IMG/VR virus record: IMGVR_UViG_3300017987_000171 | Span: 1 to 40,788 of that record | Length of the DNA: 40,788 nucleotides | Strand: one strand, 5' to 3' | From: a virus | Shown: piece by piece, positions 1-40,788 of the stretch | How positions within the stretch are numbered: the stretch's first letter is position 1 | How the letters are laid out: each line of letters begins with the position of its first letter | Made by a program: the position numbers and the translations under genes | Notes under the pieces: model-generated | Database searches by the model: none | What the model was told of the DNA's origin: nothing | Seen by the model: the letters and a program-made list of their open reading frames with translations, nothing else

Positions 1-117
1 CACCAAAAACCGGGGCCGTATCATTGTAGACCCTTTCGGGGTAAAAAGCAGACCGGGCCGCGAGATCGCACGGGGCGGCACTATACACACGACCCGGTCG
101 CCGGAGGTTATTCAGAA
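1..117. other. Left edge, no gene seen
   Basis: Downstream flank of the exported-protein gene at 118-660. I see no open frame or clear terminator here. The sequence does not match the right edge of the window, so no terminal repeat is visible. Confidence 0.5.
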
Positions 118-660
118 TCAGAAGAAACCGGCCACGTTAAGGAAGGTCCAGATGCCTTCCATTTCCGCCAGGGCCGACGATGAATCCGGTTTCATATACT
201 CCGTCCGCACCGTCGGCTGAATGTGCTTGCTCGGCCAAATGTGAAACCCGGTGCCAATCACCGCCGTCGGCTTGAAATTGTCGTCGAACGCGACAGCGAC
301 CAGTCCTACGGGACGCACGGGTACCATTGCCTCGGCGAAAGCATCTGCGATATAATCGGGCAAGATCGTGTGGAGAGCTGCATCGTAGACAGGACCGAGC
401 GGGAACTCCGCTGCCGGCCCGATGCCGCACTCATTTTCCGGCGCTTGATCGCCCCCCAGCATAATCAAGCCTGCGGCGCCGTCGTTTTCGTAGTCCGGCC
501 AATAGAGAGCCAGTCCTTGCAGCAGGTCCTCGCCCGTGGCCCCGAGGCCCATTCCCCCTTCAAGGGACCAGTGCGCGTCCAACGTTAACTCCCCCTCTGC
601 CACTGCAACCCCCGTCACCGTAGCAATCAATACCGCTACTACCATCCATAATCGTGTCAT
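118..660 (-). CDS. Exported protein, possibly outer-membrane beta-barrel
   Basis: Hypothetical protein of 180 residues. It begins with a clear Sec signal peptide: MTR, a hydrophobic stretch to about residue 20, and an Ala-Val-Ala cleavage site before Glu. The mature part is rich in Gly and alternating aromatic or aliphatic residues and ends in Phe-Phe. A C-terminal Phe is typical of beta-barrel outer-membrane proteins, so a Lom-like phage surface protein is possible; that is inference. The ATG is preceded by AAGGAG with a 6-nt spacer. It is the last gene of the leftward early set. I do not recognise a family. Confidence 0.75.
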   Translation of the reverse strand: MTRLWMVVAVLIATVTGVAVAEGELTLDAHWSLEGGMGLGATGEDLLQGLALYWPDYENDGAAGLIMLGGDQAPENECGIGPAAEFPLGPVYDAALHTILPDYIADAFAEAMVPVRPVGLVAVAFDDNFKPTAVIGTGFHIWPSKHIQPTVRTEYMKPDSSSALAEMEGIWTFLNVAGFF

Positions 661-726
661 TTCAGACTCCTTTCAAAAGGTTCGGTTACTCCTTACACAG
701 GCGGCTGGCCATCCCTGGCCAATTTG

Positions 727-1269
727 TCAGCATCGCTTTGCGGTTTCGGCATCGACTGACACATCCCTGTTACGAACCGCCTGCGTGTTCCTATTCCAGT
801 TCGGGTCGGGATCGGGAATCTGCAACTGCACGATGGACCATTGGGCCACGGCGTTGCGGCAGTTCTCGAAGAACCGGCTCATTTCAATCGTATTCATTTC
901 GGATATTCGTTTGCGTTCCCCGTCATCGCCGACGTCATTATAGGCATAGAGCGCTGCCGCAATGACCTCGCGCGATACCGGAATGCCCGGTGCAATCCGA
1001 CTGTTCGTCGCTCGCGCGTCGTACCCGGCCAGCGCCGCCAGAAACGTTGCTAAATCGATCCCATTCTCCGCCAGTTCGTCACGGATCATTCCGACGACTA
1101 AACCAAAGTGGCATCCGAGTTGTTGCCGGCTTTTCGGACTGCCCTGTCGTACAAGCCGCTCCTTGACGATGGTCCCGTCTTTGAGCTTCCCCAAATAACG
1201 TGCCCTGCGAGTCTGCACTTCCGGCGTGTACCGTAGTTGCCCGTTCTGTACGTGACCGTACCACTCCAT
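727..1269 (-). CDS. NinB-like phage recombination-associated protein
   Basis: Protein of 180 residues starting MEWYGH. A central block (KERLVRQGSPKSRQQLG, then a hydrophobic VVGMIRDEL) and a C-terminal IPDPDP resemble a phage family related to NinB: a short beta hairpin, an R-S-xx-Q turn, then helices, ending near an I-P-D/E-P motif. NinB-type proteins sit in phage recombination loci and are thought to act on single-stranded DNA. I chose ATG 1269 because GAGG lies 9 nt upstream; a TTG 15 nt earlier is also open. Its 5' third overlaps the zinc-finger frame 1079-1390. The nearby nuclease and SSB-like genes fit a recombination role. Family call from memory. Confidence 0.6.
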   Translation of the reverse strand: MEWYGHVQNGQLRYTPEVQTRRARYLGKLKDGTIVKERLVRQGSPKSRQQLGCHFGLVVGMIRDELAENGIDLATFLAALAGYDARATNSRIAPGIPVSREVIAAALYAYNDVGDDGERKRISEMNTIEMSRFFENCRNAVAQWSIVQLQIPDPDPNWNRNTQAVRNRDVSVDAETAKRC

Positions 1270-1390
1270 TTTCCTGGTCCTCAAGTCGTTGACGAATACA
1301 ATCGAGACAGTAGAATAACGGCTCCCCTTTCCACTGATGAAAGCAATCGTCGTTCTTGATCCGTCCGCATTGCCGGCATTGCCTACTCAT
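1079..1390 (-). CDS. Small zinc-finger protein overlapping the next gene
   Basis: Frame of 103 residues. The first 40 look real: two Cys pairs (C-RQ-C and C-LD-C about 20 residues apart) form a treble-clef or zinc-ribbon knuckle. Its ATG shares ATGA with the stop of the SSB-like gene, which suggests coupled translation. The last two thirds run out of phase with the NinB-like gene (about 190 nt overlap) and have low-complexity composition. Either this is a genuine overlapping gene or a frameshift near 1270-1285 has separated a zinc-finger N-terminus from the NinB-like protein. Confidence 0.45.
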   Translation of the reverse strand: MSRQCRQCGRIKNDDCFHQWKGEPLFYCLDCIRQRLEDQENGVVRSRTERATTVHAGSADSQGTLFGEAQRRDHRQGAACTTGQSEKPATTRMPLWFSRRNDP

Positions 1391-2043
1391 CAAAACGGGA
1401 TATCACGGACGTTGCGGGCCTCGTCGGGCACTGCCGGTCCTTGGTCGTCGGCATCCGGCACAGTCATCGGAGAACCGCCGTTCAGGATTATCTGGTATTC
1501 CGGCGATTTCTGAATCTCCGTAACAATCCACGGCGGCAACTCGGGAATCTGTACGCCATGCTCCTCGATCCCGTAGTACACCTGCGGTAGTTCGCCCTTA
1601 ACCGTAACGCCCTTGGCTGCTGGCAATACGGTATCCACATTCGCGTATGTATTGCCGTTGGTCTTGGACACCACATGGACGACATTCAACTGGCAGGGCT
1701 TACCGATAAGGGTCGGCATTTGAAACGCTACCAAATCGTCAGGCGTGAAGTCCCGGCCCCGCCATGAGCGCAGGTCCTTCCGCAAGTGCGCCTTTTCGTT
1801 CAGACTGGCGGTGTACCGCTTACTCATCACACGCGGACCTTCCTGCTCGTTGCCCTCTTTGTCCGTCCACTCCAATCGTTCCGACGGAATCTCCCACATC
1901 AATAGCATTTTGCGATGATCGGTATTGAACCGTTCGCTGTGAACCGTTCCCAAATCCACCATGCCATAGCACACGGCTGCATACATACCGGGGTCAAGCG
2001 GTGGCACGCTGCTGCCGTTGCCTTTATCGCTTACTGTCAACAT
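1390..2043 (-). CDS. Single-stranded DNA-binding-like phage protein with SSB-type tail
   Basis: Protein of 217 residues. The body has alternating beta-type segments (VHVVSKTNGNTYANVD and similar), compatible with an OB-like fold seen in phage ssDNA-binding proteins. The C-terminus is acidic (DADDQG, then DEARN) and ends in DIPF, which closely matches the tail that bacterial SSB uses to recruit recombination and replication partners. ATG 2043 has GGAG 9 nt upstream; a GTG at 2058 is a poorer choice. It lies between the coiled-coil and nuclease genes and the NinB-like gene, consistent with a recombination module. The function is inferred from the tail and the context. Confidence 0.6.
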   Translation of the reverse strand: MLTVSDKGNGSSVPPLDPGMYAAVCYGMVDLGTVHSERFNTDHRKMLLMWEIPSERLEWTDKEGNEQEGPRVMSKRYTASLNEKAHLRKDLRSWRGRDFTPDDLVAFQMPTLIGKPCQLNVVHVVSKTNGNTYANVDTVLPAAKGVTVKGELPQVYYGIEEHGVQIPELPPWIVTEIQKSPEYQIILNGGSPMTVPDADDQGPAVPDEARNVRDIPF

Positions 2044-2063
2044 GGTTCTCGTCTCCACTGTAC

Positions 2064-2243
2064 TTACAATAGGATATCTGTTTGACTGTCACTGGCACCG
2101 AGTTCCTCAATAGCCCGCGCCACGGCCACCTTACGGCGACGGCGACGCATTCTCTCGCGCGACAGCCACATCGCCCGCAACGTCCGTTGCACTACCTGCT
2201 TCTCGCGTTCTGTCGCCGAGTCCAATATGTCACGCATCGTCAT
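2064..2243 (-). CDS. Small basic hypothetical protein
   Basis: 59 residues (MTMRDILDSA start), highly charged, with an Arg-rich run (RMRRRRRKVA) in a predicted helix. Its ATG overlaps the stop codon of the coiled-coil gene as ATGA, which fixes the start despite a longer open frame upstream. No family recognised. The basic helix could bind nucleic acid, but that is a guess. Confidence 0.6.
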   Translation of the reverse strand: MTMRDILDSATEREKQVVQRTLRAMWLSRERMRRRRRKVAVARAIEELGASDSQTDILL

Positions 2244-2947
2244 CAGACAGCACTCCTTACAGCTACCGACGTCGTCGTAACCGCCTTGCAGCCGGGTACG
2301 TTGAAGGTTGAGCGCATGGCCCGCGCCATGCTGTTCAGGGCCACCATGTTCGGTAGCACCATCGTCGGTGCCGCTTGCCCGTCGGCGACGGCGCGGCACA
2401 ACGCCTTGATGTCCACGACCTCGGCCCCCCAGCGCTCTTGCCGACTCACGCCGTTGGCCTTCTGGAATGTCGGCTTCGCCACGATGGCCGGCTGCACGAC
2501 GGGCGTATCGAGGATTTCCTCCACCGTCTCGTCAGTAGCACCGTTGGCTTCGGCCTCGGCGGCCAGGGCCAGCCGGGCTTCTTCGCCGGCCTTACGTTGG
2601 GCCTCTTGCAGCCTGCGCTGTTCCGCCAGCCGCAACCGCTCTTGCTCGGCGTCCCATTGGCCCACAGTGCCCTTGATAATGCTCTCGGCCTGGGCGATGG
2701 GCTCCAGCAACTTCTTCTCAGCCGCTACCGCCTCCTTGTGGGCCTTGTTAGTGGCATCCTTGATCGGCTTGTGATGAGCCTTGATGTCCTTGCGCAGCCG
2801 CACGATCTCGACCAGGACCATCGCGGCCTTGTTGTACGTGTCCTGATCCGTGATTGTGATGGCACGGGCGCGGTCCGGCCATGCCAGTGCCGTCTGCTCC
2901 ATTCGTTTGACCTCCGGTGTCTCCAAGGTTTGTATCTCAGTGCTCAT
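2243..2947 (-). CDS. Phage coiled-coil protein, recombination-associated
   Basis: Protein of 234 residues matching a common phage layout: N-terminal region with a DQDTYNKAA segment, a basic helix (RLRKDIKAHHKPIKDATNKA), a long charged coiled coil (about residues 75-140), then a short beta-rich C-terminus with NVPGCKAVTTTSVAVRS. Such proteins regularly lie beside exonuclease and ssDNA-binding genes in phage recombination operons; their exact job is unclear. It overlaps the nuclease gene by 11 nt and the following small gene by 4 nt, so the three are probably co-translated. Confidence 0.7.
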   Translation of the reverse strand: MSTEIQTLETPEVKRMEQTALAWPDRARAITITDQDTYNKAAMVLVEIVRLRKDIKAHHKPIKDATNKAHKEAVAAEKKLLEPIAQAESIIKGTVGQWDAEQERLRLAEQRRLQEAQRKAGEEARLALAAEAEANGATDETVEEILDTPVVQPAIVAKPTFQKANGVSRQERWGAEVVDIKALCRAVADGQAAPTMVLPNMVALNSMARAMRSTFNVPGCKAVTTTSVAVRSAV

Positions 2948-3491
2948 GATGTAACCTCCATTCAGTACAGGTTACTGCGGCCAAAAACACGGACAGGTCG
3001 CGAGCGTAATCGTCGCGGGGATACTCGCGAACCTGATAGTGTCCGTCGGCCTTGAGGTAGAGCCCGGCCCGCCGATACGAATACGGGTTGGGCAACATAT
3101 TGACGTAGGCTGCTGTTTGCAGGGCGTGCCAGGGGAAGTGACAACCTGTTTTGATGTCCCAGACCCACCGGGGCCGCACGGTGAGAATGCGGTCGGGCGT
3201 ACCGCGATACCGCCCTTGCGGGTCCTGACGCGGGGCCTCGATCCAGTCCCACTCGCGCTGGCCTGTAGCCTGCCTCCACTGTATCCATCGCTTGTAGCCC
3301 TCCACGTACCCGGCAATCTTCGGATCAAGCGTCGATTCGTCCAGAGTCCCTTCGTCAAGATACTGACAGGCGGCGTGAACCACCGTGCCCCGGTCGCGCA
3401 CCTCGTCGCTGAACCAGCGAGTGTCGATCAGACCGGCGTTTTTGAGAACTTCCGTGACGCGGGGTAGCGTGGCCGTTTGCGTCTCAGTCAT
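2937..3491 (-). CDS. PD-(D/E)XK nuclease (Cas4/RecB-like exonuclease)
   Basis: Protein of 184 residues with the RecB/Cas4-type nuclease core: a histidine in RGTVVHAA (H39), E85, GTPDRI (D100), DIKTG (D112, K114) and QTAAY (Q125, Y129). These are the expected metal-binding and catalytic positions. No helicase domain or Fe-S cysteine cluster is visible, so it is more like a small phage exonuclease than full Cas4. It probably resects DNA ends for phage recombination together with the coiled-coil and SSB-like products. ATG 3491 is chosen; the frame stays open upstream to 3560 but overlaps the preceding gene. Confidence 0.8.
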   Translation of the reverse strand: MTETQTATLPRVTEVLKNAGLIDTRWFSDEVRDRGTVVHAACQYLDEGTLDESTLDPKIAGYVEGYKRWIQWRQATGQREWDWIEAPRQDPQGRYRGTPDRILTVRPRWVWDIKTGCHFPWHALQTAAYVNMLPNPYSYRRAGLYLKADGHYQVREYPRDDYARDLSVFLAAVTCTEWRLHHEH

Positions 3492-3939
3492 CAGATTCTC
3501 CTGTCTCCGCGTTGCAAACGTAACGATATCGCGGTGTTGGCTCTGCGGACTCTGCCGCAACGAAGCGGCAGTTGGGTCCCATCAACTCTTTCGGGAAATC
3601 TGCTATGGGGACGGTTAACCGAATCTCGATTGGCACCTCTTCCGAGTGCCACTCAGCCGTGGCTTGATCGCTATACCCTGCGTAGATGTGCGTAAGTTTG
3701 TCCTCCCAACACCCAAGCGCGTTGCGCAGGTACTCTCTCGCTACGTGCAGGTCCGCCAGCTTGCGAATGGACATGATAATCTTGTCAAAAAATACGTATG
3801 CGGCCAAGGGGCTGGGTATGTCGGTCAGTTTTTCTGCGATATCTCGTGCTTCGTAAGCGTCTCTCAATGACTTTTCCGCGTTGGCGATCCGAGCCTCTAT
3901 GTCCGTTACCAAAGCTGATGCCGTTTGCTTCTCAGTCAT
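3484..3939 (-). CDS. Hypothetical protein
   Basis: 151 residues. An N-terminal helical half (EARIANAEKSLRDAYEARD) is followed by a beta-rich half and an acidic end. No family or catalytic motif recognised. It overlaps its neighbours by 8 nt on both sides, placing it in the small-gene operon that feeds the recombination genes. Confidence 0.65.
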   Translation of the reverse strand: MTEKQTASALVTDIEARIANAEKSLRDAYEARDIAEKLTDIPSPLAAYVFFDKIIMSIRKLADLHVAREYLRNALGCWEDKLTHIYAGYSDQATAEWHSEEVPIEIRLTVPIADFPKELMGPNCRFVAAESAEPTPRYRYVCNAETGESDD

Positions 3940-4264
3940 CGTTTACCTCCGTTCTTTCCTTCTTGGCCTCCTCTTCGGCCTGTATTTCAGCAATCGTCTT
4001 GCGGAGCTGCTTCTGCTCTCCGGCCAGGAAGCCCTCAATAAAGGTTTGGGCTTCTGATCGAGTTGCACACTTAGCGATGGTTCGCACATAAGCGATTGTC
4101 GGATGTCCCAGCCTAATCGGGAGGACTTCATCAACGCCCCAAAAACCGAAATAGGGTGTGATGGAGAGATAGGCGAGTGCATCGCTCACTGTGCGAGTAG
4201 TGTCCCCAATCTTCAGTTGAATTTCTTTCGGCAACGTTTTCGGATATCGCATCCCTTGAGCCAT
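3932..4264 (-). CDS. Hypothetical protein
   Basis: 110 residues. The N-terminal part is globular (IQLKIGDTTRTVSDALAYL) and the C-terminal 40 residues form a charged coiled coil rich in Glu and Lys. No family recognised. Overlaps the next gene by 8 nt. Confidence 0.65.
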   Translation of the reverse strand: MAQGMRYPKTLPKEIQLKIGDTTRTVSDALAYLSITPYFGFWGVDEVLPIRLGHPTIAYVRTIAKCATRSEAQTFIEGFLAGEQKQLRKTIAEIQAEEEAKKERTEVNDD

Positions 4265-4349
4265 GATTTACCTCCCGGCCAAACCCGTCGTACAAGTCCG
4301 GCATCCACAATGCGGCGAACGCGGCCCATACCGCTGCGAGCAGCCTCAT
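4131..4349 (-). CDS. Possible small membrane peptide, overlapping
   Basis: A 72-codon frame starting MRLLAAVWAAFAALW, which resembles a signal anchor. Its ATG overlaps the stop of the upstream gene as ATGA, which supports translation and would fill the 81-nt gap before 4264. The 3' 130 nt run out of frame through the next gene, so the true product may be damaged or the call wrong. No family recognised. Confidence 0.3.
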   Translation of the reverse strand: MRLLAAVWAAFAALWMPDLYDGFGREVNHGSRDAISENVAERNSTEDWGHYSHSERCTRLSLHHTLFRFLGR

Positions 4350-4783
4350 AATCGTTCTCCCATTCTCGCCATTGCGACACTGTACGCTTGGCATACCTGC
4401 CCCCAATGGGGGTGGTACAAATCCCCCTCTGCCGCCTCGAGCGTAAGGAACACGGGCACTTGGCCGCCTGCCAGTTCGCTATCGAGGTTGAAAAGGAACT
4501 CCCATTCGTCGTAGTCATTGATGGTCTTCGACGGTGCGCGACCTCCAGGCCCGAACCGTTGCCACGGCAGGCAGTCCGTTGGATCGCCGTCATAGATGCA
4601 CAGTTCCCCCGTCTTCTTGTTGCGAATCACGTCCAGCGCCTTGAACTGGTGCTTCGGGTAGAGCTGCGGTTTGATCTCGGCGAGTACAGCTCGCAGGGGC
4701 GCACCTACTGCGGTGCGTGGTGGGAATACATCGTACAGTTCTTGTGCCGCCTTCCTGGTAATTGTGATCGTTTCAGTAGACAT
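4346..4783 (-). CDS. Hypothetical protein
   Basis: 145 residues, acidic, apparently globular (FKALDVIRNKKTGELCIYDG, then a DYDEWEFLFNLDSE stretch). No signal peptide, membrane segment or known motif. It begins 1 nt after the stop of the upstream coiled-coil gene. Confidence 0.65.
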   Translation of the reverse strand: MSTETITITRKAAQELYDVFPPRTAVGAPLRAVLAEIKPQLYPKHQFKALDVIRNKKTGELCIYDGDPTDCLPWQRFGPGGRAPSKTINDYDEWEFLFNLDSELAGGQVPVFLTLEAAEGDLYHPHWGQVCQAYSVAMARMGERL

Positions 4784-4784
4784 G

Positions 4785-4979
4785 TCATACCTCCGGCGTT
4801 TTCTTCTTTGGCGTCGCTTGGTCGTCGGCCAACAGGGCTTCGTCGGCCTGGATGGTCGCGCGGAGCATATTGGCCTCGGCCTGTAGTTGTGTCACCTGCG
4901 CTTGCTTGTCTGCGTAGGCGGCCTCGTTCTCTTGGATTCGCTCCCGGAGTTTCCGGGCAATTCGTGATTCTCGTGCCAT
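4785..4979 (-). CDS. Small coiled-coil protein
   Basis: 64 residues starting MARESRIARKLRERI, almost entirely one charged helix with heptad spacing, ending in a Lys-rich tail. ATG 4979 has AGGAG 6 nt upstream, which decides against the GTG 15 nt earlier. Function unknown. Confidence 0.6.
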   Translation of the reverse strand: MARESRIARKLRERIQENEAAYADKQAQVTQLQAEANMLRATIQADEALLADDQATPKKKTPEV

Positions 4980-4980
4980 G

Positions 4981-5274
4981 TCATTCTCCTGCACTTAAAC
5001 TTGGTACTGGCGCGGCGTTCTTGCGGTCCTCGGACGCTTTCAGGGCCGCCGCACACTCGGCTGTATGCGCCCATCCGTCGATAGTATTCGTCATGCAACT
5101 CTCGCATCCGTCGGCGTTGCACCATTCGCAGTGGTGCGTGCATCGCTGGCAGCGTTCCTTGCCGCAATCGCAACGTTCCGATGGGTTCTGCGCCGACAGT
5201 CCCGCGCCACAACTGCTGCACTCGTAGTGTTCCGGCGTGGCATGGAATTCAGGTTCGCGATAGTCAGGGTCCAT
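4981..5274 (-). CDS. Cysteine-rich zinc-binding protein
   Basis: 97 residues. It carries CSSC, CDCGKERCQRC, HHCEWC and DGCESC motifs plus a later H and C, enough for two or three zinc sites of ribbon or treble-clef type. Such small phage zinc proteins often bind nucleic acid or host proteins, but no family is recognised. A strong AGGAGG lies 8 nt before the ATG. It is the first gene of the leftward run that follows the 1.3-kb gene-poor stretch. Confidence 0.65.
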   Translation of the reverse strand: MDPDYREPEFHATPEHYECSSCGAGLSAQNPSERCDCGKERCQRCTHHCEWCNADGCESCMTNTIDGWAHTAECAAALKASEDRKNAAPVPSLSAGE

Positions 5275-5506
5275 TTTGTGTACCTCCTACGGGCAGTCGG
5301 CAGGTCCGTCTGCCAACTGGCCCGAGAGTGAGTACGGATTACCGGGGAACAAGAACCGAGCCCTCCCTGGCCCGGCCTTGGCCCGTAACGAGCGCGCCTC
5401 GGTTTCGCCGGAACGCGTCCTTGCTCGGACCGCCGAAAGCGCGATTGTGGGTAAAGCCCGGCGGGCGACCGCCGAGCTTCGGAGGAGGGTGATGAAAAGG
5501 CTTGAA
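5275..5506. other. Upstream region without a recognised gene
   Basis: About 230 bp between the zinc-protein gene and the tRNA-like element. It contains GC-rich short inverted repeats but no convincing reading frame. A clear sigma70 promoter was not found, although the genes to the left probably need one. Confidence 0.4.
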
Positions 5507-5638
5507 CGCCCCCGGCAGGATTCGAACCTGCGAGCGAGATATACGATCCCGGCGTCCGATGGCGGGGTGACGCGTCGCCCTCTTCCCGTCCATAAACCGG
5601 GGCCATCGTGCGATAGGCCGCTACACTACTACGGGGGC
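5507..5638 (-). tRNA. Atypical tRNA-like element, 132 nt
   Basis: The ends are those of a real tRNA. A perfect 7-bp acceptor pairs GCCCCCG (5632-5638) with CGGGGGC (5508-5514), with discriminator G. The T arm is canonical: GCAGG, loop TTCGAAT, CCTGC. The 5' side resembles a D arm (GTGTAGCGGCCTATC). The middle is about 55 nt too long. A helix CGATGGC/GCCATCG encloses about 38 nt, and a further hairpin CGGGA/TCTCG with 7-nt loop TCGTATA would expose GTA (Tyr). It may be a tRNA with an insertion or intron, a decayed tRNA, or a tRNA mimic. No CCA is encoded. Confidence 0.5.
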
Positions 5639-5820
5639 ATAACTGAGACCGGCGGGCCGGATTCCCCTATTCCGACTCCACTCACAGTCGTTGCGGTTTT
5701 GGCAGTCCTGGAGTCAGCCGTTAAGCTGGTTGCAACAATCGGAGTCAGTCACCTAGCGCTGCCACGCCATCGCCGGTCTCAATGAATCCCGCCGAGCGTC
5801 TCTGCTCGACGGGGGTGAAA

Positions 5821-5843
5821 CAATCAGGAGTTGGCGGGCCGGA
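5821..5843 (+). repeat. Repeat R1, copy 1
   Basis: 23-bp sequence with core GGAGTTGGCGGGCC, identical to the copy at 6371-6393. Its GGAGTTGGCGG part is the reverse complement of part of R2. A shorter partial copy, GGCGGGCCGGA, lies near 5652. Confidence 0.85.
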
Positions 5844-5962
5844 CGCTACCCCGGCTGCCCGTATTATGCAGTTGTTCGGGTGATCTGGCGTCCCCGCCTT
5901 ACGGCTTCGATCTTCGGCCCTGCTGACGTTTTTCCAGCACCCGGTCGTGAATGCGATTTCGT

Positions 5963-5980
5963 CACGCCGCCGCCAACTCC
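5963..5980 (+). repeat. Repeat R2, copy 1
   Basis: 18-bp CACGCCGCCGCCAACTCC, identical to 6567-6584. It can pair with R1 at 5821-5843 over 11 bp. Confidence 0.85.
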
Positions 5981-6370
5981 AATCGCAGGCTAGCGCCCTA
6001 CAAGGACGGCACGACATGAAGCCGACGTTCACCTACGATGTACTCAAATGTTGCCCGGCTCATGCGTGCCCTATTGCCGGGCGATGCAACTTGGCCGTTA
6101 CCGGCCTTCAATGGTTAGCGGCCCCTGACCCCGCGCTCGCAACATTCGTCACGATAGGGACAGCACGCAACATCCATACCGTCAAGGGCCGAATTACGCG
6201 GGAAGTCGGCCCAGTCATGGCCTGGCCCCCGGAACACATCCGGGATAGGAGCCTGTCTGTGCATCAAGTAAATAGTGTTGGTGGCGCGGATGTCCGATCC
6301 GCCCGGTTGGACCCGGAACGAACGGCGACAACGTATCCGCCCAAGCCTGTCGCTGGCTTCATCGATGACT

Positions 6371-6393
6371 CAATCAGGAGTTGGCGGGCCGGA
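6371..6393 (+). repeat. Repeat R1, copy 2
   Basis: Identical to 5821-5843 over 23 bp, 550 bp further on. It opens the second R1-R2 module. Confidence 0.85.
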
Positions 6394-6566
6394 TTGGCTG
6401 ATCGAGCCCCTACCGGCTCGTTTGTGGGACAAACGATAAAAACCTGCCAGATGCGACGGTCCTCTTACACAAGCCTCGCAGTCAAGGCTAATGAGGACAT
6501 GCTGTGCTTGCACCTGCGAATATTCGTTTCACTGCCGATTGGCAGACGCCGCCTGCGTGTTCACAC

Positions 6567-6584
6567 CACGCCGCCGCCAACTCC
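6567..6584 (+). repeat. Repeat R2, copy 2
   Basis: Identical to 5963-5980 over 18 bp. It closes the second R1-R2 module, just before repeat R3. Confidence 0.85.
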
Positions 6585-6593
6585 GTGATACTC

Positions 6594-6611
6594 AAATATT
6601 GGGGCCGCCCC
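6594..6611 (+). repeat. Repeat R3, copy 1 (downstream of Tat gene)
   Basis: 18-bp AAATATTGGGGCCGCCCC, repeated exactly at 7091-7108. The two copies bracket the Tat-signal gene, this one touching its stop codon. Confidence 0.85.
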
Positions 6612-7075
6612 TAAAGATGCGGGAACTGGCGGGACACCTGAATATGCCTGTCGTCTGGAACGCTTCGAAGGGCGTCCCCGTACCCCTGCGTCAACATGAC
6701 ATAGGCGAGATTCTGTGCCGCTCCCCACTGGGCGCCGCTGGGGCCAAGCTCCTTGACAAACGACGACTTAAGATAATCGCTGAATTGCTTATTCAGGTCG
6801 TCCTCGTTGTCTTTCAAAGGCACACCCCGTAATTGGCGTATCAACTCGAAGACCATCAGGTGAATCACCTGTTCATAACCAGGCCCGATGCCGCCCATTT
6901 CCACCGTAAACACAGACAACCCTGCGTCCCATCGACGAAGCGCTTCGTCGCATGTCTCTGGCAACGCTGGTATCTGCCTCGCCTCGGGATCGTCCACGGG
7001 CTGGTCCGGCGAGGCTTTGACCGGAAAGGCTACCGCCGTAGCGACGGCACCCTTCAACAAATCGCGTCGTCTCAC
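6611..7075 (-). CDS. Tat-signal exported protein of unknown function
   Basis: 154 residues. The N-terminus RRRDLLKG, followed by a moderately hydrophobic Ala/Val stretch and an Ala-rich cleavage region near residue 21, is a typical twin-arginine signal, so the product is probably exported folded. The mature part is helical (EQVIHLMVFELIRQLRG) with no recognised domain. The GTG start at 7075 is supported by AAAGGAG 5 nt upstream. Flanking 18-bp direct repeats make it look like an inserted cassette (moron) that may change host behaviour rather than build virions. Confidence 0.7.
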   Translation of the reverse strand: MRRRDLLKGAVATAVAFPVKASPDQPVDDPEARQIPALPETCDEALRRWDAGLSVFTVEMGGIGPGYEQVIHLMVFELIRQLRGVPLKDNEDDLNKQFSDYLKSSFVKELGPSGAQWGAAQNLAYVMLTQGYGDALRSVPDDRHIQVSRQFPHL

Positions 7076-7090
7076 TGTGTCTCCTTTCAG

Positions 7091-7108
7091 AAATATTGGG
7101 GCCGCCCC
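7091..7108 (+). repeat. Repeat R3, copy 2 (upstream of Tat gene)
   Basis: Second exact copy of AAATATTGGGGCCGCCCC, just upstream of the Tat-signal gene's ribosome binding site. Confidence 0.85.
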
Positions 7109-7157
7109 GAGGGACGAAGCAGCCCCGGCTCTGTTTGACCCAGCGTGTGCTGGGGGA

Positions 7158-7262
7158 CTGAAAAGTAGCTTGCGAGGGCCGTCACATAAGATGTCTGTTA
7201 ATATCGCCAGAGCGACACATAAGCGGTCTCACAACATATCTTATGAGACCTACGACACATAA
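7158..7262. other. Candidate integrase binding/attachment region
   Basis: Just past the integrase gene's 3' end. It contains three near-identical direct repeats CGACACATAA (7180-7189 with one change, 7213-7222, 7253-7262), a palindrome GGTCTCA/TGAGACC (7225-7250), and a 14-bp sequence GCTTGCGAGGGCCG (7168-7181) that recurs inverted at 8212-8225 beyond the integrase start. Short spaced repeats next to an integrase are typical of arm-type binding sites of a phage attP. The core crossover site is not identifiable without the host sequence. Confidence 0.45.
7168..7181 (+). repeat. Inverted repeat flanking integrase, left arm
   Basis: GCTTGCGAGGGCCG; its reverse complement lies at 8212-8225. Each arm also adjoins a related 12-mer (ACTGAAAAGTAG here, ACTGGAAAGTAG on the other side) but on opposite sides of the 14-mer. 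Confidence 0.8.
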
Positions 7263-8191
7263 CATTTTTGTGCTGCCGAACCGATTTCCGACAGCAACGA
7301 CATCTTTCCGTGACGATCATACTTTCGTGTGAGTTGCGTAGTTGAGTGTCCGAGTGCGTCCGCCGCCCGACTGAGCCCAACGGCGTCAATCATGGCGGTG
7401 GCGAAAGCCGCTCGTAACTCGTGATACCTACGCGGTGGCTCGATCTGTGCCCGGCGCTGTACGGCCCGGAACATCCGTTGAAAGTTCCCAGTCGGGTCCG
7501 GTACCCACGTTCGACCGACGCATCGCCGGTAGTAACGCGGTTCGACAAACACATACGGTTGACCTGACGGCAACGCTGCTATCAGGCCACCAATCAACCC
7601 GTGCAGATCCACCGTGCGCCCGACAAACCGCATCATCTTCGGCAACGCGACGTACCGGATCGCATGATCCTTGAGTTCCCAGGCCCAGCGGTCCGGTCCC
7701 ACCGTCTTCGGTGCCAGCAGGATATGCGGCACGGTGGCATCCAAATGGATGTCCGCGACGGTCACGTTGAGCGTTTCACCACGCCGACAGCCCAGCAGTC
7801 CGAGACAGATGCGCCCCTGCCATAGCGGGTCGCCTACCGTCATCAATCGCGCCAGTTCGGCGGGCGTAAACGTCTCCCGCGCCGGTTCGGTAATCTTGAA
7901 CGGTTTAACCCCGTCAAACGGATTTGCCGGGACTCGTCCGTGCCGCCTGAGCCAGTTCCAGAATGGCTTGAAGTTCGCGAGATAGCCGTTGGCCGTGCTT
8001 CGCGACCGCCCTTCTTTCACCAGCAGCGTCCGATAGTCTTCTGCTATCGCAGGGGTAACAGACCCAATTTCCAGATCGCCGAACCACTTGAGAAAGTACC
8101 GCAACGCCTGCTTTTTGAACCTTACCGACGATGGGCGTAAGTCAGATCGAGCCAGATATAGCTCGAAACAGCTTGCGATTGACTGTTGCAT
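7250..8191 (-). CDS. int: Tyrosine recombinase / phage integrase
   Basis: 313 residues from ATG 8191. N-terminal SAM-like core-binding domain (about residues 5-90, with SSVRFKKQALRYFLKWFG) and C-terminal catalytic domain. Catalytic residues are visible: R136 in GCRRGE, probable K162, H257 and R260 in HELR, H282 in LGHST and the nucleophile Y291 in RKYDRH. It joins phage and host DNA through a covalent 3'-phosphotyrosine and implies a temperate or integrated element. It is flanked by 14-bp inverted repeats, with candidate arm sites at its 3' end, and a tRNA gene lies just upstream. Longer in-frame starts are possible but lack support. Confidence 0.92.
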   Translation of the reverse strand: MQQSIASCFELYLARSDLRPSSVRFKKQALRYFLKWFGDLEIGSVTPAIAEDYRTLLVKEGRSRSTANGYLANFKPFWNWLRRHGRVPANPFDGVKPFKITEPARETFTPAELARLMTVGDPLWQGRICLGLLGCRRGETLNVTVADIHLDATVPHILLAPKTVGPDRWAWELKDHAIRYVALPKMMRFVGRTVDLHGLIGGLIAALPSGQPYVFVEPRYYRRCVGRTWVPDPTGNFQRMFRAVQRRAQIEPPRRYHELRAAFATAMIDAVGLSRAADALGHSTTQLTRKYDRHGKMSLLSEIGSAAQKCYVS

Positions 8192-8211
8192 GATAACACC
8201 TACTTTCCAGT

Positions 8212-8225
8212 CGGCCCTCGCAAGC
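8212..8225 (-). repeat. Inverted repeat flanking integrase, right arm
   Basis: CGGCCCTCGCAAGC on the plus strand, reverse complement of 7168-7181. It lies about 20 bp upstream of the integrase start codon, overlapping where its promoter or an integrase-bound operator would be. Confidence 0.8.
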
Positions 8226-8334
8226 CGACCGCATCGTACCAACACCAGTCATAGGTCGCAAGACGTTATGTTTCCATTGTGCATCCTCATATGAACTTGC
8301 CAAAGAGCCGCAGTCTAATGTGTCGAGCCCATAA

Positions 8335-8406
8335 TAGCGGGGGCGAGAATCGAACTCGCAATCTCTGGGTTATGGGCCCAGCGTGTTACCACTACACTAC
8401 CCCGCA
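8335..8406 (-). tRNA. tRNA-Met(CAU) with initiator-like features
   Basis: Full cloverleaf: acceptor TGCGGGG/CCCCGCT with an unpaired U1-U72, D arm GTGT-AGTGGTA-ACAC, anticodon arm CTGGG-CCCATAA-CCCAG with CAU, a 5-nt variable loop, T arm GCGAG-TTCGATT-CTCGC, discriminator A. The 1-72 mismatch and three stacked G-C pairs at the base of the anticodon stem are the hallmarks of initiator tRNA. GCGGGG/CCCCGC also matches E. coli tRNA-fMet. Position 33 is C rather than U, as in eukaryotic initiators. No CCA is encoded. It could supply formyl-Met starts or be a decoy; an Ile (lysidine) tRNA is less likely. Confidence 0.85.
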
Positions 8407-8439
8407 AGTCAATTTGTCTGAGAGCTACAACCACAGGGG

Positions 8440-8631
8440 CTACAGAATCAACTCGCTCGGACCGCAGACGAAAGATAAGGTCTCGGGGGGTGGGATTTCC
8501 GTGCCTTCCATCAGTGCGTGTCTGGCCTCAAAGTCCTCTTTCCATTTTCTCACTGCGTCGTTCCAATCCTTGGCCAAAACGTACATCGTGCCGTCTTCGC
8601 CCTTGATCACAAATAGGCTTGTTTCTGTCAT
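8440..8631 (-). CDS. Small hypothetical protein
   Basis: 63 residues. A beta hairpin start (TSLFVIKGEDGTMYVLAKDW) leads into a helix rich in charged and aromatic residues. No family recognised. It lies between the tRNA-Met and another small gene, with a GGAGACAGGCG-type ribosome site upstream. Confidence 0.6.
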   Translation of the reverse strand: MTETSLFVIKGEDGTMYVLAKDWNDAVRKWKEDFEARHALMEGTEIPPPETLSFVCGPSELIL

Positions 8632-8658
8632 CGCCTGTCTCCTTCTTGCCTACAGGGG

Positions 8659-8949
8659 CTATTTCTGAGCGGCGATACTGGCCGCAATCCCGCCCAATGC
8701 GCTCAAGACCGCCGGTTCTATGAGAGCCGCCAAGCGAGTCTCAACCATCTTCGTGACCCGATCCCGAGTGGCGGCAGATTGTAGTTGCCTATCGCACTCG
8801 GCCAGGACCAATGGCTCAACCATGTTCGCAATCGCCTGTTGCGTGTTATAGGCGTCTGTCGCCCTGCTTATCCCGTCGGCAACCAAACGTCGCACAACCG
8901 CTGGCGACAGGGCCGATGCAACCTCCTGAGCTAATGTTGGGTCTTCCAT
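8659..8949 (-). CDS. Small helical hypothetical protein
   Basis: 96 residues from ATG 8949 (AGGAG 5 nt upstream); a longer frame to 8982 would overlap the preceding gene. Predicted mostly helical with Ala-rich segments (ALIEPAVLSALGGIAASIA at the end, mildly hydrophobic). No family recognised. Confidence 0.6.
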   Translation of the reverse strand: MEDPTLAQEVASALSPAVVRRLVADGISRATDAYNTQQAIANMVEPLVLAECDRQLQSAATRDRVTKMVETRLAALIEPAVLSALGGIAASIAAQK

Positions 8950-8978
8950 CGTGTCTCCTTCGCTGTACTTCCAGGGAC

Positions 8979-9785
8979 TCACTTCTCCCGCAAACTCCGG
9001 CCGTCCCCAGTGCGCACCGAGACCCGGCCATTAACACGCTCAATCAGGACGCTTGTCCCTATCAGTTCGATTTCCGCGAGAGGTACATACGTCTGCACGG
9101 TCCCGTCGCAGACCTTCTGCACGGACCCGCCGTAGACCTTCTGCACGGTCCCGCCGTTGTAGACCTTCTGCACGGTCCCGCCGTAGACCTCCTGCACGGT
9201 CCCGCCACCGTAGACCTCCTGCACGGTCCCGCCGCAGGCCTTCTGCACGGTCCCGCCGTTGTAGACCTTCTGCACGGTCCCGCCGCCGTAGACCTCCTGC
9301 ACGGTCCCGCCGTAGACCTTCTGCACGGTCCCGCCGTCGCAGACCTCCTGCACGGTCCCGCCGCCGTAGACCTCCTGCACGGTCCCGCCGTAGACCTTCT
9401 GCACGGTCCCGCCGTTGTAGACCTTCTGCACGGTCCCGCCGTAGACGTAGATTTGGCCTTCCGTGTGCTTTTCGCGCACCTCGCCAGGACCGACGACTTT
9501 CGCGTCACGCCACTGGGGCAAGACGGATCGGGCGCGTCGCTCAACATCGGCGGCGTCGTACCAACTCGGTCGAATATCCTGTCGGTCGAGGTGGTATACC
9601 CAATCCGTGAGGGGCTTACCCAGGTCCGCCATCGGCGGGGTTATTTCGATGCGGACCAATGTGGGTGTGCCGCGCACGTCCATCTCTTTCAACCTGAACT
9701 CGCAAATGATTTCTTCGTGCGAGTCCGTGTTCTTCGACCAAAAGACACGCTCTTTCGTTACGACAAAACTGGCCGGAATACACAT
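8979..9785 (-). CDS. Repeat protein with 14 TVQ units (beta-solenoid-like)
   Basis: 268 residues. The first 110 form a conserved-looking head (RVFWSKNTDSHEEII, VRIEITPP, then DWVYHLDRQDIRPSWYD) resembling the head of bacterial and phage proteins whose tails repeat units like GNATVKAYDN. Here the tail has 14 units of 8-9 residues with core GGTVQKVYG, followed by a short end. Regular 8-9-residue beta turns suggest a solenoid. Function unknown; no signal peptide. The ATG overlaps an upstream stop as TAATG, and GGGAG lies 8 nt before it. The underlying DNA is a tandem repeat. Confidence 0.75.
   Translation of the reverse strand: MCIPASFVVTKERVFWSKNTDSHEEIICEFRLKEMDVRGTPTLVRIEITPPMADLGKPLTDWVYHLDRQDIRPSWYDAADVERRARSVLPQWRDAKVVGPGEVREKHTEGQIYVYGGTVQKVYNGGTVQKVYGGTVQEVYGGGTVQEVCDGGTVQKVYGGTVQEVYGGGTVQKVYNGGTVQKACGGTVQEVYGGGTVQEVYGGTVQKVYNGGTVQKVYGGSVQKVCDGTVQTYVPLAEIELIGTSVLIERVNGRVSVRTGDGRSLREK
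9091..9446. repeat. Tandem repeat array inside the TVQ protein gene
   Basis: Fourteen units of 24 or 27 bp sharing the core CTGCACGGTCCCGCCG. Lengths differ by whole codons (inserted TTGTAG, CCG or similar), so the reading frame is kept. Units are nearly identical, consistent with recent copy-number change. Confidence 0.9.
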
Positions 9786-9916
9786 TATCGCTTCTCCCTG
9801 AAAAAAATGGTCCGCACGCGACCCATTATGTAGCTCGAGGCCCGTTCGGCGATCCTACGCGCCAAAAAGGCCCGTCTCAGGCGTTTTGGGAGCGCCTGTA
9901 GGGCCTCACGGCCCAC
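9785..9916 (-). CDS. Possible 43-residue basic peptide
   Basis: A frame from GTG 9916 with an Arg-rich helical sequence (LPKRLRRAFLARRIAERAS). Its stop overlaps the start of the TVQ protein as TAATG, which would couple the two and would fill the 91-bp gap between neighbours. No clear ribosome binding site and an uncertain start, so the call is weak. Confidence 0.3.
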   Translation of the reverse strand: MGREALQALPKRLRRAFLARRIAERASSYIMGRVRTIFFREKR

Positions 9917-10104
9917 AACGGACAACCATAGTCCGTGCATGTGGCGATAGCTTCCCGCTGATGGCCCATACATTCGTGGCATTGGGCATTGACGGACGAG
10001 CGAAGGCTTTTGCCCTCGACCGCCTTGCGATAGGTCGCCCGGAAGCTCCGGGGCATGTTCCGCAGCCGTTGCTCGATAGCCTGTTCCCGGTCCAGGGCAT
10101 CCAT
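9877..10104 (-). CDS. Phage zinc-binding protein of CxxCMG type
   Basis: 75 residues. It matches a small phage family with a Cys motif (CHECMGH), a second site (ATCTDYGCPLW) and a final RPYR. Four cysteines plus histidine could bind one zinc. Function unknown. GGGAGG lies 5 nt before the ATG. It is the first gene downstream of the leftward promoter at 10328-10356. Confidence 0.65.
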   Translation of the reverse strand: MDALDREQAIEQRLRNMPRSFRATYRKAVEGKSLRSSVNAQCHECMGHQREAIATCTDYGCPLWAVRPYRRSQNA

Positions 10105-10208
10105 GCACGCCTCCCTGCAAGCTAAAATAGGGAGCGAGCCGTCCTTGACCCGCCCCCCGGTCCAACCGGCGCGGGGATTGCTGAGATCGACGGCCGGTGG
10201 AGGAGAAT

Positions 10209-10237
10209 TTGCTTGACGACCCTGAATGTGCTATAAT
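10209..10237 (+). promoter_or_regulatory. Rightward sigma70-like promoter
   Basis: TTGCTT (10209-10214), 17-bp spacer, TATAAT (10232-10237) with a TG-rich upstream edge. It points towards the plus-strand regulator and faces the leftward promoter at 10328-10356, so the two would interfere. Pattern-based call. Confidence 0.45.
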
Positions 10238-10327
10238 CTGTGTATCGCTACGGAGAGCAATTCGCAGGGAAGCACGGCTTGGGTCAGTCAAATGGAATCG
10301 TATTGTCGATCTCAGCATCATGTATAT

Positions 10328-10356
10328 AGTATCGGCCTTGATGTACATTTTGTCAA
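10328..10356 (-). promoter_or_regulatory. Leftward sigma70-like promoter for the accessory/early genes
   Basis: Perfect TTGACA (complement of 10351-10356), 17-bp spacer, GATACT (complement of 10328-10333). Transcription would begin near 10321 and read the zinc-protein gene at 10104 and on leftwards. The surrounding 10105-10449 stretch holds no gene and appears to be a control region. Confidence 0.5.
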
Positions 10357-10400
10357 CACAAAAATCGACTTTTCAGGAGATGATAGGGCGTTGAACTAAA

Positions 10401-10435
10401 CAAAACAATAGCCTTGAAAGACATAACTTGTTTTG
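10401..10435. promoter_or_regulatory. Operator-like inverted repeat
   Basis: Perfect 8-bp arms CAAAACAA (10401-10408) and TTGTTTTG (10428-10435), 19 bp apart. They straddle the -35 region of the promoter at 10414-10442, so a bound dimer pair could control it. Probable site for autoregulation by the downstream product; inference. Confidence 0.4.
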
Positions 10436-10442
10436 ATATACA
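10414..10442 (+). promoter_or_regulatory. Promoter of the plus-strand regulator (leaderless)
   Basis: TTGAAA (10414-10419), 17-bp spacer, TATACA (10437-10442). A start site 7-8 nt downstream falls on the ATG at 10450, and no ribosome binding site precedes that ATG. This predicts a leaderless mRNA, as known for the lambda cI transcript from PRM. Confidence 0.5.
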
Positions 10443-10449
10443 CACTTAC

Positions 10450-10848
10450 ATGACACGAGAAGACGAAAAAAATCTGGGCGTATTTCTGCCGATTAGCTTT
10501 GTGGATGCGTTCCGGCAAGATTCGCGAGGGGTGGATTTCAAACAAAAGACGATTCTGCATCGCCTCGTGCAGTTGTGGATGGACCTGCCATTGGACGCCA
10601 GAATTGAGCTGTACTACAGGCCGGAACAAGCTACCAAGGCGATTGTGGAATCTCTTGCGCCCGCTGAAACGGCGTCTGCAACCGAAGCCCTGCGGCAAAA
10701 AAAATCTTCGGTTTCTACGCCCGCCGACGTTCTCGCCGACGAGATTGTAACTGGCGCGTCAGCCGATGCTGCAAAGCAGCGGCGAAACCGGGCTCGAACT
10801 GCTCAATCTGCGAAGTCAGCCGCGCGACGGCCTGGCAAGTCCGCGTAA
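10450..10848 (+). CDS. Putative phage regulator, ribbon-helix-helix-like
   Basis: 132 residues from ATG 10450, the only convincing plus-strand gene. Residues 8-45 (a short strand NLGVFLP, then ISFVDAFR and a second helix TILHRLVQLWMDLP) resemble a ribbon-helix-helix DNA-binding fold. The C-terminal third is Ala/Arg/Lys-rich and basic. It has an operator-like repeat at its promoter, lies between opposing promoters, and overlaps a minus-strand gene by 134 bp, all fitting a repressor or switch protein. The fold call is by eye; a TTG start at 10414 is less likely. Confidence 0.6.
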   Translation: MTREDEKNLGVFLPISFVDAFRQDSRGVDFKQKTILHRLVQLWMDLPLDARIELYYRPEQATKAIVESLAPAETASATEALRQKKSSVSTPADVLADEIVTGASADAAKQRRNRARTAQSAKSAARRPGKSA

Positions 10849-10957
10849 GGCCCGTCCCTTCGGGATGATTGGCAATGAGTCGGTCCAAAGTGACCGACAA
10901 ATGCGGCCAGAGAGGATTCGACATGGGTATGATCGCGTCTCGAAACTGCAATTGCAT
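10715..10957 (-). CDS. Small protein convergent with the regulator
   Basis: 80 residues from ATG 10957 (GGAGG 5 nt upstream). Begins MQLQFRDAIIPMSNPLWP; helical middle and an Arg-rich end. No family recognised. It has its own strong promoter (10986-11014) and its 3' end overlaps that of the plus-strand regulator by 134 bp in antisense. It could be an opposing regulator, but only the arrangement supports this. Confidence 0.6.
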   Translation of the reverse strand: MQLQFRDAIIPMSNPLWPHLSVTLDRLIANHPEGTGLTRTCQAVARLTSQIEQFEPGFAAALQHRLTRQLQSRRRERRRA

Positions 10958-10985
10958 ATGTTCCTCCTTCCTATTCCGGGCAGAC

Positions 10986-11014
10986 GTTATACCCAAAACA
11001 AGTCGCGACGTCAA
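10986..11014 (-). promoter_or_regulatory. Strong leftward promoter
   Basis: TTGACG (complement of 11009-11014), 17-bp spacer, TATAAC (complement of 10986-10991). The start site would be near 10979, 20 nt before the ribosome site of the 80-residue gene. Its transcript would run antisense into the regulator gene. Confidence 0.55.
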
Positions 11015-11042
11015 CCGGAAAAATCCTGGGGAACGTAGAATT

Positions 11043-11081
11043 AGGGGGCGACGGACGAGCCGAGGCGTCCAACGACCCCCT
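11043..11081. terminator. GC-rich hairpin at the end of the late genes
   Basis: AGGGGG/CCCCCT outer stem and GGACG/CGTCC inner stem. It lies between the last late gene (11093) and the promoter at 11009. No T-run follows on either strand, so termination would be weak or factor-dependent. Confidence 0.35.
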
Positions 11082-11092
11082 GCCGATTGGGG

Positions 11093-11296
11093 CTATTCCC
11101 CGTTGCATATCCGCGACAACTGGCCGTACAGACTGATTTGCCGTTCTGCCGGCGTGTCGCCCTTGGCCTCGACGCCGATCCATTTGGCTCGCTCGAATAT
11201 CTTGGCCAGCCTGTCGTCAATGTCGGCTTGGTCGGCATTGACCACCATCTGTTCGCGGATCAGAGCCTGGGCTGTATCTCGATCTTTCTGTTCCAT
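11093..11296 (-). CDS. Small charged helical protein
   Basis: 67 residues, mostly helical and charged (DIDDRLAKIFERAKWIG). No family recognised. Follows the holin-like gene by 3 nt, so it may belong with lysis functions or simply end the late operon. Confidence 0.6.
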   Translation of the reverse strand: MEQKDRDTAQALIREQMVVNADQADIDDRLAKIFERAKWIGVEAKGDTPAERQISLYGQLSRICNGE

Positions 11297-11299
11297 CGG

Positions 11300-11602
11300 T
11301 CATGTCCTCAAACGGGGTTTGCGCGGGGGTATATCTCGCAGGTTGTCGAGCCGTGCATGTACGCCGTTAAAGCCATCACGAATATCGTCTTTCAACTCTC
11401 GCATATCCTCATCAATTCGCTTGTGGCGTTCATCGCAGAGGGCCTTGTTGAACACGCCACCGTTGCCGTTCTTCCGCCTCTGCCGGTAGCCAAGGACGCC
11501 GCCGCCGGTAGTCACGCCGACCAGGGCGGTGACTAAAACGTAGATTATCCACGGACTACTACCGGCGGCCGGCTCTGCCGCTTGTGCCAGTATTTCCACC
11601 AT
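11300..11602 (-). CDS. Small membrane protein, holin-like
   Basis: 100 residues from ATG 11602 (GAGGAG 6 nt upstream). One transmembrane helix (about residues 18-40, WIIYVLVTALVGVTTGGGVL) followed by a basic patch and a charged coiled coil (HKRIDEDMRELKDDIRDGF). Single-span proteins with a C-terminal coiled coil in late operons are often annotated as holin or haemolysin XhlA-like. No endolysin is recognisable nearby, so the lysis role is tentative. Overlaps the LamG gene by 44 nt. Confidence 0.6.
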   Translation of the reverse strand: MVEILAQAAEPAAGSSPWIIYVLVTALVGVTTGGGVLGYRQRRKNGNGGVFNKALCDERHKRIDEDMRELKDDIRDGFNGVHARLDNLRDIPPRKPRLRT

Positions 11603-12503
11603 GCGTCGCTCCTCGTTTTCTCGCTTTGCCAAAGGTCAGCGCCGCCGTCATCAACAGGATTATCGGCAACGGGCCGAGGCGGCTGGTAATCACAATAAAC
11701 TGGGCCGCCCCGGACGGCGCTTCGCCGCTGCTGTAGTGGGCCCAGGCCGGCGTTGACTCGAACATCTGGAACGAGTCGGTGTAGAGACTGGCAATCTCGG
11801 CGGGAGACAGAATCCGCGAATATACCGTGACATGATCCAGTTGGCCATCGAGATCGGTACCAGTATTATCCCTCGGATCGACGCCAATGACAAAGTGTCG
11901 GCCGGCCGTATATTCCGGCGCGTACGCAAACGTGTCCTCACCACCGGCCGAGATTCCGTTGACGTACCAATTGCCTTTTTTCGTGCCGTTGACGAATGAG
12001 ATGACTACCTGATTCCACGCACCGGCCGTCCACACTCCCGTGTCGGACGTCTGATTGCTGCCCTGCATAAAGACCAGCAGAGAGCCACTCGTATATATCC
12101 AGAACGACCAGCCACCGTTCCCCGTGTTTATATCATTGCCACAGATGACCGCCGCCTGATCGGAGTCTGGTTTAACCCAGGCGACGATAGTGAAATCGGA
12201 CGAGGTAAATTTCAATCGCTCGGGGCACACACCGCAATCAATGTACGCGTCGCTGCCGTCGAACTCGACGGCCGGTCCGTACAATCCGCTCGACCACGCC
12301 GCGCCGTTCTTCAAGGTCCCATGATTCCCGTTGCCGCTTACATCATAGACCGTCCCCCCCGCCCCCTCATTCATCAGCCAGCAGCCAACGAGACCGTGGG
12401 CCAGGGGATGCGAATGGTCGATCAACTCTCCCAACATCGGTTTGGGTTTCTGCGGCGCGTAGGTCACGCCGCACAGCAATAGAATGAGCAAGAATCGTTT
12501 CAT
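11559..12503 (-). CDS. LamG/concanavalin-like lectin protein with signal peptide and C-terminal anchor
   Basis: 314 residues. Signal peptide MKRFLLILLLCGVTYA; then a LamG_3-type jelly-roll domain (about residues 36-240) with the typical LVGCWLMNEGAGG, YDVSGNGNHGTL and AVEFDGSDAYIDC motifs; then a hydrophobic segment (PLPIILLMTAALTFG) followed by basic residues, like a membrane anchor or sorting signal. LamG domains bind glycans. In a phage late operon this may be an adsorption-related or host-surface protein. The signal plus C-terminal anchor is unusual for a virion protein. Confidence 0.75.
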   Translation of the reverse strand: MKRFLLILLLCGVTYAPQKPKPMLGELIDHSHPLAHGLVGCWLMNEGAGGTVYDVSGNGNHGTLKNGAAWSSGLYGPAVEFDGSDAYIDCGVCPERLKFTSSDFTIVAWVKPDSDQAAVICGNDINTGNGGWSFWIYTSGSLLVFMQGSNQTSDTGVWTAGAWNQVVISFVNGTKKGNWYVNGISAGGEDTFAYAPEYTAGRHFVIGVDPRDNTGTDLDGQLDHVTVYSRILSPAEIASLYTDSFQMFESTPAWAHYSSGEAPSGAAQFIVITSRLGPLPIILLMTAALTFGKARKRGATHGGNTGTSGRAGRR

Positions 12504-13228
12504 CAGGAATCATCCACATCGGTCAGTACGTTGTAATGGACTCGCACGGCGTAGGTCGCATCGGCGTCGGTATTGGTAAACAACACCTTCACTATCTGGA
12601 ATGCCTCCGGGATGCGTATGGACCACTGGTCCACGATGTCATAGAGGTAATCGGCGTCGTCGTAGGTGTTGACGAGATTGTCCATGACTACAATATCGTC
12701 ATCATTATCGTAGTCACCCGTATTCGTGACTAAACAGCTCGCGGTAATGTCGCCAACATCCAAGACAAAATACGTATCGCCGCCCGTCTCGAAATTCGTG
12801 GTGCTGGCCAGGCCGATTTCGTTCTGAGCCGCCGCCGCTTCCCGGTCGATGTCTCCGGCGTTGGCCGTGCCGCCTGTAGCCTCCAGCGTGAGGAATTTAT
12901 GCCAGCATTCATCGGTCGCACCGCTCTTGACGAAAATGATGGCGTACGCGGGGTCTCCGGCGGCATTGGCGTCTTGGTGGGCCATGTCGATGTGCAGAAC
13001 TATTCGCAGGGCGGAGTCCGCCGACTCGCCGCTATCCAAGACGGCGCTATCCACATACTCAGTATGGGTGTCGTCTCGCTGGTCCAACATTGTCCAGTCC
13101 AAGAGTTGCCCATACGACTTCGTGGCATCGAATGTTGCGGCATAGATCGTCGTCACCATCCAGAAAACCGCTGCGACAATCACAACGACGAGGCCGTAGC
13201 CAAACAGTTTGCGTTTCATCGTTGCCAT
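12503..13228 (-). CDS. Membrane-anchored or exported late protein
   Basis: 241 residues from ATG 13228 (GGAG 8 nt upstream). After MATMKRKLFG comes a strongly hydrophobic segment (VVVIVAAVFWMVTTIYA). The rest is acidic and beta-rich with many Asp/Thr (NTGDYDNDDDIVV). No family recognised. Its stop overlaps the LamG start as TGATG. Composition resembles the tail proteins upstream, so it may be a small tail or fibre accessory. Confidence 0.6.
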   Translation of the reverse strand: MATMKRKLFGYGLVVVIVAAVFWMVTTIYAATFDATKSYGQLLDWTMLDQRDDTHTEYVDSAVLDSGESADSALRIVLHIDMAHQDANAAGDPAYAIIFVKSGATDECWHKFLTLEATGGTANAGDIDREAAAAQNEIGLASTTNFETGGDTYFVLDVGDITASCLVTNTGDYDNDDDIVVMDNLVNTYDDADYLYDIVDQWSIRIPEAFQIVKVLFTNTDADATYAVRVHYNVLTDVDDS

Positions 13229-13232
13229 TTTA

Positions 13233-13352
13233 CTATCTCCTGTTTCTGCCTCTGCCTGTGGAGCGGGTTGTCTTGCATCCGCCCCTACCTCGATTGGCTC
13301 GCGCGCCCCGGCCGCTGCCATCGCGCTTCGGTGTGCCTCGTTTCGTTGCCAT
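13233..13352 (-). CDS. 39-residue Gly/Arg-rich phage protein
   Basis: Starts MATKRGTPKRDGSGRG; almost all Gly, Arg, Thr, Lys with one Cys. It recalls a very small phage/bacterial family of the form MPKRDGTGP...GRG. GGAG lies 7 nt before the ATG, and it fits neatly between the tail fibre and the next gene. Function unknown. Confidence 0.55.
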   Translation of the reverse strand: MATKRGTPKRDGSGRGARANRGRGGCKTTRSTGRGRNRR

Positions 13353-13363
13353 CAAATATCTCC

Positions 13364-16300
13364 TTACGGGCTCGTAATAGGTTCGTAGTACTCGACTTGG
13401 ATCTGCACCCAGCTAATGTCGGTGGTAGGCAGATCGAGCATGATGATCTGTCCCGCCGCTATCGTGGCATAGGTGATCGTATCTTCACTCGCCTCGGTAC
13501 TGGAACTGGTAGTGATCGCATCGATGGTCGGATTGACCCCGTTGATCGTTGTCGGGTCATCCCAGTTCTCTACGTTGATCGCATACGTGGAAGAGGCCGA
13601 GGTCTTAATGTGAATGTCGGTAACGACGACGCCGTGCGGGAACTCCGTGGCCTCAATCGCCTTGAGCGGCCAGTTGTCAATCTCCGCTTGCAGCAAGTCG
13701 GGGAAGGCCAACGTCGCGCTGAACGAGCGAATCAGCTTGCCCACCACCACATCGGTCGAGGCGGCCAATTCCGCGTGGGCGCTGCCATGTTGAATGACCA
13801 CCGAGCCGTCGGTGAAGTCCAGGTCGATATCGCCGTCGGTGTCCGGCGTCTGGCCCTGCGGCAGTTCCAGGTCCGCTCCGCCGAAGTCGTAGTCACCGGT
13901 GCCGCTATCACCGTCGTTCTTGAGGAAGTCATCGTCTACATCGATCTCGTCGTTCGCTGCATCCCAGGTGCAGCTCGTACCGCAGTTGATCGTGTCGATG
14001 TCATCGGCTTGAATCGAATCGTTGTTGTACGATCCGGCAGTGATCGCCCCGGCTACGGTGTCCGGCGTGAGGGTAATGGTCACGTCCGCGTCGGTGCCCG
14101 GCAGTACGTCGTCGGCCCCGCCGGAAAGGCCCGTCCCGGAGCACACAATATCCACCAATTTCGCCGCCGCCATGTAGTCGGTGCCCGCCACGGCGGCGCT
14201 GATATTGCCCCCGCCGTCGGCCTTGACGATCCCGGAGACCGCCCCTACGACGCTGTCGGTCTCGGTGCAGTTGAGCGTGCCGCCGGTGATACTGAGCTTG
14301 GTGCCTTCTATGTCCGTGCAGGTCGTTGCGTCGGTAACAGCGTCCACGCCTGCCCCGAAGAAGTCCACCGCCGCGTCGCCCGAGGTCGCGACGGTATTGT
14401 CCCCGGTATTCGTGCCGGACACCGAAACCGCGCCCTTGCCAATGGTCAGTGCAGAATCGTTGTCGGCATGGCCGGTCAGCGTGACCGTCCCGGTATTGAC
14501 CGTCAGGGCAGTGGTGAAGGTGGCGTTGGTGACAGAAGCAGCTTCGCCGGTACAGGTACCGGAGGAGCCGGTTACATCGCCGGTCACATTGCCCGTTAAG
14601 GCCCCGGCGAAGCCCGTAGTCGTGATAACGCCCGTGCTCGGCGTGTAGTAACACGTACCATCCGATTCCAGACCCAAATTGCCGCCGTCCAAGTCGCCGT
14701 CCGGGACAAAGACCAGGGGATTGTTCTCGGCCGTACTCTCATTGTCGGTAATCGTAACCGCCGTCGCTATGGCTGCGGTGCCCGTACAGGTACTCGACGT
14801 CAGGGTGTCGCTGATCCGGTCATCGGGGATTTCACCGGCGTCGAAGAAGTCGGTCGCGCTGTCTCCCGTTGCGGCATCCACGCCGGTCAGATTGCCGCCC
14901 CCGCCGCTGAACTCGGTAGCTGCAACCGTCCCGCTGGACGGGTTGTAGGTAAAATTGCCGTCGGACTCCAGGTTTGTGTTGTCGGTGGTGAACACGACCT
15001 CGTGCCCGTCGTCTGTGCTCTCGTCGTCAGCGACGGAGACCGTGCCGGCGGCCTCCCATGTCAGATTGCCCGAGCCATCGGTCTGCAACTGCTCTCCGGC
15101 ATCTCCATCGTCGGGCGGCAAGGTGAACGTCACATCTGCCGCCACGTCGTAGCCCTGAATAATAGTCTCGTGGGCATCGGCGCTCGACCCCTCGAAGTGC
15201 AGGGTGTTGCCAGTCCCATCGGCAGTGAAGGCCGCCCCACTGGCCGAGTCGCCGACCGCCGTAATGTCCCCCGCCCCGGCAGCCGACCAGCTCGTCACGC
15301 CCGAACCGTTCGTAGTCAGGACCTCCCCGTTGTCTCCATCGTCGGCCGGCAGGGTGAGCGTGACATTCCCCGTCATCGCCTGCGCCTGCAACGTGAGCGT
15401 ATTCGTGCCGTCGTCGGAGTCCTCGCCGATCACCACCGACCCGGCCGCCGCCTTGTTCCCACGGGCGTACACGACCGTATCGATCACGCCGGACCCCTGA
15501 TTCCACAGCACGGTCCCCGCACCGATATACTTATTACCATGCACATCGCAGTCCTGCGTCTCGTTGTATACGAGGAGATGGTCGTTCGAAGCTTCGATTA
15601 CATTGCCGCAGACGAGTCCGTTGCTGGCGACCTTCAGCGCGATACCGTTGTAGGCGTCGAGGATCAGGTTATTGGCGACGACCGCATCGTCACCGTCCAC
15701 CTGAATGGCGTACTGGTCGGCGCAGTTCTGCATTCTACAGACGTTGCCGGCAACCACTACGCCGGACAGCACGGCGGCGGAGCCCCCTTCATCGACCCGA
15801 ATCGCGGGATACGTCGTCTCGATGACATTATCCTTGACCTCGATACCGTAGCCGCCTGTATCCACATGGACCCCGTACCGCCCGGTCATGGTATTGCCGA
15901 TAATGTGAATGTCGTTCGGCTCGTCGCCGGCCGCATCATTGGTGCTCACCAGCACGCACTCGCCGCTGGCATCATTGGTCATTAGATTGCAGTCTACCAC
16001 CCAGATACGGTCGGTATCCGTCGTCGCGTCGGCATAGATTTGGATGGCCTCCTGCGTCCCCGAATCGCTCGTATCAATACTGCATTCGCTGATCCAAATG
16101 TTCGTAGAACGACTGATGCGGCAGCCGATGTACTGGCAACTCTCCAGGGTGTTGTTGTGAACGTGCACATCATCGCAGTCTCGATAGAAGTCGATGGCAG
16201 CGCCCTGATGCCCGCCGCCGGTATCCTTCCCGCAGTTGATGAAATGGTTGCCCGTCACTTGGCCGCGCACCACGCCACTCAGAAACACCCCGATAATCGC

Positions 16301-17548
16301 GTGGTCGGCGTCGCTGGGAGTGGCGTGGTCCATCGTGCAGTTCTGTACTCGTACGTCACTACACGTTGTAAAATGGAGGTCGCCGGAAGTCCATTCCGTG
16401 GGCGTACCTGGAACACTGCCTGTGAAGTAGCAGTCCTGAATCCAAATGTCGGAGGCGGTGTAGCAATCGATGTAATATTCAAAGAAGCCTTTGAAATGGC
16501 AATTCTGCACGCGAACGTGATTGCTCGTGTTGAAGTAGAGCCCTCGTTTGCTCGCCGGACTGCTCGGATTCCCCTGATTGCTCCCGTTCAGATCGAAGGT
16601 CAGGCCGCGCACGGAGATATAGTTTTCGCTGGTCGCCGTGAACAAATCGTCCGTCGCCGAGTCCTTCATCTTAATCGTACTGGCCCCAATCCCGTCGCCG
16701 AGTAGCGTGAGATTGCTCTGCAAGGTGAGCGCATCGGCGATGTACGTGCCTTCCGGGAAATAGATGGTACCGCCGCCGGCGGTGTTCGCCGCATCTATCG
16801 CCGCCTGAATCTCCGTACTACTCTCGCTCGTCCCCGTATCGTCGGCGTCGTAGTCCGTCTTGACATTGATGAACGGCCGGCCCAACTGGTCGCGGACGGT
16901 GCGCCCGTTCGCCAGCGTCGTGGTCGTGCCGTCGGTAACGTCGGTCCAGGCGGCGCTGAGGGACCCGATATCGACGCCCGTAGTCGCCAGCACCCAGGCC
17001 GAACCGTTCCAGTAGGTGTAGCCGACGTCACTGCCGAACCCGGCGGGCAGGTTCATATCCTCGGCGTAGTCCACTACCGGCGCCCGCAGCGCCCGGCCGA
17101 CCTGCTCGGCGAGGTCCTGGACCATCAGCGTCAGTCGGTCCACGGAATTGCCCACTTCCCGTTCGGTCGGGGCGCTCTGCGTTCCGTAGCTGTTGGTCTG
17201 CGTGCGCGGCGTGGCCCGCTGCAAGACGATCTGGTAGCCGCTGGCGAACGCGGTAACGGTCGTCACCGTCCCGCCCGGCCCGTCCCGGAAGTCGTTGTTG
17301 GTGGCGGCCACGGAATAGCCGTAGGTGCCCGAGGAGTTCTCCGTCAGGGTCCTCGGGTCGCCGTCGGAGTCCACCAGGATCACGACGAGGTCCTCGTGGG
17401 TCGAAGCGCTCGTATTCCAGATGTCCCAGGAAAAGGTGAAGCTCTTCGTCGAGCCGTTGCAGGAATAAATTGTGGGTTCATAAACAGTCTCTACCCCCGC
17501 CCCCCACACCGCCGCCGTCAGTAGTAACGCCAGTACAATCGTTTTCAT
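13364..17548 (-). CDS. Tail fibre/tailspike with T7-type N-terminus and beta-helix
   Basis: 1394 residues. It begins with a signal-peptide-like MKTIVLALLLTAAVWGAG. Residues about 20-165 resemble the T7 gp17 N-terminal domain that attaches fibres to the tail (ending in QDLAEQVGRALRAPVVD). Residues about 255-700 form a pectate-lyase-like right-handed beta-helix (GGGTIYFPEGTYI, many N-x-hydrophobic rungs). The C-terminal half has repeated GD-GE-L-T-GSG-W modules, common in fibre shafts. It probably recognises or degrades a surface polysaccharide. AAGGAG precedes the ATG, which overlaps the upstream stop (ATGA). Confidence 0.85.
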   Translation of the reverse strand: MKTIVLALLLTAAVWGAGVETVYEPTIYSCNGSTKSFTFSWDIWNTSASTHEDLVVILVDSDGDPRTLTENSSGTYGYSVAATNNDFRDGPGGTVTTVTAFASGYQIVLQRATPRTQTNSYGTQSAPTEREVGNSVDRLTLMVQDLAEQVGRALRAPVVDYAEDMNLPAGFGSDVGYTYWNGSAWVLATTGVDIGSLSAAWTDVTDGTTTTLANGRTVRDQLGRPFINVKTDYDADDTGTSESSTEIQAAIDAANTAGGGTIYFPEGTYIADALTLQSNLTLLGDGIGASTIKMKDSATDDLFTATSENYISVRGLTFDLNGSNQGNPSSPASKRGLYFNTSNHVRVQNCHFKGFFEYYIDCYTASDIWIQDCYFTGSVPGTPTEWTSGDLHFTTCSDVRVQNCTMDHATPSDADHAIIGVFLSGVVRGQVTGNHFINCGKDTGGGHQGAAIDFYRDCDDVHVHNNTLESCQYIGCRISRSTNIWISECSIDTSDSGTQEAIQIYADATTDTDRIWVVDCNLMTNDASGECVLVSTNDAAGDEPNDIHIIGNTMTGRYGVHVDTGGYGIEVKDNVIETTYPAIRVDEGGSAAVLSGVVVAGNVCRMQNCADQYAIQVDGDDAVVANNLILDAYNGIALKVASNGLVCGNVIEASNDHLLVYNETQDCDVHGNKYIGAGTVLWNQGSGVIDTVVYARGNKAAAGSVVIGEDSDDGTNTLTLQAQAMTGNVTLTLPADDGDNGEVLTTNGSGVTSWSAAGAGDITAVGDSASGAAFTADGTGNTLHFEGSSADAHETIIQGYDVAADVTFTLPPDDGDAGEQLQTDGSGNLTWEAAGTVSVADDESTDDGHEVVFTTDNTNLESDGNFTYNPSSGTVAATEFSGGGGNLTGVDAATGDSATDFFDAGEIPDDRISDTLTSSTCTGTAAIATAVTITDNESTAENNPLVFVPDGDLDGGNLGLESDGTCYYTPSTGVITTTGFAGALTGNVTGDVTGSSGTCTGEAASVTNATFTTALTVNTGTVTLTGHADNDSALTIGKGAVSVSGTNTGDNTVATSGDAAVDFFGAGVDAVTDATTCTDIEGTKLSITGGTLNCTETDSVVGAVSGIVKADGGGNISAAVAGTDYMAAAKLVDIVCSGTGLSGGADDVLPGTDADVTITLTPDTVAGAITAGSYNNDSIQADDIDTINCGTSCTWDAANDEIDVDDDFLKNDGDSGTGDYDFGGADLELPQGQTPDTDGDIDLDFTDGSVVIQHGSAHAELAASTDVVVGKLIRSFSATLAFPDLLQAEIDNWPLKAIEATEFPHGVVVTDIHIKTSASSTYAINVENWDDPTTINGVNPTIDAITTSSSTEASEDTITYATIAAGQIIMLDLPTTDISWVQIQVEYYEPITSP

Positions 17549-20500
17549 CGCGTACTCCTTGTCCCTTGCGTAGAGGCAGAACGTTTTTGCAGTTCAGCTC
17601 GCAACGTCGCCACCCGATCTTCATAACCCGTATGAGGGTGCCCCGCAGGATAGCGTCGCCCGTCACTGCGAGTGTACGGTTTCTTATATATGTGCGACGC
17701 GATAGCCTTGCGTAATTGCGCAAGCGTCATTGCATGAGGCGGGAAATGCTTCCAATTGAGGACCCTAACCGGATCAATAAGTAGCTTTTTCTCCCATTCT
17801 TGCCGCATATCGTTCGGCACAAAGTCGGGCTTGAGCACCCGTTTCACCTGCTCATTGTAATACTCTATTGCCCCCCAGGGATCTTTGTACTGATCCAATC
17901 GCCACGCCAATGCTTCGCGCTTCTCGCGAAGGTCCCAGCAGTCTCGCATAGCGGCACGTTTGCTCAAGGTATCCTCATCATAGGTCGGTCGCAATCCAAT
18001 CAACGCTTCCATTGCGGCGACTGAATCATCCAGGCCCTTGTTTCGACTCTGACTGAATACGCTTACGGAAATAGGGACCAGCCTGCGTAACTCATGTGCA
18101 AACAGTTCGGCCATTTTCTCTACGAACGGGTCGGTCGGACGATAAACCATGTCGCCCTTCCAATCGTAGATCGCCTTGCCCAGAAACAGCGATTGTGCAT
18201 CGTGAAGCATCTCAAAGCTGGTCGCCTTCATACCGCCAATCCGCTTGAGTGATTCCGTAACCGCTTTGTCCGGCCGACCGCGCAGGGTATTGAAGGCCAC
18301 GTTCCAGTAATCTTTATCGTAGCTGGCCAGATCGATCATAATCCGGTCGCCGTGTTGGTCTCTCTTGCCAGTATCGATCTTCAATAGGTCTCGTACATCA
18401 TCCAGATCCTCCGGTTTCTCAGGCGGCTTGCCAGTCAGGATTATCGTCCCAATGGTAGCAAGCGTCCCAGTCACTACCCACGAATTGACGATATTGCGTC
18501 GGGACCGCCCGGCGCTGTAACCCTCAGCCCCGCGTCCCCATTGGGTGGCGGCCTTGAACATCGTACGATAGTTGCCCTCCGCGTATCCCGGCGCCATGAA
18601 GATAAACCGTAAGGCGGTCGTTACCGTTCCGCTACGGCCAAAGAGGCGTTCGTTCATCATGCCATAGAAATTCTGCTGTTCTTTGATAAGCTCAATCTTC
18701 TCTACCGAGGTAAGCTCCCGGCCCTGCTTTCCGACCGCTTCGCCCACAGAATCAAGGTACTTACCGAACTTCACAGCCGGGATGTACTGCTCGAACATCC
18801 AGTTCACAAAACCAACGGGCACCTTAAACGGCGCCGCTACGCCTTTGAGGATTACCCTGGACCCTGCGTCGAGTTCGTGCATCATGCTCTTGACGGCGCG
18901 CTGGGCCTCGGACTCAATAGAGTATTGATGGCCGCCGCCGTGCTCAATATAGTCCCGGTACGCAGGACGCAGCGCGGGGTCTTTCGTCATGTTGGTAAAG
19001 AGTGCCTTGAAGCCCGTGCGCGACGTCCCTTTGTAGAAACCCAAGAAGCCGGTATCAGCGATAGATTGCTTGGCAATCTGCCAGGCGTGAAACGCGCTGC
19101 CGATGAACTTCAAACTGCGCAGGGCATTGTTCACCTTGCGCATCACGTTCAGGGCTTTGTTCTGCGTAATCTTATTGGTAGAAATCAGGCTGTTGATAAG
19201 CGCGGCCATTGTCGGTTCAACGCGCGCGTCGACAAAGGCCGGCTCCGGTCGCAACGGGTCCCCGATAAAGTCCCAATCGGCAGGCGCCTTGTCTGTTTCT
19301 TCAATATAGATACCCTTGCCCTCGGCCATCATGTAATCGTGCAACTGCTGCATGGCGGTCCGGCGCGCAATCGCCTGAAACTCCCTCCGCAGATTCTCTA
19401 CGGGGTTCTTCGTTCGCGCTTCCAGCCCGAAGGCTTTGGCGTCGGCGTAGGTGGGAAAGCTCTTGCGCTTGGTATAACGATCGGTGGTCCGCCAGTGTTT
19501 GAGGAAAGCACTGACTTTGCGTCCGCCCTTGTAGATGCCGTAGAAGTAGTCTTCGACCTTACCTACATCCTTCCCGGCGACTTCCTGGAGGTAGCGATAA
19601 TTGTCATCGGCGATTTCGTCCAGCGCGCGGCGAATCTTCGAGTCCTTTAGCGCCTTCGGCATTTTGGCAAAGGCTTCTCGTTGCAGCGCCCGCGCCTTGC
19701 CTTCAAGCCCGTGACCGCGCGAGAGCATCACCATTTCGAGAACGTTGTCCGGGTACTTTTGCAGTTCCTTCTCAAATTCACTTACGGTCGCATCGACGGC
19801 GTCCAGGCGGGCGTCGTTGAATTCCAGCGTTTCGGCCTCCGGCCGGTGCATAGCCTTAATCACTTCCGCATAGGGCGCACGGCCATGTTTTTCAATCACC
19901 AACCGGGCGGGCTCCAAACCTCGCAATACAGCGGCGTAGCCTGCCCGTACAGCGGAGACATCCAACATGCCCTTGTGGCGAGCCTCTTCTGAAACACCTG
20001 CGGGAGGCGGTGGGGCATATTCCTCCCTCGTCATCTCCCACGGCTCGCGGGCCTCTACAGCCCCCACCGATTCAGTCGTCGGTCGGCCTGTACGTAATGC
20101 CTCGCCACCTTCTTCGGCGGGCACTTCTTCTTGGCCTTCTTGCGCCCGGCGCTGCTCATGCACATCCGCATGAAGTTCGCCTGTTTCTGGGATACGCTCG
20201 GCATGTTCGGCCTCCTTTTCGGTAGTGGCTTCCCCAGGCCCCGCCGCGCCCGGCATTGTTTCTTGCGTCGCCGGGGTGATAATATCGTCTATTCGCGGCA
20301 GAACCAAAGACGGGTCATCGTGGACCGTAAGTGCGCGAAAGCCTCCAGCCCCGTCTGGGAAAAATCCGATGTCTAACTGGACTTGTGATTCAAAATTATG
20401 AGTTCCGGGGTGGTTCGCCGTAACCCAGCGCAGACTTCCGTCTTTGTTGAATGTTAGCGTAACCTCTATCGCCCCCCCTTCGCCTTCTTCTCCTTTTGGG

Positions 20501-21921
20501 ACTACTCCTCGGATTCTCTTGGTGATGTCGCCCGTCTTAGGGCTTATTTCCTCTGTCCATTCCCCAGGCCCCGCCTCCCCCGGCGCTTTTGCCTCAACGG
20601 TCGGCTCGGTGGGTGTGGCCGGGGGCGGGGTCTGTTTTTCTTCGGTCGGTTTGGCTTCGGGTTTGGTCTCGGCTTGCTGTGCGGCGACCGCTTTCTCCCG
20701 TTCGGCTACGGCCGCATCGTACGTCTCCTTTGTAGCGACCATCGGCATCTGCGGGATTTCGGGCTCTGCCTGAGCCGGGGTCGTCGCCTCGGCGATCTCT
20801 GTGGCGGCGTTGAAGACCAGCGACCCGCCGCCTAAGAAGAACCCCGCCCCGGCCCCCCCGGCGAAGGCCGTCGGGGAGCGCCGTGTTATCATGTCCTCAA
20901 CGTCGATATCTTTATCGTAGATGATCGTTGCGGCCCCGGCCCCGACCCATTCCTGGGCCACTTCTTCGAGTCCCTCCTTGATCGAGGCTTCAATATGCTG
21001 TTTCCCGAGCTTGCCGACCACGCGGGCAATCTTCTTCAAGGCGCGATCGCTGGCCTCGCCGGCGAACTCCTTGGCAACCGCCTTGGAAGCGCCCTTGCCC
21101 AGCTTCATAATGTGGCCGACCTGCGCTACTTCAATCACGCCGTTGACCGTTCCCACGACGTAGCGGGCCATCTGCGCCTCTTCCTCGGACGCGCCGTCGG
21201 CCAGGGCTTCGCGGTAGGCGTTATCGCCCTCCACCACGGCCCCGACGAGAAAGCCCCCGGCCGCCCCGCCGGTCGCCAAGGTCGCCCCGGTCGCCAGACC
21301 CATCATGGGCGCCGTTTTCGCGACGGTATTGGCCAGCCAGCCCCCGGCCCCGGCCCCTTTGCCAGGCTGAAAGAGCGGCGAACTGGAATAGTCGTAGAGC
21401 TGCTGGGCGTAATCGTCCCACGCCGCCCCGACCCGCTCCACCTTTGCGGCATCATAGTTGAACGGACCAAACCGCGTGAGGCCGTAGAACAACGGCGACC
21501 GGGCCACGCGGCGCAGTGCGCTGCCGAGCGTCCCTGCGGCGCTGCCCTCCACATTGGCGGCCCCCGATTCCAGTCCCATCCCGATTTCGTCCAGGACGCC
21601 GCGATACTGACGGCGCAGAATGAGCTGGTCCAGGGCGGCAGCCTTATCGCTCTGCGAGCCGGCCTGATCGTAGATGCCGAACAGATCCGGATAGCTCAGG
21701 CCCGTCTGGTCGTGATCCTTCACCATGTCGGCGGCCACTTCGCTGCGGGTCTTCGTCGGCAACGGCTCGACGCGCGGACCCATCGCCCCGAACCCAAACT
21801 GCGTCCGTCGCTTCTTCGGCTGGGCTGCGTCGGCGGCGGTGAACGCTCGCTCGATATCGCTGTTGACCGTATCGGCGGCGGCGAAGGCATCGTCAATCTG
21901 TTTGGTCGTAAAGGTCGCCAT
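17545..21921 (-). CDS. Large internal virion protein (gp16-like)
   Basis: 1458 residues, second only to the tail genes in size and in the position of T7 gp16 relative to gp14- and gp15-like genes. Hydrophobic Gly/Ala-rich segments near residues 195-235 and 345-365 could insert in membranes, a Pro/Glu-rich linker spans about 375-600, and the C-terminal half is helical, resembling large polyvalent protein-associated domains. I see no lytic transglycosylase signature at the N-terminus. Probable role: ejected with the DNA to form a channel through the cell envelope. Confidence 0.7.
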   Translation of the reverse strand: MATFTTKQIDDAFAAADTVNSDIERAFTAADAAQPKKRRTQFGFGAMGPRVEPLPTKTRSEVAADMVKDHDQTGLSYPDLFGIYDQAGSQSDKAAALDQLILRRQYRGVLDEIGMGLESGAANVEGSAAGTLGSALRRVARSPLFYGLTRFGPFNYDAAKVERVGAAWDDYAQQLYDYSSSPLFQPGKGAGAGGWLANTVAKTAPMMGLATGATLATGGAAGGFLVGAVVEGDNAYREALADGASEEEAQMARYVVGTVNGVIEVAQVGHIMKLGKGASKAVAKEFAGEASDRALKKIARVVGKLGKQHIEASIKEGLEEVAQEWVGAGAATIIYDKDIDVEDMITRRSPTAFAGGAGAGFFLGGGSLVFNAATEIAEATTPAQAEPEIPQMPMVATKETYDAAVAEREKAVAAQQAETKPEAKPTEEKQTPPPATPTEPTVEAKAPGEAGPGEWTEEISPKTGDITKRIRGVVPKGEEGEGGAIEVTLTFNKDGSLRWVTANHPGTHNFESQVQLDIGFFPDGAGGFRALTVHDDPSLVLPRIDDIITPATQETMPGAAGPGEATTEKEAEHAERIPETGELHADVHEQRRAQEGQEEVPAEEGGEALRTGRPTTESVGAVEAREPWEMTREEYAPPPPAGVSEEARHKGMLDVSAVRAGYAAVLRGLEPARLVIEKHGRAPYAEVIKAMHRPEAETLEFNDARLDAVDATVSEFEKELQKYPDNVLEMVMLSRGHGLEGKARALQREAFAKMPKALKDSKIRRALDEIADDNYRYLQEVAGKDVGKVEDYFYGIYKGGRKVSAFLKHWRTTDRYTKRKSFPTYADAKAFGLEARTKNPVENLRREFQAIARRTAMQQLHDYMMAEGKGIYIEETDKAPADWDFIGDPLRPEPAFVDARVEPTMAALINSLISTNKITQNKALNVMRKVNNALRSLKFIGSAFHAWQIAKQSIADTGFLGFYKGTSRTGFKALFTNMTKDPALRPAYRDYIEHGGGHQYSIESEAQRAVKSMMHELDAGSRVILKGVAAPFKVPVGFVNWMFEQYIPAVKFGKYLDSVGEAVGKQGRELTSVEKIELIKEQQNFYGMMNERLFGRSGTVTTALRFIFMAPGYAEGNYRTMFKAATQWGRGAEGYSAGRSRRNIVNSWVVTGTLATIGTIILTGKPPEKPEDLDDVRDLLKIDTGKRDQHGDRIMIDLASYDKDYWNVAFNTLRGRPDKAVTESLKRIGGMKATSFEMLHDAQSLFLGKAIYDWKGDMVYRPTDPFVEKMAELFAHELRRLVPISVSVFSQSRNKGLDDSVAAMEALIGLRPTYDEDTLSKRAAMRDCWDLREKREALAWRLDQYKDPWGAIEYYNEQVKRVLKPDFVPNDMRQEWEKKLLIDPVRVLNWKHFPPHAMTLAQLRKAIASHIYKKPYTRSDGRRYPAGHPHTGYEDRVATLRAELQKRSASTQGTRSTR

Positions 21922-21924
21922 GTC

Positions 21925-23472
21925 CTATCGCATGAAGCTCGTCGTCGGTACCTCGTTCATATCCATGCCTAACGGCACAGGCTTCTTATTGAGTTCTTCC
22001 AAGAACGCCTTTCGCTCGGCGTCGCTGTAACGGCGCACCGTCTGTTTCTGTTTGTCGCTGAGTCGGGGCCAGATCTTCTCGAACCCGGTGGGTATCGTTT
22101 CCGCATCTGTTTTCGGCTCCGCCGGGGCCTCCTCTTCGGGCTCCGCGTCCCACGTCTCGCGCACTTCCAGGATAGTGGCCCGGACTTCCCGCTCGTACGC
22201 CGCCCGGTCGATAGGCTTGTCCTTGGTGAAGTTTCGCTCGACCCAGACGTCCATACGCCGTCCCACTTCGCCGCGCATGGCAATCTGCTGCTCCACGGGG
22301 AACGGTTCGTAGGTATTGTCTGGCGGGGCTTGCGCCAAGATTTTGGTCGCGTCGGCAATGGCCGTACGCCGCAGGTCGGCAACGGCCTTATCGTAAACGT
22401 CCCCCCGCTGGCGAATGAAGTATTTGGCGTCGGTATCATCGAGGTACGGGCTCTCGCGCAGGCGGATTTTCTCGTACTCGTCCTCGGAGATATCGCCGCG
22501 CCGGTAGTGGTCCAGGGCGGTACTGATTCGGTCGTAGGCTTGCCGGCGTTTACTGATACCGGGTTTGGCCTTATCTTCCCAGACCGACATACAGGCATCG
22601 TAGGCCTCCTTGCCAATGCCGCCGGCGGCGTAGAGTTGCGCCAAATCAACGATGGAGTGCATCTGTCCCTGCTCGCCCCCGCTCGTGCGGTACGTAACCA
22701 TATCGGCATAGGCTTGCCGGCCCGCATCGAGGACCGCTTGCTTTCTCTCCCGCTCGGCCTCTTTCTCCTGCGCGTCTTCGGCGTCGGCAATCACCTTGCG
22801 CACCCTATCGGCCAGGCCCGCCGTTGAGAACATATCGGGCGTTAGGGAGGCGAGTGCCATATCCGGGTCCTTCTCCGCCAACTTGTAAAGGAACTCGGAC
22901 TTGGCCCAATCCAGGAACTCGGCCTGCTCGTCTTTCGGCCACCACTTCAAGTTATGTGCAATCGCCTCCTTGAGGCCCTCCTCATCGTGCGTATGACACA
23001 GGGAGAGAATCTGCTGACGAGACTGGTCCTGGCGATAACCACGCTCGACGGCCTGCAAATTGGTGGTATAGGCATAGAGATTTTTCTCGCGCATCTGATC
23101 GCTGTACGACATGAATTCGTCCCGTACCGATTCCGGCAACTGTTCCATTGCCTTCTGGACCGTCTGGTCGTGGGCGATTCCATACTGCCCGGCGCCCCAC
23201 TCAAAATCCTCGTTCGTGAGTTCCGGGTCGTTCAGGCGATCACGCATCCATGTCGCCATTGCAACATGGGTCGCAACCTTGGTATCACTGAGCTTCTGGC
23301 CGTCGCGCTCGTCCTTCTCCCGCTCGAGCCGTTTCTGCCAGTCGGCCCCCAGCGCCGCAATCGCGGCCCCCATATCGGCCACGCCGCGCCACACTCGACC
23401 TGAACCCGACGGCGGCGGCACGGCTTGACTGCCTTGAGGCACTCTCTTGGAATATGGTATGTAAATCGGCAT
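21925..23472 (-). CDS. Internal virion protein (gp15-like)
   Basis: 515 residues, overwhelmingly helical and charged, with an N-terminal MPIYIPYSKRVPQG and long helices (WQKRLEREKDERDGQKL). Its position between a gp14-like and a gp16-like gene and its helical character match T7-type internal core protein C. Sequence identity to T7 is not evident by eye. Confidence 0.65.
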   Translation of the reverse strand: MPIYIPYSKRVPQGSQAVPPPSGSGRVWRGVADMGAAIAALGADWQKRLEREKDERDGQKLSDTKVATHVAMATWMRDRLNDPELTNEDFEWGAGQYGIAHDQTVQKAMEQLPESVRDEFMSYSDQMREKNLYAYTTNLQAVERGYRQDQSRQQILSLCHTHDEEGLKEAIAHNLKWWPKDEQAEFLDWAKSEFLYKLAEKDPDMALASLTPDMFSTAGLADRVRKVIADAEDAQEKEAERERKQAVLDAGRQAYADMVTYRTSGGEQGQMHSIVDLAQLYAAGGIGKEAYDACMSVWEDKAKPGISKRRQAYDRISTALDHYRRGDISEDEYEKIRLRESPYLDDTDAKYFIRQRGDVYDKAVADLRRTAIADATKILAQAPPDNTYEPFPVEQQIAMRGEVGRRMDVWVERNFTKDKPIDRAAYEREVRATILEVRETWDAEPEEEAPAEPKTDAETIPTGFEKIWPRLSDKQKQTVRRYSDAERKAFLEELNKKPVPLGMDMNEVPTTSFMR

Positions 23473-23477
23473 CGGCT

Positions 23478-23939
23478 CTACTCGAATACGTCTGAACTTG
23501 CGATACTGTGACCGGCGCTGATACCGCCAGCCACCATCGCCAATCTGCCCTGCTTCTTAGCGCTCTTCGCTTGCTTCTTGGCGTAATAGGCACGGATACG
23601 GTCTGCGTTGACCTGCGTCTTGCGATCCCGCCAGGTCATAAGTTTGTCCAGCGTCATTTCCCGCAGGCTGGTACGAAGCAAATCGGTAGCGCTGCCGCGC
23701 ATCTCCACGCCGCTGCGTGCCAGTTCGTTCGTGATCGAGCCCATCGCACGGTTGATCCCGAGCGAGGTGCGCCACGATTCGTAGGCCGCCCGTTGGGCCG
23801 TCTCCCTGGCCCGAGCCCAGTACGATGCCGCGTGCGCCTTGGCATCGGACGCGGCGGCGTCATGCGAGCGCTTGGCGGCGTACCCTTCGAGTCCCTTGCC
23901 GCCGACCTGCATCAACATTGCTATCATTGCTGGATTCAT
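23478..23939 (-). CDS. Internal virion protein (gp14-like)
   Basis: 153 residues. Starts MNPAMIAMLMQVGGKGL, followed by a long helix with Ala and charged residues and a Gly-rich hydrophobic end. Size, hydrophobic ends and position beside gp15- and gp16-like genes fit internal protein B of T7-type phages, which inserts in the outer membrane during ejection. Confidence 0.6.
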   Translation of the reverse strand: MNPAMIAMLMQVGGKGLEGYAAKRSHDAAASDAKAHAASYWARARETAQRAAYESWRTSLGINRAMGSITNELARSGVEMRGSATDLLRTSLREMTLDKLMTWRDRKTQVNADRIRAYYAKKQAKSAKKQGRLAMVAGGISAGHSIASSDVFE

Positions 23940-26642
23940 TCATTCCACCTCGTATATGGGTGCGAGCACGCGCACGGTAAAGGGCCACGGCTCATCCACC
24001 ACCAGGCGATATTCCGCCTCGCGCCGCCAGCCGCCGAACGGGGGCAAAACGACCGAATCGGTAACAAGTTCCGTCCCGCTGGTCCAGGCCAGGCCCGAAC
24101 GGGTGTTGGACCAGTCGATTTCGTAGAGATTGTCACTATTGACGCCGAACGACCCGCCCATCGAGCAATACACGTTCAGGTACAGGCCGGTAATCTTCTT
24201 GGACCGACTCATCGTCGTGCCGGTATAGAACGTGAGGTCCGAGGGCTCCGGGGCCAGGATGGAGGTAAAGGGCAAGCCGACGGCCGTCTGGTTGGCGTAG
24301 TCATCGGCCGTTACCGAGCCACTCGCGACCAGCTCGTCACTCATTACGCCGTCGTTGGTATAGACAGTGACGGATTCGCCCTCCAGGTGCGACAGGCTGA
24401 ACGTGTTCTCTACGATCTGTACGGTCCCGCCCGACGTGTAGGCGGTGTAGCCGCTGGTATCCCAATCGGCATCGCCCGTACTGTCGAGACTGAAGGTCTT
24501 GGACCCTTCCGTCGCATCGTCCACAGTGAAGATACGATTGTTGATCTCCGTCATGCCCGAGACGGACGTAATGTAGACGTTGTCCCCGTCGTTCAGGCCG
24601 GAAGGCCAGGACGATACGGTCACTACGCCGGGGTCGGCCTGGGTAATCCCACTGATATCGACCGCCGCCCCGCCGTCGAAGGTCGTACCGGAGTCCACGT
24701 AGTAACAGTCGGAAATGTCGGCGTCCAGATCCAGATCGTCGAAGTATTCGACCATGTACGTATCGGTGCCGTCGATCTCGCGATTGACCACCGTCCAGAC
24801 CTGGTCGGGCCCGCTGGCCTGGGGGATAACGGCTACCGAGGTATAGTCGCCGTCGGTCACTTGCCGAGACCAGGCGACAATCTCGTACTCCGGCCGGTAG
24901 TACATGGTCGCCAGTTCGCCGTTACCGCACACGCACCAAAGGGTCGGATAGGGCGTCTCCTGAAAGGCCATTTGCACGACGCCGTCTTCCAGAACGTGCT
25001 CGGCCAACTGCGTCAGATCGGCCCCGATATAGGCGCGTTGGGTATCGTTGTAGAAGCACTCGAAGACGTGCGTACCCGTCCGGTCCAGGCCGAGGAACAT
25101 ATTGGACGCCTGCACCGGCACATGGGCCATGCAGCTCTGCGCGTAGGCCGATTGCACGACCGGCGGGGCCGTCGGCTGGTACGCCTGCCCGATCTCGTAG
25201 ACCTTGCTCAAGGTCCCCGCCAGTAGCGTATTGCGATGGTCGCCGAGCAGCCATTGGATGTAGTCCTGGCGGGACTCGCTCATTGTGTACCAGAAGGCGT
25301 CGTCGTCCTCCATACCCGGCCGGAAGCTCTCCAGGTTCTCGACAGAGGTGAAGTACAGATCGAGATCCTTGGCGTAGACCATGCGTCCGGAGTGCATTGT
25401 GACCGACGTCGGATAGCCTACCGCACTGCCCCAGGCCCCCAGTCGCCAGTATTTCGTGATACACTTCCAATTGGAGTCGTAATCCGTCGCGGGCAGTTCG
25501 TCCTTGACCGTTGCCGAGACTACCTTGGCGCTCGTATAGGCGGTAATCTCGGCCATGCCCGGATACGACGCCTCCTGCCGCTCCATCGTCACTCTCAAAG
25601 TGCCGGACGTGTAGTCGGTACAGGCCAGACGGATCAGTACGTTTTCGCCCCAGCTTGCGACGTCGCTGTATTCGAGGTTCCAGGACGTTGCCGTTGTCGT
25701 TTCCGTCGTATAATCCGATTCGATCTCGCCGGCGGCCCACGTATAGGGTGAGGTGTAATCGTCGCTATCGAAGTCCAGTAAGACCTGCAAGGTGACTTGC
25801 CCTTTGAACGTCGTGGACTGGGCGGTAACGGCGAACCCCTGGCCTTCCCCCAACATGATCGGCTTACTGACATCTCCGCTCTCGTCGAAGACGGCCGTTT
25901 CGCGGTACGCCTTCCACGTCGTCAATTCGCTGTACGGCCAGGCTACTTCCTCCCGCCATTCTCTCACATTGCCCCAGCCGGTGAGACGCGAGTCCATAAG
26001 CACCTGGAGGGCGATCAAGCGGCCGACGTCGGTCGCTGCGAACGTATCGGCGCTGGCGGTAATGGTGATAGAGCCGCTAATGTTACTGGCGGTCATCGTC
26101 GTGCCCGTTTCGTCCTCGTCTAAGAACGGCCCGTCGGTAAAGTCCACGTCGGCAATGGTCCAGGATGAATGCCCGGCACGTGTGAGCTTCTGCGGCGGGT
26201 GATCCTCCTGTACCAGGTACATGACGTCGGCGAACTGGTACGCCTGGATCTCGAACAGATCGGCGGTTGTGAATACGGTGGCAATCTCATAGGCGCTGTC
26301 CCCGCTCACAATCTGGGCGCCGCTGCGATAGAAGCGCAGTTTCAGATTGGTGAACTCGAGGATATAGGCGTCCGTCTCCGAGTAAATGAAGGGCATCAGG
26401 CGCGCCGCCGCCGTACCCCGCGCGCCGGCAACGTAGACACTGCCCGGCCGCCGCGTCGCCGCGCCGGTCCCGACCACCAACATATTCTCCAACGTCTGAC
26501 AGCCGGTGCGATACTGCGGCAGATCGAAGCGTCCGTGCAGCAACGGGGACAGTTCCCCGCCGACAAAGCCCGTGTGCGGCACGCTCAAGGTACTGCCCGC
26601 CGCCGTCGCGGCCAGGCAGAGAATGATAACGATTGTTTTCAT
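23940..26642 (-). CDS. Tail tubular protein B-like (gp12) with signal-like N-terminus
   Basis: 900 residues. Right after MKTIVIILCLAATAAGS comes the usual start of this family: GFVGGELSPLLHGRFDLPQY, then a TLENMLV segment and TRRPGSVYVAG. The rest is beta-rich. T7 gp12 forms the tail nozzle. The hydrophobic N-terminal extension looks like a Sec signal peptide; no internal Met would skip it without losing conserved sequence. The ATG at 26642 overlaps the upstream stop (ATGA), favouring this start over an open frame reaching 26888. Confidence 0.8.
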   Translation of the reverse strand: MKTIVIILCLAATAAGSTLSVPHTGFVGGELSPLLHGRFDLPQYRTGCQTLENMLVVGTGAATRRPGSVYVAGARGTAAARLMPFIYSETDAYILEFTNLKLRFYRSGAQIVSGDSAYEIATVFTTADLFEIQAYQFADVMYLVQEDHPPQKLTRAGHSSWTIADVDFTDGPFLDEDETGTTMTASNISGSITITASADTFAATDVGRLIALQVLMDSRLTGWGNVREWREEVAWPYSELTTWKAYRETAVFDESGDVSKPIMLGEGQGFAVTAQSTTFKGQVTLQVLLDFDSDDYTSPYTWAAGEIESDYTTETTTATSWNLEYSDVASWGENVLIRLACTDYTSGTLRVTMERQEASYPGMAEITAYTSAKVVSATVKDELPATDYDSNWKCITKYWRLGAWGSAVGYPTSVTMHSGRMVYAKDLDLYFTSVENLESFRPGMEDDDAFWYTMSESRQDYIQWLLGDHRNTLLAGTLSKVYEIGQAYQPTAPPVVQSAYAQSCMAHVPVQASNMFLGLDRTGTHVFECFYNDTQRAYIGADLTQLAEHVLEDGVVQMAFQETPYPTLWCVCGNGELATMYYRPEYEIVAWSRQVTDGDYTSVAVIPQASGPDQVWTVVNREIDGTDTYMVEYFDDLDLDADISDCYYVDSGTTFDGGAAVDISGITQADPGVVTVSSWPSGLNDGDNVYITSVSGMTEINNRIFTVDDATEGSKTFSLDSTGDADWDTSGYTAYTSGGTVQIVENTFSLSHLEGESVTVYTNDGVMSDELVASGSVTADDYANQTAVGLPFTSILAPEPSDLTFYTGTTMSRSKKITGLYLNVYCSMGGSFGVNSDNLYEIDWSNTRSGLAWTSGTELVTDSVVLPPFGGWRREAEYRLVVDEPWPFTVRVLAPIYEVE

Positions 26643-26845
26643 AGTCCCAGCATCTTTCCGTTGCCCACCGACGCCGGACCGAACAGGCCGCCGGTAATAT
26701 TGAGACTGCTCCGCGTCGTCTGCCGGCCCATGCGCCGCTTGCGTCGTTCCTGGGCGGCGAGAATCTCGGCGGACCCGTAACCGGGCATCTCCGGGGACTG
26801 GATACTGCCCCTCATCAAACTCTGCACCAAACTCAAAAAGGCCAT
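26639..26845 (-). CDS. Small hypothetical tail-region protein
   Basis: 68 residues (MAFLSLVQSLMRGSIQSPEM start), with a basic middle (RRKRRMGRQTTRSS). It lies between the gp11-like and gp12-like genes, overlapping one by TAATG and the other by ATGA. Such tiny linker genes occur at this position in podovirus tails; function unknown. Confidence 0.6.
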   Translation of the reverse strand: MAFLSLVQSLMRGSIQSPEMPGYGSAEILAAQERRKRRMGRQTTRSSLNITGGLFGPASVGNGKMLGL

Positions 26846-27867
26846 TACGGTAGCTCCACTGTAGGCTTCGCGTCGCCGGACGCGGCAATATCGATCCACG
26901 GTTGCGGGGTGATCCGTTTGCGTTTCCGCTGACCCGTATACCGGCGGGCCTGGCCCAGTTGGAAATCGTAGAGCTTCAATAGCTCTAACCGGAACTTCGT
27001 TTTGCCCATCGCCCCGGCCAATAGGAACGCCAAGTAGCCGGCAATCACCAGCTTGAGGCCGTGGGAGAACTTGCTGGCGTCGCCGATCCGCCGCACGTAC
27101 TTGAGGTAGACGTCGGCAGCCTCCTGATCGGTAACGAACTGGTCGCCCGCCTCGTTGTACCAGTATTCCGTTTCTTCCGGATCAATTCCGTTGTCCGAGG
27201 TCCGCAGATCGCGGTCCACGACCGCAATGATCGCCACGCAATCGGAAGGAATGTTGTAGACGTACAGTTCGGCGTCCTCGTTGCCGGGGAAATCGTCGTA
27301 GGATGACAGTGCGGTAATCTCGTCGTACTTGACCGCTTCCGGCGGGCGCAGGTCCAGTAAGGCATGTTCCGTCGCGGTGCGAAAGAGCCTCTCGCACCAA
27401 ACGGCCGTCGGGTTGCCCCCATCGCTGATATCGGAAATCGCCGATTGCGACGCGTCCGTCGCCCCGCCCAGCATGGCCAGGGCCATATTGGCAATCTCCG
27501 TCTCGTACGCCCCGTAGCTTACCAGCGACAGCACGCCCGAAGCGCGTGGGATGACCTGGTCGGATTCGGGCTTGTGCAGGTCGCCGCTCTCCTCCCAGCT
27601 CAAGCGCCATTCGCTCTCGTAATCGGGCCAGGCCCCGGCGGCGATGGACAGCGAGTACAGACCGTCGTCAACGTGCGTAGCGGTCCCCGCCGAGCCCTTG
27701 GTCGAACTCCAGGCCGATGTCGAGGCGATCCAGTATTTGCCCGCCTGGTCCCCGGCGGTGCAGCGCAGGTAGAAGTACACATCCCCGGTGGTAATGGGAC
27801 TGTGGTCGGCCCGCGCGATAACGGTGGCGTAGACCGTATTGGCTTGATCCGGAATCACGCACTGCAT
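26845..27867 (-). CDS. Tail tubular protein A-like (gp11) with extra N-terminal domain
   Basis: 340 residues. Residues about 115-310 match the gp11-type adaptor: EIANMALAMLGG, a variable middle with WCERLFRTATEHALLDL, and a helical end. The first 110 residues look like a separate beta-sandwich domain (VYATVIARAD, GDVYFYLRC, DGLYSLSI), not part of the minimal family. Gp11-type proteins form the ring joining portal and nozzle. Confidence 0.75.
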   Translation of the reverse strand: MQCVIPDQANTVYATVIARADHSPITTGDVYFYLRCTAGDQAGKYWIASTSAWSSTKGSAGTATHVDDGLYSLSIAAGAWPDYESEWRLSWEESGDLHKPESDQVIPRASGVLSLVSYGAYETEIANMALAMLGGATDASQSAISDISDGGNPTAVWCERLFRTATEHALLDLRPPEAVKYDEITALSSYDDFPGNEDAELYVYNIPSDCVAIIAVVDRDLRTSDNGIDPEETEYWYNEAGDQFVTDQEAADVYLKYVRRIGDASKFSHGLKLVIAGYLAFLLAGAMGKTKFRLELLKLYDFQLGQARRYTGQRKRKRITPQPWIDIAASGDAKPTVELP

Positions 27868-27871
27868 CAGA

Positions 27872-28237
27872 TTACTCCTCTACGAGCAGGTAGAAGTCTC
27901 CACTCTTACCGCTTCCGCCCTCGGCCACGGCCACCTTGACCTTATCGTTGTGCAAGGGGATACGGTCGGTTTGCGTGTTGGCGCCCTCAAAGAGCAGGGC
28001 CACGCCGGCGTTACTGTGAAGACCGATACGCGGATACTTTATGGCAGAGGCGTTCTGGGTGAGTTGCGTCCAGACGGTTTCCCCGGCAGTATTCAAAGTG
28101 ATAGTGAAATCCACACCGTCGGCGAAGTCCACTTTGACGTAGCGCATCCGCACGATATAGCCGGAGACGGAAGGGAAGTACCCTGTGGCGATTCCGCCGC
28201 TGTTGGTCGTCAGCGTTAGTTTGTGTTCTGTCAGCAT
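27872..28237 (-). CDS. Conserved phage structural protein, small beta-rich
   Basis: 121 residues from ATG 28237 (MLTEHKLTLTTNSGG). Pattern GYFPSVSGYIVRMRYVKVDF, then TLNTAGETVW and a final GDFYLLVEE resembles a small phage protein often found beside tail genes, probably a decoration or fibre accessory. Function not established. Confidence 0.6.
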   Translation of the reverse strand: MLTEHKLTLTTNSGGIATGYFPSVSGYIVRMRYVKVDFADGVDFTITLNTAGETVWTQLTQNASAIKYPRIGLHSNAGVALLFEGANTQTDRIPLHNDKVKVAVAEGGSGKSGDFYLLVEE

Positions 28238-28256
28238 GAGTCCAATCCTAAAGGGC

Positions 28257-28299
28257 GCAGTCCGAGACGGGCGGAGACAGGATGACCCGCCCGGACTGC
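28257..28299. other. Nested hairpin between lipoprotein and structural gene
   Basis: Outer arms GCAGTCCG/CGGACTGC and inner CGGGCGG/CCGCCCG. There is no T-run on the minus-strand side, so it is more likely an mRNA processing or stability element than a strong terminator. Confidence 0.45.
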
Positions 28300-28313
28300 A
28301 CCGGAAAAACAAC

Positions 28314-28577
28314 CTATTTCTGTTCCGGCAGCTCTTCCGTCGGGATGAACTGCCCTTCGATGACCGGAGGGGCCTGCATCTCCAGCTTGAGCCGGGCATT
28401 GTCTCGGCGCAGTTGGAGGATGTCGTGTGTCAGTTGCTCTTCGGTCTTAATCACCTTCATCTGACTGATGCGCGCCTTCGTAGCGCGCAGGGCCTCTTGC
28501 ATGGGGTCATTGGAGTGCAGCGTCATCGTGCAGCCCGACAAGAAGATGACCCCTATCAACGTAGCAATCTTTCGCAT
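28314..28577 (-). CDS. Small lipoprotein with coiled coil
   Basis: 87 residues. Signal MRKIATLIGVIFLSGC gives a clear lipobox (FLSGC), so Cys16 should be lipidated after signal peptidase II cleavage. The following Thr-Met does not give the inner-membrane Asp+2 signal. The mature part is a charged coiled coil (EEQLTHDILQLRRDNARLKL) with a Pro-rich end. In a phage this could be an outer spanin, but no inner spanin or endolysin is next to it. Confidence 0.7.
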   Translation of the reverse strand: MRKIATLIGVIFLSGCTMTLHSNDPMQEALRATKARISQMKVIKTEEQLTHDILQLRRDNARLKLEMQAPPVIEGQFIPTEELPEQK

Positions 28578-28589
28578 TACACAAGCTCC

Positions 28590-31496
28590 TTACTGTCCGG
28601 CATGGCTATAAACGTAGAGGTAAGCGTTCTCGGCGGTGCCAGTAATGCTGATCTTGATGGCGCCGATCTTATCGGTATTGGCCGCTGTATGCGTCGTATT
28701 GGCCGTGTATACAGCGGCGTCCGCATTGCCGAACGTGAACAGGTAGTCGGGCACGTCCCCGCCGGAATCGGCGTTGAAGTGGATCATCGACGTGGTGTCG
28801 TCGATCGGCCCGGCGTCCGCGTGGACCTGATACTCCAGGTTCAAGACGCGCAGCTTGCAGTTCACCAGTTCCGGCGCGGCGGCGGCGTAGATACCGACGT
28901 CCGCTCCGGCGAGGATGGCGTCGCTCCCGTCGGTCGGCGTACCGGCAGTGACGTTGAGCCAGGAACCGAAGGCATAGACCTTCCCGTCCGTATTGCCGGT
29001 GATATTGCCCTCGACGTACGCCCCGACGCCTTCGGAGGCGGTCGCCCCGGCGATGGAGCCGGACAGCGTCGTGCCCTTGGCGCCGTCGGCGACGGCGGTA
29101 GCCGTGATGGTATTGCCGGTGAGACCGGACAGGGCGACGGCCCCGGTCGCAGCGCTCGCGGTAATGCCCCCAGCCCCGGCCGTCAGCCCAATCGCATCGG
29201 TGCCCGTACCCGTGCTGTTGAGTAGGATGCTGGAATTGGTGGCGCCGGTCAGACCGATGGTGAAGTCGTCGCTGTCGCCGTTCGTCGCCAGGGAGATGTT
29301 ACTGGCGGCGTTGGAGCCGTCGATGGAGAAGGCGCCCCCGGCCAGGATATCGAGAGTTGTCGCCGCGTCGATGTCCAGGGCGGCCCCGGCGTTGATGTCG
29401 AGGTCGGACGTGCCCGACTGGATGATGGTCGCCGAGGTCGTGCCCGTCGAACCAATAGTGGTGGAGATACCATCGACGGTAACGGTGTCCTTGGCACTGC
29501 CGACGGCAATGGTATCGGCGGTCGTGTTGTTGGTGCCGACGTTGATCGCGTTGCCGTGGGTGTTCGTCCCGATATTGATAATCGAGCCGGCGCTACCCCC
29601 GTTGAGCGTGACGTCGTCGTTCGAACTCATTGTAAGATCGCCGTCCCCGGCGGTCACGACGATGGTCGCACCGAGAATCGTCGGCGTATCCTTAGCACTG
29701 CCGATGTTGATGTCATCCAGCGCGGTGTCGTCCGTAGCGATATTCAGGACGTTGCCGTGGGTATTGGTCATCAGGTTCAGGATTGAACCGGCGGACCCGC
29801 CGTTCAAGCTCACGTCATCGGTCGCACTCATGGCCAGATTGTCCGTCCCGGCCGTGATAACAATGGCCGAGCCGAGAATCGTGGGAGTGTCCTTGGCGCT
29901 ACCAATGTTGATGTCGTCGAGCGCGGTGTCATCCGTAGCGATATTCAGGACGTTGCCGTGGGTGTTGGTGCCGATGGCGATAATAGAGCCGGCGGAGCCG
30001 CCGTTGAGTGAAACGTCATCGACGGCGGATAGGTCGAGGTTGCCCGTTCCGGCCTTGATGGTCGTCGAGCCAGCCCCCGCGCCGTCGCCCAGGGTAATCG
30101 TCTTGGCCCCGGTCCCGCCGTCGCCGATGGCAATGGCCAGTGCGCCGGTGCCGCCGATTGTCACCGTGCCGGTCGAGGTGCCCGTATTGATATTGGTGGG
30201 GTCGTCGGCCGAGACGTTGACGTTGACGCCGTTGGAGCCGCCCTTGATCGTGGTCGTACTCGACGTGGTACTGCTGCCGAGGGCCACGGTTTTGATGCCG
30301 GCCCCATTGCCGATGTCCACGGCTTGCGTCCCGGTGCCACCGATGGTAATGGTGCCCGTGGTCGTACCGCCCCCGATACTGGTGGTGGACGTGGTCGCGC
30401 TGTCGTTGATCGACACCGTTCCCGTCATCGTCTCGCCGCCGGTACAGGTAAAGAGCCCGTCCGAGGTGATCGTACCGAGCCCGGCCGCGTTGCCGGCGGT
30501 GCTCACCGTCCAATCGCTGGACGAAATGGCCGTAGTGCCACTGGTATTGCCCAAGACGGTGGCCGGAGTAGCGGAATTGGTAACGACCAGGGCCCCCACG
30601 TAGCCGGCGCCGACGTCGTACCCGTAGACGCCCACGCTCTGAGCGGTGGTCGTCGAGGATTTAACGCCTTTGCCGTGGGCCATCGTAATATCACCGGACA
30701 GGCCGAGGCTGGAAAAGCCGCTCATGGCCCCGTCGCTACTAATGTCCCAGGCCGAGGAGCCGACGGCGACACTGGCGGAGTTGTTGCCGAGCGTTACCGT
30801 ACCGGAATAGGACCCGGTGCCGATATTGGTGGCGTCCGAGCCGCTGGCGTTGATCGTCTGCGTCCCGGTCGCCGTCAGATCGGTTACGCCCGTAACGGCG
30901 CCGGCGGTCGTAACGTTCAGGCCCGTTGAAGTGACGGCTAACGAGGTTGTCGCAGACCCCAGGACCAGGGCCGGCGTGGTGTCGTGGTTCGTCCAGCGAA
31001 AAGCGTCTACGTAGGCAGAATCACGACGCACGCCGATGCTGCTGGTATGGGCGGCGGTTGTGGAGCTGTAGATGTCCACCCCGTTCGCCAGGGTCACGTC
31101 GCTGCTGATTGCACCGCCGGTGAACGTGCCGGAGCCGGAAATGCAACTCGACACGGTGCCGCTGGAGTCCTTGAAGTAGAGGGTGGTAGTCCCGCTGTCG
31201 TCGGCGACGTAGAGGCGGCCGTGATTGGCCGCCGGACTGCCCGGAGCGCTCATCTCGGCAAACTGGATATAGGAATCCGTATCGAGCAGATTGCCGAAGG
31301 CACTGGTGCCCTCCAGCAAACCCTCGACCTCGTTACCGAACAGATAGACCGGGTCCAACGTCGTACTCATCGAGCCGATGAACGAGACGTAGTCAGGACT
31401 GACAATATTGCTGGCACTGTTGGTCATAGCCGCCGGGGCGCGCGGAGCGCCCCACAGCATCGCCAGCAGTACCGCAAAGAAGATGCGTTTCTTCAT
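28590..31496 (-). CDS. Large repeat-rich fibre/adhesin-like protein with signal peptide
   Basis: 968 residues. Signal peptide MKKRIFFAVLLAMLWGAPRA with an Ala-rich cleavage region; AAAGGAG upstream supports this start. The rest is almost pure Gly/Thr/Ser/Asn beta repeats, including three tandem units of about 67 residues sharing DDVSLNGGSAGS, NTHGNVLNIATDD and NIGSAKDTPTILG. This looks like an extended fibre shaft, with a less repetitive end (about the last 150 residues) that may be the receptor-binding tip. Located between head and tail-tube genes. Confidence 0.7.
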   Translation of the reverse strand: MKKRIFFAVLLAMLWGAPRAPAAMTNSASNIVSPDYVSFIGSMSTTLDPVYLFGNEVEGLLEGTSAFGNLLDTDSYIQFAEMSAPGSPAANHGRLYVADDSGTTTLYFKDSSGTVSSCISGSGTFTGGAISSDVTLANGVDIYSSTTAAHTSSIGVRRDSAYVDAFRWTNHDTTPALVLGSATTSLAVTSTGLNVTTAGAVTGVTDLTATGTQTINASGSDATNIGTGSYSGTVTLGNNSASVAVGSSAWDISSDGAMSGFSSLGLSGDITMAHGKGVKSSTTTAQSVGVYGYDVGAGYVGALVVTNSATPATVLGNTSGTTAISSSDWTVSTAGNAAGLGTITSDGLFTCTGGETMTGTVSINDSATTSTTSIGGGTTTGTITIGGTGTQAVDIGNGAGIKTVALGSSTTSSTTTIKGGSNGVNVNVSADDPTNINTGTSTGTVTIGGTGALAIAIGDGGTGAKTITLGDGAGAGSTTIKAGTGNLDLSAVDDVSLNGGSAGSIIAIGTNTHGNVLNIATDDTALDDINIGSAKDTPTILGSAIVITAGTDNLAMSATDDVSLNGGSAGSILNLMTNTHGNVLNIATDDTALDDINIGSAKDTPTILGATIVVTAGDGDLTMSSNDDVTLNGGSAGSIINIGTNTHGNAINVGTNNTTADTIAVGSAKDTVTVDGISTTIGSTGTTSATIIQSGTSDLDINAGAALDIDAATTLDILAGGAFSIDGSNAASNISLATNGDSDDFTIGLTGATNSSILLNSTGTGTDAIGLTAGAGGITASAATGAVALSGLTGNTITATAVADGAKGTTLSGSIAGATASEGVGAYVEGNITGNTDGKVYAFGSWLNVTAGTPTDGSDAILAGADVGIYAAAAPELVNCKLRVLNLEYQVHADAGPIDDTTSMIHFNADSGGDVPDYLFTFGNADAAVYTANTTHTAANTDKIGAIKISITGTAENAYLYVYSHAGQ
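29470..30060. repeat. Three approximately 200-bp tandem repeats in the fibre gene
   Basis: Three tandem units encode the 67-residue blocks above. The two units nearest 29690-30010 are almost identical at the DNA level, and the third is more diverged. Confidence 0.7.
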
Positions 31497-31523
31497 GATA
31501 GTGTTCTCCTTTCGCTTCGTTCC

Positions 31524-32006
31524 TTACGGCGTACCGACGTTGCTCACGTACTTCTGGTCGGCCGTGACATTGAACGGCGGCTTGCCGTTGAGCAGCAGCG
31601 AATCGACGGTCAGAACGGCCGTGCCGGTGGCGTGCGTGTAGTACCAGCGAATGTATCGCTGGTTGCACTGGACCGGAAGCGTGCTGCACCAGATCGTCTT
31701 GCCCGCCGTCTTGAGCGGGGTCGATTCCGGATCGGCGGTGGCAATGGCGCTGCCGTCGCTATCGCAAATGGCAAACAGGCACGTCGGGGTACTGAAACTA
31801 CTCTCGGTGTCCATCTCGAAGGCGAAAATGAAGGTCTCACTCTCACCGAAATCCTCGGCCACGTTCGTGCGCAGCCACAGCCACAAATCGCCGGTCAGGC
31901 CGACTTGCTGGCGGGCCACTTCGAGATCGAGGTAGGCGTCAGAGGCAGCCGCGCCATTAACGAGCTGGGCATCGGAAAATTCTCCCAAACTGTTTTCAAT
32001 CAACAT
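31524..32006 (-). CDS. Head decoration/cement protein (Bbp16-like)
   Basis: 160 residues from ATG 32006 (AGGAG 9 nt upstream). DAQLVNGAAASDAYLDLEV near the start, a beta-sandwich middle and the position immediately after the capsid gene resemble the cement protein partner of the Bordetella phage BPP-1 capsid. It would stabilise the capsid from outside. Family match is from memory. Confidence 0.6.
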   Translation of the reverse strand: MLIENSLGEFSDAQLVNGAAASDAYLDLEVARQQVGLTGDLWLWLRTNVAEDFGESETFIFAFEMDTESSFSTPTCLFAICDSDGSAIATADPESTPLKTAGKTIWCSTLPVQCNQRYIRWYYTHATGTAVLTVDSLLLNGKPPFNVTADQKYVSNVGTP

Positions 32007-32025
32007 AAGAAGGTACTCCTTATCC

Positions 32026-33036
32026 TTAGACGGCGGCAACGGCCGTCTCGGTGATCGTCAGGGCATCGCAGGTTTGGATGGGGATAGTCCCACCCCACAT
32101 CGGCATCTCGACGTTGTAGGGATTGTCCCGCGAGAACGTGACGTTCTGCTTGGCTTCGAGCAAGACGTCGAAATGGGTCTTGAGGCGACGGGGAATATAC
32201 ATCCAGATCGTACCGTTGCCCTCGGTGAGCCCCTCGTTGACGCAACGGAAAATCAGCTTCTTGAGACTGGCGCTGATAGAGTCGATGGAGCTCTCAATGT
32301 TGCGGATACGGGCGACGCACTTCTGGTTGGGCACCGCCAGGCCGTGCCACCATTCCCACTCTTTCGTATAGACGTACCGCCAGGTATCGCTGGACCACTG
32401 CTTCTCGCGACCGTTGTCGGTCTCAACGATCCCGTGGCCGGTATCGCCGGTGGGTGTAATGACGTGGACCTGTTCGGCCCCCCAGCGGAAGAACCAGATG
32501 CTACAGGTGTCGCTGCCGGTGCCCTCGGCGTCGTAGACGTTGACGTCGGCGGCCGTCGAGGTGTCCGGGTTCTCCGGCGAGTACGTGCTGTCGTTGTTGT
32601 CCGGCGTCTTGTAGCGCTGTCCGAAGCTGCGGAAATACTCGGGCTTGGTGCTATTGTCGCCGTAGAACCACCAGTTCATAACGCCCTGGCCGAAGCCCTC
32701 GCGGTGCAGGGCCTCCATCGTTACCATTTTCGAGGCGCCTTCCAGCTTGATAACGTCGGCCGGTACGGCGCAGGCGCCGTCGAAGATACTGATATCCTCA
32801 CTGTACGGCGACATTTGCGCGGTAGTGGGCGTAACGTACCCACTGACCTTGCGCACCGTCGGGGCCGGTAAGGACGTAGCTCGCGTGCCGGTATGGCCCA
32901 TCTTCTCGTTGGCGGGAAAAACCGGCGCGTCCTTGAGCGGCGGGTTCTTCTCGAACATCGTCTTCACGACCCTGCCCTTAATACCGGCGAGGCCGAGAAG
33001 GCTGTAATAGGTACTCAGCCCTTGTTCAGTTGCCAT
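32026..33036 (-). CDS. Major capsid protein (BPP-1-like HK97 fold)
   Basis: 336 residues. Helical N-terminus, a central acidic/beta region, and the C-terminal signature YNVEMPMWGGTIPIQTCDAL seen in BPP-1-type major capsid proteins. Position downstream of portal and scaffold genes and upstream of a cement-like gene agrees. Forms the icosahedral shell. AAGGAG lies 7 nt before the ATG, after a structured 180-nt leader. Confidence 0.8.
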   Translation of the reverse strand: MATEQGLSTYYSLLGLAGIKGRVVKTMFEKNPPLKDAPVFPANEKMGHTGTRATSLPAPTVRKVSGYVTPTTAQMSPYSEDISIFDGACAVPADVIKLEGASKMVTMEALHREGFGQGVMNWWFYGDNSTKPEYFRSFGQRYKTPDNNDSTYSPENPDTSTAADVNVYDAEGTGSDTCSIWFFRWGAEQVHVITPTGDTGHGIVETDNGREKQWSSDTWRYVYTKEWEWWHGLAVPNQKCVARIRNIESSIDSISASLKKLIFRCVNEGLTEGNGTIWMYIPRRLKTHFDVLLEAKQNVTFSRDNPYNVEMPMWGGTIPIQTCDALTITETAVAAV

Positions 33037-33215
33037 AGGTGAACTCCTTGATAAATCAGATTGACACTCGACGAGAGGTGTCCACCTACGGCGGTGGGGT
33101 CTCTGATAGCTTGTTACCTGCTCAGGACCTCACAACGAGGGGTATCTGAGACTCAGCAGATACCGGATGTCCGCGCTTGCGGGGCGGCATCACATATGGG
33201 TACGTACTCCCAACA
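33037..33215 (-). promoter_or_regulatory. Structured leader upstream of the capsid gene
   Basis: No gene. On the minus strand it forms successive hairpins: GGTATCTG/CAGATACC (33141-33164), CCTC/GAGG (33128-33140) and CCACC/GGTGG (33082-33097). None is followed by a T-run. They could stabilise or process capsid mRNA. No convincing promoter seen. Confidence 0.4.
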
Positions 33216-33536
33216 TTACCGAATGATTGTGACCGCCTCGAACTGATGGGGCAGATACACTCGGGTTTTGTTGGGCGATCCGCCGGGCTGTTGGATTCCG
33301 CACCGAACGATCCGTTCCAGGGCCGCATCGACGTGGCTTGCGGGCACCTTCAATCGGTGCACGGAAGCGCCGGTAATATCGACCCGAATCTGAACGTTCG
33401 CCTCGACGGGCTCTGCCGCAACGGGCTCTGCCTCGACGGGCTCTGCCTCGACGGGCTCTGCCTCGACGGGCTCTGCCTCGACGGGCTCTGCCTCGACGGG
33501 CTCAGGCACTTGGGGTGTCTCTTTCTTCTTTGCCAT
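33216..33536 (-). CDS. Small head-region protein with EPVEA repeats
   Basis: 106 residues. Lys-rich start (MAKKKETPQ), then seven EPVEA-type pentapeptides (one EPVAA), giving a stiff acidic stretch, then a folded end (VQIRVDITGASVHRLKV). No family recognised. It sits between scaffold and capsid genes, so it may be a head accessory protein. Confidence 0.6.
   Translation of the reverse strand: MAKKKETPQVPEPVEAEPVEAEPVEAEPVEAEPVEAEPVAAEPVEANVQIRVDITGASVHRLKVPASHVDAALERIVRCGIQQPGGSPNKTRVYLPHQFEAVTIIR
33401..33506. repeat. 15-bp tandem repeat, seven units
   Basis: Unit GACGGGCTCTGCCTC, in frame and encoding EPVEA on the minus strand. Nearly perfect copies, so the copy number is likely variable. 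Confidence 0.9.
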
Positions 33537-33702
33537 GTACGATCCTTTCTTCTACGGGAAGGTTCTTGTCTTGAACGAGCAGAACGCGCTGGCCGATTTC
33601 GCCGATACGATAGTCCATCGCGGCGCGAGCGCTGCCGTCCTCGTCGTCTTGTATCCAGAGTCGATGGCCCTGGTAGGTGAAATTAGTTGCGTCCAGTTTC
33701 AT
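33502..33702 (-). CDS. Small hypothetical protein
   Basis: 66 residues, beta-rich start (NFTYQGHRLWIQDDEDG) and charged end. No family recognised. Overlaps the EPVEA gene by 35 nt and the scaffold gene by 4 nt. Confidence 0.55.
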   Translation of the reverse strand: MKLDATNFTYQGHRLWIQDDEDGSARAAMDYRIGEIGQRVLLVQDKNLPVEERIVHGKEERDTPSA

Positions 33703-34556
33703 AGTTCAACCCTCGGGTCGGAGGCCAATTGGTCCCAAAGTTCCGGCCGTTTCGGGTACATCGCCTTGACGGTACGGAGCCGCTCGGCGTAGGCCCCGCC
33801 CCCGGCGGGCATCGTACTGGTGTCGGGCGTACCGGGCTCGGCCAGCAGCTTGCCGTGCAGCGAGGCGAACAGTCGGTACAGCAGGGGATTGTCGCTGCTG
33901 CGCAGAAGCTGTACGAGGCGGCCGCCCTTTTCGCCCCGCTCCTCTTCACTAAGCGATTCGTTGTCCGCGACGAACAGCGTATCGTCGTAATGCTTGGCGA
34001 ATTGAACGGCGTGGGCTTTGTGTTCCGGCGTGCTCTTACCCCAAATCCGCTCGTAGAGCTCCTCCATTTGGGCCGTGCGCTCGTTCTTCTCCCGCGTGGC
34101 TTCGTCGGCGGCCTTGGTCTCGGCGGCCAGGATCGTGCGCACGTCTTCGAGGCGCCGCGTAGCGAGGGTCTCGAACTCAACGTCGGTCAAGCCGAACTCG
34201 GCGGCCTCCTTTTTGAGGTCCTCTACGAACGTAGGCAGCCGGTTCGTCATCGTCTCTTGGAGATCGTCGGGGACTACCAGCTTATAGTCCTCCGAGTTCT
34301 CGTGCGCCCCCAACCGCAGCCGGGCGGCCTTGAGTTCCGGCAGGTACTTCTCCGGCGGCTGGGTCAGATCGAGCGGTGCAATCTGCTCGCTGATCTTCTT
34401 ACGCTGCTCGAAAAACGCCCGGCCGAACGCCTGGCGAGTATCATAGCGCGAGACGGTAGGCAAATGCTCGTCCGGGTCGAAGCCCCAGGATTCGTCCTCG
34501 TACCACTTGGTCGTCGGTTCGGCCTCTGGGAGGGTCGCGTCTGTGTCAGTCGGCAT
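33699..34556 (-). CDS. Scaffolding protein
   Basis: 285 residues, acidic and highly helical (LKKEAAEFGLTDVEFETLA, then KAADEATREKNERTAQMEEL), between portal and capsid genes. Size, composition and position fit an internal scaffolding protein that guides capsid assembly. Sequence is too variable across phages for a firm family call. Confidence 0.65.
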   Translation of the reverse strand: MPTDTDATLPEAEPTTKWYEDESWGFDPDEHLPTVSRYDTRQAFGRAFFEQRKKISEQIAPLDLTQPPEKYLPELKAARLRLGAHENSEDYKLVVPDDLQETMTNRLPTFVEDLKKEAAEFGLTDVEFETLATRRLEDVRTILAAETKAADEATREKNERTAQMEELYERIWGKSTPEHKAHAVQFAKHYDDTLFVADNESLSEEERGEKGGRLVQLLRSSDNPLLYRLFASLHGKLLAEPGTPDTSTMPAGGGAYAERLRTVKAMYPKRPELWDQLASDPRVEL

Positions 34557-34764
34557 TAGGTGTCTCCTTCTTCTGAATCAGGTCAATTTGATAGCCGGCG
34601 GCCTGCAAGAGCCGCTTGGCGAAGTTCTGCTCGACCACCTGGTCGTGGTCCGCGACGCGGGCGCCCATATCAAGGTGCCCCATCGCCGCGACGATATGGG
34701 CGGCATCACCGGAGATGTCCCGCCGCAAGATCTGTGCAACTGCTACGGAAGCGTCGGTCTTCAC
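34546..34764 (-). CDS. Small hypothetical protein
   Basis: 72 residues, helical (VAVAQILRRDISGDAAHIV). No family recognised. Overlaps portal by 4 nt and scaffold by 11 nt, so it is co-translated with the head genes. Confidence 0.6.
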   Translation of the reverse strand: MKTDASVAVAQILRRDISGDAAHIVAAMGHLDMGARVADHDQVVEQNFAKRLLQAAGYQIDLIQKKETPNAD

Positions 34765-36518
34765 GCTGTCTCCTTTGCTACTTGACTGAGGTTGCGCGCC
34801 GCTTCGCTCTGCGTCTTACCGAGATCGGCGTTCATTTGGGCGCGTTCCAATTCGCGGCGTTCTGCCCGCCGGTCGTTCACGTCTTCGTTGCTGGCAATGG
34901 CGGCCTGGAGGAAGCCGCTCTGATCGAGAATCCATTCCGCTGCGACGTCGCCGTTGATCCGGTCGATGACCTGCGTGGCCATCTCCGGCCCCATTTCGGA
35001 CAGTACACGCACCCCGCTCAGGCCCATCGCCACTCGGCGGCGCAGGAACAGGGACTCCTGAGCGTAGGACAGCGGGCCTTTGTACTGCACTCGCAGCGGC
35101 ATACCCGACTCGTGACGGCCCTGGACGGCGTTCTGTTCCTGACGGCGTTCCATGTACTCCGCGACTTTCGCCGGCGGCGGCTCGATCCGCCCGGCCCGCC
35201 ATTCGATGGCCCAGGTCCGCTCGTGAACCCGCTGTAGGAACAGCCTGTCCAGCAGGCCCAGGCGGCCCATCAGAGACGCGGCCTTCTCGCCGATGATCTC
35301 CAGTACCTGGTCCACTCGCATATTTTGCTGCGCCATGTAGGTCATGGCCTTGAAGACGGGCAGGTGCAGCATGTTCTCGATTTCCTCGCCTGTGCGCTGA
35401 ATGAGATCCACACCGAAATCGTAGCGTATCGCCCCCTTGTAGACCGGCTCCAGGCTATCGCCGGGATTGTCCTTCCAGGTCACGCCGTCGCCGCTCAGGT
35501 CCAGCGCATCGGCTAAGCTGCGCGAGCCGACCAGAGGCGGAGCCACGAGCCGCTGACTGGCCAGCATGGTATCCTTAGCGAAGCCTTGCAGGCGCATCAC
35601 CGTCGCGAGGTGCAGGGCGGCCCGGCCGTACGTCTCATTGTTCTTCCACCAGTAGGGCCACGAGATCAGCGGCATCTCGGGATAGGTTTCCAGCTTGCCG
35701 AGCACGCCTTGCAAGGCGTCACCGGGCAACTCGTTCTTTCGCGACCGCTCCTGTATCCAGATTTGCACGAAATCGTCCCCGCGTTCGGTCTTCGGCAGGG
35801 TTATGCCATGCAGGATCGGGTCGGTGGCGGAGTAGACGGCCTGAATGAAGCTGAAGCGACGGTCGTTATCGCTGCCCGTAGCGCAGCGCACCAGCTCGTC
35901 GGAGCAATCCAGACCCCAGCGCTCGTAGGCTTCGGCAGCGCTAAAGTCATGGCGACGGTGCATGGCCGTAATGCGGCCCCGCCGGTCGCGACGAAACCAG
36001 GTAGCCATCATCTCGCAGTATTCGTAGGACGGTCCGTCGTCCTCGAGCCCGAGGAACATCGCCCCTTCGCCCAGGCTAAAGGCGTCCATCGCCAGCGGCG
36101 GCATCACCTCGTAGAAGCCGCGATCCGCATAGGTGCGGTACATATGATCTTCCTGCCGCTGGGACCATTTCTGCGTCTCGTTGTCGGCGTCGAGTTCCGG
36201 TACGCCGGTGGAGAACTTGAACCAGCCGAATTGCAGAAAGACGTTGCCGCAGAAGGCGTCGGAGGCGTGCTCCAAGTCCGTTTGCGGCTTGTTCGTATAG
36301 ATCTCGGCGCCGCGCGACTTGCCCGGCGCGCCCGAGATATACTGCCGCAGATCCGGGCGGCAATACTTGATGACGTCGCGAACGCGCAGCTCGAAGTTGT
36401 TGCGCTCGGTCGAGCCCGTCCAGTTCTTGTGACGCTGCTCTACCCGCTGGGCCAGGGACTTCCCGGCGAGCTGCGCCTGCCCGGCCTTCTTATTCTCTAC
36501 TGTCGTGCGGTCTGCCAT
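34761..36518 (-). CDS. Portal (head-tail connecting protein)
   Basis: 585 residues, the usual size of the podovirus portal. Visible family features: an N-terminal RVEQRHKNWTGSTERN helix, CRPDLRQYI, a central ALDLSGDGVTWKDNPGD, and an ERTWAIEWRAGRIEPPPAKV clip/stem region with charged helices after it. Twelve copies form the ring at one capsid vertex through which DNA is packed and ejected. AGAGGA lies 5 nt before the ATG. Confidence 0.85.
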   Translation of the reverse strand: MADRTTVENKKAGQAQLAGKSLAQRVEQRHKNWTGSTERNNFELRVRDVIKYCRPDLRQYISGAPGKSRGAEIYTNKPQTDLEHASDAFCGNVFLQFGWFKFSTGVPELDADNETQKWSQRQEDHMYRTYADRGFYEVMPPLAMDAFSLGEGAMFLGLEDDGPSYEYCEMMATWFRRDRRGRITAMHRRHDFSAAEAYERWGLDCSDELVRCATGSDNDRRFSFIQAVYSATDPILHGITLPKTERGDDFVQIWIQERSRKNELPGDALQGVLGKLETYPEMPLISWPYWWKNNETYGRAALHLATVMRLQGFAKDTMLASQRLVAPPLVGSRSLADALDLSGDGVTWKDNPGDSLEPVYKGAIRYDFGVDLIQRTGEEIENMLHLPVFKAMTYMAQQNMRVDQVLEIIGEKAASLMGRLGLLDRLFLQRVHERTWAIEWRAGRIEPPPAKVAEYMERRQEQNAVQGRHESGMPLRVQYKGPLSYAQESLFLRRRVAMGLSGVRVLSEMGPEMATQVIDRINGDVAAEWILDQSGFLQAAIASNEDVNDRRAERRELERAQMNADLGKTQSEAARNLSQVAKETA

Positions 36519-36534
36519 CTGTATCCTCTATTGC

Positions 36535-36656
36535 GATCCAAAAAAGAAGGGGCCGCGTCCAAGCGTGCGGTACGCCCGACGCGGCCCCTTAACGGTCGCG
36601 ATGGTTAAGGCATCTCAGCGGGAGCGACCCGCCTGTGCCGTCATCTTTTTTGGATC
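36535..36656. other. 122-bp inverted-repeat element
   Basis: Bounded by perfect 13-bp arms GATCCAAAAAAGA (36535-36547) and TCTTTTTTGGATC (36644-36656). Inside lie three hairpins: GGGGCCGCGTC/GACGCGGCCCC, TTAAC/GTTAA (36589-36608) and GCGGG/CCCGC (36618-36632). The whole can fold as a branched structure. It separates terminase and zinc-ribbon genes from the portal. Confidence 0.75.
36540..36590 (-). terminator. Strong rho-independent terminator
   Basis: A 13-bp GC-rich stem (36547-36559 with 36578-36590, plus an inner GCGT/ACGC) followed on the minus strand by CTTTTTT. It should stop leftward transcripts from the terminase side before the portal gene, unless antitermination occurs. The portal then needs another promoter, which I could not find. 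Confidence 0.8.
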
Positions 36657-36702
36657 GGTTATGCCGTCAGTTACTTCTCCTTGGACGGCTTTTGCGAACT
36701 CA

Positions 36703-37083
36703 TCAGCTCGGCTCCTTCTCAAACGGCGCCACGATCTTCACGCCCTTGGCGATCTGCTCGGTCGTAGGGGTAAAATCAATGCGCCAGCGCTGCTTGCAGT
36801 GCCCGCACGACCAGACGAGCGTCCCCTTGCCCAACGGCAGGACAATCAGGTCCTTCTGGCCGCAGGGGCATTCCAACTCTACCGGGCGGCGGCGCGAGCC
36901 GAACTGCACGCCCGCCGGGTTGCGGTCGTCACGTCCGAACTCCACTTCCTGACCGGCCCCGCACGCCGAGCAGGCCCATACCATTTTCCCCTCGCCGCGC
37001 GGTAGTACTACCGCGTGCCGGGCGCATTTACACGCCAGCAACAACGGCATCCTCTTAACGGCTTGTGCTATCGGTGCAATCAT
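36703..37083 (-). CDS. Double zinc-ribbon protein
   Basis: 126 residues from ATG 37083 (GGAG 6 nt upstream). Two zinc ribbons: CKCARHA with CSACG, and CPCGQKD with CGHCKQRW. Likely nucleic-acid or protein binding. It directly follows the terminase gene. Function not assignable. Confidence 0.65.
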   Translation of the reverse strand: MIAPIAQAVKRMPLLLACKCARHAVVLPRGEGKMVWACSACGAGQEVEFGRDDRNPAGVQFGSRRRPVELECPCGQKDLIVLPLGKGTLVWSCGHCKQRWRIDFTPTTEQIAKGVKIVAPFEKEPS

Positions 37084-37093
37084 GTCTGTCTCC

Positions 37094-39778
37094 TTATGCG
37101 ACCCATTCCATCGGGTCATATTTACCGCGCTTGCCGCGCTGGATAGTACGGTACTGGGCGATGACCCGCTTGGACCCGAGGTATTGCCCGTTGATCGTAT
37201 TGTACTCGTAGGCGACGGCCAAGTGCCGCAGCGCGTCGGCCGTGTGCCGGTGCCAGGTAGCCGCCGGCTGATTGTGGAAGGCCGCCTCGTCCTGCGTACT
37301 GAGCCCGGCGTTCTTGGCCTTGTGGTAGCCGGTAATGGCCTTGACAAAGGTAGCTGCGCCGGCGGCGTCGATATCCAAAAGCGGGAAGAGATTGCGAACG
37401 CTCTGAATGCCCTCGTTGAAACCTACGTTCTCGCACGGCTGGAAATTGAAGCCGAGACTGCGCAGCAGCGTCTGCGTCGTCTGGCCGGACTGGCCGAACT
37501 TCTTGGCGTTACTGCCGGTCAGGTCGGGCCCGGCGTAATGCTGCTTGCCCCAGGTGTAAGGAACGCTGTGCATGGCGCGGGCGAACGCCTCGGCCCCGGC
37601 CCCATCTACCGTGTGGGTATCGCCGAGCACCTTCACGATGCCGTTATTGTCCCAGTAATCGCCGATGACCCGAACGCGGTCGCGAATGAACTGCACCCAA
37701 ATCGCCGCCGTGTAAACGTCCCCGAGATCGGCGAAGCAGTAGACCGGGAAGGTGGGATCATGGGGGAAGCGGCCGATGCGGTTCTGGCTCTTGGCCTGGG
37801 ACAGCTCGTACCCGTAGTACGTGCCCTCCTTGTGCGAAGGGAAGGCCCCGCGCAGCCGAATCAGCCAGCCGTTACTGCCGGGAGGATGCTTCTTCTCAAT
37901 CAGTGTGACGTACGAGCGCCCCGCCAAACCGGGAATCCGTTCTGTGCCTTCCTTGTAGTTGGGGGTATCAAAAACGGAGACGGGTACCACATGCCAGCCT
38001 TCGTCGCCCATGTAGGATACGGAAGGCCCGCGCATGTCCCCGTTGGGCGCGGCGAGATGTTCCAGGGAACCGTTCAAGCGGCAGGCCGCCGCGAACTCCG
38101 CTTCCGGGTCCGTGGGATTGCCGATAGCCAGGACCTTGACTTGTTCGTTGATGACCAGTGCGTCCATGACCGTCCGCCAAATCGGGGGGGCAATGCCGCA
38201 CGCCTCATCAAGGACGATGAGCATCCAGCGGTTGTGCCAGCCAGCGATCTTGGTTGCGTGTTCGCTCACGGTGTCCGGAGACGTCGAAAAGCCCATGGCG
38301 AAGTTCAAGAACCACCATTGCCGCTCCGCCGGGTCCATCTGCTGCAATACCTCGTCCGAGGGCCGCAGGTCCCACTGCAACGCCGTCATCTTCCCGCCCA
38401 GCACACCGTTGGCTGCCGCATACGCCCCGTGTATCTGACGCCAGAGCTGATTGCGAACCTGATTGTCCGACGGGGCCGTCGTAATCACCGTGGACGGCTG
38501 ATAGCAAGTCTTGAACCAGGGAACGATACGCCCGGCGCCGTGGGTGTTATGGGTCGGCACCAAATGAGGACCAGCCAAATACAGACCGCTTGGGTTGTCG
38601 GTCTCAATACAGCAGACATCCTTTTCGCCGACAGGTTGACAATCCAAGATCATGCGAGCCGTCTGTCGCCGGCGTGCGTGAACGCTGAGGCTGTTCTGTA
38701 ATTGCTTTCGCGCCAAACAAAACGGCTGGTCACGAGGCGTGAAGTTCAGCTTGTATACGAGTTTCGGCTGACCTTTGTATGTTATGGTCTCCGTCTTACA
38801 AAAGACCTTGTTTCCGAAGGAGGCAACGAACGGAACAACCGTCTCGTACATGCGCCGGTCCGTCGTGCCAACAGCAGCGGATTTGCCATGGGCCAGACGC
38901 CAGCCGTCGGCGTCCATGTACCCGCGCAATAACGCCAGTCGATCTTCGTACCGCAAGCGCAACCAGCGAACCAGGATGCGCTTGTCCTTGAAAATACCAT
39001 ACCTACGCAAGAGACCACGCAAACCGTGGATGGTGTAATTCTTGCAATTCTCCTGGTCGGCAGAGGGCTGACGGCTACACGAAAAACCATCGGCCGCAAT
39101 CCGAGATAACACCTCCGGTGCATCGCCATCGCCAATCGTCACCACCGCAGTGCCCCGACAGCCGTCGCCCAACCAAAAACCAATCGTATAAGCGCCCGAC
39201 AGATGGGACCGACCACGCACGGCAGAAGCAACGGGAATGGACCAATTGGTCTGGCCGTTGTGGCGTAACGCCGAAGCAATCCCCAGCGTGTTCACAAGGC
39301 GCGACGAAGACCAGGACGCTCGATACTCCTGACGGCACTGGCGACGCATGTGCGTACGAGACACATAATCGTGCGCCGCCCACAAGTGTTCGTCGCAGGC
39401 AAGTAAAGAAGCCCCGTCGTCAAAGGTCAATTCATACGACAGGCGACGCCGGACCGGAGAACGACCCGTGACATGAATACGCTGGCCGTATTCGCCGTAG
39501 ACAATATCACCGGCGGCAAGGTTCGACATCGAGACAAAACCAGACGGCGTGAGAATCGGAGTGCTAACTTCTAACGCCTTACTGACCGAGTGGCCGGCGG
39601 GGACGGCGGTCAACTGATAGTCGCGCACGCTCTCGGCCACTTCCTGCATCTTCGGCCAGTAGTACTCGGCGGGATGGTTGAGAATGTGGATAGTGAAACC
39701 GCGCGGATCGGCCCCGTATCGGAATAACCGCTCGGCTACTACTCGTTCTGTATCGGTCAATGCGACCATTTGCTCCAC
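37094..39778 (-). CDS. terL: Terminase large subunit interrupted by an intein
   Basis: 894 residues as translated, about 550 after splicing. The motor ATPase drives DNA packaging and a RNase H-like nuclease cuts the concatemer. Residues 1-67 end at the Walker A lysine (GHSVSK), 68-411 are an intein, and T412 restores GHSVSKT. Walker B LIVLDEA is at about 520-526, a coupling motif IGNPTD at 551-556, nuclease acidic residues in FADLGD (about 684-687), and a further Asp in HTADALRH near the end. Start is a GTG at 39778 or an ATG 9 nt in; a stop lies just upstream. Confidence 0.9.
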   Translation of the reverse strand: MEQMVALTDTERVVAERLFRYGADPRGFTIHILNHPAEYYWPKMQEVAESVRDYQLTAVPAGHSVSKALEVSTPILTPSGFVSMSNLAAGDIVYGEYGQRIHVTGRSPVRRRLSYELTFDDGASLLACDEHLWAAHDYVSRTHMRRQCRQEYRASWSSSRLVNTLGIASALRHNGQTNWSIPVASAVRGRSHLSGAYTIGFWLGDGCRGTAVVTIGDGDAPEVLSRIAADGFSCSRQPSADQENCKNYTIHGLRGLLRRYGIFKDKRILVRWLRLRYEDRLALLRGYMDADGWRLAHGKSAAVGTTDRRMYETVVPFVASFGNKVFCKTETITYKGQPKLVYKLNFTPRDQPFCLARKQLQNSLSVHARRRQTARMILDCQPVGEKDVCCIETDNPSGLYLAGPHLVPTHNTHGAGRIVPWFKTCYQPSTVITTAPSDNQVRNQLWRQIHGAYAAANGVLGGKMTALQWDLRPSDEVLQQMDPAERQWWFLNFAMGFSTSPDTVSEHATKIAGWHNRWMLIVLDEACGIAPPIWRTVMDALVINEQVKVLAIGNPTDPEAEFAAACRLNGSLEHLAAPNGDMRGPSVSYMGDEGWHVVPVSVFDTPNYKEGTERIPGLAGRSYVTLIEKKHPPGSNGWLIRLRGAFPSHKEGTYYGYELSQAKSQNRIGRFPHDPTFPVYCFADLGDVYTAAIWVQFIRDRVRVIGDYWDNNGIVKVLGDTHTVDGAGAEAFARAMHSVPYTWGKQHYAGPDLTGSNAKKFGQSGQTTQTLLRSLGFNFQPCENVGFNEGIQSVRNLFPLLDIDAAGAATFVKAITGYHKAKNAGLSTQDEAAFHNQPAATWHRHTADALRHLAVAYEYNTINGQYLGSKRVIAQYRTIQRGKRGKYDPMEWVA
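38546..39577 (-). mobile_element. Class 3-type intein with LAGLIDADG homing endonuclease
   Basis: 344 residues in the terminase, from ALEVSTPILTPSG to GPHLVPTHN followed by Thr+1. Residue 1 is Ala, so the usual N-terminal Cys/Ser nucleophile is absent. The class 3 WCT triplet is visible: Trp66 (EHLW, block B), Cys323 (VCCIET, block F) and Thr342 (PTHN, block G). Two LAGLIDADG-type motifs, IGFWLGDG and LLRGYMDADG, keep their acidic residues, so the homing nuclease may be active. It inserts exactly between the Walker A Lys and Thr. Confidence 0.88.
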
Positions 39779-39834
39779 AGGCCCCTATGGCTTCGAAGGC
39801 TGTCTCACGGCCCCAAAGCGGGCTTCGTACTCTC

Positions 39835-40107
39835 CTACGTCGGGTTCATTCCTCGTTTCCTTTGCGGAACAACCGTAAGCTGTAGCATTCCCTCGACGAC
39901 TTCGTTGGTGATCTTGACCTCCCAATCGCGCGGGTCTTCGCCGGCCGCTTTACAATCTTCGCCGATTCGCGCCCGAGCCAAGGTACACAAGGTACGCAGG
40001 TATGTCTGCGCCGCCTGCCGTATGCTGTGGTCCGTGTGCTGAACCTGAGCCATCGGCAGGCGAAATATCATCTTGAGCGATTCTTCAATTGTCGTTCGAT
40101 CTGTCAT
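39835..40107 (-). CDS. Small protein upstream of terminase
   Basis: 90 residues, helical with a hydrophobic/charged pattern (HSIRQAAQTYLRTLCTLARA) and a beta end (WEVKITNEVVEGMLQLTVV). It lies directly upstream of the large terminase, where a small terminase often sits, but no family match is evident and it is short for one. Confidence 0.55.
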   Translation of the reverse strand: MTDRTTIEESLKMIFRLPMAQVQHTDHSIRQAAQTYLRTLCTLARARIGEDCKAAGEDPRDWEVKITNEVVEGMLQLTVVPQRKRGMNPT

Positions 40108-40622
40108 TCCTCGTCCCCTGCCTCACTGGACCAATCGGACAGAAAGCGCGACTCGCACGTACCGCAAATGGTACAGGTGCGATAGAAGGTGCCCGGATGA
40201 TAGTCTGCGTACTTCAACGTCAAGCCCAAATCAGGGTCGTACCCTTCGCCGGGTCGCCCTTCACGCCACTGATGGCCCAATACCTCACACAGACGCCCGG
40301 TCTCAGCCAGCGCGCGAATGGAGGCGTCCGTTAGGTTGTGCTCATTCTCCTCGTCGTTCCACTCGAACTCATAGTCGATGCCATCAGCCGATATGACCCC
40401 GGATTCAGACCAACCACTACTATCGGCGTCTGCCACAAGGCCGCTGTAGGCGACCGGGCCCGGCGTTATCGTCGCCCGATCCGGCTGCCAGTCAGTGTCC
40501 GCCTCTGTCGTGAATATGAAGTCGGTGGCCAACACCGCCACCGCCAACACCGCCACGGCTACCAAAGCCACAATCAATCCAAAGAATGATTTCATTTCAT
40601 CCTTCACACTACTCCATTCCAT
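40104..40622 (-). CDS. Membrane-anchored protein with zinc-ribbon end
   Basis: 172 residues. After a short N-terminal segment comes one hydrophobic helix (LIVALVAVAVLAVAVLA). The rest is acidic, with a C-terminal CTICGTC plus CEVLGHQ that could bind zinc. GGAG lies 7 nt before the ATG. No family recognised. It shares ATGA with the next gene. Confidence 0.6.
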   Translation of the reverse strand: MEWSSVKDEMKSFFGLIVALVAVAVLAVAVLATDFIFTTEADTDWQPDRATITPGPVAYSGLVADADSSGWSESGVISADGIDYEFEWNDEENEHNLTDASIRALAETGRLCEVLGHQWREGRPGEGYDPDLGLTLKYADYHPGTFYRTCTICGTCESRFLSDWSSEAGDEE

Positions 40623-40788
40623 TATCTGTCTCCAGCTTACCTAAACTACCAAAATGCGCAAAATCTGTATTTTTTTCAGAATGTAACCGAAAATGTACGC
40701 AGGATAATGAGAAGCAGAGCGAGCGAGAAGCCCTATGTGCTTCTCCCGTTCTATACCCCGCCCCGTCGTTTACAAAGTACACCCCCCC
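40623..40788. other. Right edge region
   Basis: Upstream of the first leftward gene. It contains an A/T-rich stretch and a 7-bp hairpin GAGAAGC/GCTTCTC near 40727-40747. A promoter is expected here, but no good -35/-10 pair stands out. It ends in a C-run. Confidence 0.4.

Follow-up and report, generated by a model that had tools for sequence, protein, structure and literature searches.

Phage T7 proteins lack signal peptides, and both their synthesis and their assembly are cytoplasmic; tailed phages in general are understood to assemble in the cytoplasm. Virion proteins with Sec signal peptides are known from the filamentous phages, whose pIII and pVIII carry them as is proposed here for tail proteins of the window, the whole stretch of 40788 bases from a virus record that we analysed; filamentous phages have single-stranded DNA, are assembled in the membrane and are extruded without lysis. 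The tail nozzle of the window shares the whole fold of phrog_376 and of the nozzle of Cobetia phage Carin1 (PDB 8ck1), a fold found also in T7 gp12, together with the gene position after the adaptor, whereas the Carin1 nozzle, like 183 of the 192 nozzle N-termini judged here, lacks the leader with which the window nozzle begins. The N-terminal domain of the window tail fibre is gp17-like and belongs to phrog_1640, which we take to be linked to the N-terminal domain of the T7 gp17 fibre. Phage vir555 (BK063671, host written as Methanomicrobiales) has the same podovirus gene order as the window and bears signal peptides on five late genes, of which one lies between the capsid and adaptor genes and the other four stand where the late region ends, but its nozzle and gp17-like fibre are leaderless, unlike those of the window. 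For two Bacteroides phages, two and one signal peptides have been counted, with no tail protein named in the available part of that paper (PMC5723332); the literature titles found, seen in part, included none on exported nozzles or fibres in tailed phages, which is not proof of absence. The window proteins belong to known tail families and carry one feature absent from most of their members.

Leaders on three tail genes of the window

The late genes of the window lie on the minus strand, and three of them, encoding the tail fibre, the nozzle and a fibre-like protein of 968 residues, open with a leader that is present in the sequence as written (Table 1). The first-pass annotation had described basic-hydrophobic-small leaders on these genes, and they proved real, standing before complete, ordinary tail proteins. 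Leaders were called by a rule written here, which looks for a basic n-region, a hydrophobic core and small residues at -3 and -1, and by this rule all three have the marks of Sec signals cut by signal peptidase I. Both rule and cut-offs were set after examples had been seen: the n-region was lengthened after the rule had missed the nozzle of locus L192, and low-scoring hits such as MPRTTLALTSFV were taken as false, giving a cut-off of 11. The narrow rule with cut-off 12 served for co-directional genes, the wide rule with cut-off 11 for the 192 nozzles, and the wide rule with cut-off 12 for the count of genes between capsid and adaptor. Among family controls the rule flagged 0 of 90 portal, 0 of 134 capsid, 0 of 173 adaptor and 0 of 4 gp15 proteins (all four of the last from leader phages), with cut-offs 11 and 12 in agreement, and the leader flags on the window tail proteins exceed chance.

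Table 1. Features of the window with their positions, strand and basis of assignment.
Feature	Position	Strand	Basis
LamG-domain protein	11559..12503	-	Laminin_G_3 E 8.9e-24
241-aa protein, signal peptide or anchor, cut predicted between IYA and A	12503..13228	-	rule score 14.94, CAGGAGA upstream
Tail fibre, gp17-like N-terminal domain and beta-helix, 1394 aa	13364..17548	-	phrog_1640, phrog_2234, Beta_helix
Fibre leader MKTIVLALLLTAAVWG	17501..17548	-	rule score 11.91
Two large genes in gp16/gp15 place (17545-21921, 21925-23472), leaderless	17545..23472	-	gene order only; no signal
Internal virion protein (gp14-like), leaderless	23478..23939	-	phrog_418 E 1.5e-13; no signal
Tail nozzle (gp12-like, phrog_376), 900 aa	23940..26642	-	phrog_376 E 3.7e-147; PDB 8ck1 Tail Nozzle
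Nozzle leader MKTIVIILCLAATAAG	26595..26642	-	rule score 13.71; ATGA overlap with ORF 26639-26899
Adaptor (gp11-like, phrog_394), leaderless	26845..27867	-	phrog_394 E 7.2e-16, residues 122-325; no signal
87-aa lipoprotein, lipobox LSGC	28314..28577	-	sequence
968-residue repeat-rich, fibre-like protein	28590..31496	-	between capsid and adaptor genes
Leader of 968-residue protein, cut predicted between APA and AMTNSAS	31431..31496	-	rule score 14.47
Major capsid protein, leaderless	32026..33036	-	phrog_212, Pfam GP7; no signal
Portal, leaderless	34761..36518	-	phrog_332 (named head-tail adaptor there) E 3.2e-47; no signal

The nozzle ORF listed at 23940-26888 opens with TTG and merely extends the coding frame; translation more likely begins with the ATG at 26642, which overlaps the stop codon of a small, differently framed ORF. 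The phrog_376 match covers the whole nozzle (residues 102-981 of the 982-residue ORF) and begins directly after the leader, so that the window protein exceeds the family start (such as M-A-x-V) by about 16 residues; an internal start codon lies near the predicted mature start, STLSVPH. A profile of 17 nozzles (alignment A5) matched PDB 8ck1 at E 1.5e-202, and the predicted structure (mean pLDDT 74.2) matched 8ck1_A best (TM-score 0.71 by query length, E 1.0e-56), with other podovirus nozzles including T7 gp12 ranked behind it. Residues 1-16 of the model fall below 50 and include a helix at 2-13 that precedes the fold.

In the fibre, phrog_1640 matches from residue 27 (E 5.5e-11), alongside phrog_2234 (E 2.9e-21) and the Pfam Beta_helix. 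Its ATG at 17548 shares an ATGA with the stop codon of the preceding gene and is preceded by AAGGAG, and no start codon occurs at codons 15-40, that is, past the leader and into the family domain. The fibre leader is short and its cut site weak; the score passes cut-off 11 and misses the cut-off of 12 used for the neighbouring-gene and capsid-adaptor counts. The start of the 968-residue gene at 31496 has AAAGGAG upstream and no ATGA; its product has no PHROG or Pfam match and none among phage records at E 0.01. A homologue is encoded by L009, a diverged relative whose capsid protein is 63% identical to that of the window over the alignment. There the leader MKRIAISLILLLCLPLVSMA is followed by AITNSAS, and the two proteins keep the signal peptide, equally typical in both, and the mature start (A-[MI]-T-N-S-A-S) while differing in the hydrophobic core. 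Both genes contain an internal ATG near the predicted cut, in neither case with a ribosome site.

The first-pass annotation had argued for these starts from ATGA overlaps and AGGAG sites. The overlap is there at the fibre and the nozzle and not at the 968-residue gene, and AGGAG is found for the fibre and the 968-residue protein only, not for the nozzle; the claim that the starts are real and the leaders of Sec type is supported, as is, from the sequences, the reading of all three as genuine Sec signal peptides. Two neighbours that it had named hold up as well: the lipoprotein has its lipobox before the cysteine, and the anchored protein, for which no PHROG family was found, scores as a signal peptide from the start at 13228. 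The LamG protein ends in a hydrophobic stretch followed by basic residues, and its N-terminus is basic-hydrophobic yet unflagged by the rule, with Pro at the likely +1.

Recurrence in nozzles, fibres and other late genes of relatives

Nozzle loci were drawn from viral and genome contigs, as the best 80 of 592 and the best 80 of 585 relatives plus smaller scans. At cut-off 11 the rule flagged nine of the 192 N-termini, two of which (L127 and L193) were rejected by eye as artefacts: the flag came from an upstream start, and a family-typical ATG follows deeper in the gene. The seven that remain are those of the window (as L008), L010, L026, L157, L171, L192 and L217, a proportion that is not a natural frequency, the sample being biased, capped and rich in near copies. 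The record behind L002 and L008 (IMG/VR 3300029267_003268) is 99.4-100% identical to the window in long matches and therefore no independent case. Five cultured or named relatives, once aligned, start at or near M-A-x-V, 9-16 residues ahead of a conserved G-E motif. The comparison with homologues suggested in the first-pass annotation thus has a divided outcome: most nozzle relatives lack the leader, which fits its premise that tail proteins are normally cytoplasmic, and several distant ones have it. The mature nozzle N-termini show a weak shift in charge, with a mean net of -0.56 (n = 9, including the two artefacts) against -0.08 (n = 183).

In the nozzles of L026 (TTG) and L217 (GTG), the leader start is the sole start codon in the open frame upstream of the conserved motif, and it is preceded by GGAGG and AGGAG respectively. 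That the leaders are artefacts of misassigned starts, the real proteins beginning further downstream, is very improbable in view of these two loci, the recurrence in distant relatives and the ATGA overlaps and ribosome sites at leader starts. The idea draws on the listed nozzle ORF, which begins 82 codons upstream of the proposed ATG, on the origin of the sequences in metagenome contigs without annotation, and on the internal ATGs of the 968-residue gene and its L009 homologue, before which no ribosome site was seen.

An internal ATG near the family start occurs also in the L010 and L157 nozzles, and leaderless forms are possible for these two, the 968-residue protein and the L009 homologue. 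It is conceivable, though unlikely, that the proteins form two pools, one exported for an envelope task such as blocking superinfection and one kept in the cytoplasm for the virion through inefficient export or internal starts. The start codons inside the L010, L157 and window nozzles and the 968-residue gene and its homologue would permit this, and several further genes of the window besides the three tail genes look exported. Internal starts are nevertheless lacking before the conserved motif in L026 and L217 and at codons 15-40 of the window fibre, an envelope task would be strange for a nozzle, and nozzle leaders go together with signal peptides on other late genes.

Trees of 54 and 40 nozzle rows both need three changes of state to account for the leader rows, which are united in 0% of bootstrap trees in either case; the starred branches alone force two changes in the larger tree and one in the smaller. 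Because so few changes are forced, and because a single gain with two losses would also make three, several separate origins of the nozzle leaders are likely but not proven. In L171, on a contig assigned to Dependentiae, leaders stand on the nozzle and on two fibre-end genes; the host assignments of this contig and of L157 may be binning errors.

A second leader-bearing gp17-like fibre was found on contig G209, where the nozzle has a leader too. Its N-terminal domain is 40% identical to that of the window fibre (E 2e-22) and is preceded by a different hydrophobic leader. Its residue 37 corresponds to position 2 of phrog_1640; a cut behind residue 36, as predicted, would yield TVTETSTKV, which aligns with the MTVSSTTTKV-like starts of leaderless fibres. 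This fibre is one of two fibre-end genes of G209 that follow a large gene in the gp16 place and whose leaders were judged by eye, the rule having flagged none of the 67 gp17-like N-termini in a set that excludes the window's own; the other 66 start within five codons of the family start. The leaders might alternatively serve assembly, as hydrophobic peptides binding an adjacent virion protein, or be propeptides that a phage enzyme cuts in the cytoplasm, and the likeness between the fibre and nozzle leaders of the window (both MKTIV...) is in keeping with such a role. Across phages, however, leaders vary greatly in sequence and length and keep their basic, hydrophobic and small-residue parts, where a binding peptide should keep its sequence, and an adjoining gene has a lipobox; we consider this explanation improbable. 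The phage-specific cutting route raised in the first-pass annotation found no support here, the cut sites resembling ordinary signal peptidase I sites.

Other co-directional genes, the nozzle being left out, were flagged by the narrow rule in 11 of 54 cases in five leader loci (among them L157, which has no gene besides the nozzle) compared with 13 of 1370 elsewhere (Fisher p 1.4e-10, the genes of one phage not being independent). Nine of these 13 are the genes of L147, L156 and L158 and six genes of L143. The L156 gene, tried as a further case, was rejected on its match to D-alanyl-D-alanine carboxypeptidases, and those of L147 and L158 solely on N-termini similar to that of L156. In L143, whose nozzle is leaderless, signal-peptide genes form a cluster at 19013-21712, near the end of the late region. 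A signal-peptide gene between the capsid and adaptor genes is present in 5/5 leader phages and 5/147 others (p 4e-7), in a count where L010, L192 and L217 are sisters on the 40-row tree and L197 and L199 give identical genes. One of the five others is vir555 (L172), in which five late genes score at least 12 as signal peptides; since its nozzle and fibre are leaderless, export of outer genes would reach wider than export of the nozzle.

Further late genes bear signal peptides in individual phages. In the proteins L010:4602, L192:4030 and L217:13034 the signal peptide is followed by a common mature motif, K/R-P-T-A-D/N-W. In G210 the rule flags the nozzle, an 875-residue gene without a named family and two genes between the capsid and adaptor genes, and in G209 (45,905 bases, with the contig start recurring at the end) the nozzle, the capsid-adaptor gene and three genes before the nozzle, some of the G209 leaders having long n-regions. 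A dispersed repeat like AACCACGAAGGACACGAAG occurs in many places in G209 (L192, L214, L215), some of them within n-regions of signal-peptide genes. A repeat of this contig was found once each in 4/149 and 2/148 genomes of two phyla, and therefore gives no host. Over residues 49-535, the L026 protein at 19630 has homologues in other phages, cyanophage virion proteins among them, and the one in S-T4 is without a leader.

Proposed export and the probable site of tail assembly

The leaders, their start sites, the family identity of the proteins, the recurrence and the restriction to outer genes can all be read directly from the DNA. The boundary falls between adaptor and nozzle, the head, adaptor and core proteins tested being leaderless throughout. 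In the account that we favour, the nozzle, the tail fibre and the fibre-like 968-residue protein would cross the inner membrane via Sec late in infection, and signal peptidase I would trim each leader to leave nearly the same N-terminus as in leaderless relatives. Such export and cleavage is, from what is known of signal peptides, quite probable. The cytoplasm would be where heads form, take up their DNA and receive the adaptor and internal proteins; we place them there because no head, adaptor or internal protein was found with a leader. With heads in the cytoplasm and tail parts in the periplasm, the two could therefore meet only at lysis, once the phage has opened the inner membrane, a step that we infer and hold as tentative, somewhat short of an even chance. 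That infectious particles would arise only once this membrane opens, lysis thereby timing final assembly, is distinctly tentative too. Taken whole, with Sec export and trimming, cytoplasmic heads and joining at lysis as the likeliest last step, we give the account about even chances. No lysis gene was recognized among the proteins scanned.

Of the three meanings offered in the first-pass annotation, export linked to assembly fits best, though unproven; for the nozzle, which forms a core part of the tail conduit, display on the cell surface is not favoured. A version in which uncut leaders hold nozzle and fibres at the inner membrane, with heads docking there, could appeal to the short hydrophobic stretches of the window leaders, to the lipobox in one neighbouring gene and the C-terminal hydrophobic stretch of another protein, and to the long n-regions of some G209 leaders. 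We think such tethering unlikely: most predicted cut sites obey the -3/-1 rule and cutting restores nearly the family N-terminus, and an N-terminal signal anchor would leave the body of the protein in the periplasm anyway. In the available part of the T7 account, moreover, the 45 N-terminal residues of the nozzle supply platform strands (PMC6702177); an uncut hydrophobic leader should obstruct these. An idea involving disulphides was dropped, the cysteine content showing no consistent difference between exported and non-exported proteins.

The main difficulty for assembly in two compartments is the retention of DNA. As far as the available part of the same paper goes, the portal valve of T7 is opened again by the adaptor, and DNA is kept in chiefly by the nozzle (PMC6702177). 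Heads lacking a nozzle should therefore leak unless closed otherwise. We propose that either the heads close by other means or the adaptor, too, is a late addition. In the window adaptor about 120 residues precede the family domain, which may or may not bear on the matter. Nozzle export would not be required in every such phage, as vir555 has a leaderless nozzle despite its other signal peptides, and the trees allow two-compartment assembly to have arisen more than once. If the account is true, phages that export nozzle and fibres would break the rule of cytoplasmic assembly in tailed phages, raise the question of how nozzle-less heads keep their DNA, and offer a testable tie between lysis and final assembly, and a signal peptide would no longer count against assigning a structural function to a phage gene.

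Other genes of the window

The large gene at 17545-21921 has a weak match to phrog_2206, virion RNA polymerase (E 1.2e-4). The ORF at 37094-39778 (894 aa), which we take from position and recall to be terminase-like, contains an inserted intein-like stretch, with a weak LAGLIDADG match below the curated cut-off. Twin-arginine-like N-termini occur at 6611-7075 of the window (RRRDLLKG) and at 2077-2466 of L009 (RRRFLKYL), the proteins possibly being exported by Tat. A search for the host through the window tRNA gene gave matches in 37/199 genomes of the phylum of L160, at 78% identity at best, and nothing in six single genomes. A phage integrase gene at 7250-8407 adjoins a tRNA-Met gene, which suggests a temperate phage. 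The 180-aa protein at 118-660 has a signal peptide score of 13.5 and a C-terminal Phe, as in some outer-membrane barrels, and the protein at 8979-9785 consists of GGTVQKVY-like repeats, a region in which the otherwise near-identical record G001 matches the window only in fragments.
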